A DNA stretch of 60,243 bases from Pseudoxanthomonas sangjuensis (lineage in GTDB: Bacteria; Pseudomonadota; Gammaproteobacteria; Xanthomonadales; Xanthomonadaceae): assembly GCF_010211755.1 (NCBI RefSeq), contig NZ_PDWR01000023.1, forward strand, positions 1 through 60,243, in the 5' to 3' direction. Both the position numbers and the translations under genes were made by a program. The notes beneath the pieces are model-generated. The model had not been told where the DNA came from. It saw only the letters and a program-made list of their open reading frames with translations, and made no database searches. Positions within the stretch are counted from its first letter, which is position 1. Every line of letters begins with the position of its first letter. This document shows positions 1-60,243 of the stretch, one piece after another.

Positions 1-34
1 GTTTAACAGGCGGCGGGGGTGGGGGGCTTGCCCC

Positions 35-120
35 GGTTGTTGGTTGCCGGTTCTTGGTTGCTGGTGTGGTGACGCAAGGCCGACCGTTTTCCTCCAACAA
101 CCAAGAACCGGCAACCAACG
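35..120. repeat. Heptad-repeat hairpin, GGTTSYT family (copy 1)
   Basis: The arm at 35-64 is a run of heptads of the form GGTTSYT and the arm at 94-120 is its reverse complement. Positions 39-60 and 98-119 form a perfect 22-bp inverted repeat around a 37-nt loop. It lies just downstream of the ribB stop on the minus strand and may help end transcription, but there is no U-tract. Bases 1-34 show nothing else recognisable. Related elements lie at 43583-43664 and 49630-49725. Confidence 0.8.
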
Positions 121-126
121 CCCCTC

Positions 127-1218
127 TCAGGGCTGGACGTACTCCACCACCTCCAGCCCATACCCCGCCAGCCCCACCTGCCGGCGCGGCGTGCCCAGCA
201 CGCGCAGCCTGCCCAGGCCGAGATCGGCGAGGATCTGCGCGCCGGCGCCGTTGCGCCGCCACTGGCCGACGTCCTTGGCATTGCGGACGACGGGTTCGGC
301 GCGCAGCCGCGCCAGCAGCGCCTCGCTGTCGCGCGGTTCGGACAGCACCACCATCACCCCCTGCCCTTCGGCATCGATCGCGCGCAGCGCGTCGGTCGCG
401 GCCACGCCGAAGTCGCCGCGCCGCCAGTGCAGCAGGTCGGCCAGCGGATTCTCGACCTGCACGCGGACCAGGGTCGGCGTCGCCGCGTCCGGTTGACCGC
501 GGACAAGGGCGAAATGCAGTTCGTGGGCGATGCGGTCGCGGTAGGTAACCAGCCGGAACGGGCCGAACTCGGTGTCGATGTCGCGTTCGTCGACGCGCTC
601 CACCGTGTGCTCGTTGTGCAGGCGATAGGCGATCAGGTCGGCGATCGAACCCATCTTCAGCCCGTGTTCGCGCGCGAACACTTCCAGCTGCGGCCGCCGC
701 GCCATCGTGCCGTCGGCGTTGAGCACCTCGACCAGCACGCCGGCCGGCTCGAAGCCGGCGAGCGTGGCGAGGTCGGACGCCGCTTCGGTGTGGCCGGCGC
801 GCGTGAGCACGCCGCCGGGCTGCGCGACCAGCGGGAAGATGTGGCCGGGCTGGCTGAGGTCGGACGGCTTCGCGTCGTGCTTCACCGCGGTACGGATGGT
901 GTGGGCGCGGTCGTAGGCGGAGATGCCGGTGGTCACGCCCTCGGCCGCCTCGATGCTGACGGTGAAGTTGGTCTGGAACTGCGCGGTGTTGTTCTGCACC
1001 ATCGGCGCGAGGCCGAGCTGGCCGGCGCGCTCGCGGTTGATCGACAGGCACACCAGGCCGCGCGCGTGGGTGACCATGAAGTTGATGTCGGACGGCTTGA
1101 CCAGTTCGGCGGCCATGATCAGGTCGCCCTCGTTCTCGCGGTCCTCGTCGTCGACGATCACGACCATGCGCCCGGCGCGGATCTCGTCGAGCAGTTCGGG
1201 GATGGCGGCGAAGCTCAT
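127..1218 (-). CDS. ribB: 3,4-dihydroxy-2-butanone-4-phosphate synthase with degenerate GTP cyclohydrolase II domain (RibBX type)
   Basis: 363 aa. The N-terminal half (about 1-200) makes the four-carbon unit of riboflavin from ribulose 5-phosphate; the acidic motif DDEDRENEGDL, HARGLVCLS and the GHTEAASDLA region are intact. The C-terminal half aligns with GTP cyclohydrolase II in outline, but I find no cysteines, so the zinc-binding Cys triad and the GDxxGSxRCDCG signature are missing. That half is probably not a cyclohydrolase, as in the RibBX hybrids of other gammaproteobacteria. The start overlaps the ribE stop by 4 bp (ATGA), so translation is likely coupled. Downstream would normally be ribH, outside the window. 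Confidence 0.93.
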   Translation of the reverse strand: MSFAAIPELLDEIRAGRMVVIVDDEDRENEGDLIMAAELVKPSDINFMVTHARGLVCLSINRERAGQLGLAPMVQNNTAQFQTNFTVSIEAAEGVTTGISAYDRAHTIRTAVKHDAKPSDLSQPGHIFPLVAQPGGVLTRAGHTEAASDLATLAGFEPAGVLVEVLNADGTMARRPQLEVFAREHGLKMGSIADLIAYRLHNEHTVERVDERDIDTEFGPFRLVTYRDRIAHELHFALVRGQPDAATPTLVRVQVENPLADLLHWRRGDFGVAATDALRAIDAEGQGVMVVLSEPRDSEALLARLRAEPVVRNAKDVGQWRRNGAGAQILADLGLGRLRVLGTPRRQVGLAGYGLEVVEYVQP

Positions 1219-1817
1219 GTGCCGCTCCTTTCGCCGAGCAGGCGTTCGACGTAGCGCGCGACCAGGTCGATCTCGAGGTTCACCGCTTCGCCGGCCTTCG
1301 TCTCGGCGAAGCGGGTGTGCGCCACCGTGTGCGGGATCAGCGCGACCTCGAAGCCTTCGCCATCGGCCTCGTTGACGGTCAGGCTGACGCCGTCGACGCA
1401 GACCGATCCCTTCTTCGCGACGTACTTCAGCAGTGCGGCCGGCGCGGCGAAGCGCCAGCGCTGCGCGCGCGCGTCCTCGGCGATGGAGACGACCTTGCCG
1501 ATGCCGTCGACGTGGCCGCTGACCAGGTGCCCGCCGAGGCGGTCGGTCGGCCGCATCGCGCGTTCTAGGTTCAGCGCCGCCCCGACCGGCAGCGCGCCCA
1601 GCGTGGTCAACGACAGGGTTTCGTTCGACGCGTCGGCCTTGAACGAGGCCGCGTCGAACTCGACCACGGTCAGGCACACGCCGTTGACCGCGATGCTTTC
1701 GCCGAGCCGCACGTCGGCGAACGGCAACGAACCGGTTTCGAAGGTGAAACGGACGTCGCCGCCGCGCGGCTCGTGCGCGGCCAGGCGGCCGACGCCCTCG
1801 ATGATGCCGGTGAACAT
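1215..1817 (-). CDS. ribE: Riboflavin synthase, alpha chain
   Basis: 200 aa, the usual length. It converts two 6,7-dimethyl-8-ribityllumazine molecules to riboflavin. Two lumazine-binding repeats are visible: MFTGIIEGVG and ESIAVNGVCLTV in the first half, then GHLVSGHVDGIG and SVCVDGVSLTVNE in the second. It lies directly downstream of an FMN riboswitch and a short leader ORF whose TGA overlaps this ATG (TGATG). Its own Shine-Dalgarno is poor (GGGGGTG), so initiation probably depends on ribosomes coming from the leader. It overlaps ribB by 4 bp. Confidence 0.95.
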   Translation of the reverse strand: MFTGIIEGVGRLAAHEPRGGDVRFTFETGSLPFADVRLGESIAVNGVCLTVVEFDAASFKADASNETLSLTTLGALPVGAALNLERAMRPTDRLGGHLVSGHVDGIGKVVSIAEDARAQRWRFAAPAALLKYVAKKGSVCVDGVSLTVNEADGEGFEVALIPHTVAHTRFAETKAGEAVNLEIDLVARYVERLLGERSGT

Positions 1818-1876
1818 CAGCGCACCCCCGGCTGGAACGGGCGCGACGGGACGGCGATGGGCATGGGCATGGGCAT
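1817..1876 (-). CDS. 19-codon leader ORF between the FMN riboswitch and ribE
   Basis: Small ORF encoding MPMPMPIAVPSRPFQPGVR. It has a good Shine-Dalgarno (GGAG, 8 nt before the ATG), unlike ribE. Its TGA overlaps the ribE ATG as TGATG, the classic arrangement for translational coupling. The Shine-Dalgarno lies in a 7-bp hairpin (1881-1909) downstream of the aptamer. Inferred role: the riboswitch controls translation of this leader, and ribE follows by re-initiation. The Met-Pro repeats come from a 6-bp DNA repeat. No homologue is known to me; the peptide itself may have no function. Confidence 0.5.
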   Translation of the reverse strand: MPMPMPIAVPSRPFQPGVR

Positions 1877-1880
1877 GGAA

Positions 1881-1909
1881 CGTTCTCCGCGTGTACGAAT
1901 GCGAGAACG
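1881..1909 (-). promoter_or_regulatory. Shine-Dalgarno-sequestering hairpin (riboswitch expression platform)
   Basis: CGTTCTC at 1881-1887 and GAGAACG at 1903-1909 form a perfect 7-bp stem with a 15-nt loop. On the minus-strand RNA the 3' arm plus the next base contains the GGAG of the leader ORF, so folding would hide the ribosome site. This fits a translational FMN switch in which the bound state allows this hairpin. The matching anti-sequestor was not worked out. Confidence 0.55.
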
Positions 1910-1966
1910 CCCCCAGGGCGGGGAAACGCGCCACGCTCCGCCGATGCGGGGCCGAAGCGCGATGCC

Positions 1967-2104
1967 GTCTTCTTTCATCCGGACTGTGACCGTCGGCCCC
2001 GGCATTCGACCGGGTCTGCTGACCCTCCGGCATCGCCGGAGGCGCTCGCGGGCTCGCCCCGAAGGGCCTACCGCCGGTGGGGAATTGCGCCCCGCCCTGA
2101 AGAC
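1967..2104 (-). ncRNA. FMN riboswitch (RFN element)
   Basis: The minus strand carries the conserved RFN blocks in order: CTTCAGGGCGGGG, AATTCCCCACCGGCGGTA, AGCCCGCGAGCG, GGTCAGCAGACCCGGT, GGGGCCGACGGTCACAGTC and GGATGAAAGAAG. It binds FMN and represses riboflavin genes. The regulated unit is ribE-ribB (probably continuing to ribH). ribD lies upstream of the element, beyond two unrelated genes, and so is not under this copy. The remaining 2105-2197 shows no gene. Confidence 0.96.
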
Positions 2105-2197
2105 GTCGTTGGTTCGCCGGCGAACCGGCGGGCGGCATTCTACCGCGGCGGCGGCGCTGCCCCCAGTCCGCCGGCGAACGCAGCGTTGCGCCCGGAT

Positions 2198-3190
2198 CTA
2201 TCGGCGCCCGTAGTAGCCGGCCAGCACCTGGTCCATCACCCGGCTGGTCCGCGCGGCCGATTCCGGCGTCGAGGGGCAGGCGCCGCGGCCGTTCAGTTCG
2301 GCGACGATGGTCTCGATCAGCGGCTGCTGGATGTGCAACGGGTTGGCGATCCGGTATTCGCGCACGCCCTCGGCGTCCTCGACCACGATCGGGCCATCGC
2401 CGAAGGTGGCGAATGCGATCCGGCCGCGGTCGCCGACGATCTCGACGCCGTCGCGCTCGCGGAAGCTGCCGAAATTCCACGCGCCCGTGCCCTGCACGCC
2501 GTTGCCGAAGGCGAACGACATCGATACCGTGTCCTCGGCCGGATAGGCGCGCAGCTGGTTGCCGGCGTGGCCGGACACGGAAACGATCGGGCCCAGCAGG
2601 TAGTCGAGCATGTCCAGCGTGTGGCAGCCCACGTCGACGAACAGGCCGCCGCCGGAAACCTCCGGGCGCACGTGCCACGGCAGATCGTCCGGATTCCGGT
2701 AACGCGGTTCGAACGGATCGTGGAAGACCACGCTGGCCAGCCGCGGCGCGCCGATCGCGCCCTGCTCCAGCAGTTCGCGGATCTTCAGGAAACGCGGCAG
2801 CGCGCGCCGGTAGTAGGCGACGAACATCGGCACGCCGGACCCGCGGCTGGCGCGGATCATTTCCTCGCACTCGGCGAAGGACAGCGCCATCGGCTTCTCG
2901 ACGTACACCGGCTTGCCCGCGGCGATCGCCATCAGCGCGTACGGCTTGTGCGTGGACGGCGGCGTGGCGACGTAGACCGCGTCCACGTCCGGATCGTCGA
3001 CCAGCGCCTGCGCGTCGGCGTACCACTTCGGCACGCCGTGGCGGCGCGCGTAATCCTCGGCCGCCGCCGCGTCGCGGCGCATCACCGCGACCAGCGCCGA
3101 GCCCGGCGCCTTCTGCAGCGCCGGGCCGCTCTTGACCTCGGTGACCTTGCCGCAACCGATGATGCCCCAGCGTATCGTCTTCTCGCTCAT
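2198..3190 (-). CDS. Gfo/Idh/MocA-family NAD(P)-dependent oxidoreductase
   Basis: 330 aa. The N-terminal Rossmann fold starts with WGIIGCGKVTE, followed by YVATPPSTHKPYALMAIAAG and the family signature VEKPMALS (catalytic-site lysine in EKP). The C-terminal substrate domain includes the GGGLFVDVGCHTLDMLDYLLG block with the usual Asp and His. The family oxidises or reduces sugar, inositol or related polyol substrates; the substrate here cannot be read. It is translationally coupled to the upstream dioxygenase-like gene (4-bp ATGA overlap), so the two probably act on one compound. Cytosolic; no signal peptide. Confidence 0.88.
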   Translation of the reverse strand: MSEKTIRWGIIGCGKVTEVKSGPALQKAPGSALVAVMRRDAAAAEDYARRHGVPKWYADAQALVDDPDVDAVYVATPPSTHKPYALMAIAAGKPVYVEKPMALSFAECEEMIRASRGSGVPMFVAYYRRALPRFLKIRELLEQGAIGAPRLASVVFHDPFEPRYRNPDDLPWHVRPEVSGGGLFVDVGCHTLDMLDYLLGPIVSVSGHAGNQLRAYPAEDTVSMSFAFGNGVQGTGAWNFGSFRERDGVEIVGDRGRIAFATFGDGPIVVEDAEGVREYRIANPLHIQQPLIETIVAELNGRGACPSTPESAARTSRVMDQVLAGYYGRR

Positions 3191-4026
3191 CGGGTCGCGA
3201 ATTCCTTGCGCAGGAAGGCCTGGTGCAGCGCGTGGTATTCGTCGACCCGCGGGTAGCGCGCGCGCTCGGCGACATGCGCCTGCAGCGCCGCGCGCACCGG
3301 CGCATCGAGGCCGGCGAGGTATTCCGGCGTGTATTCGTTGTGGTCGAGCACGCCGAAATGCAGGGTCGGTTCGGCGCGGTCGGAGTGGAAGCCCAGGTGC
3401 ACGGTGACGCGCCGCTTCGCCAGCGTCCCGCCGTAGCCGCGATGGATCGCGTAGTTGTTGTAGAACACCGCGTGCCCTGGCGGCACCACGATCTGCCTGC
3501 CTCCGCTCAACTCGCGGTCGACCGGCGCCATCTTGTCGGTCGGGCCGAACAGCGCGCGCTCCTCGGCGTTCATCTGCCGGCGATGGCTGCCCGGCACGAT
3601 CCACAGGCAGCCGTCGTCGGTCAGCGGGATGTTCACCTGCACGTAGTTGTAGTCGTAGCCTTCGCTGAACCAGTCCGGGTCGATCCGCTCGTCCGGCACC
3701 TGCAGCACGTCGCGGTGCCATTTCTGCCGGTATTCGACCCCGGCCTCGCCGTAGAACACCGAGGCGCCGTCGATGATGATGTTGCCGTCGCCGAGCAGGT
3801 CGCGGCAGATCGCGTGGATGCCCTCGTTGCAGATGATTTCCTGCAGCCTGCGCACGTCCCTGCCCGGCTGCAGGAACTGCAGGTTCATCATCTTCGCGCG
3901 TTCGCCGCGGCCGCGCCGCGCCTCGACGATCGCGTCGATGTAGCGCGCCACCTGCGCATCGTCCAGCACCCGGCGGATGACGTAGCCCTGCTCGCGGAAC
4001 TGCTTCGATTCACCTGCGTCCAGCAT
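3187..4026 (-). CDS. Phytanoyl-CoA dioxygenase (PhyH) family Fe(II)/2-oxoglutarate oxygenase
   Basis: 279 aa. The double-stranded beta-helix iron site is visible: His104 and Asp106 in KWHRDVL, distal His195 in NNYAIHRGYG, and an Arg about ten residues on (LAKRRVTVHLGF) for 2-oxoglutarate. PGSHRR is also typical of the family. It probably hydroxylates a small molecule; the true substrate is unknown, and bacterial PhyH proteins rarely use phytanoyl-CoA. It forms a two-gene unit with the Gfo/Idh gene, placed between ribD and the riboswitch-controlled ribE, where I would not expect catabolic genes. Confidence 0.85.
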   Translation of the reverse strand: MLDAGESKQFREQGYVIRRVLDDAQVARYIDAIVEARRGRGERAKMMNLQFLQPGRDVRRLQEIICNEGIHAICRDLLGDGNIIIDGASVFYGEAGVEYRQKWHRDVLQVPDERIDPDWFSEGYDYNYVQVNIPLTDDGCLWIVPGSHRRQMNAEERALFGPTDKMAPVDRELSGGRQIVVPPGHAVFYNNYAIHRGYGGTLAKRRVTVHLGFHSDRAEPTLHFGVLDHNEYTPEYLAGLDAPVRAALQAHVAERARYPRVDEYHALHQAFLRKEFATR

Positions 4027-4098
4027 CTCGGGTTCCTCTGGCGCGACACGCCCGGATGCGTGCCGACGGATGGGGAAACCGCCCGCGCAAGGCCAAAG

Positions 4099-5196
4099 TC
4101 AGGCCAATTCCCGCGAGCGCAACAGCAGGCGCGTATCCTCGCCGATGACGCGCGATTCCACCACCTCCAGGTGCAGGCGCTGCGCCATCTGGTCGATGCC
4201 CAGCCCGGCGAACAGCGGCCGCGCCTTGTCGCCCAGCAGCACCGGCGCGACGTACAACAGCACTTCGTCGGCCAGGCCGGCGGCGAGGAAGGCCCCGGCC
4301 AGCGTGGCGCCGGTTTCGACCAGCACCTCGTTGACCTGGCGCTCGGCCAGCAGCTTCAGCACCGCGTGCAGGTCGAAGACGCCGCGCGCGACCGGCACGG
4401 CCTGGTGTTGCGCGGCGAAATCGCGCGGCAGCCTGGCATCGGGTGCGTGCAGGTACAGCGTCGGCGCGTCGCCTTCGCGCACGCGGCCGCGGGCCACCGT
4501 CGCCAGCCCGGGGTCGAGCACCACGCGCAACGGCGCGACGAAGGCGGTATCGTCCTCCAGGCGCACGGTCAGCGACGGGTCGTCGACCAGTACGGTGTTG
4601 GCGCCGGTCAGGATCGCGCCGCTGCGCGCGCGCCAAAGGTGCACGTCGCGACGCGAAGCCTCGCCGGTGATCCACTTCGAATCGCCGTTGGCCATCGCGG
4701 TGCGGCCGTCGAGGCTGGTGCCGAGCTTGACCCGCACCCACGGCCGGCCGCGCTCGACGCATGAAATGAAGCCGCAGTTGAGCTGCCGTGCCTGCGCTTC
4801 GAGCAGGCCGGACCGGACCTCGATGCCCGCCGCGCGCAGCCTGTCGAAGCCTGCACCGTCGACCCGCGGGAACGGATCGCGCATCGCCGCGATCACCTTG
4901 CCGACGCCGGCGGCAACCAGCGCATCGGCGCACGGCCCGGTGCGGCCGGTGTGCGCGCAGGGCTCGAGCGTGACGTAAACGGTCGCGCCCTTCGCGCGCT
5001 CGCCGGCGGCCTGCAGGGCGAGGATTTCCGCGTGCGGTTCGCCGGCGCGCCGGTGCCAGCCCTCGCCGACGATCTCGTCGCCGTGGGCGATAACGCAACC
5101 GACCATCGGGTTCGGCTTGGTCGTGAACGCACCGCGCTCGGCCAGGCGCAGCGCGCGGGTCATCAACTGGTGGTCGGTGGAGGTGAAGTCGGTCAT
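4099..5196 (-). CDS. ribD: Bifunctional diaminohydroxyphosphoribosylaminopyrimidine deaminase / 5-amino-6-(5-phosphoribosylamino)uracil reductase
   Basis: 365 aa, normal length. The N-terminal cytidine-deaminase-like zinc site has His55-Ala-Glu57 and Cys80/Cys89 (LEPCAHTGRTGPCADAL). The C-terminal reductase domain starts near VRVKLGTSLDGRTA and ends with a VEGG-like segment changed to VETGATLAG. It carries out the second and third steps from GTP to riboflavin. Upstream is nrdR, the common ribD neighbour. A 200-bp repeat-filled gap separates them. The 72 bp to the next gene carries no obvious terminator. Confidence 0.96.
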   Translation of the reverse strand: MTDFTSTDHQLMTRALRLAERGAFTTKPNPMVGCVIAHGDEIVGEGWHRRAGEPHAEILALQAAGERAKGATVYVTLEPCAHTGRTGPCADALVAAGVGKVIAAMRDPFPRVDGAGFDRLRAAGIEVRSGLLEAQARQLNCGFISCVERGRPWVRVKLGTSLDGRTAMANGDSKWITGEASRRDVHLWRARSGAILTGANTVLVDDPSLTVRLEDDTAFVAPLRVVLDPGLATVARGRVREGDAPTLYLHAPDARLPRDFAAQHQAVPVARGVFDLHAVLKLLAERQVNEVLVETGATLAGAFLAAGLADEVLLYVAPVLLGDKARPLFAGLGIDQMAQRLHLEVVESRVIGEDTRLLLRSRELA

Positions 5197-5207
5197 GGGG
5201 CGATTCT

Positions 5208-5397
5208 AATGCCCCTCTCCCCTCGGGAGAGGGGTTGGGGTGAGGGTTCGGCGAAGTGACACAACCCGGAAGATCCGGAAACCCCACAACAAGCGCAAAG
5301 CAATGCCTGTTGTTTTTTACCGACATTCGAGCATCGCTGGCTTCGCCGAACCCTCATCCGGCGCTACGCGCCACCTTCTCCCGACGGGAGAAGGGAA
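5208..5397. repeat. Composite intergenic repeat with CTCTCCC-type hairpins
   Basis: At 5213-5234 is a CCCCTCTCCC / GGGAGAGGGG hairpin. A 15-bp perfect inverted repeat (5242-5256 and 5341-5355) encloses 84 nt, and a second hairpin, CCTTCTCCCGACGGGAGAAGG, ends at about 5395. The module at 5351-5395 matches 9929-9972 almost base for base. Known in outline as a dispersed intergenic repeat of many proteobacteria. It separates nrdR from ribD. Confidence 0.75.
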
Positions 5398-5401
5398 AAC
5401 G

Positions 5402-5938
5402 TCAGCGCTTGCGGCTCTTGTCGACGTTCTTGTCGAAGGGCACCACGTCCGCGCCGAGCAGCTGCAACTGGCCGCTGGCGGCAGGCAGGTCGCGCTCGAG
5501 CTTCTCGATTTCCTCGCGGAAATCGGCGACGTCCTCGAAGCTGCGGTAGACGGAGGCGAAGCGCACGTAGCCGACGTGGTCGAGCTTGCGCATCTCGTTC
5601 ATGACGAAGTCGCCGATCCGGCGCGACGGCAGTTCGCGTTCGCCGCTCATCCGCACCTGGTGCACGACCGAGCGGATCGCGGTTTCCAGCTGTTCCTCCG
5701 ACACCGGACGCTTGTGCAGCGCGCGCTCCATGCTCAGGCGCAGCTTGCGCGCGTCGAAGGCCTCGCGGCGGCCGTCGCCCTTGATGATCGCCGGCAGCTT
5801 CAGTTCGATGGTTTCCAGCGTGCTGAAGCGCTCGCCGCAAGCCTCGCACTCGCGGCGGCGACGGATCGTCGCACCGTCTTCCGACGCGCGCGAGTCGATG
5901 ACCTTGGTGTCTACGTGCTGGCAGAAGGGGCAGTGCAT
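5402..5938 (-). CDS. nrdR: Transcriptional repressor NrdR
   Basis: 178 aa. N-terminal zinc ribbon with Cys3, Cys6, Cys31 and Cys34 (MHCPFC and ECEACGERF), followed by an ATP-cone domain beginning about residue 48 ([18 protein letters not shown]). It binds NrdR boxes and represses ribonucleotide reductase genes when dATP/ATP is bound. The start at MHCPFC is chosen because the zinc ribbon normally begins at residue 1; an in-frame ATG 15 codons upstream would add an unrelated tail encoded by the intergenic repeat. It lies between glyA and ribD, a typical gammaproteobacterial order. Confidence 0.96.
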
Positions 5939-5943
5939 GCGAT

Positions 5944-6037
5944 CAGGAACGAGTGTAGGGGAACGAGGAACGGGTGGAAACACGCGCTCCAGCCATTGAA
6001 TTCACTCGCTTCTCGTTCCTCCCATTCGCTTTTCGTC
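5944..6037. repeat. Heptad-repeat hairpin, purine-rich family (copy 1)
   Basis: Fills the nrdR-glyA gap. The left arm (5945-5980) has units such as GGAACGA and GGAACGG. The right arm (6003-6037) reads, in reverse complement, as AGGAACG, AGAAGCG and AGTG units. The arms share AGGAACGAG exactly but otherwise differ in unit order. Same family as 44096-44198 and 47051-47118. Confidence 0.65.
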
Positions 6038-6039
6038 GT

Positions 6040-7293
<1,254 letters not shown>

Positions 7294-7394
7294 CGGGTCT
7301 CCGGAGGGGGTGGCAAACGGGTCCTTCATTGTAGCGCCCCCCGTCCGGCGCCTGCTGGCGGGCCCCGGGCGCGGCGGCCACGGACGCCCGCCGC

Positions 7395-7422
7395 AAAAAA
7401 AGCGCGCCCGAAGGCGCGCTTT
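7395..7422 (-). terminator. Rho-independent terminator of the RcnB-like gene
   Basis: A 7-bp GC stem (GCGCGCC / GGCGCGC) with a CGAA loop, extended by A-U pairs, is followed on the minus strand by a run of seven T. It lies 28 bp after the stop at 7450 and before glyA. Confidence 0.88.
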
Positions 7423-7449
7423 CCCGGATCCCCCGTCCTACCGGCGGGA

Positions 7450-7923
7450 TCAGTGGTTCAGGATGACGTCGGCGATGATGCCGGTGGCGAGGGCGACCAG
7501 CAGGAAGTCGCCGGCGTCGCTGCGGCGCCAGTAGTAGCCGTGCGGCGGGCGGCGCAGGCCGTAGTAGCCCCAGTCGTTGACCACGTAGGTCGGCGCGTAA
7601 CCCGGGCCGTAGTAGTAGCCGCCACGGGCCCAGTACGGGGCCGGGCGGTGCACGACGACGGTGCGCGGCGCGTAATAGGCCGGGCGCGGCCGCACGTAGA
7701 CCGGCCGGTACACGACGCGGTCGCCGCGGTAGTGGTCGTGGCGATAGTCGTGGCGATAGTCGCGGCGATAGTCGCGGTCGCCGCGGTGATCGCGCTGATG
7801 GCTCCAGCCGCCGCGGTCGTGGCCACGGCCATGCCCGCGGCCATGGTCGCCGGCGAACGCCGGGGCGGACGCCATGCCGAGCAGCAGGACGGAAGAAACG
7901 ACGGTCTTCAGCAAGTTCTTCAT
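7450..7923 (-). CDS. RcnB-family periplasmic protein, His/Arg/Tyr-rich
   Basis: 157 aa. Signal peptide about 1-24 (ends PAFAG). Residues about 25-65 are low-complexity Asp-His-Arg-Tyr-rich repeats encoded by a 12-bp DNA repeat at about 7736-7790. The C-terminal domain ([15 protein letters not shown], then a hydrophobic [12 protein letters not shown] tail) matches the RcnB family. E. coli RcnB is a periplasmic protein linked to nickel/cobalt efflux; here a metal role is only suggested by the His-rich stretch. A single gene with its own terminator, divergent from ettA. Confidence 0.8.
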
Positions 7924-8055
7924 GGCGGCTTCCCCGCGTGTCTGGAACATGGGGCGAACTATCCACCCGCCGGTCTGAACGGATGGCTGCTGGAACCGGT
8001 TCCGCCAACGATTGTTTAATAACCGGTAAGGGGCCAGCAGCCCGGCCCCAACGGG

Positions 8056-8061
8056 TATAAT
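8056..8061 (+). promoter_or_regulatory. Candidate -10 box upstream of ettA
   Basis: A perfect TATAAT lies 75 bp before the ettA start. No convincing -35 box lies 16-18 bp upstream, so this is a partial match. Confidence 0.4.
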
Positions 8062-8136
8062 TCCCGTATCCCCAAACCCGTCACAGTCCGTGCCTTCCGG
8101 CGCGGGCACGGCCGCGCTTACGGAGCCCGCACCGCA

Positions 8137-9801
8137 ATGTCCTCGCAATACATCTACACCATGAACGGCGTCAGCAAGACCGTGCCGCCGAAGCGCCAGA
8201 TCATCAAGGACATCTCGCTGTCGTTCTTCCCCGGCGCCAAGATCGGCCTGCTCGGCCTGAACGGCGCCGGCAAGTCGACCGTGCTCAAGATCATGGCCGG
8301 CGTCGACAAGGACTTCGAGGGCGAAGCCCGCCCGCAGCCGGGCATCAAGGTCGGCTACCTGCCGCAGGAGCCGCAGCTGGACCCGAACCAGACCGTGCGC
8401 GAAGCGGTCGAGGAAGGCGTCGGCGAAGTGCTGCAGGCGCAGGCCGCGCTCGACGCCGTGTACGCCGCCTACGCCGAGCCGGACGCCGACTTCGACAAGC
8501 TGGCCGCCGAGCAGGCGCGACTGGAGGCGATCCTCGCCGCCGGCGACGCGCACACGCTGGAACACCAGCTGGAGGTGGCCGCCGACGCGCTGCGCCTGCC
8601 GCCGTGGGATGCCGTGATCGGCAAGCTGTCCGGCGGCGAGAAGCGCCGCGTGGCGCTGTGCCGCCTGCTGCTGCAGAAGCCGGACATGCTGCTGCTGGAC
8701 GAACCGACCAACCACCTGGACGCCGAATCGGTCGAGTGGCTGGAACAGTTCCTCGCCCGCTACACCGGCACCGTGGTGGCGGTGACCCACGACCGCTACT
8801 TCCTCGACAACGCCGCCGAGTGGATCCTCGAGCTCGACCGCGGCCGCGGCATCCCGTGGAAGGGCAACTACACCGAATGGCTGCAGCAGAAGGACGAGCG
8901 CCTGCGCCAGGAAGAGAACCAGGAAAAGGCCCGCCAGAAGGCGATCCAGAAGGAACTGGAGTGGGCCCGCCAGAATGCCAAGGGCGGCCGCTCGAAGGGC
9001 AAGGCCCGCCTCGCCCGCCTGGAGGAACTGCAGTCGGTCGAATACCAGAAGCGCAACGAGACCAACGAGATCTTCATCCCGCCGGGCGAGCGCCTGGGCA
9101 ACTCGGTGATCGAGTTCAAGAACGTCAGCAAGAAGTTCGGCGACCGCCTGCTGATCGACAACCTGAGCTTCCTGGTCCCGGCCGGCGCCATCGTCGGCAT
9201 CATCGGCCCGAACGGCGCCGGCAAGTCGACGCTGTTCAAGATGATCACCGGGCAGGAAAAGCCGGACTCGGGCGAGATCAACATCGGCCCGACGGTGAAG
9301 CTGGCCTACGTCGACCAGAGCCGCGACAAGCTGGAAGGCAACCACACCGTGTTCCAGGAAGTCAGCGGCGGCCTCGACATCCTCAACATCAACGGCGTCG
9401 AGATCCAGTCGCGCGCCTACATCGGCCGCTTCAACTTCAAGGGCCAGGACCAGCAGAAGATCGTCGGCAGCCTGTCCGGCGGCGAACGCGGCCGCCTGCA
9501 CATGGCCAAGACCCTGCTGCAGGGCGGCAACGTGCTGCTGCTCGACGAACCGTCCAACGACCTCGACATCGAGACCCTGCGCGCGCTGGAAGACGCGCTG
9601 CTGGAATTCCCCGGCAACGCCTTCGTGATCTCGCACGACCGCTGGTTCCTGGACCGCATCGCCACGCACATCCTCGCCTTCGAGGGCGACTCGCACGTGG
9701 AATTCTTCCAGGGCAACTACCGCGAGTACGAAGCCGACAAGAAGCGCCGCCTGGGCGACGACGCCGGCCCGCACCGGCTGCGGTTCAAGGCCCTGAAGTA
9801 A
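8137..9801 (+). CDS. ettA: Energy-dependent translational throttle protein EttA (ABC-F ATPase)
   Basis: 554 aa, family length. Two ABC domains without membrane segments: Walker [10 protein letters not shown] (about 46) and GPNGAGKST (about 356), signatures LSGGEKRR and LSGGERGR, Walker [13 protein letters not shown] and [12 protein letters not shown]. The arm insertion in domain 1 and the charged inter-domain linker ([21 protein letters not shown]) are present. It binds the ribosomal E site and couples translation to the ATP/ADP ratio. The first residues, [17 protein letters not shown], match EttA rather than Uup or YheS. Confidence 0.96.
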
Positions 9802-9814
9802 GCCGTGTTGCCGC

Positions 9815-9973
9815 AACCCCTCTCCCGCTCGCGGGAGAGGGAAGCGTGCGCGCAGCGCACGAGGGCGAGGGCCGGCTCCTGACGTCTCCGGGTTGCGGCG
9901 CACCCGGCTCGCTACGCTCGCACCCCCTCATCCGGCGCTTCGCGCCACCTTCTCCCGCAAGGGGAGAAGGAAG
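9815..9973. repeat. CTCTCCC-type intergenic repeat pair, likely bidirectional terminator
   Basis: Fills the gap between the convergent ettA and def genes. Hairpin 1 is at about 9817-9842 (CCCTCTCCCGCTCGCGGGAG). Hairpin 2 is at about 9949-9971 (CTTCTCCCGCAAGGGGAGAAG). The segment 9929-9972 nearly repeats 5351-5395. Confidence 0.75.
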
Positions 9974-9977
9974 CAAC

Positions 9978-10502
9978 TCACCGCCCCGCGCCTATCTCCG
10001 GGAACAGCACGTCGGTGAATCCGAAGGTGCTGAAGTCCCTGATCCGCGACGGGTACAGGATGCCATCCAAGTGGTCGACCTCGTGCTGCACCACGCGCGC
10101 GTGGAAGCCTTCGGCCTCGCGTTCGATGCGCTTGCCGTGGATGTCGTAGCCGCTGTAGCGGATGTATTTCCAGCGCGGGATCACCGCGCGCAGGCCGGGG
10201 ATCGACAGGCAACCTTCCCAGCCGTCCTCGATCTCGTCCGACAGCGGCTCGATCGCCGGATTGGCCAATGCCGTGCGCGGCACCGCCGGCGCGTCGGGAT
10301 AGCGCTCGCTGCTGTCGAAGCCGAACACGATCAGCCGTCGGCTCAGCGCGATCTGCGGCGCCGCCAGCCCCACGCCGCCGGCGGTATCCATCGTCTCGAA
10401 CATGTCGCCGGCCAGGTCGCGGATCTCGCCGCCGAAATGATCGACCGGGTCGGCGACGCGCAGCAGCACCGGCTCGCCCATCCTCACGATGTCGCGGATC
10501 AT
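9978..10502 (-). CDS. def: Peptide deformylase
   Basis: 174 aa. It removes the formyl group from nascent proteins. All three family motifs are intact: GVGLAAPQ (43-50), EGCLS with metal ligand Cys98, and QHEVDH with His140, Glu141 and His144. It is not in the common def-fmt order here, so it may be a second deformylase of the genome. A stand-alone gene, convergent with ettA and starting 76 bp after the DUF6445 gene. Confidence 0.95.
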
Positions 10503-10577
10503 CTGGACCTCCTTCGCAATGGTGCATCGACGATGCGGCCAGCCTAGCGCCTTTCCCGCGCGCAGGCGAAGCGCGGG

Positions 10578-11279
10578 TCAGACAGCCACGTCGATGAAGC
10601 TGTTGATCGACAGCCGCCCGGCCAGCGGATCGGGCGGCGGGATATTGGCGTTGTCGATGCTTGCCGAATGCAGCGAGTTGCGCCGGTACACCACCAGCCG
10701 GTTGTACACGCCCTCAACGCCATCGATCCGCTCGAACAGCGGCGTGTCTTCGCCGATGTAGGCGGCCGGGGGCGCGTCGGCGCCGCGGCTTTCCTGCTCC
10801 AGCCGGGTGAAGTAGGCCAGCTCGCGGCCTTCATCCACGTATTCGAACCCGGTGCTGCGATGGCGGTAGAACGCGGTACCGCCCCAGTTGCCATGGAACA
10901 GGTAATGGACCGACGCCAGTCCGCGTCCGGTGGCCGAATCGATGTGCGGAATCCGCTGCAGGAAACCCAGCTTCTCCGGCGGCTGCGTCACCAGCGAGTA
11001 GTGGCACATCGGGAACGCCAGCCGCGCCTGCGGCGGCAGGTCGAAGACCTCGCCCAGCAACGGGCGCAATAGCCGTTCGAGGAAGGCATCGTACGACAGC
11101 GGCGCACGCATGCGGATGCCGGGGAACATCGCCCCCTGCGGGGTAAAGTGGCCGCGTTCGGCCTTGCGCACCAGCCGGTCCGGGTCGGCCACCAGCTGGT
11201 CGATCACCAGCAGCGGCGCGCCCTCGGCGCCGATCCGCCGTACCTGAAGGCGCAGTTCGGGATGCGCCTGGATCAGCAT
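10578..11279 (-). CDS. DUF6445-family protein, probable 2OG-Fe(II)-oxygenase-like fold
   Basis: 233 aa. It resembles proteins annotated DUF6445 that accompany tryptophan-halogenase-like genes. Possible iron-site elements are RIPHIDS (His-x-Asp-like) and YRRNSLHSAS near the C-terminus, as in prolyl-hydroxylase-like folds, with FLFHGNWGGTAFYRHR-like text between them; this is a reading, not proof. No signal peptide. It lies 7 bp after the halogenase-like gene as the last member of the SapC, cupin, halogenase unit. Function unknown. Confidence 0.7.
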   Translation of the reverse strand: MLIQAHPELRLQVRRIGAEGAPLLVIDQLVADPDRLVRKAERGHFTPQGAMFPGIRMRAPLSYDAFLERLLRPLLGEVFDLPPQARLAFPMCHYSLVTQPPEKLGFLQRIPHIDSATGRGLASVHYLFHGNWGGTAFYRHRSTGFEYVDEGRELAYFTRLEQESRGADAPPAAYIGEDTPLFERIDGVEGVYNRLVVYRRNSLHSASIDNANIPPPDPLAGRLSINSFIDVAV

Positions 11280-11286
11280 CTGCGCA

Positions 11287-12918
11287 TCACTGGGTCAGGC
11301 CTCCGCCGACGCCGGCAATCTTTCCGGTCACCCGCTCATGCTGCCGGGCGCGTGCGTACATCTGTTCCCAGGCCGAGGGCGGCGCCTTGCAGTAGCTGTT
11401 GATGAACTGCTCCTGGCTGGGCATGGCCGCCACGGCGGCATCGATCGGCTTGCGCACGCTCTCGAGCAGGCGCTTGAGATCGGCGTCCGACAGCGCGCGG
11501 GTCAGTGGATGGTGACTGCGGGGCATCACGCCCTGGCCGAGCATGCAGTGGGTCCAGGAGTCGAGGCGGAACAGTTCGTCCTCCCCCTGCCACGCGTAGC
11601 CGGTCTCACGGAACACCTGGATACGCTCGGCCAGGCCCGGCGGCAGTTCCATTTCGCGGCACTGCTTCCACAGGGGCTCATCGCGCTGGTTGAGGTGGTA
11701 ATGCATCACCACGAAGTCGCGGACGTGCTCCAGCTCCTGGCGGCTGACCTGGTTGAAGCGGTCCACCGCCGCCTGGCTGATGCCCTCGGAGGGGAAGAAC
11801 TGCACCAGGCGGGTGACCGCGCTCAGGGTCAGGTGGATGCTGGTGGACTCCAGCGGCTCGATGAAGCCGCTCGCCAGCCCGAGCGCGATCACGTTCTTGT
11901 TCCAGGCCTTGCGCCGGCGCCCGGTGCGGAACGGGATGATCCACGGGTCGCGCAGCGGCTTGGACGGGTTCTCGGCGAGCAGCCTGGCGGTCGCCTCGTC
12001 GTCGGACATGTGCGCATCGGAAAACACGATGCCGCACCCGATCCGGTGCTGGAGCGAGATCTTCCAGTGCCAGCCGGCCTCGTGCGCGATCGCGCGCGTG
12101 TACGGCACCGCTGGCCCATCGGCTTCGGTCTGCAGCGCCACCGCGCGGTTGCTTGGCAGCCAGTGGTTCCAGTCCTCGTAGCCGGTGTGCAGCGCCTGCT
12201 CGCTCAGCACCGCGCGCGCGCCGGTGCAGTCGATGAACAGGTCGCCCTCGATGACCTGCCCATCCTCCAGCACCAGCGACTGCACGTAGCCGCTGTCCGG
12301 ATCCTGGCGTACCTGGGCGATCTTGCCCTCGACGCGCTTGAGCCCGCGGCCCTCGCACTTGACGCGCATGAACGCCGCATACAGCCCGGCGTCGAAGTGG
12401 TAGGCATAGCTCACATCGCGACGCTCCATCGCCGTGGCCGCCCTGGTCCAGCGCATCGACCACTGCTGGGCGTTCTGGCCGGCATCGAACAGGGCGAATC
12501 GGTCCTGGCGCGCGGCGACGGTCTCCAGGCAGTAGTCGCCCAGTTCGCTCCGCATGCCGCGGCGGCGGCTTTCCAGCCAGAACTGGTGGAAATCGCACGA
12601 CCAGGTGTTCACGCCGGTGGTGCCGAACGGATGGATGTAGCGCGAACCCGGGCGGACCCAGTTCTCGAACGAGATCGCCAGCTTGAAGCTGCCGGCCACC
12701 GAGCTGAGGAACTCGCGCTCGTCGATCTGCAGCAAGCGGTGGAAGGTACGGATGGTCGGGATCGTGGACTCGCCCACGCCGACGGTGCCGACCTGCTCGG
12801 ACTCCACCAGGGTGATGTCCAGCAGGTCGCGGAACTGGTGGGTCAGCGCGCAGGCGGCCGCCCATCCTGCGGTACCACCGCCGGCGATCACGACCTTGCG
12901 AATACGGTTGTTTTCCAC
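11287..12918 (-). CDS. Tryptophan 7-halogenase family flavoprotein, catalytic lysine absent
   Basis: 543 aa from a GTG at 12918. The start was chosen because GGGGGGAGG lies just before it and the next residues (RIRKVVIAGGGTAGW) are the family N-terminus. FAD-binding GGGTAGW, VGVGESTIP, DCTGARAVL and the halogenase motif WHWKIS (WxWxIP in PrnA) are present, as is FIEPLESTSIH with the conserved Glu. By alignment from memory with PrnA (ATIPSLQK), the catalytic Lys is Thr58 here (STIPTIRT). It is therefore probably not a classical tryptophan halogenase. Members in TonB-receptor loci have no settled role. Flavin-dependent, cytosolic. Confidence 0.85.
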   Translation of the reverse strand: MENNRIRKVVIAGGGTAGWAAACALTHQFRDLLDITLVESEQVGTVGVGESTIPTIRTFHRLLQIDEREFLSSVAGSFKLAISFENWVRPGSRYIHPFGTTGVNTWSCDFHQFWLESRRRGMRSELGDYCLETVAARQDRFALFDAGQNAQQWSMRWTRAATAMERRDVSYAYHFDAGLYAAFMRVKCEGRGLKRVEGKIAQVRQDPDSGYVQSLVLEDGQVIEGDLFIDCTGARAVLSEQALHTGYEDWNHWLPSNRAVALQTEADGPAVPYTRAIAHEAGWHWKISLQHRIGCGIVFSDAHMSDDEATARLLAENPSKPLRDPWIIPFRTGRRRKAWNKNVIALGLASGFIEPLESTSIHLTLSAVTRLVQFFPSEGISQAAVDRFNQVSRQELEHVRDFVVMHYHLNQRDEPLWKQCREMELPPGLAERIQVFRETGYAWQGEDELFRLDSWTHCMLGQGVMPRSHHPLTRALSDADLKRLLESVRKPIDAAVAAMPSQEQFINSYCKAPPSAWEQMYARARQHERVTGKIAGVGGGLTQ

Positions 12919-13035
12919 AACGCCTCCCCCCTCTCTGGTTTTGCGATTGCGCCACGGTCGTGGCGGATCAATTCCGGTCGCCGACTCCCGCATCCGGCGC
13001 CGCTTGCCCTTCTCCCGACCCGCTCCCGCCGCCCT

Positions 13036-14058
13036 TCAGCGATTGAGCTTGCCGATCAGCTGCGCGCGCATGCTGCGCGCCAGCATCTCGTCGAACGGCC
13101 CGAGGATGTTGCGTGCGGGCTCGGGCAGGTGCGCGCCGGCCTGTTCCGCCGGACCGAACACGTAGTATTCGAAGACCTCGCGCCATGCCCGCTTCTCGCG
13201 CTCGGGCCGGTCGCGGATCGTCCACAGCGCGTGGTAGAGCGCATGCATCGGCGTCGGGATCCACGCCGGCATGCTGCCCCACCAGTAGTTCACCAGCACG
13301 GTGAACGGATCCTGCCCCTGCACGTGGTGCCACCACATGCTCGGGATGAAGATCGCATCGCCCGGCTCGAGCACCACCGACTGCGCCGTCGCCAGCGCGT
13401 CGCGGAAGCGCGGGTAGCGCTCGAAATCCGGGGCGGCGAAGTCGACCACGCTCACCGCCTGCCCACCCGGCGTCGGCTCCAGCGGCCCCGGGTACAGGTT
13501 GGCGATCTGCTCCGGCGGGAACAGGGTGAAGCGGCGGCGCCCCACCGCGCAGCACGCGATATTGTTCGGCGCGTCGTAATGGCACGAGGCGGTGACCCGG
13601 TTGCCGATCCAGATCGCCGGCGGCGCCTCGATGCCGCGGGCGGCGAAGTCCAGGTCGTTGCCGGCGCGCAGGCCGGGCAGGCAGTAATCGACCAGCAACG
13701 AAGCCACGTAATACGTCGGTGGCCGCGGATCGTCCAGGTACCCCGCGAGTTCGTCGAGCACCTGGTCCAGCCCGCCGCGGCGGACCCGGCAATTGAGCGC
13801 GGTGAAATCGGCGTTGTAGAACGGCCGGCCGGCGGTTTCCGGTTCGCCCCAGTTGTACTGCACCGGGCGCCCGTTGTAGTGCCTGCGCAGATGGTCCATC
13901 GCCGCCCGCGGCGACTCCCGGCCCGCCTGGACCAGGGGCCAGTCGCGCACCAGGCCCTTCAGCACGGTGGGCAGGCCATCGGCGAGCAGCGTTTCGAGCG
14001 GCAGCGCATCGGCGCCATGGCCTTCCATCACGCGGACGTCGGCAAGCCGGTCGAACAT
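13036..14058 (-). CDS. Cupin-8 / JmjC-like Fe(II)-2-oxoglutarate oxygenase
   Basis: 340 aa. A cupin-like jelly roll with SCHYDAPNN (His-x-Asp iron pair) and a second His in SMWWHHVQ, separated by GRRRFTLFPPEQIANLYPG, typical of cupin-8 (FIH/JmjC-like) proteins. It begins with a membrane-free N-terminal region that includes LPTVLKGLVRDWPL. Family members hydroxylate proteins or small molecules; the target is unknown. It lies 2 bp after SapC and 117 bp before the halogenase-like gene on the same strand. Confidence 0.85.
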   Translation of the reverse strand: MFDRLADVRVMEGHGADALPLETLLADGLPTVLKGLVRDWPLVQAGRESPRAAMDHLRRHYNGRPVQYNWGEPETAGRPFYNADFTALNCRVRRGGLDQVLDELAGYLDDPRPPTYYVASLLVDYCLPGLRAGNDLDFAARGIEAPPAIWIGNRVTASCHYDAPNNIACCAVGRRRFTLFPPEQIANLYPGPLEPTPGGQAVSVVDFAAPDFERYPRFRDALATAQSVVLEPGDAIFIPSMWWHHVQGQDPFTVLVNYWWGSMPAWIPTPMHALYHALWTIRDRPEREKRAWREVFEYYVFGPAEQAGAHLPEPARNILGPFDEMLARSMRAQLIGKLNR

Positions 14059-14060
14059 TG

Positions 14061-14813
14061 TCAGGCCGCCTGCCCCTGCGATCCTTCCTGTTCGCGCAGA
14101 CGGCGCTGTTTCTCGGCGATGAGCCGGCGCATGTTGTGCAGCGAAGCCAGCACCAGGTACGCCCCCTCCAGCCAGCCGGCGCGATGCAGGTCGTGAAGCG
14201 AGGCCGCGTCCAGCGCGGCCAGGCGCTCGCGATCGATGCCATGCAGTCCGGTCAGGTTGACCGCATGGTTGGCATCGAAGCGCACTTCCAAGGTGACCGG
14301 CTGGATCAGCTCCAGCGCCTGGAACGCGGCGAACATCTCCTTGCCGCCTTGCAGGCCATCGTTGATGCCCCGCAGGACGGTGATGACGTGTTCGAGGTAG
14401 GGGCTGTTGCCGCCGTGCGTCAGGAATACGGGCTCGCCCTGCCCCGTGACGATTCGCGGATGGTCCAGGTCCACGTGGATGACCGGCTCGTTACGCAGCT
14501 GGCCGTCGACTTGCTGCTCCTGGAAACCGATCAGGAACGGTCCGCGGGCGACGATCCCGGGCAGGTAATACGCATTCCAGTTGCCCTGGTTCAGGAACAG
14601 GTTTTCCTGGCGGTCGAACCCGAGCAGCGCCACCGCCTGGAATTCGCCCGCGGCGTCCTTGCGGAAGAAGATCGGGTACTCGCGTTGCAGTTCGGCGAAC
14701 TCGGTCGGGAACGCCTGGACCATACCCACGTCGTCGCCGAACTCGGCGCCGAAACGGGTGGACACGCGCAGGTCCCGGTGCGCGATGTTGTTGAGCAGTT
14801 CGTATCGGGCCAT
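14061..14813 (-). CDS. SapC family protein
   Basis: 250 aa. The pattern HRDLRVSTRFGAEFGDDVGM..., EFAELQREYPIFFRKD and NAYYLPGIVARGPFLIG is that of the SapC family found in alpha- and gammaproteobacterial TonB-receptor loci. The name comes from a Campylobacter S-layer gene, and no S-layer role is implied. No signal peptide is seen. First gene after the TonB-receptor terminator; it heads SapC, cupin-8, halogenase-like, DUF6445. Biochemical role unknown. Confidence 0.85.
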   Translation of the reverse strand: MARYELLNNIAHRDLRVSTRFGAEFGDDVGMVQAFPTEFAELQREYPIFFRKDAAGEFQAVALLGFDRQENLFLNQGNWNAYYLPGIVARGPFLIGFQEQQVDGQLRNEPVIHVDLDHPRIVTGQGEPVFLTHGGNSPYLEHVITVLRGINDGLQGGKEMFAAFQALELIQPVTLEVRFDANHAVNLTGLHGIDRERLAALDAASLHDLHRAGWLEGAYLVLASLHNMRRLIAEKQRRLREQEGSQGQAA

Positions 14814-14926
14814 TTCAGCTTGGATCCTGTGATTTCCTCGGCCCCGGGATGATCAGCTGGCCGCAAGGCCGACCATATCGGTATTGCCGCACCAGCGGCA
14901 AGTGGCCCTGGCGACGGCATGGAGCG

Positions 14927-14958
14927 AAAAAAGGGACCGCTGCCGAAGCAACGGTCCC
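14927..14958 (-). terminator. Terminator between the TonB receptor and SapC
   Basis: An 11-bp stem (14933-14943 with 14948-14958, one G-U pair) with a CGAA loop is followed by six T on the minus strand. It lies 37 bp after the receptor stop and would reduce transcription into SapC and the genes behind it. Confidence 0.92.
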
Positions 14959-14994
14959 TGTACGCCATTACAGCAACTGCATGTGCATGCAACG

Positions 14995-17900
14995 TCAGAA
15001 CTTGTAGCGGAAGCCCAGCATGTAGCGCGGCGACTGGTCGACCAACCGAACCATCTGGTTTTCCGAACGGGCGTGCCAACGGGTGTCTTCACCGGTCAGG
15101 TTGATCGCCTCCAGCGACACCGTGAAGTGGTCGGTGAAGTCGTACGACACGTTGGCATCGATCTGGTGGTACGCCTCGACGAAGTACGGGTTGCGGTTGT
15201 TGCCGTTCTGGTTGGCCGCAAACAGGTACTCGTCGCGCCAGTTGTAGGCCAGGCGGGCCGACCAGCCGTACTTTTCGTACATCAGCACGGCGTTGGCGGT
15301 ATCGCTCAGCCCGACAAGGGCGAACACGTTGGCGCTCGGGTCGGAAGCGCGGTCGATGCCCACGTCGCCCCTGACGATGGTGTAGTTCGCCAGCACGCCG
15401 AAACCGGAGTCGCCGAAGAAGTACTGGCCACCGATTTCCCAACCGTGCAGGTTGGCCGAACGCTGGTTGACCGGGCGATTGACGTCGAATTCGTACAACG
15501 GATCGTCGGACTCGCCGAGGATGTCGAACTGGGACTCCATCGCCAGCTGCTGGGTACCGGTGCCGTCATAGGCGGCCAGGCCGCCGGTGCTCGGGTTGCG
15601 CAGCATCGCCAGCGCGGTGAACAGCGTGGTGTAGTCGGCCGTGCAGGTACCGCCGGTCGAGGCGACCTGGGCGGCGCACTGATCGCTGTTCAGGAACGCA
15701 AGCGCCGTCTGCGCATCCGGACCGGAGGTCGGATCGGTCAGGCCGTACAGGTTTTCCCGGACCACCGAGTTGCCGACGAAGTTGTCGACCTTCTTGCGCC
15801 AGTAGGTCACGCCGATGAAGCTGGACGGGGCGAAATACCACTCCGCGCCCAGGTCGATGTTGTTCGACTCGAGCGGCAGCAACGACGGGGTCTGCGCGTT
15901 GCCGGTGGCCCGGTACTGGTCGCCGAACAGCACCGAACCACTGGGACCGCCGGCGGTCGGGCCGGCATACAGGTTGCCGTACGGGGCGCGGGCGATGGTC
16001 TTGCTCCACGAGGCACGGGCCTTGATGTCTTCGGTCAGGTCGACGCTGAAGTCCACGTTCGGCAGCACGTAGTTGTAACTGGCCTTTTCGCTGAACGGCA
16101 TCTTTTCCGCGGACAGATTGATGCCGAAGTCGTTGTTCGACATCCAGCGGATCGCGTTCGGCACCTGGATGACCGAAGTCGATTCCAGGTCGGTCTTCTC
16201 GTAGCGCACGCCAGCCGAGACATGGGCCGGCATGCTGCCCAGGTCGAAGTCCTGGTCCCATTTCACATAGGCCGCCTGGGTCTTTTCGCGGATCAGGTTG
16301 TCGCTGTCGTACAGCGTGCGCACCCTGGCGCTGATCGGCGCATCGGGGTCGGTGCAGCGCGCCGCCCAGACCGCCGGCGCGGTGCCGGCGGCGCAATGGC
16401 CTTGCGCCCACTGCGCCAGTTCACTGGCGTTGCCCCACCACGCATTGGGCGAAGCGCCGTCGGTGTTGAAGTCGTTGAACAGTCCGGCGATATCGATCTG
16501 GCCCAGCAGCGCGGTCATGTCCGCGACCTGGCCGGCATCATCCACGCCCCAGTTGCCGAGTGTCATCAGGTGGCCATGGCCGTCCACGTTCAGGCGATGC
16601 ATCGACACGTCGGACGAATCCACGCCAAAGCTGAAGCGGCCGGCGTCGAAATCCAGCTTGCCGTCGATGCGGCCCTGCTTGACTTCGCTGTCCTGGCGGG
16701 TCGACCAGATGCGCATGATCTGCGAACCCAGCTGCTCCGCGGGGAACTCCGGGTTCGTCGTGCCGTTGGTGTTGGCTTCGGCGTCCGCGGTGGTCGGGAA
16801 CAGCGTCGGGCTCATGATCGGCAGGCCGCCGTTGAACCAGTACTCCTGCGCGAAGTTGTTGGCGGCGCGGTTCGGCGCAACGCCGGCCAGGCTGAACGCG
16901 GTCGAGCTGCCGCCGGTGAGCGGATCGTTCGGACGGCTGCTCACCTTGGTCTTGTGCGCATCCAGGGCCAGCGAGAAACGGTCGGTCACGTTCCAGACCG
17001 CGTTGAAGCCCAGCGAGCCCAGCTTGTACTTCTGTTCGTTGTGCTGCTGCTCGAAGCCGAAGTCCTTGCCGCCGCCGGCGATGTCGCGGATGTAGATCGG
17101 GGTGGCGACTTCGGTGTCGCCATCGAAGGTCACGTGGTCGAGGCTGTTCTGCAGCCACATGGTCTGCTCGCCGCGATCCTGCCTGATCTCGTTGGTCGAA
17201 TAGGTGTAGTCCAGGGTGAAGGTGAAGGCGTCGCTCGGGGCGAACTGCAACACCGCCTGGCTGTTGATGCGGGTGCGCTGGAAATCCTGGAACGCGTAGC
17301 GCAGGTCGTTCGGCATCGAATACAGCTGGCCGATCTGCGGCGCGTTCTCGACCACGCCACCCGCGTACCCCGTTGCGGCGTTCGCCGGGCGCAGGTTCGG
17401 CAAGGTGCCGTTCCAGCGGGAGACGTTCCAGCCGTTCTCGGTGGCCTGCACCGAACCGCCGTGGCGCTTCTGGTAGCTGGCGCTGAAGCCGACGCCCCAG
17501 ACCTTGTCCGGATCGGTGTAGCTGAAGATGCCGGACATTTCCGGGGTGATTTCGCTGCCGAGCACCTGCGACTGGTCGGACACCGCCTTCACGCCCACGG
17601 TGGCGAATGCGCCGGTGTGGTTGAACGGACGATCGGTCTGGATGTCGATGGTGGCGCCGATGCCGCCGCTGGGCACGTCGGCCTGGCCGGTCTTGTGCAC
17701 GATGACGCCGCTGATCGCCTCGGAGGCGAGCTGGGCGAAGTTGAAGGCGCGGGTGCCCGAACCGGTTTCGCCCAGTTCGATGCCGCCGCTGCCGAAGCCG
17801 TCGGCGCCGGGGATCTGGCGGCCGTTCAGGGTGACCATGTTCTTGTCGGGGCCGAAGCCGCGCGCAGTGACCTGCGCACCTTCGCCGTCGCGGCGCTCGA

Positions 17901-18222
17901 TCGAGATGCCGGTGATGCGCTGCATCGATTCGGCGAGGTTGGTATCGGGGAACTTGCCGATGTCCTCGGAGCTGATCGCGTCGACGATACCCGCGGTGTC
18001 GCGCTTGATGTTCATCGACTGGTCAAGGCTGCTGCGCATGCCGGTGACGACGATCGTGTCGAGCGTCGTCGCGTCCTGTTGCGACGACGGCTGGGTCTGC
18101 TCGGCCGCCGGCGGGGCCTGCTGCGCCTGCGCATCCTGGGCGTAGGCGGGATTGATGACGACCACGCCACCGACGATGGTGAACATGGCCTTCGACTTGA
18201 AGCGCTTCAACTTGCGACTCAT
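14995..18222 (-). CDS. TonB-dependent outer-membrane receptor (large, carbohydrate-utilisation type)
   Basis: 1075 aa. Signal peptide about 1-29 (ends NPAYAQ). A TonB-box-like segment DTIVVTGMR lies at about 54-62. The plug domain has DISSEDIGKFPDTNLAE-like text, QRITGISIERRDGEG and ARGFGPDKNMVTLNGRQ. The rest is a 22-strand barrel ending in Phe (GFRYKF). The N-terminal sequence resembles TBDRs of Xanthomonas and Caulobacter nutrient loci with SapC and halogenase-like neighbours, which import oligosaccharides or other bulky nutrients. The ligand is not deducible. The start follows GAGGAC 6 nt upstream. A 678-bp regulatory gap with LacI-type palindromes precedes it. Confidence 0.93.
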   Translation of the reverse strand: MSRKLKRFKSKAMFTIVGGVVVINPAYAQDAQAQQAPPAAEQTQPSSQQDATTLDTIVVTGMRSSLDQSMNIKRDTAGIVDAISSEDIGKFPDTNLAESMQRITGISIERRDGEGAQVTARGFGPDKNMVTLNGRQIPGADGFGSGGIELGETGSGTRAFNFAQLASEAISGVIVHKTGQADVPSGGIGATIDIQTDRPFNHTGAFATVGVKAVSDQSQVLGSEITPEMSGIFSYTDPDKVWGVGFSASYQKRHGGSVQATENGWNVSRWNGTLPNLRPANAATGYAGGVVENAPQIGQLYSMPNDLRYAFQDFQRTRINSQAVLQFAPSDAFTFTLDYTYSTNEIRQDRGEQTMWLQNSLDHVTFDGDTEVATPIYIRDIAGGGKDFGFEQQHNEQKYKLGSLGFNAVWNVTDRFSLALDAHKTKVSSRPNDPLTGGSSTAFSLAGVAPNRAANNFAQEYWFNGGLPIMSPTLFPTTADAEANTNGTTNPEFPAEQLGSQIMRIWSTRQDSEVKQGRIDGKLDFDAGRFSFGVDSSDVSMHRLNVDGHGHLMTLGNWGVDDAGQVADMTALLGQIDIAGLFNDFNTDGASPNAWWGNASELAQWAQGHCAAGTAPAVWAARCTDPDAPISARVRTLYDSDNLIREKTQAAYVKWDQDFDLGSMPAHVSAGVRYEKTDLESTSVIQVPNAIRWMSNNDFGINLSAEKMPFSEKASYNYVLPNVDFSVDLTEDIKARASWSKTIARAPYGNLYAGPTAGGPSGSVLFGDQYRATGNAQTPSLLPLESNNIDLGAEWYFAPSSFIGVTYWRKKVDNFVGNSVVRENLYGLTDPTSGPDAQTALAFLNSDQCAAQVASTGGTCTADYTTLFTALAMLRNPSTGGLAAYDGTGTQQLAMESQFDILGESDDPLYEFDVNRPVNQRSANLHGWEIGGQYFFGDSGFGVLANYTIVRGDVGIDRASDPSANVFALVGLSDTANAVLMYEKYGWSARLAYNWRDEYLFAANQNGNNRNPYFVEAYHQIDANVSYDFTDHFTVSLEAINLTGEDTRWHARSENQMVRLVDQSPRYMLGFRYKF

Positions 18223-18540
18223 GAACGTGTCCTCAGCAGTGGGGTTGGATTGCCAACGGCATGCCATCGCCGGTACGCGGCACGGCGGGTGCCGCCGTTC
18301 GGCCGCTGGAGGCCGCCACTACCTCCATTCGTGCGGAACACCGACGCCTGCAACGTCTCATCTGTTTGCCCTCCCCTCTCTGCGCTTCGATTGATGGATT
18401 CATCGCCCCAGCCCGGGGCCCCTGCAGGCCGCGGGGCCTGCTCCGTACTTCACGGGGCGCGTCGCCGCGCCCTTCCATCCGTACCGTGCCCATCCGGGCC
18501 CGACCCGGCAAACCCGGCAAAAAAGCCGGGAAAACCACGC

Positions 18541-18553
18541 GACAGCGCTGTCA
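18541..18553 (-). promoter_or_regulatory. Operator-like palindrome overlapping a -35 box
   Basis: GACAGCGCTGTC is a perfect 12-bp palindrome. On the minus strand TTGACA (18553-18548) uses its first four bases, so a bound LacI-type repressor would block the -35 box. A clear -10 box 17 bp downstream is not seen. Confidence 0.5.
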
Positions 18554-18655
18554 AAGATTTCGCGGAACCGGCAAGGCCACCCATGTCGCAGCACCCCCTG
18601 TGCCGGATCCGGGCCCGCGCCGCGGTACGGCGGCGGCCGGGTCGGCAACGAGTTT

Positions 18656-18669
18656 TGATAGCGCTAACA
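18656..18669. promoter_or_regulatory. LacI-family operator-like box
   Basis: TGATAGCGCTAACA is a 14-bp palindrome with one mismatch and a central CG, as in LacI/GalR operators. From memory it differs at one base from the XylR box of Xanthomonas xylan loci (TGGTAGCGCTAACA). It lies 103 bp upstream of the palindrome at 18541, so looping is possible. Confidence 0.6.
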
Positions 18670-18803
18670 TCCAGTGCGGCGGCAGCGTAATCACGCCCGC
18701 CGGGCCTTGTCACCGTGCAGCGCAACAAGAACGCCGCGCACGCACGCTCGGTGACGCGCTACAGCAATTGCCGTGCCATACGCGGAATTTGCGGATATCC
18801 CCC

Positions 18804-18820
18804 GTGGAAATCGTTTCCAC
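18804..18820. promoter_or_regulatory. Third palindrome in the TonB-receptor control region
   Basis: GTGGAAATCGTTTCCAC has perfect 7-bp arms around TCG. Operator-like, but the regulator is unknown. Confidence 0.35.
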
Positions 18821-18900
18821 CGAACGCCGGCAAGGCCCCCGCCGCCGTCGGTGCCCTCCGCCGCCGCCCATCGCAAAAAAATTGTCCGCCGCGTGCCGTC

Positions 18901-19752
18901 CTAGCGTTTCAGCGCGGCGCGCAACGCCGCGAACGGGAAGCGCAGCCAGATCACGGCAGCGACGCCGGCGATCGCCGGCAAGCCGTGCTTCGCCGCGTCG
19001 AACTTGCGGAAATAGCGCCACAGCCCGCGATGCTTGTGCCACTCGACGAACAACGGCTTCGAGCGCGAGGAAACGCCGCGCACGTGCAGCACGCGGATGT
19101 CGTTGGCGACCGCGACCGTCGCCCCGGCCGCGCGCGCGCGCCGGCACAGGTCCAGGTCTTCGGCGTGCAGGCGATAGCCTTCGTCGAAACCGCCGAGCCG
19201 CTCGAACAGCGCCCGTGGCAACAGCATCAGCGCGCCGGAAACCGCATCGACCCGCTGCAACGCCCGTCCTTCGTCGATCGCGACGCCCAGCCGGGCCGCG
19301 CGCGCCGACTTCAGCATCGTCGCGAGCATGCCGACGAAATCCGGGTCGCGCCGGCGCGCGGCCTCGTCGCGCACGCCGCGCTCGTCGACCAGGTCGACGC
19401 CGAGCAAGGCCGCGTCGAAGCCCGCCGCGTGCGCGCGCAGGCGCGAGAGCGTGTCCACCTCGACCATCAGGTCGGGATTGACGAAAGCCAGCCACGGCGC
19501 GCGCGACGCGGCCACGCCCTGGTTGCAGGCAAACGCGAAGCCGGGATTGTCGGGATTGCCGACGAAGCGCAGGCGCGGGTCGGACGCGGCGTGGCGCTGC
19601 ACGATGTCGAGCGTGCCGTCCCGCGAATCGTTGTCGACCACGCGGATCTCGGCCACGCCGCGCGCGGCGCGCAGGCGCAGCAGGCATTCGTCGATGCTCG
19701 CCGCGCTCTCGTGCGAGACGACGACGACGGCGATGTCAGAGGAAGAGTTCAC
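18901..19752 (-). CDS. Glycosyltransferase family 2, rhamnosyltransferase-like
   Basis: 283 aa. GT-A fold: IAVVVVSHES at the start, VDNDSRDGTLD, NPGFAFACNQG and the DxD-like VNPDLMVEVD, then RLHAEDLDLCRRARAAG (catalytic-base region ED). The FVEWHKHRGLWRYFRKF segment near the C-terminus is typical of rhamnosyl-type enzymes of surface polysaccharide synthesis. No signal peptide; a cytosolic enzyme at the inner membrane. It starts 17 bp inside the upstream glycosyltransferase gene. Donor and acceptor are unknown. Confidence 0.88.
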   Translation of the reverse strand: MNSSSDIAVVVVSHESAASIDECLLRLRAARGVAEIRVVDNDSRDGTLDIVQRHAASDPRLRFVGNPDNPGFAFACNQGVAASRAPWLAFVNPDLMVEVDTLSRLRAHAAGFDAALLGVDLVDERGVRDEAARRRDPDFVGMLATMLKSARAARLGVAIDEGRALQRVDAVSGALMLLPRALFERLGGFDEGYRLHAEDLDLCRRARAAGATVAVANDIRVLHVRGVSSRSKPLFVEWHKHRGLWRYFRKFDAAKHGLPAIAGVAAVIWLRFPFAALRAALKR

Positions 19753-20578
19753 GCTGCGGCTCCGGCGGACCGATGTCGACGTACAGCGAGGCCAGGCGCT
19801 CGCGCTGCTCGCGCAGCGGATCGCGCATCAGGAACTCCGCCAGGCGCGCGTTCCATGCCGGCCAGCGCGCGTTGATCGCATCCATGTCGCCCTCGCCCGG
19901 CCCGCCCTCGCCGCCGCGGGCGACGAAGGCGGTTTCGCACAAGGCGTTGCGCCAGCCGAGCCCGGCCAGGCGCAGCGACAGGTCGATCAGCGCCGCGTAC
20001 CACGACGCGTAGCTGCTGGCGTCGAGCCCGCCGGCCTTCGCGCGCGCGCTGCCGCGCGGGGCGACGGCAGGGCCGACCGCCGCGGGCAGCTCGGGATACA
20101 TCAGCGGAAGCGCGGCGCAGGCGCGCGCGGCGCGTTCGAAGTCGTGCGGCAGCGGGGCGATTTCGCCCAGCCGCGGCCACGCCGCGGACTCGCCGGCGTT
20201 GCACCATGGCGTGGCGGTGGCGATCGACGCGTCGCGCGACAGGCACGCGGCCAGCTCGCGCAGCCAGCCGGGCAGCGGTTGCGCGTCCGGCGCCAGCACC
20301 ACCACGTCGAGGCCGGCGCAGGCGGCGAGCATCTCGTCGACGTGCGCGACCTCGCCGACCGGCTGCGGCCGGCGCGTGTAGTCGGCGCGCAGCCGCGTGC
20401 GCCCCAGCCAGCGTTCGACGATGGCGATGCCGCGCGGCCCGGCCTGCGCATTGTCGGCCAGCCACACCCGCGTGCCGGCGGGCGTGCCGGCATCGAGCGC
20501 GCCCAGGCAGGCGTCGAGCGCATCGTCGTCGACGCCGACCGGCAGCAGGACGACGGGCAGCGGGTCGGCGGGGCTCAC
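19736..20578 (-). CDS. Divergent glycosyltransferase-like protein
   Basis: 280 aa. The N-terminus (LPVVLLPVGVDDDALDACL, then VVVLAPDAQPLPGWLRELAA) follows the GT-A pattern, with a DAQPLP segment where DxD would lie. ATPWCNAGESAAWPR is also seen in long GT2 proteins. It resembles the N-terminal domain of two-domain glycosyltransferases in which the next gene would be the C-terminal domain, and the 17-bp overlap with that gene supports joint action. Activity is not assured because the acidic metal motif is weak. Confidence 0.7.
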   Translation of the reverse strand: MSPADPLPVVLLPVGVDDDALDACLGALDAGTPAGTRVWLADNAQAGPRGIAIVERWLGRTRLRADYTRRPQPVGEVAHVDEMLAACAGLDVVVLAPDAQPLPGWLRELAACLSRDASIATATPWCNAGESAAWPRLGEIAPLPHDFERAARACAALPLMYPELPAAVGPAVAPRGSARAKAGGLDASSYASWYAALIDLSLRLAGLGWRNALCETAFVARGGEGGPGEGDMDAINARWPAWNARLAEFLMRDPLREQRERLASLYVDIGPPEPQRELFL

Positions 20579-20643
20579 TGGGACGGCGGCGGGCGGAATG
20601 GGGAAACCGGGGTCAGGGTACTAACTAAACAGGATGGAGGGAA

Positions 20644-21252
20644 TCAATCCCGAGGCTGCTGCGGATCGGCTCGCTTCCGCCGGTTGCGCTTGCCTGGGCC
20701 GATCATGGCGAACAGCAGGCCGGCCAACGCGCCGAATCGATGCGCCTCGATCGCGACGGGGATCCCGCCGCCCGTACGCGGGCGCCACCAGGCCTCCCAC
20801 GCCAGCTTCGCGACGAGCAGCAGCAAGCCGGCGATCGCGATCGCGCCGCCGCGTCGGCGCAGCAGCCATGCGGCCCAGCCATGCAGCAGCCCGGAGAGTC
20901 CGGCGTACCACTGCAGCCAGGGCGCGAAGAGGAACAGGCAGGCGCCGATGGCCGGCATCATCGCCAACGACGCCAGCAGCAACCCGCGCAGCATGCCCAT
21001 CCGGACCGCGACGACGACGAGCAGCGCGCATGCGGCCAGATTCACCAACGCATGCCGCGCGTCGGTATGCGCCAGGTGGCCGGTCCACAGTCGCCAAGCC
21101 TGGCCGGCGCGCAGGTCGGCGCGATCCAGCACCCACAGGTCGAACAATGCCGGCCAGCGCGCGCTGGCCAGCGTGGCCGCGGAGACCGCGAACGCCGTCA
21201 GCGCCGCCGCAGCGACAGCGCGGCCGCGAGCAGCAGAATGCCCAGTTCCCAC
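20644..21252 (-). CDS. rrtA: Rhombosortase (rhomboid-family intramembrane serine protease)
   Basis: About 202 aa from a GTG at 21252, which has AGGGAAG upstream. A CTG overlapping the preceding stop (21201) is a possible alternative start. Rhomboid signature: WRLWTGHLAHTDARHALVNL, catalytic Ser in GLSGLLHG, and His in EAHRFGALAG, with about six membrane helices. Rhombosortases cut the C-terminal GlyGly-CTERM anchor of type II-secreted proteins (established for the family). It overlaps the gene for a protein that carries such a tail, directly behind the secretin gene. The C-terminus is a Lys/Arg-rich tail. Confidence 0.87.
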   Translation of the reverse strand: MGTGHSAARGRAVAAAALTAFAVSAATLASARWPALFDLWVLDRADLRAGQAWRLWTGHLAHTDARHALVNLAACALLVVVAVRMGMLRGLLLASLAMMPAIGACLFLFAPWLQWYAGLSGLLHGWAAWLLRRRGGAIAIAGLLLLVAKLAWEAWWRPRTGGGIPVAIEAHRFGALAGLLFAMIGPGKRNRRKRADPQQPRD

Positions 21253-22103
21253 GGAAACACGCTTCCCTGTCCGCCCGAACGCTTGCTCCAATCCCTGCCC
21301 GATTTCCGGTCCACCAGCCGCACCTGTCCCTCTTCCTTCACCTTGCGGTTGAAGTCGGCGATCGAGGTGTCGAGATTGGCGATCATGTTTTCGACGGCGG
21401 CTTGGAACCCTGCCCGCGCCAACTGGCGCTGCACGTCGCCGACCCGTATCGCGGTGGATCCGGCGTCGCGCTGGTCCTGCCCCGGCGCCCGCAGCAGCAG
21501 CGTGCGGCTGGCGACGTCGAACACCGACGTCTCGACGAAGGTGCTGACCTGGTTCTTCGTCGCCGGGATCGTGTATGCGCCGACGATGGTCCAGTACAGG
21601 AACGATGCGGCCGACTCTTCGGTGCGCAGCACCTGGTCGTAGGACACCAGCGCCACGATGTCGACGCCATGCAGGCGCGCGACCTGCTCCAGGTTCTGGA
21701 AGCCGCCGCCGGGCCGCAGGTAGGTTTCGGGAACGATCTCGATGCGGTCGATGAAGTCGTGGGCGATGAAGGCCTTGCGGACCTGTTCCAGCAGGGCCTG
21801 CTTGTCCGCGGCGCTCAGGCCGAGCGGGTCGGTGCGCGATGGCACGAACATCAGGCCGACCCGCGCGGGCAGCCTGACCTCGGGCACGCCCTCGGTCGCC
21901 GGCTCGAACCGGGTGTCCCCGGGATAGAGGTAATCGACGACGCTGCTGGAATAGCCGGTGCGTCCGCCGTAACCGGAGAAGAAGGAGGCGCAGCCGGCCA
22001 GGGCAAGCAGCCCCGCGGCGGCCGCGAGCGTGCGGATGGCCCGTCCGCACCGTTGCCAGGCGCCCGCGCGGCCACGCGCGGCGTGCGTCCGCGATTCGTC
22101 CAT
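21198..22103 (-). CDS. Rhombotarget lipoprotein (GlyGly-CTERM-like C-terminus)
   Basis: 301 aa. The lipoprotein signal ends LLALAGC. A soluble domain (VGLMFVPSRTDPLGLSAADK...) follows and looks like the rhombotarget lipoprotein family. The C-terminus has SGGQGSVFPWE, a hydrophobic stretch LGILLLAAALSL and RRR, the three-part GlyGly-CTERM layout. The start follows GGGAGGGAACGC. The protein is both lipidated and a probable rhombosortase substrate. It lies 116 bp after gspD and overlaps rrtA, suggesting the pair serves the adjacent type II system. Molecular function unknown. Confidence 0.8.
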   Translation of the reverse strand: MDESRTHAARGRAGAWQRCGRAIRTLAAAAGLLALAGCASFFSGYGGRTGYSSSVVDYLYPGDTRFEPATEGVPEVRLPARVGLMFVPSRTDPLGLSAADKQALLEQVRKAFIAHDFIDRIEIVPETYLRPGGGFQNLEQVARLHGVDIVALVSYDQVLRTEESAASFLYWTIVGAYTIPATKNQVSTFVETSVFDVASRTLLLRAPGQDQRDAGSTAIRVGDVQRQLARAGFQAAVENMIANLDTSIADFNRKVKEEGQVRLVDRKSGRDWSKRSGGQGSVFPWELGILLLAAALSLRRR

Positions 22104-22219
22104 GCGTTCCCTCCCCCACCGCTTCCTGGCCGGACATCCGGCGAGGCGACTATAGCCGATGGCGGCAGGAAGGCGCGGCCCAGGTCCGTGCGGGAACGGG
22201 CGACGCCGCCCGGCCCGGC

Positions 22220-24409
22220 TCACTCTTCCTTCGGCGCGTGCAGCGGCTCCATCGCGCGGAACTTGCGGCTGTATTCGTCGGTGAGGTCGCGCGCTTCCTG
22301 CAGGTTGCGCACGATGGTCGGGGTGATCAGGATGATGGTTTCGCGGCGCCCGCTCTCATGGCGCTTGCTGCCGAACAGGCCGCCGATGATCGGGATCCGG
22401 CTCAGTCCGGGGATGCCGCTGGAGCCGTCGCGCGAGGTGTCGTCGATCAGCCCGGCCAGCATGATGGTGTCGCCGTCCGGCGCCGCCGCCTCGGTCTTCA
22501 GCCGGCGCGTGCTGATGCGGAAGTTGCCGTTGGCGTCGGCGTTGCCGACCGGCTGGCTGATCTCCTGCACGATGTCGAGGAACACCGTGCCGTCGCGGCC
22601 GACGCGCGGGCGCACCTTCAGGATCGTGCCGGTCTCCAGGTACTGCACCTGGGTGTAGCTGTTCTCGCCGAGGATCGGGTTGACCGACACCGACGACACC
22701 GGGATGCGGTCGCCGACGTTGAACACCGCCTCGCCGTTGTTGCGCACGAACACCGACGGCCGCTGCAGCAGGCGCACGTTGGTGACCTGGTCGAGGGCGT
22801 GGATGATCGCGGCGGCGTCGTTCTTGAACAGGGTCCAGGCCATGCCCGGCACCGAGCCGGAGCCCACCACGCCCGAGAAGGTGCTCCACTTGGACGGGAT
22901 GCCGGGACCGCTCACGTCCGGCAGCCCGTTCTCCTGCGCCGCGTTCTCGATGAACCACTGCACGCCGTAGTTGAGCTCGCCGGTCAGCTCGACCTGGGCG
23001 ATCTGCGCCTCGATGTGCACCTGCAGCGGCATCACGTCGAGCTTGTCGATGACCTCGCGGATCGACTGCCACGCGCTCGGCGTGGCGCGCACCAGCAGCG
23101 CGTTGGTTTCCTCGACCGCGGCCACGCCGACCTTGGCGCCCTCCACCTCCAGGGTCACGCTGCCGTTGCCGCTGCTGCGCTGGTTCAGCGACAGCGTGCC
23201 CTCGCCGAGTCCGCCGGAAGACGACGCGGCGTCGCCGCCGTTGCCGCCGAACTGCACGCTGCTGTCGCGGCCGTCGACACCGCTGTCCCGCATCTGCACC
23301 GGATCGGTGCCCGGCATCAGCGACACCGGCGTGTCGCCGCCGGCGCTGCCGCGGCTGCCGCCGCCGAACACTTCGGCCAGGCGGTCGGCCAGGTCGCGCG
23401 CCTTGATGTACTTCAGTTCGTACGAGAACAGCCGCGCGTCGCCGCCGGCGCTGTCGATGCGGTCCAGCCAGTCGCGGATGTCGTCCAGGTACGCGGCCTG
23501 CGGGGTGATCACCAGCACCGCGTTGGCGCCTTCCAGCGGCAGGAAGCGGAACATGCCGGCGCTGGGCGTCTTGCTGTTCTCGCCGAACACCTTCTCCAGG
23601 TCGGCGACCACCTTGGCCGCACGCCCGGATTGCAACGGGAACACGCCGACCGACATGCCGGCCAGCCAGTCCACGTCGAAGATCTCGACCGTGCGCAGGT
23701 AGTTCTCCAGCTCGCCGCGGGTACCGGCCAGGGTGATCAGGTTGCGCGCGCTGTCGATCGAAACGATCGCGTTGGGCCGCGCGTACGGTTCCAGCACCTT
23801 CTTCATCTCGCTGGCGGAGATGAAGCGCAGCGGCACCACCCGCACCTCGTAGCCGCGCGCGTTGCCGGCCGTGCCGCTGCGCACCGGCACGCCGCCGGCC
23901 AGCGCGCGGTCGGCGGGCACGATGTTGTAGCGCCCGTCGGCATAGACCATGCGCGCGTTGTTCTCGGCCAGCGCCTGGTCGAGCAGGGCCAGTGCCTGCG
24001 CCGGCGACACCGGCCTTGGCGTGGCCAGGGTCACCGTGCCCTGCACGCCCGGCGCGATGGTGTAGTTCTGCCCCAGGTGGTCGCCGAGGATCGCCTTGAC
24101 CACGGCCGGCAGCGGCGTGCCTTCGAAATTGAGCGTGACGCTGCCGTTGCTGGCGCCGGCCAGCGACGGCGGCGGCGCGGCGGCGGCGGAACGGTTGATG
24201 ACCTGGCCGGTGCCGCGCTGGATGCGCGCCTGCGGGCCGGAGACGGGCTCTTCCGGCGATGCCAGCGGCGCGGTCTGCGCCCCGGCTTCGGCACCGACCG
24301 GGCCGGCAGCGTCGCGGTGCACTTCGGGAACGGGCGCGCTGGCGCAGCCCGCCAGCAGGCCGGCCAGCACGGCGGCGAACAGGTATCCGGGAATCTGGCG
24401 CGGCTTCAT
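22220..24409 (-). CDS. gspD: Type II secretion secretin (XpsD-like lipoprotein)
   Basis: 729 aa. Lipobox LAGLLAGC at about 20-27, then N0-N3 domains and the secretin core. The core has VPVSSVSVNPILGENSYTQV and VFLDIVQEISQPVG, then the C-terminal AGLIDDTSRDGSSGIPGLSR and PIIGGLFGSKRHESGRRE. It forms the outer-membrane channel. Being lipidated, it may not need a pilotin, as in Xanthomonas XpsD. A Gly/Ser-rich insert (about 370-430) separates N2 from N3. It is the last xps gene, 22 bp after gspN, with a GGAG site before MKPRQIPGYL. Confidence 0.96.
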   Translation of the reverse strand: MKPRQIPGYLFAAVLAGLLAGCASAPVPEVHRDAAGPVGAEAGAQTAPLASPEEPVSGPQARIQRGTGQVINRSAAAAPPPSLAGASNGSVTLNFEGTPLPAVVKAILGDHLGQNYTIAPGVQGTVTLATPRPVSPAQALALLDQALAENNARMVYADGRYNIVPADRALAGGVPVRSGTAGNARGYEVRVVPLRFISASEMKKVLEPYARPNAIVSIDSARNLITLAGTRGELENYLRTVEIFDVDWLAGMSVGVFPLQSGRAAKVVADLEKVFGENSKTPSAGMFRFLPLEGANAVLVITPQAAYLDDIRDWLDRIDSAGGDARLFSYELKYIKARDLADRLAEVFGGGSRGSAGGDTPVSLMPGTDPVQMRDSGVDGRDSSVQFGGNGGDAASSSGGLGEGTLSLNQRSSGNGSVTLEVEGAKVGVAAVEETNALLVRATPSAWQSIREVIDKLDVMPLQVHIEAQIAQVELTGELNYGVQWFIENAAQENGLPDVSGPGIPSKWSTFSGVVGSGSVPGMAWTLFKNDAAAIIHALDQVTNVRLLQRPSVFVRNNGEAVFNVGDRIPVSSVSVNPILGENSYTQVQYLETGTILKVRPRVGRDGTVFLDIVQEISQPVGNADANGNFRISTRRLKTEAAAPDGDTIMLAGLIDDTSRDGSSGIPGLSRIPIIGGLFGSKRHESGRRETIILITPTIVRNLQEARDLTDEYSRKFRAMEPLHAPKEE

Positions 24410-24431
24410 GCCGGCACTCCACAAGGTTTCA

Positions 24432-25178
24432 TCAGGGATTCCTCCGCGCGGCCTGTTCCTGCTGCTGTTGCTCGCGCAGTTGGCGGCGGCGGGCTTCGAT
24501 GCGCTGGCGGATCGCCTGCATCTGCTGTTCGGAATTCATCAGCGGCGCCTCCGCGGCCGGCGGCTTCGGCGCCGTCTGCGAAGGCGCGCCTGCCGTGGGC
24601 GCGGCGTTGGCGGGTGGCGTCGCGGCATCGGATGCCGCCGGCACGGGCGTCACCGCGTCCGCCGGTGCGGGCGCCTCGCCGCCGGCGAACACGCGCAGTT
24701 CCAGCGTGCGCCGCCCTTCCGGCCCTTCCAGCACCGCGCTGCGCGGCGCCAGTTCGGTCAAGCGCCAGCCCGGCAACGCCTCGTTGGCTTCGCCGAGCTT
24801 CATTCGCACCGGTTCGCCACCCTGCGCCGGCTGCAGGATCGCCATGCGCAGCGTGGGCGTGATCAGCACGCTGCTGAGTTCGAAATCGGAAGCCGGCGCC
24901 GCGTCGGCGCCGCCCGCGCCTTCGATGAAGAACGGCTTCGGCCGGCGATCCTCGTCGAACAGCGGGTGCTCGCCGACGGCCGCGTATTGCGGCAACGGGC
25001 CGAGGCGCTCGGCGGCCGGCGCACGCCACTGCGGCAGTTCGGCGGCCAGCGACGGATCGTCGGGCAGCGGGCCGATGCCGCCGCCGAGCCCGGACAGCGC
25101 CAGCACCCAGGCCAGCACCGCCCAGGTGGCGACGGCGCCCAGCATCCAGGTGCGCGGCCCGATTGCGTCAGCGCGCAT
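24432..25178 (-). CDS. gspN: Type II secretion protein N (XpsN-like)
   Basis: 248 aa. One N-terminal membrane helix (about 12-30, LGAVATWAVLAWVLALSG), a periplasmic domain (VLITPTLRMAILQPAQGG, EGRRTLELRVFAGG) and a Pro/Ala-rich linker before a charged Gln/Arg-rich C-terminus. XpsN links the inner-membrane L-M complex to the secretin in Xanthomonas. The position between M and D matches the Xps order. It overlaps gspM by 11 bp. Confidence 0.85.
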   Translation of the reverse strand: MRADAIGPRTWMLGAVATWAVLAWVLALSGLGGGIGPLPDDPSLAAELPQWRAPAAERLGPLPQYAAVGEHPLFDEDRRPKPFFIEGAGGADAAPASDFELSSVLITPTLRMAILQPAQGGEPVRMKLGEANEALPGWRLTELAPRSAVLEGPEGRRTLELRVFAGGEAPAPADAVTPVPAASDAATPPANAAPTAGAPSQTAPKPPAAEAPLMNSEQQMQAIRQRIEARRRQLREQQQQEQAARRNP

Positions 25179-25806
25179 CGCTGCCTCCCGCCGCCGCCGC
25201 GGCGCCCGCCGGTGGCGCGATCGCCGGGCGCAGGTAGCCGTACAGGTCGAAGCTGATGTCGAGGCCGCCGCTGCCGGCGCCCTGGCCAAGGCTGAAATAG
25301 CGTTGCGCCAGCACGTTGAAATTGCCGACGAACAGCCGCGGCGAGCCGCTCTCCAGCGCGTGCAGCACCGCCGCCAGTTCCGGCGTGCCGCAACGCAGGC
25401 GCACCTGCACGACCACGCGCTGGAAGCGCTGGCTGTCGGCCGCCGCCGCCAGCGGCGAACGGTTGGTGATCGCGCAGCTGCGGTTGCCGGGGCTGGCCTG
25501 GGCGACGACCGCCTCGAGCCGCTGCACCAGCCCGGCGGTGGCCAGCTCGGCGCTGGCCTCGGGCAGGAAGCCGGGGCTGCGCTCCGCTTCGCGGCTGGCC
25601 GCGGCGAGCCGGCGCTCGATTTCCGGCGCCTGCGCCAGCTGGGTGCGCACGCGCAATTCGCGTTCGCGCGACTGGGCGATGTCGTGGTCGGCCTGCAGCA
25701 GCGGCACGGTCCACCATGGATGCACCAGCAGCAGGTAGGCCAGCGCCAGCGCCGCCAGCAGCAGGGCCAGCGCCAGCCAGCGGTCGCGGTCAGCGACGGC
25801 CGGCAT
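25168..25806 (-). CDS. gspM: Type II secretion protein M (XpsM-like, GspMb)
   Basis: 212 aa. A single N-terminal membrane helix (about 10-30, LALALLLAALALAYLLLVHP), a coiled-coil-like segment, then the ferredoxin-like periplasmic domain. It pairs with GspL in the inner-membrane platform. It overlaps gspL by 17 bp and gspN by 11 bp. The C-terminal tail is Ala/Gly-rich. Confidence 0.88.
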   Translation of the reverse strand: MPAVADRDRWLALALLLAALALAYLLLVHPWWTVPLLQADHDIAQSRERELRVRTQLAQAPEIERRLAAASREAERSPGFLPEASAELATAGLVQRLEAVVAQASPGNRSCAITNRSPLAAAADSQRFQRVVVQVRLRCGTPELAAVLHALESGSPRLFVGNFNVLAQRYFSLGQGAGSGGLDISFDLYGYLRPAIAPPAGAAAAAGGSDAR

Positions 25807-26956
25807 CGGTAGCCCCCGGAGGCGTGGCGCCGGCGAGTTCGGCGGTCAGGCTGAAACGGTCGCGGCGGCTGCGCGGATCGCGTTGCAGCGCGCCGGTCAG
25901 TGCCGGCGTGCGCCACAGCTTCGAGCCTTCCAGGCGCGCGACCAGCGCCGAGGCTTCGTTGCTCAGGCCGATCAGCAGCAGGCGGTCGTCTTCGATCGAC
26001 AGCTTCTCGAGGTAGGTGCCCTCGGGCAGGCGCCGGCTCAGTTCGTCCATTACCTCGAGCGCGGTCGGCCGCGCCGCGCGGGTGCGGTCGAGGAAGGCCG
26101 CGCCTTCGACCAGGTCGGCCAGGCGCTGGCGTTGCGCGGCGACGCGGCGCGCGTCGGCCGCCTTCGCTTCCACGCCGGCGGCGAAGCGCTCGGCCGCGGC
26201 GCGGCGGTTCTGCAGCACCTGCCAGGCCGCGGCGACCAGCGCCAGCGCCGCGACCGCGGCCAGCAGCAGGTTCCAGCCCTGCAGCGGATCGCGGCGGCGG
26301 CCGCGCGACTCGGTCGGCAGCAGGTTCACGCCCAGCGGCTTGCCGGCGGCATCGGCGACGTCGACGCCGGCCAGGTCGTTGCCCGCATCGCCGAGCGTGG
26401 CGAGGATCCCGTCGAGTTCGCGGCGCGGCGCGACGACCAGTTCGGCATCGAGCTGGCCGTCGGCGCGGCGTTGCAGGATGCGCGCGTCGTAGCGCACTGC
26501 ATCGGCGGCGAACGGCGTCTGCCGGTCGATCTCGAAGCCGACCACGTCGCGCAGGCGGTCCGCCGCCGCGGCCGGCAGCGACAGGTGCCGGCGCAGCACG
26601 GCGCCGGCGGGCAGCACCAGCCAGCGCTGCAACCGCGCCAGCCGCGGATTCAGCAACGCATCGAGGTCGGCAGCCTGCAGCGGCAGCGGCACCTGCGCCA
26701 GGTCGTGGATTTCCGCATCGTTCTGCCGCCGCAGGCGCAGGACCTGCCCCGCGTCGGTTTCGCACGACAGCAGCAGGCGGTCCGGCGCCAGGCCGAACAG
26801 CAGCCGCCAGCGCGCCGGCAGCCACGCGGCCAGGCCGCGCTTCCACCAGGCGAAGAACCCGCCCGCGCCGCTACCGTAGCGGCGGACATAGCGCTGCAGG
26901 CGCGACGCGGCGGGGTCGGCGCCTAGGGGCACGGAGCTGTCGGACTTCGTCGTCAT
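25790..26956 (-). CDS. gspL: Type II secretion protein L (XpsL-like, PilN domain)
   Basis: 388 aa. The cytoplasmic actin-like region (about 50-235) includes [21 protein letters not shown] membrane helix at about 240-258 ([17 protein letters not shown]) and a PilN-like periplasmic domain with [17 protein letters not shown] follow. GspL anchors the GspE ATPase. The ATGA overlap with gspK is intact, and gspM starts within its 3' end. Confidence 0.9.
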
Positions 26957-27795
26957 CGGGGTGCCAAGCTTTCGTCCCAGCGCAATGCGGTGTAGGTCGA
27001 GCCCGGGATCGGGCCGCCGCCTGCGCGCACCACCGACCGCAACACCGCCACGCGGTCCCCGGGCAGCCGCGCGCGGCTTTCCACACTATACGTGCCGCTG
27101 CCCGGGCCGACGAGCCCGTCGACCGCGGCGCCGGGCTGGCGCCTGGCCAGCCAGGCGTTCGGATCCAGTCCCATCGCGGCCAGCACCGGGCCGGGCGCGA
27201 AGGCCGGGTCCGGCACGCCGCGACCGGCGTGAATGGTCAGGTAGGGCTGCAGCGCGGCGAAGATTTCCGGGGTCATGCCGAGCACCTGCTCGACCTCGGC
27301 CACGGTTTCGAACGGCATGTCCTTGGCCCCGTACGGCAGGCCGGCCGCGGCGTAATCCGGATCCTCGCCGCCTCCGCCCGGTTGCGCCAGCGGGTCGGCG
27401 TCGCGCCAGTCGGCGATCGCCGCGGCGATGCGCCCGGCGCGCTCGGGCTCGACGCCGCGCACGCGCAGCAGCGAAGCGAGCAGCGTCGGGGTGGCCTGGT
27501 TCAGGTCGATCTTGCCGGATTCGTCGACGATGCGGACTTCGATCTCGCTGTCGGCGAAGTGCCAGCGATACGGCCGGCCGTCCGGGCGCCAGTGCGTGGC
27601 CGGCTGCGGATCGGCGACCCGCACCAGCGCGTACTCGAGCCCGGCGCGGGCCAGTTCCTGCGCGCGCGCGCCATCGCCCAGCACGCGCCCCTGCAACGCT
27701 TCGACCCGCGCGGTCAGCGCGAACGCGCCGACCAGCGCGGTCAGCATCGCGACCAGCCACAGCACCAGCAGCAGGGCGGCGCCGCGCTGCTTCAT
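26953..27795 (-). CDS. gspK: Type II secretion minor pseudopilin K
   Basis: 280 aa, family length. The short N-terminal [18 protein letters not shown] lacks the usual Glu5 of major pseudopilins but has the G^A cleavage site of GspK. Later [18 protein letters not shown] and [16 protein letters not shown] come from the GspK helix-hairpin-helix (SAM-like) domain. It caps the pseudopilus with GspI and GspJ. It has 4-bp overlaps with both neighbours. Confidence 0.94.
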
Positions 27796-28433
27796 TGCAA
27801 TGTCTCGTCCGCGCCGGCCTGGCCACCGTCGCCCTGCGCGAGGCCGACCACCAGCCGCGGCCACGATGCGCCGTCGGCCGACGCGATTTCGACCTCGACC
27901 TGCGCCGGCAGCGACTCCGCCGTTTCCCAACGTTCGCGCCATTCGCCCAGCCCGCCCTTGCCGTCGATGCCCCGGTAGCGGAAACGCACCGTGCGCAGAC
28001 CTTCGGCCAACGGCTCGGGGCCGCGCGCCGGGTTCTCGCGGATGGTGTGGCCGGCCAGCACCATCGCGAACTGCACCGTCAGTGCGCCGTCGCCGTCGAA
28101 CGCCAGTTCGTGCAGATACGGGCCGCCGCGGCCGAGGTAGTCCGGCAGATCGGCGACGAAGCGCATGCGCCGCGCATCGCCGACGAAGCGCAGGCCGCGC
28201 TGCGTGCCGGCCTCGGTTTCGAAGGCGATCGGCTGCGCCGAGGCGATGCGCTTGCGCAGGAAACCCTCGACCGCGCGCATGCGTTCGTTGCGCTGCGCGA
28301 TGGCCTCGCCGCGGCCGGTCATCTGCGTGGCCGAACGCAGCGTGGCGAAGGCCAGCGCCAGCCCGGCCGCCAGCAGCACCGTGGCCAGCAGCACTTCGAT
28401 CAGGGTGAAACCGCGGGCGCGCGCCCTGGTCAT
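27792..28433 (-). CDS. gspJ: Type II secretion minor pseudopilin J
   Basis: 213 aa. Prepilin signal MTRARARG^[10 protein letters not shown], then a long periplasmic domain with [20 protein letters not shown]. It forms the pseudopilus tip with I and K. It has ATGA overlaps with gspI upstream and gspK downstream. Confidence 0.93.
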
Positions 28434-28849
28434 TGCGCCTCCTGCGTCGCGGGCGCCGCCAGCCGCAGCGTGCGCCAATGCAGCGGTCGTCCGCGGCCAT
28501 CGGCGCGGTGCACGCTCAGGTCGAGCTGCAGCAGCCGCGGCGCGGCGAGGTCGACCGGCGCATCGGCGCGGCGCGCCGGATCGACGTAGGGTTCGACCTG
28601 CAATTCCCACCGCAGCGCGCCGCCGTCGAATTCGCCCTCGCGCCGGCCCGGCTGCAGGATTTCTCCGACGCCGACCTGCGCCAGCAAGGACTGCGCGTGC
28701 AACGTCGCGCGGCTGGCGTCGTCGGCCGCGCGGACCTGCCGGCTGCTGTTCGACAGCGCGCCCACCAGGATCGTCAGCGCGCCGGCCAGCAAGGCGAAGG
28801 CGACGATCACCTCGATCAGGGTGAAGCCGGACTGGCGGCGGCGGATCAC
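28430..28849 (-). CDS. gspI: Type II secretion minor pseudopilin I
   Basis: 139 aa. Prepilin signal MIRRRQSG^[10 protein letters not shown] followed by the small GspI domain. It starts 4 bp inside gspH and ends 4 bp inside gspJ. It nucleates the tip complex. Confidence 0.93.
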
Positions 28850-29343
28850 GGCGTCGCCTCCGCACGCGACAGCTTCACTTCGCCGGTCAGCCAGGCCACG
28901 TCGATGCGCCAGGCGGCATCGCCGGCCTGCAGCTGCACGCGGCCGCCGGTGGACGCGCCGTCGGGGAAGAACAGGATGCCGCCCTCGCCTTCGCGCGCCT
29001 GCGCCTGGCGGGCGCCGGTGAAACGGATGCCGAGCGACGCGGGGATTTCGCCGTGCCTGCCGTTCGGCGCGCGCCAGCCGTGCGCGGCCGGGTCCAGCGC
29101 GAAGCTCTGCGGCAGGCCGCTGGCGATCGCCTGCGCGCGGGTGTAGCGCAGCTGCCCGGCGATCTCCTTCGCCGCGGTGCGCAGGCGCATGCCGTCGAGG
29201 CCGCCCGAGACCGCCATCGCCGCCAGCAGGGTGGCGATGGCGACCAGCGAGAGGACCAGCAGCATTTCCAGCAAGGTGAAGCCGCGCGCTTTCCCCTTCT
29301 CCCGGCGAGAGAGGGGTTTAAGCGCGGGCGTCTTCACGCGCAT
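28846..29343 (-). CDS. gspH: Type II secretion minor pseudopilin H with long leader
   Basis: 165 aa. The class III signal G^FTLLEMLLVL lies after a 21-residue leader, MRVKTPALKPLSRREKGKAR plus Gly. Usual leaders are about 6-10 residues. The leader is encoded by a CTCTCCC-like repeat (CTTCTCCCGGCGAGAG at 29299-29314). The ATG overlaps the gspG TGA (TGATG). The body is a typical GspH domain with a C-terminal LTGEVKLS strand. Confidence 0.9.
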   Translation of the reverse strand: MRVKTPALKPLSRREKGKARGFTLLEMLLVLSLVAIATLLAAMAVSGGLDGMRLRTAAKEIAGQLRYTRAQAIASGLPQSFALDPAAHGWRAPNGRHGEIPASLGIRFTGARQAQAREGEGGILFFPDGASTGGRVQLQAGDAAWRIDVAWLTGEVKLSRAEATP

Positions 29344-29777
29344 CACTCGTACTTGATGTCCGCGTTGTAGCTGGTGCCGCCGGGCTGGCCGTCGGCGCCA
29401 AGGCTGATCAGGTCGAAGGCGCCGTTCTCGCCGGGCGTGCGGTATTCGAGCTCGCGGCCCCACGGATCCTTCAGTTCCGCCGCCTTCGCGTACGGGCCGA
29501 GCCAGCCGCTGACGCCGCTGGGCTGCGTGACCAGGTCGCCGAGCGACGCCGGCAGCGCGTTGGTGTCGAGCTGGTAGCTCTCGATCTTGCCGGCCAGCGT
29601 CTGCACCTGCGCCTGTGCCAGCTTGAACTTGCCCTTGTCCGCGCCGCCGAGCACGCGGTTGCCGACCAGCGTGAGCACCAGCCCGATCAGCACCAGGACG
29701 ATGATGATCTCGAGCAGGGTCATGCCCCTCTGGAGCGCGGGCGCAGGCGAACGTGCGATGTGGCGTGGCAATGGCAT
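29343..29777 (-). CDS. gspG: Type II secretion major pseudopilin G
   Basis: 144 aa from MPLPRH, chosen because AAAGGA lies 8 nt upstream; an ATG 7 codons earlier has no good site. The signal is G^MTLLEIIIVLVLIGL. The body has KGKFKLAQAQVQTLAGKIES and the DPWGRELEYRTPG calcium-loop region of GspG, ending YNADIKYE. It polymerises into the pseudopilus that pushes substrates through GspD. An 18-residue leader. Confidence 0.95.
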   Translation of the reverse strand: MPLPRHIARSPAPALQRGMTLLEIIIVLVLIGLVLTLVGNRVLGGADKGKFKLAQAQVQTLAGKIESYQLDTNALPASLGDLVTQPSGVSGWLGPYAKAAELKDPWGRELEYRTPGENGAFDLISLGADGQPGGTSYNADIKYE

Positions 29778-29821
29778 CTTGGCAGTCCTTTCTTGCATCG
29801 GTTGATGGGAATTCTCGCCGG

Positions 29822-31036
29822 TCAGTTGATCGCGCCGGTCAGGTCGTACAACGGAACCAGCACCGAGACGATGACGATCCCGACCAGCACCGACAGCACC
29901 AGGGTGATCACCGGCACCAGCGCGGCGAGCATGCGGTCCAGCGCCAGCGCGGTTTCCTGCTCGAAGGTGTCGGCGGTCTTCAGCAGCATCGCGTCGAGCG
30001 CGCCGGATTCCTCGCCGACCTGGATCATCTGCAGCGCCAGGCGCGGGAAGCGCTTGCCCTTGCCCAGCGCCGACGACAGGCCGTGGCCGTTCCTGACGTC
30101 CTCCGCAGCGTTTTCGACATCGGCGACCAGGGCCTGGTTCCCCAGCACGTTGCGCGAGATGCCCAGCCCGGTCAGCAGCGGCACGCCGTTCTTCAGCAGC
30201 GTGCCCAGCGTGCGCGCCAGCCGCGCGGTTTCCAGCCGCGCCAGCAGCGGGCCGACGAGCTTCTGCCGCAGCAGCCATTCGTCCAGGCGCGCGCGGAACG
30301 CCGGCTCGCGGCGCCTGCGCTCGAACCACGCCAGCGCCAGCGCGACGATGCCGAGCAGCAGCCACCACCAGCCGCGCACGAACAGGCCGATCGCGAGCAC
30401 GCCGCGGGTGAACCACGGCAACGCCACGTCGAGGCTTTCGTACATCTGCGCGAACTGCGGCACCACGGTGCCGAGCAGGAAGCCGAGGGCGAAGCCGACC
30501 ACCAGCAGCAGGATCGCCGGATAGATCAGCGCGTTGACCACGCGGCCCTTCAGCGCGCGGCTGCGCTCCAGGTAGTCGGCCAGCCGCTGCAGGGTTTCGT
30601 GCAGGCTGCCGCCGGCCTCGCCGGCACGGACCATGTTCACGTAGAGGCGGCTGAAGGTGCCGTGCTGGCGTTCCAGCGCCGCCGACAGCGGCGCGCCGCC
30701 GCGCACCGCGTCGCGGATGTCGGCGATGACGTGCTTCGACTTCTCGTCCTCCGGCAACTCGAGCAGGATGGAGAGCGCGCGGTCCAGCGGCTGCCCGGCG
30801 CCGAGCAGGGTCGCCAGCTGCTGGGTGAACTGCACCAGCCGCGCGCCGGCGAAGGGCTTGGGCTTGAACAACGCCTGCAGCGGCGCGGCGCCGCCTTCGG
30901 AAGCCAGCCTCGCCTCGACCGGCAGGTGCCCCTGTTCCTGCAGGCGCGCGACGACCTCGCCGTCGTTGGCGGCCTCCATCTGCCCGTCGAGCATCTCGCC
31001 GCGGGCGTTCAGGGCTTTGTAGCGGTAGAGGGGCAT
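29822..31036 (-). CDS. gspF: Type II secretion inner-membrane platform protein F
   Basis: 404 aa, family length. Two repeats of the GspF/PilC domain (about 65-195 and 265-395), three membrane helices, and motifs FTQQLATLLGAGQPL, RAGEAGGSLHETL and QVGEESGALDAML. It links GspE to pilus assembly. It lies 4 bp after gspE. Confidence 0.96.
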   Translation of the reverse strand: MPLYRYKALNARGEMLDGQMEAANDGEVVARLQEQGHLPVEARLASEGGAAPLQALFKPKPFAGARLVQFTQQLATLLGAGQPLDRALSILLELPEDEKSKHVIADIRDAVRGGAPLSAALERQHGTFSRLYVNMVRAGEAGGSLHETLQRLADYLERSRALKGRVVNALIYPAILLLVVGFALGFLLGTVVPQFAQMYESLDVALPWFTRGVLAIGLFVRGWWWLLLGIVALALAWFERRRREPAFRARLDEWLLRQKLVGPLLARLETARLARTLGTLLKNGVPLLTGLGISRNVLGNQALVADVENAAEDVRNGHGLSSALGKGKRFPRLALQMIQVGEESGALDAMLLKTADTFEQETALALDRMLAALVPVITLVLSVLVGIVIVSVLVPLYDLTGAIN

Positions 31037-31040
31037 CGCG

Positions 31041-32768
31041 TCAGCCTTCCTCGGTAACGCGCAGCACTTCCTCGATCGTGGTTTCGCCGCGCAGCGCCTT
31101 GGCGATGCCGTCCTCGTACATCGTGCGCATGCCGGCGGCGCGGGCGAGCTGCTCGATCTCGCCGATGCCGGCGTGGCGCATCACCGCGCGGCGCAACTCG
31201 TCGTTCATCACCAGGAATTCCATGATCGTGGTGCGGCCGAGGTAGCCGGTCGGCGCCAGCGCCGAGGGCCGCGGCCGGTACAGGAAGATGTCGCCGTGCG
31301 GCTGGAAGCGGCGCAGGCCGAACTTCTCGATTTCCTCCGGCAGCGCAGGGTACTTCTCCGCGTGCGTCGGTTCCAGCCGGCGGACCAGGCGCTGGGCGAG
31401 GATGCCGTTGACCGTCGAGGTCAGCAGGTAGTCCTCCACGCCCATGTCGAGCAGGCGGGTGATGCCGCCCGCGGCGTTGTTGGTGTGCAGCGTCGAGAGC
31501 ACGAGGTGGCCGGTCAGCGCCGACTGGATCGCGATGCGCGCGGTCTCGAGGTCGCGCATTTCGCCGATCATGATGATGTCCGGGTCCTGGCGCACGATGC
31601 TGCGCAGCGCGCTGGCGAAGTCCAGGCCGATCTGCGGCTTGACGTGGATCTGGTTGATGCCCTCGATCTGGTATTCGACCGGGTCCTCGACGGTGATGAT
31701 CTTGACGTCGCTGGTGTTGAGCTTGCTCAGCGCGGTGTACAGCGTGGTGGTCTTGCCCGAACCGGTGGGCCCGGTGACCAGCAGGATGCCGTGCGGCAGT
31801 TCCAGCACCTTCTGGAACTGCGGCAGGAACTCGTCGGTGAAGCCGAGCCGGTGGAAGTCGAACACCACCGTCTCGCGGTCGAGCAGGCGCATCACCACGC
31901 TCTCGCCGTGCGCGGTCGGCACGGTGCTCACGCGCAGGTCCAGTTCCTTGCCCTGCACGCGCAGCTGGATGCGGCCGTCCTGCGGCAGGCGGCGCTCGGC
32001 GATGTTGAGCCTGGCCATGATCTTGATGCGCGAGATCACCGCCGCGGTCAGGTTGGCCGGCGGGCTTTCGCCGTCGATCAGCACGCCGTCGACGCGGTAG
32101 CGCACCTTCAGCCGGTTCTCGAACGGCTCGATGTGGATGTCCGACGCGCGCAATTCGACCGCGCGCTGGATCAGCAGGTTGACCAGGCGGATCACCGGCG
32201 CTTCGGAAGCGAGGTCGCGCAGGTGCTCGACGTCGTCGAGGTCGCCGCCGGCCTCGCCTTCGGCGTGCTCGACGATCGCGCCCATCGCGCTGCGGCCCTG
32301 GCCGTGCCAGCGCTCGATCAGGTCGTCGATCTCGGAACGCAGCCCGACCCACGGCCGCACCTTGCTGCCGGTGGCCAGCTGCACCGCGTCGAGCGCGTAG
32401 CCGTTCCACGGCTCGGCCATCCACAGGTCCAGCACGCCGTCGCTCTCCCCGATCGCGCACAGGTGGAACTGCTTGAGGAAGCGCAGCGGCAGCGACGACG
32501 ACGACGGCAGCTCGGGCGGCAGCTCGGGCAACTGCTTGAGGCCGAGCAGTTGCAGGCCGAGCACCTCGGCGCAGGCCTCGGCGTGGTCGCGCTCGGACAC
32601 CAGGCCGAGGCGGGAAAGCAAGTCGAGCACGTCGCCGCCGGCCTCGTCCTGCAGCTTGCGCGCGCGCGCCAGGTCGGCTTCCTTCAGCCGGCCCTTGTCC
32701 AGCAGGGCCGCGACGATGCGCTCGTCGGCACCCGTCGCGGCCGGGGTTTCGTTGGCGATCACGTTCAC
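31041..32768 (-). CDS. gspE: Type II secretion ATPase E (XpsE-like)
   Basis: 575 aa. N-terminal GspE/MshEN domain, then Walker A GPTGSGKTTTLY (about 335), Asp box EDPVEYQIEGINQI, Walker B IMIGEMRDLETA and His box LSTLHTNNA. The tetracysteine zinc motif usual near the C-terminus of GspE is absent: the segment between RRLEPTHAEK and YLGRTTIMEF has no cysteine. First gene of the xps operon, 47 bp after purL. Confidence 0.96.
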   Translation of the reverse strand: MNVIANETPAATGADERIVAALLDKGRLKEADLARARKLQDEAGGDVLDLLSRLGLVSERDHAEACAEVLGLQLLGLKQLPELPPELPSSSSLPLRFLKQFHLCAIGESDGVLDLWMAEPWNGYALDAVQLATGSKVRPWVGLRSEIDDLIERWHGQGRSAMGAIVEHAEGEAGGDLDDVEHLRDLASEAPVIRLVNLLIQRAVELRASDIHIEPFENRLKVRYRVDGVLIDGESPPANLTAAVISRIKIMARLNIAERRLPQDGRIQLRVQGKELDLRVSTVPTAHGESVVMRLLDRETVVFDFHRLGFTDEFLPQFQKVLELPHGILLVTGPTGSGKTTTLYTALSKLNTSDVKIITVEDPVEYQIEGINQIHVKPQIGLDFASALRSIVRQDPDIIMIGEMRDLETARIAIQSALTGHLVLSTLHTNNAAGGITRLLDMGVEDYLLTSTVNGILAQRLVRRLEPTHAEKYPALPEEIEKFGLRRFQPHGDIFLYRPRPSALAPTGYLGRTTIMEFLVMNDELRRAVMRHAGIGEIEQLARAAGMRTMYEDGIAKALRGETTIEEVLRVTEEG

Positions 32769-32815
32769 GTTGCCTCCCTGTGCCCGCCGCCCACTCTAGC
32801 AGTTTGCCGCCGCGC

Positions 32816-36721
<3,906 letters not shown>

Positions 36722-36820
36722 GTCCGGAACCGTGGGGGCGTGCCGTGGTCGGGCCGCGTATTGTAGCCGAGCCCGGTCGGCGGTTCCGGCCGACCGGGTC
36801 CGGGGGACCCCGTTCCGGCG

Positions 36821-37630
36821 TTACCGGCCGCCGCCCGCCTTGCCGCCGGCCAGTTCGTCGAGCCGCGCGCGCATCTGCGTCGGGCTCAGGTAACCGCCGA
36901 TCTGCACGCCCTCGGCGGTGAAGATCGCCGGGGTGCCGGAGATGCCCAGGCGCTGGCCCACCTCGTACTCGGTCGCCACCGGGTTGTTGCAGGTCCGCGC
37001 CGGCACCGGCCGGTCGGCCTTGGCGTCGGTCAATGCGCGCTTCGGGTCGGCGGCGCACCAGACCGAGACCATGTCCTTGTGGTCCTTGGTGCCCAGGCCC
37101 ATGCGCGGGAAGGCCAGGTATTCGACCGCGATGCCCTGCCGGTTGTACTCGGCGATCTGGCTGTGCAGCTTGCGGCAGTAGCCGCACTCGATGTCGGTGA
37201 ACACGCTGATGGTGTACTTCGGGTTCGGCGGCGCGAACACGATGCGCTGGCTGTGCGGCACGCTGTCGATCAGGTCCGTGCGGTAGCGCCTGAGGCCGGC
37301 GCTGGCCTCGGCGACGTCGCGGCGCGTGGCCACGTCGAGCACGACGCCCTGCATCAGGTACTTGCCGTCGTCGCTGACGTAGGCGACCTGGCCGCCGACG
37401 ATGACTTCGCGGAAGCCCGGCATCGGCGCGGCGCCGATGTAGTCGATCTTCAGTTCCGGATTGAGTTCCTTCAGCACCTTGCGCACCTGCGCCTCGGCGG
37501 CCTTGTCCGCGGCGGTCGCGGGGCCGGTGGCGGCGGCCGGCTTGGCCGCGGTGGCGGGCGTCTGCGGTGCCTGCGCGCAGGCGGCGAGGCTGAGGCCGCC
37601 GATCAGGGCGGTCAGGAGCATGCGTTTCAT
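36821..37630 (-). CDS. dsbC: DsbC-type periplasmic thiol:disulfide interchange protein, predicted lipoprotein
   Basis: 269 aa from MKRMLLTALIGG, with AGGA 8-11 nt upstream. The lipobox is SLAAC. After an Ala/Pro-rich linker lies the DsbC N-terminal dimerisation domain, then a thioredoxin fold with active site ECGYCRK and the cis-Pro loop GTPAIF. A second Cys pair (WCAADP and RTCNNP) is as in DsbC. It isomerises disulfides, useful for proteins exported by the adjacent type II system. E. coli DsbC is soluble; this one seems membrane-anchored. The 237 bp upstream to xerD show no gene. Confidence 0.88.
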   Translation of the reverse strand: MKRMLLTALIGGLSLAACAQAPQTPATAAKPAAATGPATAADKAAEAQVRKVLKELNPELKIDYIGAAPMPGFREVIVGGQVAYVSDDGKYLMQGVVLDVATRRDVAEASAGLRRYRTDLIDSVPHSQRIVFAPPNPKYTISVFTDIECGYCRKLHSQIAEYNRQGIAVEYLAFPRMGLGTKDHKDMVSVWCAADPKRALTDAKADRPVPARTCNNPVATEYEVGQRLGISGTPAIFTAEGVQIGGYLSPTQMRARLDELAGGKAGGGR

Positions 37631-37867
37631 CAACAATCGTCCTGTCATTGCGGCATCCGGCGGGTGCGACGACCGCACATGGCTTCTGCGGGTACAGCGG
37701 GCATTCTCGCACACGGGCCAGCGGCCGGCAGGTCGCGGCGGCCCCAGTTGTCAGGCGTTCATTGCCGTTCGGGCGCCCCGCCACCCTCTTCGGCGCGACG
37801 ACGCCGGCCGCGGAAGTTCCCGCCCGGCCAGCCGCCGCCGGGCGTTCGCCGGGGCGGAGGCGGCGGC

Positions 37868-38821
37868 TTACCCCCTGGGATGGTGCCTGGCGTGCAGGTT
37901 CTTCAGCTGCTCGCGCGCCACCAGCGTGTAGATCTGCGTGGTCGACAGCGAACTGTGGCCGAGCAGCATCTGCAACGCGCGCAGGTCGGCGCCGCGGTTC
38001 AGCAGGTGCGTAGCGAAGCTGTGGCGCAACCCGTGCGGGCTGACCTTGGCCGGATCGATGCCGGCGACGGCGGCGTAGCGCTTCACCAGCGCCCAGAACT
38101 GCTGGCGCGACGGCGGCTGCCGGTCGGCGTTGACGAACAGCGTCGGTGGATTGGTCTTGCCGGCCAGCTGCGGGCGCGATTCGGCCAGGTATTTCTCCAG
38201 CCAGTGCTGTGATTCCTCGCCCAGCGGCACCAGCCGCTCCTTGCTGCCCTTGCCGGTGACGCGCAGCACGCCCTGGCGCAGGTTGACCGCGGTCGCAGGC
38301 AACCCGACCAGCTCGCTGACGCGCAGGCCAGCGGCGTACATCAGTTCGAGCATCGCGCGGTCGCGCAGGCCCGGCGGCGTGGCGACGTCGGGCGCGGCGA
38401 GCAAGGTGTCGACCTGGCTTTCGGTCAGCGCCTTCGGCAGCGAGCGCGGCAGCTTCGGCGGATCCAGCAGCGCGGTCGGATCATCCTTGCGTGCGCCGCG
38501 GCGCACGCACCACGCGTAGTAGGCGCGCAGCGCCGACAGCAGGCGCGAGGTGCTTTTCGGCGAATAGCCTTCGTTCGCGCGCCAGGCCAGGTAGCGGAAC
38601 AGGGTTTCGCGATCCGCCTTCGCCAGCGCGCCGTCGCGCAGGTTGCGCCACCTGGCGTAGCCTTCGAGATCGCGCCGGTAACTCGCCAGCGTCGCCTGCG
38701 ACAGGCCGCTCTCGGCCCAGACCGCGTCGAGGAAGCCCTCGATCTCGCGCTGGTCGGGCTCCGGCACCGCCGGCATCTGCATCACGTACTGGCGGCGCTC
38801 GGCGGGGGATCTGCGGCTCAT
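37868..38821 (-). CDS. xerD: Site-specific tyrosine recombinase XerD
   Basis: About 317 aa from 38821, longer than the usual 298. Starts at 38827 or at [13 protein letters not shown] (38776), which matches the family N-terminus best, are possible; none has a clear Shine-Dalgarno. Catalytic residues are present: Arg in AAGLRVSEL, Lys in [20 protein letters not shown], His in [10 protein letters not shown] and Tyr in QIYT. It resolves chromosome dimers at dif with XerC and FtsK. Divergent from the RDD gene, only about 25-30 bp apart, upstream of dsbC. Confidence 0.95.
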
Positions 38822-38850
38822 GCGCAAAGCTTAGCCGTTATGCTTCGCGC

Positions 38851-39324
38851 ATGACCGAACCCGCCCCCGAACCGCAAAAACCCCGCGCGCTGGTCGGCTG
38901 GCGCCTGCTGGCCCTGCTCTACGACCTGTTCCCGGCGCTGGCGCTGTGGTTCCTGGTGTCGGCGCTGTTCACGATCGGCTACACCTTCCTCGGCCACCAC
39001 GCCACGCGCGAGAACATCGCGCCCTTCAGCCCCCTGCAGTGGCTGCTGTGGCTGGCGTGCTGGCTGGTGACCGGCGTGTACGCGACGGTGAGCTGGCGGC
39101 GCGGCGGGCAGACGCTGGGGATGCGGCCATGGCGGTTGCGCGTCGCCGCCACGGACGGCGGCAGACCGACGTGGAAGGCATTGTGGCTGCGCTACGCGGT
39201 CGGCACGCTGTCGTTGCTGCCGGGCGGACTGGGGTTCTGGTGGGCGTGGTTCGATCGCGGGAGACTGGCTTGGCACGATAGCGTGAGCCGCACCCGATTG
39301 ATTCGAATTCCAAAACGGCAGTAA
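38851..39324 (+). CDS. RDD-family integral membrane protein
   Basis: 157 aa. The RDD pattern is seen (Arg near GWRLLALLYDLFPALAL, Asp in LLYD, a second in WAWFDRGRLAWHDSVSRT). Four hydrophobic segments are likely. The WRRGGQTLGMRPWRLRV loop is typical of the family. Function is not established for the family (some are linked to ion or solute handling). It starts 30 bp from xerD and is followed 11 bp later by the orphan gene. Confidence 0.88.
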   Translation: MTEPAPEPQKPRALVGWRLLALLYDLFPALALWFLVSALFTIGYTFLGHHATRENIAPFSPLQWLLWLACWLVTGVYATVSWRRGGQTLGMRPWRLRVAATDGGRPTWKALWLRYAVGTLSLLPGGLGFWWAWFDRGRLAWHDSVSRTRLIRIPKRQ

Positions 39325-39335
39325 GGAGCCCATCG

Positions 39336-39758
39336 ATGGGAAATATCACGCGTTTCCTGACATCGATGGGCCTGGCCATCATCGCAAGTGCGTCCCATGC
39401 CTCTTCCGACAGGCCTCCGGCGCTCGATTGCAGGATCGGACCGTTACACAAGACCTACGGAAAAACCGGATGGCTGGTCTACGCCTGTGATGACTCGAGA
39501 TCCATCGTGATCGTCTCGGACCAGGGCAATCCGGCGAGCCCTTTCTATTTCATCGTCTACGTCAAGCCCGATGGGGGCATGCAGCTTTATGGCGAAGGCA
39601 ACGGCAAGGAATCCGCCACCCGGGCCGCATTCGATGAATTAAAGAAACTTTCGCAAGCCGATGTAGCCGCGCTCGTCGAACAGGCCCGCGCGACTCAGTC
39701 TGGCGGCGACGATCGAGCTTTTCTCGGACCTGTCCGGCTCAGCGGCTCCGCCGCTTGA
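39336..39758 (+). CDS. Orphan secreted protein, unknown
   Basis: 140 aa. Signal peptide about 1-22 (ASASHA^SSDR). A mature domain follows with Cys in LDCRIG and YACDDS (possible disulfide). No family recognised. Codon use is less GC-rich than neighbouring genes (for example GAATTAAAGAAACTTTCG), suggesting a recent arrival or weak selection. It starts 11 bp after the RDD gene and its 3' end overlaps the convergent lptG by 20 bp. It could be periplasmic. Confidence 0.65.
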   Translation: MGNITRFLTSMGLAIIASASHASSDRPPALDCRIGPLHKTYGKTGWLVYACDDSRSIVIVSDQGNPASPFYFIVYVKPDGGMQLYGEGNGKESATRAAFDELKKLSQADVAALVEQARATQSGGDDRAFLGPVRLSGSAA

Positions 39759-40839
39759 ACAGCCACCCCGACACGACCAGCATCAATATCGGCGGCAGCG
39801 CGTAGGCCAGGCGGAAATCCAGCTTGAACGCGAGCGCCAGGCGGCTGAACAGCAGCTGCAGCACCCAGAAGCCCAGCGCGAACAGGATGCCGAGGAACAG
39901 CCGCTTGCCGAGGCCGCCGCTGCGCAGGCTGCCGAACGCGAACGGAATCGCCGCCAGGCACAGCGCCAGCACGTTGAACGCGTAGAACCAGCGGCTCCAG
40001 TACTCGTCCTCGAAATCGCGCGCGTCCAGCCCGTTGCGCTCGCGGTAGTCGATGCTCTTGGCCAGGTCGCGCGCGGTCATCGCCCGCGGCCGGGCGATGT
40101 TGGCCGACAGCGAGGCCGCGTCCAGCTTCGACTCCCAGCGCTCCTCGGCCACCTGCTTCTGCTCGACCGAACGCGCGTGGAAGGTGGTGCGGCGCACGTC
40201 CTTCAGCAGCCAGCCGTCGGCGCCGTGCACCGCCAGCGCGGCGTGCGCGATCGACTGCAGGCGCCCGTCGCCGGCCAGTTCGTACAGGCGCACGTCGCGC
40301 AAATGCACTTCCGGCTGGCCGTCGCGCACCACCTCGTCGCCGGTCTGCGCATTGAGGAACACGTCGCCTTCGCGCGCCCACAACCCGGAATAGCGGGCCA
40401 CCGCCACGTTGCCGTTGCGCGCGGTGTTCTTCAACACGGTCGCCTGGTTGTCGCCCCACGCGCCGACGGTCTCCATGCCGACCACCATCAGCAGGGTCAG
40501 CAGCGCCAGCGTCACCGCCACCGAAATGCTCAGCCGCCTGCGCGACAGGCCCAGCGCGCGCAGCGCGGTCAGCTCCGACGTGGCCGCCAGCTGGCCCAGG
40601 CCCATCAGCGCGCCGATCACCGCCGAGGTCGGGAACAGGATGTAGGCGCGGCGCGGCGCGGTGTAGGCGACGTAGGCCAGCGCGTGGGCGAAGCTGTAGC
40701 CGCCCTTGCCGATGTCCTTCAATTCGCCGAGCAGCGCCTGCATCACGTCCAGGCCGACCAGCACCGTCCACACCAGCAGCACGGTGCCCAGCACCACCTT
40801 GCCGACGTAGAGATCGTGGATGTTCGGGCTCAGCCTCAT
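39739..40839 (-). CDS. lptG: LPS export permease LptG
   Basis: 366 aa. Six-helix LptF/G permease with a central periplasmic jellyroll (about 130-270). N-terminal VGKVVLGTVLLVWTVLVGLD and ALRALGLSRRRL coupling region (contact with LptB). It forms the LptB2FG complex that extracts LPS from the inner membrane. It overlaps lptF by 4 bp. Confidence 0.96.
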   Translation of the reverse strand: MRLSPNIHDLYVGKVVLGTVLLVWTVLVGLDVMQALLGELKDIGKGGYSFAHALAYVAYTAPRRAYILFPTSAVIGALMGLGQLAATSELTALRALGLSRRRLSISVAVTLALLTLLMVVGMETVGAWGDNQATVLKNTARNGNVAVARYSGLWAREGDVFLNAQTGDEVVRDGQPEVHLRDVRLYELAGDGRLQSIAHAALAVHGADGWLLKDVRRTTFHARSVEQKQVAEERWESKLDAASLSANIARPRAMTARDLAKSIDYRERNGLDARDFEDEYWSRWFYAFNVLALCLAAIPFAFGSLRSGGLGKRLFLGILFALGFWVLQLLFSRLALAFKLDFRLAYALPPILMLVVSGWLFKRRSR

Positions 40840-41921
40840 GCGCCGGCCCTCTTCGGACGCGACAGGTGGCCGTCGCGCAGGTAGAACCACGCCGCCAGCG
40901 CCAGCATCGGCAGGCTCAGCCACCACAGGCCCAGCGCCGGCGGCAGCTTGCCGTCGGCCAGCGCCTGGGTGCCGTTGAACATCAGCAGCGTACCGACCAG
41001 GAACACCAGGAAGCCGAGCATGATCCGGCCGTAGCGCGCCTGCCGCGGCGAGCTGCGCGACAGCGGCAGGGTCAGCAGGGCGAAGGCCAGCGCCAGCAGC
41101 GGCGGGGTGAGGCGCGAATGCAGCTGGGCGTTGGCACCCGGCCGCGGATCGCCGATCAGCCGCGTCGTCGGCAGCAGTTCCGGATCGTTCTCGTCGCGCT
41201 GGTCCTCGCGGTCCGGCAGGGCGAACTCGTTGCTGGCGAAGCGCGCCAGGTTGTAGTTCAGCCCGCCGTCGAGCGGGCCTTCGACGCGGAAGCCGGCGTC
41301 CAGGCGCAGGTAGCGGCTCTTTTCGCCCTCGAACGACAGTTGCCCGCTGGCGGCGGTGACCACGTCCAGGCGCCCGTCCCGCTGCCGCTGCACGAATCCC
41401 CGCCGCATGTTCACGCCGTCGTCGGAAATCGCGCCGACGTAGGCCACGCCGCCGTTCGACAGCACGGTGAACTTGCCGGCCTCGAGCCCCGCCGCCACCA
41501 GGCTGCGGTTGGCGCGCTCGACCATCCGCACGCCGGTGGCCTCGGCCCACGGCGCCAGCCACAGCGACAACGCGCCGATCACGCCCGCCACCGGCAGCAC
41601 CAGCATCAGCAGCGGCTTCAGCAGCCGGCGCGGCCCGATCCCGGTCGCCGCCAGCACCGGCATCTCGGCATCCCGGTACAGCCGCGAAAAGGTCAGCAGC
41701 AGGCCCAGCATCAGCGACAGCGGCAGGACCACGATCGGCAGGTAGCTGACCAGTTGCAGGCCCAGCTGCGACAGCAGCAGCGAGGCCGGCACCCGGCCCT
41801 CGGCGATCCGCCGCAGCAGGTCGGCCAGCACGCCGCCCAGGCTGACCACCAGCAGCACGATCAGGGTCGCCAGGAAGCCCTGGAGGAATTCGCGGAAAAG
41901 GTAGCGGTCCAGCTTGGGCAT
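40836..41921 (-). CDS. lptF: LPS export permease LptF
   Basis: 361 aa. The start, [13 protein letters not shown], is the usual LptF N-terminus. Membrane helices at both ends and a periplasmic jellyroll between ([18 protein letters not shown]). [16 protein letters not shown] is the coupling helix. Partner of LptG. It diverges from pepA with 169 bp between the start codons, as in E. coli. Confidence 0.96.
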
Positions 41922-42090
41922 CGGGCTTGTCTTACAATCTCGGGTTCGTTCGCTGGTTTCCGGACCCGGCCCGACGCCGAAACGCCCGGCCGGAAAGCCT
42001 GCGATTGTACGGAAGGAACCCCGAAAAGCCTCGTCCGGCTTCCATGGCATGTTCCGACAGGCACACCTCCAACGACTGGAAATCTGCGCA

Positions 42091-43575
<1,485 letters not shown>

Positions 43576-43582
43576 ATCCGAT

Positions 43583-43664
43583 GGTTGTTGGTTCCTGGTT
43601 GTTGGTTGTTGGGAAACCCCGCCGGCAGCCCGCCAGGAACCAAGAACCAGCAACCAAGAACCCA
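43583..43664. repeat. Heptad-repeat hairpin, GGTTSYT family (copy 2)
   Basis: Lies in the pepA-holC gap. Left arm units: GGTTGTT, GGTTCCT, GGTTGTT, GGTTGTT (43583-43613). Right arm in reverse complement (43633-43664): GGTTCTT, GGTTGCT, GGTTCTT, GGTTCCT. Both arms obey the same 7-mer rule, but they are not exact complements at positions 5-6. The holC start is 4 bp after it. Confidence 0.8.
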
Positions 43665-43668
43665 TAGC

Positions 43669-44094
43669 ATGCCCCGCGCCGACTTCTACCTGATCGCCAA
43701 GCCGCGGTTCCTGGAACAGCCGCTGCTGCTGGTCTGCGAGCTGGCCAAGCGCGCCTACGCCGCCAGCCAGCCGACGCTGATCCTGGCGCGCGACATGGCC
43801 CAGGCGGAAGAGCTCGACGACCTGCTGTGGGCGTTCGACCCGGACGAATACCTGCCGCACCAGATCGCCGGCGCGGACGACGACGAGGAAGAGGCGCCGA
43901 TCCTGATCGCCGCGCCCGACACCGACGCGCCGTCGCGGCCGCTGGTGATCAACCTGCGCGACGACGTGTGGCTGAAACCGTGCGAACGCATCCTCGAGGT
44001 CGTTCCCGCCGACCCGGCCGCGCGCGAGCCGCTGCGCGAGCGCTGGAAGCAGTACAAGGCGCTGGATTTCGAATTGAACAAGCACGACATGTAA
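43669..44094 (+). CDS. holC: DNA polymerase III chi subunit
   Basis: 141 aa from MPRADFYLIAKPRFLEQPLL, the family start. Chi links the clamp loader to SSB and primase handoff via psi. Position between pepA and valS matches E. coli. Its likely partner holD is at 47630-48079. Confidence 0.93.
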   Translation: MPRADFYLIAKPRFLEQPLLLVCELAKRAYAASQPTLILARDMAQAEELDDLLWAFDPDEYLPHQIAGADDDEEEAPILIAAPDTDAPSRPLVINLRDDVWLKPCERILEVVPADPAAREPLRERWKQYKALDFELNKHDM

Positions 44095-44095
44095 T

Positions 44096-44198
44096 TCGAG
44101 GAACGAGCGGAGAGGCGCGAGAAGTGGGTAAAAGCCAGGCGCAGCCACCCACTCCCGTCTTCCGCTCACTTCCCGCTCCTCTCCGCCCACTTCTCGCC
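44096..44198. repeat. Heptad-repeat hairpin, purine-rich family (copy 2)
   Basis: Fills the holC-valS gap. CGAGAAGTGGG at 44118-44128 pairs with CCCACTTCTCG at 44187-44197, and CGGAGAGG words occur in both arms but in the opposite order. Units are about RGRARYG. Same family as 5944 and 47051. Confidence 0.65.
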
Positions 44199-44200
44199 CC

Positions 44201-47050
<2,850 letters not shown>

Positions 47051-47118
47051 AAAACGGGAACGGCTGGAAGGGAACGGGCGGACTGCGTTTACCCGTTCCT
47101 CACTTCTCGCCCTTCGTT
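47051..47118. repeat. Heptad-repeat hairpin, purine-rich family (copy 3)
   Basis: Between convergent valS and rimI. The left arm has GGGAACG, GCTGGAA, GGGAACG units. The right arm (47088-47113) reads in reverse as AGAAGTG, AGGAACG, GGTAAAC. The right arm runs into the last codons of rimI (TKGEK and stop). Confidence 0.6.
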
Positions 47119-47633
47119 GCCCGCCCCTGCAACGGCGGCATCCTGTCGATGTCGCCGTCGACCAGTTCGATCGCCATCACGATCGCGTCTTCGCGGCCGT
47201 CGTGCGCCGGGTAGTAGCGCGGGCGCCGGCCGATCTCGTTGAAGCCTTCGCTGTGGTACAGCGCCAGCGCGTGCGGATTCGACGGGCGCACCTCGAGGAA
47301 CACCCGCTCGCACTTCGCTGCGCGGGCCTGCTTCAGCAGCGCGCGCAGCAGGTGGCGGCCCAGGCCCCGGCCCTGCCGCTCCGGCGCCACGCAGATGTTG
47401 AGGATGTGCGCCTCGCCCGCGGCGAGGCTGAGCACCGCGTAGCCGATCAGCAGGCCGCGCTCGTGCAGGACCCACGCCGGATAGCCGGCGGCCAGGCAAT
47501 CGCGGAAGATGCCGCGCGTCCACGGGAACGGATAGGCGCGTTGCTCGACCGCCATCACCGCGTCGAGGTCGTCGTCGCGCATCGGCCGCAGCGCGGCTTC
47601 GGCGCCGTGCGCTTCGATGCGCGCCGCGTTCAC
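47100..47633 (-). CDS. rimI: Ribosomal protein S18 alanine N-acetyltransferase
   Basis: 177 aa from a GTG whose GTGA overlaps the holD stop. GNAT fold: acetyl-CoA loop RQGRGLGRHLL, ILNICVAPE strand and FLEVRPSNPHALALYHSEGF. It acetylates S18. Next to holD, as in E. coli. An ATG at RPMRDDD is an alternative start. Its last residues are encoded by repeat sequence. Confidence 0.9.
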   Translation of the reverse strand: MNAARIEAHGAEAALRPMRDDDLDAVMAVEQRAYPFPWTRGIFRDCLAAGYPAWVLHERGLLIGYAVLSLAAGEAHILNICVAPERQGRGLGRHLLRALLKQARAAKCERVFLEVRPSNPHALALYHSEGFNEIGRRPRYYPAHDGREDAIVMAIELVDGDIDRMPPLQGRATKGEK

Positions 47634-48079
47634 CGCCGCGCCTTCGCGCGCAGCGCGCGCAGGCGCGGCCACAGCGCGCGCTTGGCCGCGGGATTGCCGC
47701 GCAGTTCGGCCGACGCCGGCAACTGCGCGACGACGTCGGCCATTTCCGGCGAATTCGGATTGATGCCGGCGGCGCGGATCAACGCGATGTGCAGGCGGTC
47801 GGGCATGCGCGTCGCCACGCGGCGCGGCGCGGCGACGGGCGCCGAGTCGGTTCCGTCGCGCGGGGCCGGAGCCGGACGCGCGGCAGGGCGGCCGGCCTGC
47901 GGTCGCCCGGGGGCCCTGGCCTGGAATTCGCGCCGCGCCGGCGGCAGCGCCGGCATCGGCGTTTCCGCCGGCGCCTGGGCGGCTTCGGCCACCGGCAACG
48001 CGCCGCGCACCCACACCGTATGGCCCAGCGCCGCCAGCCAGCGCTGCTGCTCGGCGGTCCACGGCGCGGCGTCGCTCAC
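47630..48079 (-). CDS. holD: Probable DNA polymerase III psi subunit (divergent HolD)
   Basis: 149 aa from a GTG overlapping the pssA stop (GTGA); it also overlaps rimI by 4 bp. Not recognisable by length alone, but its ends match E. coli HolD as I recall it: EQQRWLAALGHTVWVRGAL against WQLQQLGITQW...PGAL, and AELRGNPAAKRALWPRL against TDLRANPTARAALWQQI. The middle is an Ala/Pro/Arg-rich linker (about 35-95). In E. coli holD lies directly before rimI, as here. Psi joins chi to the clamp loader. The alternative is an unrelated hypothetical protein. Confidence 0.72.
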   Translation of the reverse strand: MSDAAPWTAEQQRWLAALGHTVWVRGALPVAEAAQAPAETPMPALPPARREFQARAPGRPQAGRPAARPAPAPRDGTDSAPVAAPRRVATRMPDRLHIALIRAAGINPNSPEMADVVAQLPASAELRGNPAAKRALWPRLRALRAKARR

Positions 48080-48855
48080 GCCGCCGGCTCCGTCTTGCGG
48101 AAACGCTGCAACAGCCACGCCACCGGCCCGGACAGCGCGTAGACCACGCCGACCGCGAACAGCACGCGCGGCACGTCGACGACCAGGATCGCGATGACCA
48201 CCGGGACCAGCAGCAGCACCACGAAGGGCACGCGATCGGATTTCGGTCCGGTCCCGGCGCCGCCCTTGAAGCTCCAGTAGCGCACGCGGCTGACCATCAG
48301 CAGGGCCGCGGCCAGGGTGATGCCCAGCGCCACGTAGCGCAGCTGCGGCCCCCTCACGCCCAGGTCGCCGTCGGCGAAGGCCCAGACGAAGGACATCATC
48401 AGCCCCGCCGAGGCCGGGCTGGCCAGGCCGATGAACCAGCGCTTGTCGACCACCGCGACCTGGGTGTTGAAGCGCGCCAGGCGCAGCGCCGCGCAGGCCG
48501 CGTAGAGGAAGGCGACTGCCCAGCCGACCCGGCCCAGCAGCGCGCTGTCCAGCTTCAGCGCCGACAGCGACCAGTGGTACATCACCAGCGCCGGGGCCAT
48601 GCCGAAACTGACCAGGTCGGCCAGCGAGTCGTACTGCACGCCGAATTCGCTGCTGGTGCCGGTCAGGCGCGCGACGCGGCCGTCCAGGCCGTCGGCGATG
48701 CCGGCGATGAACACCGCCACCGCCGCGTGCACGAACTGGCCGTTGGCCGCGGCGATGATCGCGTAGAAACCGCCGAACAACCCGGCCGTGGTGAACAGGT
48801 TCGGCAGCAGGTAGATGCCGCGCGGACGGGGGGGAGAATTGCGGTTTTCTTCCAT
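48076..48855 (-). CDS. pssA: CDP-diacylglycerol-serine O-phosphatidyltransferase
   Basis: 259 aa. CDP-alcohol phosphatidyltransferase motif DGLDGRVARL...GVQYDSLADLV (all Asp present). Seven or eight hydrophobic segments. It makes phosphatidylserine, precursor of phosphatidylethanolamine. First of a chain pssA-holD-rimI with 4-bp overlaps. Confidence 0.93.
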   Translation of the reverse strand: MEENRNSPPRPRGIYLLPNLFTTAGLFGGFYAIIAAANGQFVHAAVAVFIAGIADGLDGRVARLTGTSSEFGVQYDSLADLVSFGMAPALVMYHWSLSALKLDSALLGRVGWAVAFLYAACAALRLARFNTQVAVVDKRWFIGLASPASAGLMMSFVWAFADGDLGVRGPQLRYVALGITLAAALLMVSRVRYWSFKGGAGTGPKSDRVPFVVLLLVPVVIAILVVDVPRVLFAVGVVYALSGPVAWLLQRFRKTEPAA

Positions 48856-48945
48856 GCGTCCCAGTTTAGCCGAAGCCGGCGCCTTGCCAGCGCCGTCCGG
48901 CGGTGCTGCAATCGACCGCTGCCGCAACCGCACCCGGAGCCGTCG

Positions 48946-49353
48946 ATGCGCACCCCGCCCGTTTCCGCCCTGCTGGTCCTGATGGCCGGACTGGCCGCAG
49001 CCGCCACCGCCGAGGCCCAGACCACCCGCCTGTACCAGTGGAAGGACGCCAGCGGCGTGACCCACTACTCCGACAAGCCGCCGGAAGGACGGGACGCCAG
49101 CGACCGCGCCATCGTCAACCACGGCGAGCCCGCCACGCCGGCCGCGCCCGCGGCCAGGCCGGCCGAGAGCGCGCAGTGCACCAACGCGCGGCACAACCTC
49201 GACATCCTGTCGAAGAACGTCAAGGTGCAGGTCGACAACGATGGCGACGGCAAGCCCGACGACGTGCTCGACGAAGCCGGACAGGCCAACCAGAAGGCGA
49301 TCGCCGAGGCCGAGGTCAGGGCCTACTGCCCGGCCCCGGCAACGGCCCGATAG
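48946..49353 (+). CDS. DUF4124-domain secreted protein
   Basis: 135 aa. Signal peptide about 1-24 (ends AEAQ). DUF4124 pattern RLYQWKDASGVTHYSDKPPEG is found at about 28-48. An acidic DNDGDGKPDD segment could bind calcium. Unknown role. It is followed 3 bp later by another DUF4124 gene. Confidence 0.82.
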   Translation: MRTPPVSALLVLMAGLAAAATAEAQTTRLYQWKDASGVTHYSDKPPEGRDASDRAIVNHGEPATPAAPAARPAESAQCTNARHNLDILSKNVKVQVDNDGDGKPDDVLDEAGQANQKAIAEAEVRAYCPAPATAR

Positions 49354-49356
49354 TCC

Positions 49357-49626
49357 ATGCGGCTGGCCTGGGCCATCGTCGCCGGGATCGCGCTGGGCGG
49401 CGGGCTGGCCTGGTGGATGTCGCGCGAAAGCCCGGAACAGACCAGCGAAAAGCAGCGCCGCGCCGAACGGGCCGCCGCCGCGCAGGCCCGCGACGCCGTG
49501 CCCGCGCTGTACCGCTGGCGCGACGAGAACGGCGTGCTGCAGATCACCGACCAGCCGCCGAAGGGCCGGCGCTACGAGCGGATCGACCGCAACCGGCCGC
49601 TGCAGCAGGAAGTGCGCGGGGATTGA
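49357..49626 (+). CDS. Small DUF4124-domain membrane-anchored protein
   Basis: 89 aa. N-terminal hydrophobic anchor (LAWAIVAGIALGGGLAWW), then the DUF4124 motif ALYRWRDENGVLQITDQPPKG. Apparently related to the preceding gene and cotranscribed. Function unknown. Confidence 0.82.
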   Translation: MRLAWAIVAGIALGGGLAWWMSRESPEQTSEKQRRAERAAAAQARDAVPALYRWRDENGVLQITDQPPKGRRYERIDRNRPLQQEVRGD

Positions 49627-49629
49627 AGC

Positions 49630-49725
49630 GGTTCCTGGTTGTTGGTTCCCGGTTGTTGGTTCCTGATTGCTGGTTCAGGCGCGGCCCGGCCGCCGGGGAC
49701 CATGAACCAGCAACCAACAACCGCC
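49630..49725. repeat. Heptad-repeat hairpin, GGTTSYT family (copy 3)
   Basis: Left arm (49630-49676) has units GGTTCCT, GGTTGTT, GGTTCCC, GGTTGTT, GGTTCCT, GATTGCT. The right arm (49699-49725) gives GGTTGTT, GGTTGCT, GGTTCAT in reverse complement. It lies between the DUF4124 gene and proS. Confidence 0.8.
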
Positions 49726-49774
49726 TCCGTGCATGGCAAAATGCCCGCTTTCCGCCTGTCGAAAGCCCCCGCCG

Positions 49775-51469
49775 ATGCGTCTGTCGCAATTCCACCTCCG
49801 CACCGCCAAGGAAACCCCGGCCGACGCCGAGATCGTCAGCCACCAGCTGATGCTGCGCGCGGGCATGATCCGCAAGCTGGCGTCCGGCCTGTACACGTGG
49901 GCCCCGCTGGGCCTGCGCGTGCTGCGCAAGGTCGAGCGCATCGTGCGCGAGGAAATGGACCGCGCCGGCGCGATCGAGATGCTGATGCCGACGGTGCAGC
50001 CGCGCGAGCTGTGGGAGGAGACCGGGCGCTGGGAGAAGTTCGGCGGCCAGTTGCTGAAGATCGCCGACCGCAAGGAAGCCGAATACTGCTACAGCCCGAC
50101 CGCCGAGGAGGCGGTCACCGACTTCGCCCGGCAGGAACTGTCCAGCTACAAGCAGCTGCCGGTGAACTTCTACCAGATCCAGACCAAGTTCCGCGACGAG
50201 ATCCGCCCGCGCTTCGGCGTGATGCGCGCGCGCGAGTTCCTGATGAAGGACGCGTATTCGTTCCACCTGACCGACGAGGACCTGGTCCGCGAATACCGCA
50301 ACATGCATGCCGCCTACACCCGCATCTTCACCCGCCTGGGCCTGCAGTTCCGCGCGGTGCAGGCCGACAGCGGCGCGATCGGCGGCGACGCCTCGCAGGA
50401 ATTCCACGTACTGGCCGAATCGGGCGAGGACGCCCTCGCCTTCTCCACCGGCTCGGACTACGCGTCGAACGTGGAAGCCGCGAGCGCCGCCGCGCCCGGC
50501 CCGCGCCCGGCGGCGACGGAGCCCTTGCGCAAGGTGCCGACGCCGACGCAGAAGACCTGCGAGGAAGTCGCGGCGCTGCTGGGGATCGACCTGGCGCGCA
50601 CGGTCAAATCGGTGGCGGTGGTCGGTGCGGATGGTTTCGTCCTTGCGCTGGTGCGCGGCGACCACAGCGTCAACGAGATCAAGCTGGCCAAGGTGCCGGG
50701 GCTGGCCGACTACCGGCTGGCGAACGAGGCCGAGATCCTCGATCACCTCGGCAGCGAACCGGGATTCCTCGGCCCGCTGCGGCCGAGGAAGGCGGTCCGC
50801 GTCGTCGCCGACCGCGACGTCGCGGCGCTGGCCGATTTCGTGGTCGGCGCCAACGAGGCCGGCTTCCACATCGCCGGCGTCAACTGGGGCCGCGACCTGC
50901 CCGAGCCGGAAACCGTCGCCGACATCCGCAACGTGGTCGAAGGCGACAAGGCGGCGGACGGCGGTGAAATCCGGCTCGCGCGGGGCATCGAGGTCGGCCA
51001 CGTGTTCCAGCTCGGCCACAAGTACAGCGAGGCGATGAAGTTCACCGTGCTCGACGAAAGCGGCAAGGCGGTGGTGCCGGCGATGGGTTGCTACGGCATC
51101 GGCGTGTCGCGGATCGTGGCGGCGGCGATCGAGCAGAACCACGACGCGGCCGGGATCATCTGGCCGGCGCCGATGGCGCCGTGGACGGTCGCGGTGTGCG
51201 TGATCAACCCGAAGAACGACGCCGCGGTGAACGCGGCGGCGGAAACGCTGCTCGACGAACTGCTCGCCGCCGGCATCGACGCGGTGCTCGACGACCGCGG
51301 CCTGCGCCCGGGGCCGATGTTCGCCGACATCGAACTGATCGGCATCCCGCACCGCGTGGTGGTATCCGAACGCGGCCTTGCCGCCGGCACCTTCGAATAC
51401 CGCGCGCGCAACGCGAACGAAGCCGAGAACCTGACCCGCGAGCAGCTGCGCGGGAAACTGGGCGGCTGA
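49775..51469 (+). CDS. proS: Prolyl-tRNA synthetase (bacterial type with INS domain)
   Basis: 564 aa from [10 protein letters not shown], the family start. Class II motifs: [22 protein letters not shown] (motif 2) and [13 protein letters not shown] (motif 3). The editing (INS) domain spans about 225-400, ending before motif 3. The anticodon-binding domain is C-terminal. It charges tRNA-Pro and clears Ala-tRNA-Pro. Confidence 0.97.
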
Positions 51470-51470
51470 G

Positions 51471-51497
51471 CCGCCCCCGTGGGGGCGGGCCCTGCCC
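51471..51497. repeat. GTAG-type REP-like hairpin, likely bidirectional terminator
   Basis: CCGCCCCC-GT-GGGGGCGG (51471-51488) with GCCCCTAC after it, the GTAG end on the other strand. Sits between the convergent proS and ThrE-type genes. Confidence 0.6.
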
Positions 51498-52739
51498 CTA
51501 CAGATTCCGCCGCGTCGGCATCAGCAGGTTGCCGAACAGCAGGCCGGCCACCAGCGCCATGATGATGTTGAGCGCGCCGAGCAGCGCCGATTCGCCGCCG
51601 GTCTGCTGCACCAGGTTCATCAGCCCGCGCAGGCTGGTGCTGCCGGGCACCAGCATGATGATGCCCGACAGGCGGATCAGCGCGCCGGGGCGGCGCGCGC
51701 GGCGCGCGAACAGGTTGCCGGCCATGGTGATCGCCAGCGCCGACAGGAAGATGCCCGCGCCGCTGCCCCAGGCTTCGCCCGCATAGCGCGAAACCAGGTA
51801 GCCGGCGATCGCCGCCGACATCACCCACGGGTAGTCGCGCCGGTGCGCCTTGAACAGCACCGCGAACGCGTACGCGGCCAGCACCAGCGACGCCCATTCG
51901 ACCCAGTCCGGCTGCGGCCGCAACGCGCGTACCTCCGGGTCCAGCCCCAGCGGCCGCGCCACGCTGACCGCGATCATGCTGCCGATGGTCAGTTTCAGCA
52001 CCGTGCTCACCGCGCCGGCGAAGCGGGCCGTGCCCGAGACCAGGTGCTGGCTGGTCAGCTCGTTGACCGCGTTGGTCAGGGTCATGCCCGGCAGCAGCAC
52101 GATCAGCGAGGCGATGATCACCGTGTTGAGGTTCAGCGGCGCGACGAAGTCGGCGACGAGCACCGCCAGCAGGCCGGCCACCAGCGCGGACACCGCGTCG
52201 CTGGCTTCCTGCAGCCGCGGGCGCTTCTCGGTCAGCTGCGCGAACACGCCGATGACCAGGCCGATCAGCGCGGCGGTGGCGATGTCCAGCCACGGCAACC
52301 GCCACAGCCCCGCCACCGCGGCCGAGGCCAGCCCGAACGCCGCCACCTGGGCCACGCGCCCGCGTCGCGTCGGCTTGCGGTCGAGCCCGCGCAGCGCGGT
52401 ATGGCCCTGGGCGATGCTCATGCGTCCGTTCGCCACTTCCTCGGCGATGCGGTCGGCCTCGCTGAGCTTGTGCAGGTCGTTATCGCCGGGCTCGAGCCGG
52501 ATCACCCGCGTGGTGTCGCTGGCGCCCAGCGGCCGGGTTGGGTCGCTGAAACTGAGGATGATGCCGGTGGGATTCGACCACGGGTCGCAGTCCAGGCCGA
52601 GGCGCTCGGACAGGACCTCGACCGCGCGCTCCAGGCGCTGCGCGGTGGTGCCGTAGCTGTGCAGGCGCGTGGCGATCTCGCAAACGAAGGCGATGCGCTG
52701 GGCGTAGGTGGCGGTGGAATCGGCGGCAATGGGCGGCAT
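51498..52739 (-). CDS. Threonine/serine exporter family protein (ThrE type)
   Basis: 413 aa. The N-terminal ThrE domain (about 1-255: LHSYGTTAQRLERAV) is followed by ten or so hydrophobic segments and the C-terminal ThrE_2 half (about 290-410). Exporter of threonine or serine in Corynebacterium; substrate here not shown. The start is uncertain; an ATG 9 codons earlier is possible. Convergent with proS. Confidence 0.87.
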   Translation of the reverse strand: MPPIAADSTATYAQRIAFVCEIATRLHSYGTTAQRLERAVEVLSERLGLDCDPWSNPTGIILSFSDPTRPLGASDTTRVIRLEPGDNDLHKLSEADRIAEEVANGRMSIAQGHTALRGLDRKPTRRGRVAQVAAFGLASAAVAGLWRLPWLDIATAALIGLVIGVFAQLTEKRPRLQEASDAVSALVAGLLAVLVADFVAPLNLNTVIIASLIVLLPGMTLTNAVNELTSQHLVSGTARFAGAVSTVLKLTIGSMIAVSVARPLGLDPEVRALRPQPDWVEWASLVLAAYAFAVLFKAHRRDYPWVMSAAIAGYLVSRYAGEAWGSGAGIFLSALAITMAGNLFARRARRPGALIRLSGIIMLVPGSTSLRGLMNLVQQTGGESALLGALNIIMALVAGLLFGNLLMPTRRNL

Positions 52740-52826
52740 GGCCGAATTGTGTAGGCCTTCGGGCATGCACGCCAGCCCATGCGGCAGTTCGGTATGCTTC
52801 GACGCATCGCGACCTGAACCGGCCGA

Positions 52827-53942
52827 ATGAGCGCAACCGCCGACCGCCCGCAGTTCCAGATCGACCCGGCCGAGCCGGCACGGGCGCGCCTGTCCGGCGA
52901 CTGGTCGCTGGCGCATGCGATGGACATCCCGGCGCGGCTGCGCGAACTGCCGGACGCGGTGGACACGCTCGACGCCAGCGGCATCGGCCGCATCGATTCG
53001 GCCGGGGTGATGCAGTTGCTGCGCTTCGCCAGGCGCCGCGGCCTGCCGCCGGAACGGCTGCGGTTCCGCGCCGACCACCGCGCCCTGGTCGGCGTCATCG
53101 AGGACGTCGCCGGCGACCGGCCCAAGCCGCGCCGCGACTACGGCTTCGTCGCCGCGCTGGCCCGCCTCGGCTTCCGCGTGCACGACAACGCCAGCGAGGT
53201 CGTCGCCCTGCTCAGTTTCACCGGCGAGAACCTGGCCAAGCTGTGGCGGATGCTGCGCCAGCCGCGGCGCATCCGCCCGGTCTCGGTCGTCTACCACATG
53301 GAACAGGTCGGCCTGGACGCGGTGCCGCTGGTGGCGCTGCTGTCGTACCTGGTCGGCACCGTGATCGCCTTCCTCGGCTCGACCATCCTGCGCGACTTCG
53401 GCGCCGAGATCTACGTGGTCGAACTGGTCAGCATCGCCTTCCTGCGCGAGTTCGCCGTGCTGCTGACCGCGATCGTGCTGGCCGGGCGCACCGCCAGCGC
53501 GTTCACCGCGCAGATCGGCGCGATGAAGGCGCAGGAGGAGATCGACGCGCTGCACACTCTGGGCCTGGACCCGGTCGACGTGCTGGTGCTGCCACGCCTG
53601 GTCGCGCTGCTGGTGATGCTGCCGCTGCTGACCTTCGTGGCGATGCTGGCCGGCCTGGCCGGCGGCATCACCGTCGGCGCGTTCGACCTGGGCATCAGCC
53701 CGCAGCAGTACGTGGCGCGCATGTACGAGACCATCCAGCTGCGGCATTTCCTGGTCGGCCTGTCGAAGGCGCCGGTCTTCGCCATGGTGATCGGCCTGAT
53801 CGGCTGCCTCGAGGGCCTGCAAGTCAAGGGCACCGCGCAATCGGTCGGCGAGCGCACCACTTCGAGCGTGGTGCAGACGATCTCGCTGGTGATCGTGATC
53901 GACGCGCTGGCCGCGCTGTGGTTCATGGAGATGGGCTGGTGA
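52827..53942 (+). CDS. mlaE: MlaE-family ABC permease with fused STAS domain
   Basis: 371 aa. The N-terminal 110 residues form a STAS domain (LDASGIGRIDSAGVMQLL), equivalent to MlaB, which is a separate protein in E. coli. The rest is MlaE permease with five or six hydrophobic helices (VAL...YLVGTVIAFLGS, LREFAVLLTAIVLAGR). It moves phospholipid or sterol-like lipids in the envelope. It overlaps the ATPase gene by 4 bp. Confidence 0.92.
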   Translation: MSATADRPQFQIDPAEPARARLSGDWSLAHAMDIPARLRELPDAVDTLDASGIGRIDSAGVMQLLRFARRRGLPPERLRFRADHRALVGVIEDVAGDRPKPRRDYGFVAALARLGFRVHDNASEVVALLSFTGENLAKLWRMLRQPRRIRPVSVVYHMEQVGLDAVPLVALLSYLVGTVIAFLGSTILRDFGAEIYVVELVSIAFLREFAVLLTAIVLAGRTASAFTAQIGAMKAQEEIDALHTLGLDPVDVLVLPRLVALLVMLPLLTFVAMLAGLAGGITVGAFDLGISPQQYVARMYETIQLRHFLVGLSKAPVFAMVIGLIGCLEGLQVKGTAQSVGERTTSSVVQTISLVIVIDALAALWFMEMGW

Positions 53943-54739
53943 ACGCGATGGCGACGGACAGCGGCAGCGAACCGATCGTCTCCGTGCGCGGCCTGGTCAA
54001 CCGCTTCGGCGAACAGGTCGTGCACGACGGCCTCGACCTGGACCTGCGCCGCGGCGAGATCCTCGGCGTGGTCGGCGGCTCCGGCAGCGGCAAGTCGGTG
54101 CTGATGCGCTCGATCCTCGGCCTGCGCAGGCCGAACGCGGGCGAGATCACCGTGCTCGGCACCGATGCGCGTTCCGACGACGAGGACGACCGCCGTGCCA
54201 TCGAGCACAACACCGGCGTGCTGTTCCAGGACGGCGCGCTGTTCTCGTCGCTGACCGTCGGCGAGAACGTCGAAGTGCCGCTGAAGGAGCACCACCCCGA
54301 GATCCCGGACACCTGGCGCTACGACCTTGCCCTGCTCAAGGTCAAGCTGGCCGGCCTGCCGCCCGAGGCGATGGACAAGCTGCCGTCGCAGCTGTCCGGC
54401 GGCATGCGCAAGCGCGCCGGCCTGGCGCGCGCGCTGGCGCTGGACCCGCCGCTGCTGTTCCTCGACGAACCGACCGCCGGGCTCGACCCGATCGGCGCGG
54501 CCGCCTTCGATCGCCTGATCAAGACCCTGCAGGAGGCGCTGGGACTGACCGTGTTCCTGATCACCCACGACCTCGACACCCTGTACGCTATCTGCGACCG
54601 TGTCGCGGTGCTGGCCGACCGCAGGGTCGCCGCGATCGGTCCGCTGCGCGAGATCGAACGGCTGGAACACCCGTGGATCCGCGAATACTTCCACGGCCCG
54701 CGCGCGAGGGCGGCACGAGGCGATCCGCAGCCCGCGTAG
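53939..54739 (+). CDS. mlaF: MlaF-family ABC transporter ATPase
   Basis: 266 aa from a GTG (GTGA overlap with mlaE); an ATG 3 codons later is possible. Walker A GGSGSGKSV, Q-loop LFQDGALF, signature LSGGMRKRAGLARAL and Walker B LLFLDEPTAGLD are intact. It powers the MlaE permease. Confidence 0.94.
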   Translation: MNAMATDSGSEPIVSVRGLVNRFGEQVVHDGLDLDLRRGEILGVVGGSGSGKSVLMRSILGLRRPNAGEITVLGTDARSDDEDDRRAIEHNTGVLFQDGALFSSLTVGENVEVPLKEHHPEIPDTWRYDLALLKVKLAGLPPEAMDKLPSQLSGGMRKRAGLARALALDPPLLFLDEPTAGLDPIGAAAFDRLIKTLQEALGLTVFLITHDLDTLYAICDRVAVLADRRVAAIGPLREIERLEHPWIREYFHGPRARAARGDPQPA

Positions 54740-54763
54740 CCGCGATTCGAGGAGGATACGACG

Positions 54764-55687
54764 ATGGAAACCAAGGCCAATTACGTGCTGATCGGCGCCT
54801 TCACCCTCGCGGTGGGCGTCGCCCTGCTGCTGTTCGGCCTGTGGGCGGCGAAGTACTCGACCGAGCGCACCTGGCAGGAATACCGCGTGGTGTTCAACGA
54901 GCCGGTCACCGGCCTGATGACCGGCAGTCCCGTGCAGTACAACGGCATCACCGTCGGCTCGATCACCAAGCTGTCGCTGGCGCCGAACGACCCGCGCCAG
55001 GCGATCGCGCGCATCCGCCTCGACGCCGAGACCCCGGTCAAGACCGACACCCGCGCCAAGCTGGCGATCACCAGCCTGACCGGGCCGACCATCATCCAGC
55101 TCACCGGCGGCACGCCGCAGGCGCACAGGCTCACCGACAGCGACCGCAGCGACGCGCCGGTCATCCAGACCACGCCTTCGGCGCTGCAGAACATCACCGA
55201 CACCGCCAATCGCATCGTCGACCGCCTCGACACGGTGTTCAGCGACCGCAACGTCGCCAGCATCGGCAAGACCCTGCAGAACCTCGACGAGATCAGCAGT
55301 TCGATCGCCACGCAGAAGGCCGACCTGCAGATGCTGATCGTCAATGCGCGCCAGGCGATGGAGAAACTCGACGCCACGCTGGCCACCACGCAGGGCACGA
55401 TGGACCGGCTCGACAAGAACCTGGTGCAGCAGCTGCCGCAACTGGTCGACAAGCTGGACGCCAGCCTCGCCAAGCTGGATTCGGCGGCCGGCAACGCCGA
55501 CGCCCTGCTCAGCGAGAACCGCGCGGCGATCAACAACTTCGCCAACGACGGCCTGGCCCAGCTCGGCCCGACGCTGGCCGAACTGCGCGCGCTGGTGCGC
55601 GACCTGCGTCGGGTCAGCGACCGCCTGGAAGGCAATCCCGCACGCTACCTGCTGGGGCGCGACGCGCCGAAGGAGTTCGAACCATGA
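54764..55687 (+). CDS. MlaD-family MCE protein
   Basis: 307 aa. N-terminal membrane anchor (about 9-27) and MCE domain (about 38-115: VTGLMTGSPVQYNGITVGSI). The remainder is a long alpha-helical region, longer than MlaD. It binds lipids in the periplasm. GGAGGATACGACG precedes the ATG. Confidence 0.92.
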   Translation: METKANYVLIGAFTLAVGVALLLFGLWAAKYSTERTWQEYRVVFNEPVTGLMTGSPVQYNGITVGSITKLSLAPNDPRQAIARIRLDAETPVKTDTRAKLAITSLTGPTIIQLTGGTPQAHRLTDSDRSDAPVIQTTPSALQNITDTANRIVDRLDTVFSDRNVASIGKTLQNLDEISSSIATQKADLQMLIVNARQAMEKLDATLATTQGTMDRLDKNLVQQLPQLVDKLDASLAKLDSAAGNADALLSENRAAINNFANDGLAQLGPTLAELRALVRDLRRVSDRLEGNPARYLLGRDAPKEFEP

Positions 55688-56346
55688 TCGAGCGGAAGGA
55701 CCGACGCCTCCCGACACCGCAACTTAGGCGCATCGCCTTCCGCGCCGTCGTCCTTGCCTTCGCGACAGGCCTTTCCGGCTGCTCCATCCTCGGCAGCGGC
55801 CCGCGCGAAGGCGGCGGCACCACGATCTACGCGCCCGACGTGCGCGTCGCCGCCGATCCTTCGTGGCCGCAGGTCGACTGGTCGCTGGCGATCGCGCCGC
55901 CCACCGCGCCGCGCATGCTCGACAGCACCCGCATTGCGGTGAGGCCGACGCCCGGCGAACTTCAGGTCTACCGCGGCGCCAGCTGGTCGCAGCCGCCCAC
56001 CGCGCTGGTCGCGGACGCCGTGCTGCACGCCCTGGAGGATTCCGGGAAGATCGCCTCGGTCGCCCGCCAGGGCAGCGGCATCCGCGCCGACTACAAGCTG
56101 GTGCTCGACATCCGCCGCTTCGAGGCCGATTACGCCGGCAAGGCCGTGCCTGATGTGGTCATTGAGATCAACGCCAAGCTCCTCAGCGTGCGTAACCAGA
56201 CCGTGGTTGTATCCCATACTTTCGTGCAGACACAGCCCACGGCCGGCAAGGAGGCCCCGCAAGTAGCCGGCGCATTTGAGCAGTTGCTTTCGGTCGTCGC
56301 TGAGCAAATCGCTGGCTGGTTGTTGAACGTAGGGGCACGACCATGA
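55684..56346 (+). CDS. PqiC/ABC-transport auxiliary lipoprotein
   Basis: 220 aa. Lipobox about LSGC (residues 30-33) after a long charged N-terminus. The auxiliary-component domain has VAPP-like text, LVLDIRRFEADY and VSHTFVQTQP. Outer-membrane partner of the MCE system. ATGA overlap with the MCE gene. The last 60 codons have less GC-rich codon use than the rest. Confidence 0.88.
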   Translation: MIERKDRRLPTPQLRRIAFRAVVLAFATGLSGCSILGSGPREGGGTTIYAPDVRVAADPSWPQVDWSLAIAPPTAPRMLDSTRIAVRPTPGELQVYRGASWSQPPTALVADAVLHALEDSGKIASVARQGSGIRADYKLVLDIRRFEADYAGKAVPDVVIEINAKLLSVRNQTVVVSHTFVQTQPTAGKEAPQVAGAFEQLLSVVAEQIAGWLLNVGARP

Positions 56347-56506
56347 GACAACCGGCAGCCCACATCAATACTGAACAAACAGTGCCGCAAAACAGACCGC
56401 TACACATTTCGCTTTGGACCAACTCGCAGTCATCCCATTCCCTTCTCGGCCGCCACATGCATCCATGGCACTTTCGTCATGACGAATGGCGCTGACCTAC
56501 TGCAGC

Positions 56507-58426
56507 TCAGGAATAGACATTCCAAGAGGTATCTGCAACCGTCGAGACCGTCTGCGGCGTGTTGCGATTGGCGCTTTTCCAGATGGAATTGGCGCCCGTT
56601 ACAGCGTGACGCCACAAGATGTCGCTCCGGCCATCACCATCGAAATCCCCCACCCCAGCCACTCGCCAATTGATGTCGGTCACTGCAGCAACCGTCTGCG
56701 ACGTGTTGCGATTGGCGCTTTTCCAGATGGAATTGGCGCCCGTTACAGCGTGACGCCACAAGATGTCGCTCCGGCCATCACCATCGAAATCCCCCACCCC
56801 AGCCACTCGCCAATTGATGTCGGTCACTGCAGCAACCGTCTGCGACGTGTTGCGATTGGCGCTTTTCCAGATGGAATTGGCGCCCGTTACAGCGTGACGC
56901 CACAAGATGTCGTTCCGGCCATCACCATCGAAATCGGCCGGCCCTCGTACTTCCGATATCGGCGAGACCGAAGCGCGAAACTGCGCCAAGACGGGGATCG
57001 TCTGATTCAAGCTGCGTGCGTTGTCCTCACTGTTCGTTACGCCACAAGCACGGTCACCACAAAAGGTGATCCTGGGATTGGAGAACACACGGTACGGCAT
57101 CTGGTCCGGATCGCCATAGGCCATGATCGTGTAGAAATTACCGTTGGCCGCGGAGGTCTTCAGCCCGAAGGAATACGGGTAACGCCCGTACTGCAGCTGG
57201 CCGTTGTCGCCCTGTGCGTTGGCGCGATCGTGCGCGGAGCCCATCAGGTGCGCCGATTCGTGGGACAGCGTGTTGTCGTCGCAGTAATAGCTGAACCCGT
57301 CGGTGCCCTGGTCGGTACCGTCGCTGACCACGGCATACGCGTAGGCCGCATCGCCGTTGGTGATGGGGGTCTGGTCCGCCCCGATCAGCCACGCGATACC
57401 ACACCCGTCGTTCTCCGGGGTGGTGAATTTGCGCACGAGGATGGCGATGTCGGCGCTGTACTGGTCACGCGCGGTGCGCAGCGGCACCAGGCTTGAGGGA
57501 ATCGGGACCGACTGCGTGCCGTCGGTGCCGGTCAAAGCATCCAGCGCCGTCTCGTTGGCATTGGCGTCGGTATAGCTGACCTGCAGCGTGCGCACCAGCC
57601 TCAGGTAGCCATCGACGTTGCTGTTGTTGAATGCCTGGTTGCCGACCTCGATCAGGTAGGCCAGACGCGTCGTCGCTTGCGAAGTGCCGCCGTAGTAGGA
57701 GGCAAAGCCCGCCGTATAGCCGATGGCGGCGTCGATGGTATTGGCGTCGGTCTGCGGCGCACGCAGCGCCGTGACCATGCCGCTCAGGGCTATCGGTGCC
57801 GCCTCGGCCGTGGCCGTGGTATCGCGCACGGCATTGGCCGCCGCACGCGGCACCTTGGCATCGCCGCGGATTCCCGGCTTGGCCGCCTTGGAAGGATCCA
57901 TCTTCACCACCCACAACGCGCCCTGGCGCGTCTGCAGGCTCAGCGGCGGGCCGTTTTCCTGCGGGATCGAACCGAATACCGCCTGCTCGCCGAAGGTGAT
58001 GATCGCTTCCTGCCGCGGATCGCCGCCGACCACCCGGCCGACCCAGGTCCAATTCCCGTCGAGTTGCTCGGCGTGGCGCTCGTAGCGCAGCCTGATCTGC
58101 GTGCCGTCCGGCGCAGGAAAGGTCATTTCGCCCGATGCGATCGCATTGAACGCATGCTCTTCGCTGACCGAAACGGGATACCAGGTGAAGGCGCCCTTCT
58201 GCTGGGCCGGCGCGCCCTGCGGATAGCTGACCAGCTTGCCGCGGTCGGGGGCGTCGGCAATCGAGACCCCGGCCATGCGTACGGGAACCGGTGAAGCCGA
58301 TGCCTTTCCCGACGGCTGGCCAGGCGTTGCGGTACCCCGCAACCCCGCCTGCCAGGAGTCAGAACCCGACCCGCCGCAACCGGCCAGAAGGGTCGCCAGG
58401 AGCACAGCTCCGATCCGGAATTTCAT
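56507..58426 (-). CDS. M12-type (reprolysin-like) metalloprotease lipoprotein with FG-GAP repeats
   Basis: 639 aa from the second ATG, which has GAGG 8 nt upstream. Lipobox LATLLAGC. A protease domain carries zinc motif HESAHLMGSAHD (about 389-400) and a Met-turn-like FYTIMAYGD. The C-terminus has three near-identical 48-residue FG-GAP/VCBS units (DFDGDGRNDILWRHAVTGAN), calcium-binding beta-propeller blades in other proteins. Three blades are too few for a full propeller. No GlyGly-CTERM tail. Likely surface-bound or exported; substrate unknown. The 160 bp between it and the lipoprotein gene show no gene. Confidence 0.85.
   Translation of the reverse strand: MKFRIGAVLLATLLAGCGGSGSDSWQAGLRGTATPGQPSGKASASPVPVRMAGVSIADAPDRGKLVSYPQGAPAQQKGAFTWYPVSVSEEHAFNAIASGEMTFPAPDGTQIRLRYERHAEQLDGNWTWVGRVVGGDPRQEAIITFGEQAVFGSIPQENGPPLSLQTRQGALWVVKMDPSKAAKPGIRGDAKVPRAAANAVRDTTATAEAAPIALSGMVTALRAPQTDANTIDAAIGYTAGFASYYGGTSQATTRLAYLIEVGNQAFNNSNVDGYLRLVRTLQVSYTDANANETALDALTGTDGTQSVPIPSSLVPLRTARDQYSADIAILVRKFTTPENDGCGIAWLIGADQTPITNGDAAYAYAVVSDGTDQGTDGFSYYCDDNTLSHESAHLMGSAHDRANAQGDNGQLQYGRYPYSFGLKTSAANGNFYTIMAYGDPDQMPYRVFSNPRITFCGDRACGVTNSEDNARSLNQTIPVLAQFRASVSPISEVRGPADFDGDGRNDILWRHAVTGANSIWKSANRNTSQTVAAVTDINWRVAGVGDFDGDGRSDILWRHAVTGANSIWKSANRNTSQTVAAVTDINWRVAGVGDFDGDGRSDILWRHAVTGANSIWKSANRNTPQTVSTVADTSWNVYS
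56561..56936 (-). repeat. Three tandem 144-bp FG-GAP coding repeats
   Basis: Units start at 56561, 56705 and 56849. The first two are identical as read; the third shares about 88 bp with one change before it diverges. They lie in the less GC-rich 3' end of the protease gene. High identity points to recent unequal crossing-over. Confidence 0.9.
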
Positions 58427-58457
58427 GGGCATCGCCTCGAATCACAAATGCCCCCCT

Positions 58458-58480
58458 GTGCCCGCAATGATAGCGGGCAC
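58458..58480. repeat. Hairpin upstream of the protease gene
   Basis: GTGCCCGC and GCGGGCAC form a perfect 8-bp stem with a 7-nt loop, 32 bp before the protease start. No T-run. May be part of the leader or a remnant terminator. Confidence 0.45.
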
Positions 58481-58573
58481 CGGCCGTGATCGCCGCGAAA
58501 AAACGCGCGTGAATTCCTTAGGATTTGAACCTGAAGCGCGAACGGGTACGCATTCCGGCCCCGGCGACCGCGC

Positions 58574-59209
58574 TCAGGCAGCGCGACGGAACGGCACGCC
58601 GGTCTTCTGCCGCAGCTCGTCCTCGTCGATGCCCGGGGCCGTTTCGACCAGTACCAGCCCGTCCGGCGTCACGTCGAACACGGCCAGGTCGGTGATGATC
58701 CGGTCGACCACGCCGACGCCGGTCAGCGGCAGCGTGCATTCGGGCAGGATCTTGTGGCTGCCGTCCTTCGCCACGTGTTCCATCAGCACGACGATGCGCT
58801 TCACGCCGGCGACCAGGTCCATCGCCCCGCCCATGCCCTTGACCAGCTTGCCCGGCACCATCCAGTTGGCCAGGTCGCCCTTGTCGGTGACCTGCATGGC
58901 GCCGAGCACGGCCAGGTCGATATGGCCACCGCGGATCATGCCGAAGGATTCGTGGCTGCCGAAGAAGCTGGCACCGGGCCGCGCGGTCACGGTCTGCTTG
59001 CCGGCGTTGATCAGGTCGGCGTCGATTTCGTCCTCGGTCGGGAACGGACCGATGCCGAGCAGGCCGTTCTCCGACTGCAACCATACGTCGATGCCGTCGG
59101 GAATGAAGTTGGCGACCAGGGTCGGCAGGCCGATGCCGAGGTTCACGTAGGCGCCGTCGGTCAATTCCTGCGCGGCGCGCGCTGCCATTTCGTCGCGGGT
59201 CCAGGCCAT
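58574..59209 (-). CDS. 3-oxoacid CoA-transferase subunit B
   Basis: 211 aa. Contains [12 protein letters not shown] and the catalytic Glu in SENGLLG. Uses succinyl-CoA to activate acetoacetate (or another 3-oxoacid). ATG overlaps the subunit A TAA (TAATG). Confidence 0.94.
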
Positions 59210-59919
59210 TACTTGCCTCCTTGGCGCAGGGTGCGCTGCTCGATGCGCTTCTCGGGGTTCGGGTTGTGTACCAGGCGCTGCACGTAGATGCCCGGGGTAT
59301 GGATCTGGTCGGGATCGAGTTCGCCGACCTCGACGATGATTTCGGCCTCGGCCACGCAGACTTCGCCGGCGGTGGCGACCGCGGGATTGAAGTTGCGCGC
59401 GGTCTTGCGGTAGACCAGATTGCCGGACTTGTCGGCCTTCCACGCCTTGACCAGCGATACGTCGGCCTTGAGCGCGGTCTCCATCACGTACCAGTGGCCG
59501 TCGAACTGCCGGGTCTCCTTGCCCTCGGCGACAATGGTGCCGTAGCCGGTGCGGGTGAAGAACGCCGGGATGCCGGCGCCGCCGGCGCGCAGGCGCTCGG
59601 CCAGGGTGCCCTGCGGGTTGAATTCCAGCTCGAGCTCGCCGGCCAGGTACTGACGCTCGAATTCCTTGTTCTCGCCCACGTAGGACGAAATCATCTTGCG
59701 GATCTGCCGGGTTGCCAGCAGCTGGCCGAGGCCGAAGCCGTCGACGCCGGCGTTGTTGGAGATCGCGGTCAATCCCTTCACGCCGCTGTCGCGCAGCGCG
59801 GCGATCAGCGCCTCGGGAATGCCGCACAGGCCGAAACCGCCGACCGCGACAGTCTGGTTGTCGGCGACCAGCCCCTCGAGGGCAGCGGCGGCGCTGGGGT
59901 AGAGCTTGCTCTTGGCCAT
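59209..59919 (-). CDS. 3-oxoacid CoA-transferase subunit A
   Basis: 236 aa from [10 protein letters not shown]. CoA-transferase fold with [13 protein letters not shown] and the [16 protein letters not shown] region. Forms the heteromer with subunit B. Divergent from etfB. Confidence 0.94.
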
Positions 59920-60044
59920 GCTTCGGTCCGTAGGGGAATGCCCCGGCATTCTACGCAAGGCGGGATGGCCGGCACATGGCACTTTCGGGCAATGGCTTCA
60001 ACCCTACTCGACCCTACGCGCTCGCATGGCCGCCCCGCCCCCGG

Positions 60045-60050
60045 TAAAAT
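60045..60050 (+). promoter_or_regulatory. Candidate -10 box upstream of etfB
   Basis: TAAAAT, 66 bp before the etfB start. No clear -35 box at the right distance. Confidence 0.3.
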
Positions 60051-60116
60051 CCGTGATTCCGCCCGCCAGCCGACGTCCGCCGGGCAGTCCGCAGTCACCG
60101 AAGGAATCCCTACAGG

Positions 60117-60243
60117 ATGAAAATTCTCGTCGCCTACAAGCGGGTGGTGGACTTCAACGTCCGCATCCAGGTCAAGCCGGACGGTTCCGGGGTGGTCACC
60201 GAGGGCGTCAAGCTCTCGCCCAACCCGTTCGACGAGATCGCGC
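60117..60243 (+). CDS. etfB: Electron transfer flavoprotein beta subunit (5' part)
   Basis: First 42 codons only: [18 protein letters not shown] and SPNPFDEIA match the ETF-beta N-terminus. Carries electrons from acyl-CoA dehydrogenases to ETF-ubiquinone oxidoreductase. The window ends inside it. GAAGGAA lies upstream of the ATG. Confidence 0.92.

Follow-up and report, generated by a model that had tools for sequence, protein, structure and literature searches.

REP, BIME and REPIN elements are short intergenic palindromes that occur in many copies near gene ends. The closest known counterpart of the repeats considered here comes from Xanthomonas campestris and X. citri, namely their heptameric GGGAATC repeats (Rehm et al. 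2015, PMC4692102), of which the GGTTSYT element of Pseudoxanthomonas sangjuensis is a variant without GGG tracts. According to the available part of that paper, the GGGAATC repeats have variable positions, most commonly comprise four units, lie mostly in intergenic regions near the end of the upstream gene, are few between divergent genes and often form convergent pairs; their location is largely conserved between the two species, while length and sequence vary. The TAACTGA heptads of the Beggiatoaceae, as far as the accessible text of their description goes, are intergenic and occur in many sets, and a translational role has been suggested for them (PMC4679880).

In the window, by which we mean the whole analyzed stretch of 60,243 nucleotides (contig NZ_PDWR01000023.1), the sequence-only reading had pointed to three GGTTSYT hairpins, and all three (W1, 35-116; W2, 43583-43662; W3, 49630-49722) proved to be convergent arrays with strong predicted folds. 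As delineated from the sequence and its unit parse, the 5' arm of W1 (35..62, plus strand) consists of the units GGTTGTT GGTTGCC GGTTCTT GGTTGCT and the 3' arm (96..116) of three minus-strand units, the stop codon of a ribBA-like gene (DHBP synthase and GTP cyclohydrolase II; 127..1218, minus strand) lying 7 nt from the site. W2 has four units in each arm (43583..43610, plus strand, and 43635..43662, minus strand) and is situated 7 nt after the stop codon of a pepA-like gene (Peptidase_M17; 42091..43575, plus strand) and 5 nt before the start of a holC-like gene (DNA polymerase III chi; 43669..44094, plus strand). Seven units, the final two degenerate, form the 5' arm of W3 (49630..49678, plus strand) and three its 3' arm (49702..49722, minus strand); the stop codon of a DUF4124 gene (49357..49626, plus strand) is 3 nt upstream, and a proS-like gene with the class II tRNA synthetase core, editing and anticodon domains (49775..51469, plus strand) starts 52 nt downstream. 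Deviating units (GGTTGCC, GGTTCCC, GATTGCT) are occasional in W1-W3. Two-unit runs of the form GGTTSYTGGTTSYT occur 11 times in the window, always at W1-W3, and in none of 100 dinucleotide shuffles.

The RNA folding z-scores are -6.3 for W1, -5.0 for W2 and -3.8 for W3, and at every site none of 200 shuffles folded equally well; the centroid structure of W2 retains the inner stem alone, so its pairing register is not fixed. No T-tract was seen directly after the stems in the sequence of W1-W3, and a role as intrinsic terminators was rejected on that ground. A terminator scan of positions 43000-50000, which is blind to stems with such long loops because it allowed loops of 3-8 only, gave 5 sites, the expectation being 5.1; one of these, at 49617-49637, overlaps W3 in its first unit. 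At the gathering score, Rfam matched no heptad hairpin in the window, the sole match being an FMN riboswitch; of the 16 sites elsewhere in this genome, 15 had their loci scanned, with two tRNAs as the only matches.

A genome search also bore out the proposal of a multi-copy, intergenic hairpin family built from one degenerate heptad, with 19 sites in all. The exact three-unit pattern has 9 matches, against one for the reversed-pattern control; with up to three mismatches the counts are 79 and 64, the control not being independent because GGTTSTT, when reversed, gives one of its own rotations. The 79 matches collapse to 20 places, from which a coding match (C3:79543) was removed. Eighteen of the remaining sites are two-armed and one (C55:27070) is a single array, giving 37 arrays, most commonly of four heptads. 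Position 5 of neighboring units alternates between G and C in 68 of 101 pairs (43.8 +/- 4.7 expected). By eye, the loops of these sites are dissimilar.

As to position, 17 of the 19 sites have a stop codon no more than 13 nt away, as do 7.7% of intergenic positions. With gene boundaries taken from our own simple gene caller, 15 sites fall between co-directional genes, three between convergent and none between divergent genes, one being of unknown orientation. When the hairpin is subtracted, 12 of 14 co-directional gaps of measured size (C17a, which has no close upstream gene called, was left out) do not exceed 60 nt, compared with 67 of 192 positive co-directional gaps. Elsewhere, of 27 intergenic GGTTSYT hairpins that have a stop-side neighbor, 18 are no more than 20 nt from the stop, a bare count without a null.

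The suggestion that the match between the arms of a site has been kept or restored did not survive permutation, as arms within a site pair no better than arms of different sites. The summed within-site score over the 18 two-armed sites (the single-armed C55:27070 being excluded) is 326, against 328.6 +/- 10.9 with the 3' arms permuted (12118 of 20000 permutations reach 326); for the two variable positions alone it is 23.0 against 20.8 +/- 2.9 (1393 of 5000 reach 23.0). The perfect 22-bp match reported at W1 is real, but it is not evidence of maintenance because the W1 arms score equally well or higher with arms of other sites. Two-sided compensatory change affects none of 27 pairs in seven orthologous GAG-type hairpins (of eight such sequences; that of G002 was omitted on account of a second insert). 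Co-correction of arms was dropped in view of the permutation tests and the lack of compensatory pairs in this one orthologous set, and for the same reasons the evidence for selection on pairing does not go beyond the common unit.

What is new here is that congeners carry hairpins in the same gaps, spelled with other units. At each site the best 30 of 38 genomes' loci were used, and in three of five orthologous gaps congeners have heptad hairpins with the units GGGAATN, GGGATTN, GTGATTN, GAGNAGT, GGGAACN or GGGACCN. Among the best-matching 29 of 37 congeners, hairpins were called in 12 at W2, 8 at C44 and 20 at C24, using a score cut-off of 6.5 chosen after the scores were seen. None was called in the 24 recovered congeners at W3, where five loci gave no recovered gap, nor in the 29 at C12, so that part of the family is newly placed, for which conversion by itself does not account. 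In all 45 hairpins called (45 of 45), not all of them independent by descent, it is the G-rich strand that forms the 5' arm. Other palindromic inserts occupy the W2 gap in G033, G002 and G027, and no target-site duplication was noticed by eye in the gap sequences, the relatives being too diverged.

The unit differs between species and tends to be common to the sites of one genome, as shown by a cross-site unit similarity within genomes of 0.667, compared with 0.547 +/- 0.023 in permutations (25 pairs; 0 of 5000), a pattern of concerted evolution. Without the P. sangjuensis genome the values are 0.649 and 0.572 +/- 0.022 (22 pairs; 2 of 5000). This test ignores phylogeny and uses sites picked because P. 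sangjuensis bears a hairpin there. By clade, the excess is positive in seven of seven (sign-flip p 0.008; clades drawn by us from a tree, with G010, absent from it, as its own clade). It is smallest, 0.062, in the most closely related clade, where within-genome similarity (0.608; 12 pairs) hardly exceeds that of the same site in different species (0.596; 44 pairs). Units are mixed within single genomes in G012, G021, G007, G028 and G009, and a strict rule of one unit per species was abandoned on account of the first three.

The period of seven and the architecture recur across the genus, and some gaps hold a hairpin in many species. In 460 kb from 21 genomes, taken around W2 and W3 and thus picked for having hairpins, a lag-based hairpin detector made 12 calls at lag 7 and none at lags 5, 6, 8, 9, 10, 11 and 13. 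Across 94 scored orthologous gaps, 45 were called at k=7, compared with 12, 10, 2, 0 and 0 at k=5, 6, 8, 9 and 10; the other 51 of 145 gaps, shorter than 70 or longer than 330 nt, were unscored. Three early de novo versions of the detector were too strict or too loose, the third giving 2 calls at lag 7 (0 to 3 at other lags) in a P. sangjuensis sample and 3 (0 to 2) in one from G021. In 400 kb of unselected sequence each, the final version made 5 calls at lag 7 and none or one at other lags in G021, and in P. sangjuensis one at lag 7 and 0 to 5 at other lags, the 5 being at lag 9. Given this behavior on unselected samples, the sparse GGTTSYT family is seen only through its own pattern. The single lag-7 call in P. 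sangjuensis is, by eye, no heptad hairpin.

The GGTTSYT element looks like a position-conserved, REP-like hairpin with a unit evolving in concert within the genome. Judging from sequence, the reading of it as a dispersed hairpin that directly follows a stop codon, in most cases in a gap whose two genes run in the same direction, with a predicted intercistronic role in mRNA, has in our estimate a little less than an even chance. Recombination or slippage between dispersed arrays would homogenize the unit, and the hairpin may act as an mRNA stability or processing element. Since the stem joins both ends, it would keep stop and start spatially near despite some 80 inserted bases, and selection would then act on the pairing rule and the position, leaving the letters free.

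A broader version is possible but somewhat doubtful, namely that there is a class of intercistronic hairpins in many phyla with an inherited form and with letters rewritten genome-wide in a lineage-specific 'dialect'. Under the same doubt as the whole, the inherited form would comprise the 7-nt register, two convergent arms, a G-rich 5' arm and a seat behind the stop codon. If true, this needs a copying or recognition process that reads the 7-nt register and strand polarity yet tolerates a change of unit, and we know of no such process. Scattered units changing together at fixed position and shape would represent concerted evolution of very short dispersed repeats in bacteria, and shape would be separated from sequence as the selected trait. 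Such hairpins, for which no Rfam family matched here, would also serve as a marker of intergenic punctuation, and they would count against the view that heptad repeats in general arise from quadruplex formation.

Plain SSR dynamics, in which slippage favors 7-nt units, template switching yields inverted arrays and the products persist where harmless, with no function, are rather unlikely. According to the discussion in PMC4692102, some bacteria have an excess of heptads, for which slippage has been proposed as the cause; the arms look independently assembled, and the stop-adjacent position could reflect mere tolerance. However, slippage does not obviously predict the G-rich 5' arm of all 45 called hairpins, hairpins of different units in the same gap of many species or the G/C alternation at position 5.

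Repeated insertion of different families of a REP/REPIN-like mobile element, moved by some enzyme, into the same favored gaps appears distinctly unlikely. In its favor are W3 and C12, where none of the recovered congeners has a called hairpin, and the other palindromic inserts in the W2 gap; moreover, 14 contigs of an Acidobacteriota MAG bear GGTTSYT hairpins, and by eye the loops of several are similar. Against it stand the unlike loops of the P. sangjuensis sites and, as far as inspection by eye of much diverged relatives goes, the lack of a target-site duplication. There was likewise no sign of the linked RAYT that the sequence-only reading had suggested looking for: over the 199 kb of the 48 Y1_Tnp loci examined, which represent 45 distinct places, the final detector made no call at lag 7 and a single call at lag 6 and another at lag 9, which is weak evidence because the background expectation in these loci is only 0.5 to 5. 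No two-unit GGTT run was found within about 2 kb of the three Y1_Tnp matches of the P. sangjuensis genome, one of which is below the family cut-off.

Folding of the G-rich arm into a DNA or RNA G-quadruplex, as proposed for the GGGAATC repeats, is very improbable: in both sets four is the most frequent number of units and the 5' arm is G-rich, but units without GGG tracts (GGTTSYT, GTGATTN, GAGNAGT) show the same architecture, period and position, for which reason this common cause was discarded, and GGTTSYT would allow a two-tetrad quadruplex at most. A telomerase-like or other reverse transcriptase adding heptads to broken ends that are then joined into convergent G-rich arms would explain independent arms, fixed polarity and species-specific units, but it is hardly credible and was set aside, as RVT_1 matches are confined to 13 of the 38 genomes studied in the genus and were not found in the 99.96% complete P. 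sangjuensis genome or in further genomes with hairpins, among them G001, G007, G008 and G021.

Returning to the REP-like intercistronic hairpin that we favor, the earlier opinion that the family is undescribed holds for the GGTTSYT unit, of which the literature searched gave no description, but not for the form, heptameric convergent repeats of Xanthomonas being in print (PMC4692102). The family resembles the REP/BIME/REPIN elements with RAYT in being many-copy intergenic palindromes near gene ends; it differs in that there is no common palindrome sequence, the arms are tandem heptads and none lies beside the Y1_Tnp genes examined. With the Beggiatoaceae TAACTGA repeats it shares intergenic heptads in many sets, whereas those repeats, in the accessible text of PMC4679880, are direct, mostly start-codon-oriented and inverted in one case only. 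The likeness to the Xanthomonas GGGAATC repeats is closest, both having 7-nt units, intergenic and stop-adjacent location and convergent pairs, and by our reading of PMC4692102 the convergent pairs there, too, have their G-rich strand in the 5' arm. The unit itself is another one, GGTTSYT rather than GGGAATC or (GGGANTN)n, although some congeners carry GGGAATN; it lacks the GGG tracts for a three-tetrad quadruplex, and 19 sites (37 arrays) compare with 186 and 183 repeat patterns in that paper. Finally, in contrast to the GGGAATC repeats as described there, congeners have different units in orthologous gaps, while the sites within one genome share theirs in part.

The GGTTSYT heptads form hairpins at three intergenic sites of the window, W1 (35-116), W2 (43583-43662) and W3 (49630-49722), as the sequence-only reading had described. 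All 11 two-unit runs of the window fall at these sites (none in 100 shuffles), and every site folds far better than its shuffled versions, in agreement with the proposed hairpins. The expected further copies were found on searching the 3.29-Mb P. sangjuensis genome with a GGTTSYT 21-mer (up to three mismatches allowed), which gave 19 sites, 18 of them two-armed. Arrays comprise 2-7 units, with four units in 19 of 37, and G and C alternate at position 5 of adjacent units in 68 of 101 pairs (43.8 ± 4.7 expected; 0 of 20,000 permutations), so that the working unit is nearer to the 14-mer GGTTGYT-GGTTCYT. At C55:27070-27150 (locus L044) a lone GGTT-type array without a second arm is followed at once by an unrelated strong GC-rich hairpin, and a further heptad hairpin may lie on contig C11 (L224:10353-10425), its GGAGACG/GGGAGGC-like unit being outside the GGTT set.

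The hairpins are placed closely behind genes. With gene boundaries taken from a simple codon-usage gene caller, a stop codon lies 1-13 nt away at 17 of the 19 sites, compared with 7.7% of intergenic positions. Fifteen gaps are co-directional, three convergent and none divergent, the orientation at W1 being unknown because this site starts at the contig end; of the 14 co-directional sites whose gap size was measured, 9 have no more than 20 nt left once the hairpin is subtracted. W1 lies behind ribBA, W2 separates pepA from holC, and W3 follows a DUF4124 gene and precedes proS. An FMN riboswitch (RF00050, 100.5 bits) lies on the minus strand at 1963-2108 of the window, near the ribBA-like gene. 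At C12, another site of this genome, the gap in congeners is 1 or -1 (analysis coordinates) in 26 of 29, which reads as overlapping stop and start codons; in P. sangjuensis the hairpin stands, by eye, between the two codons.

Exact GGTTSYT 21-mers are present in only 2 of 38 genus genomes, P. sangjuensis and another with a single match (three GGTTCCT units), and in 8 of 395 genomes and 3 of 54 genera of the family. We examined the orthologous gaps of five sites in the best-matching 30 of the 38 genomes. Among the congeners recovered from these, heptad hairpins above a score cut-off of 6.5, chosen post hoc, were called in 12 of 29 at W2, 8 of 29 at C44 and 20 of 29 at C24, and in 0 of 24 at W3 and 0 of 29 at C12. 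The congener units at W2, C44 and C24 are GGGAATN, GGGATTN, GTGATTN, GAGNAGT, GGGAACN, GGGACCN and mixtures, these by-eye labels being finer than profile clusters. Clustering of unit profiles into five groups set the five P. sangjuensis hairpins apart from 24 chained G-rich hairpins, 14 of GAG type and two singletons; the chained cluster is the pattern that stepwise unit drift would give. At C24 the few bases from the upstream stop to the first unit are alike (by eye) in several species with differing units, suggesting that units were replaced in situ and not newly inserted. The W2 gap of one congener (G002, L136) carries a GAG-type hairpin whose loop appears to hold an additional palindromic insert whose ends read ACCGGGGTC / GACCCCGGT, and a similar insert alone fills this gap in another (G033, L119).

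The structure of the hairpins and their distribution are established, and the data at W2, C44 and C24 support inheritance of positions while units change, with partial within-genome homogenisation. Cross-site unit similarity within a genome is 0.667 versus 0.547 ± 0.023 when permuted (25 pairs, 0/5000), or 0.649 versus 0.572 ± 0.022 with P. sangjuensis omitted (22 pairs, 2/5000). Taking one value per clade, as delimited by us from a tree (G010, outside that tree, counted separately), the excess is positive in 7/7, the sign-flip p of 0.008 being the minimum possible with seven. Against concerted change, the smallest excess (0.062) occurs in the closest-knit clade, where within-genome similarity (0.608, 12 pairs) barely exceeds that of the same site between species (0.596, 44 pairs), and units are mixed across sites in G012, G021, G007, G028 and G009. 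We infer a possible function in mRNA and, likewise tentatively, a route of unit rewriting.

A search for a linked protein, RAYT or similar, had been suggested, and none was found among 48 RAYT loci and in RVT_1 and Y1_Tnp searches across 38 genomes. Y1_Tnp (RAYT) matches occur in 35 of the 38 genus genomes, and the RVT_1 reverse transcriptase profile matches 13 of 38 and nothing in P. sangjuensis. No 7-nt-period hairpin occurs in the 48 RAYT loci (45 distinct places, 199 kb, three retrieved twice), and two-unit GGTT runs are absent near the three Y1_Tnp matches of P. sangjuensis. Since background densities predict 0.5 to 5 hairpins for these loci, this speaks weakly against a link. The suggestion that arm matches are kept or restored within sites did not hold: copying or co-correction of arms predicts better matches within than between sites, and such an excess is absent (summed score 326 versus 328.6 ± 10.9; variable positions alone, 23.0 versus 20.8 ± 2.9), the perfect matches at W1 and C12 lying inside the cross-site range. 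Seven GAG-type hairpins at W2, the single orthologous set that was compared, have no two-sided changes in 27 pairs, although by eye their loop is less conserved than both arms.

Period and polarity are largely retained. Run on 460 kb of syntenic sequence drawn from 21 genomes and picked because P. sangjuensis has hairpins in that region, the detector called 12 hairpins at lag 7, with zero at each of seven other lags. In unselected 400-kb stretches, G021 had 5 at lag 7 and no more than 1 at any other lag, but P. sangjuensis had a single one at lag 7 compared with 5 at lag 9. The orthologous gaps contain 45 hairpins at k=7 versus at most 12 at any other k. The 5'-arm strand has more G than C in 45/45 called hairpins, many of them kin by descent; since the reverse complement of the element has the same layout, the polarity is a property of each single strand and is independent of the direction of genes or replication.

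A scan reaching beyond the family, over contigs of at least 3 kb from the 84,980 genomes of the named species collection (P. sangjuensis records possibly absent), showed GGTTSYT hairpins with two exact units per arm at 47 stretches in 29 genomes, including 14 in an Acidobacteriota MAG, 5 in a Lysobacterales MAG and 2 in a Saprospiraceae MAG; by a rough count, random sequence would probably yield well below one. Because the search pattern prescribed both unit and polarity, the scan is uninformative on the polarity of these stretches. By naive ORF calling 35 stretches are intergenic and 12 lie inside ORFs of at least 100 codons; as a raw count, a stop is at most 20 nt away in 18 of 27 intergenic stretches with a stop-side neighbour. 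In the Acidobacteriota MAG JAFAVZ a similar loop of ~34 nt, reading TTGCG...CAGGCGC...GCGCAAG, recurs by eye inside the arms at several sites (L050, L054, L072, L076, L083, L087, L091), so that in this genome, unlike in P. sangjuensis, the arms seem to move as one with the core. GGTTSYT hairpins are also present in another genus of the family (G073; L095, L106, L109), with an apparent stop codon on one side and the next start codon on the other at L106 and L109.

Neither GGTTSYT hairpins nor unit change at fixed positions are described among the non-subscription papers listed for GGTTGTTGGTT, GGGAATCGGGAAT or heptad repeats; GGTTGTTGGTT occurs in 20 papers, judged by title to be on subjects other than bacterial repeats, and GGGAATCGGGAAT in one. 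Term searches in PMC3733652, PMC4666352 and PMC2267715 likewise yielded nothing relevant. PMC4679880 cites work according to which heptamer direct repeats can be bound by a cold-shock protein, each heptamer by one protein, which may offer a lead toward a candidate reader with a 7-nt footprint. Known heptad repeats include the (GGGANTN)n repeats of two Xanthomonas species, whose role, Rehm et al. 2015 (PMC4692102) conclude, is still to be found; the authors give 89% and 93% as intergenic and count 70 and 75 cases of convergent pairs, respectively.
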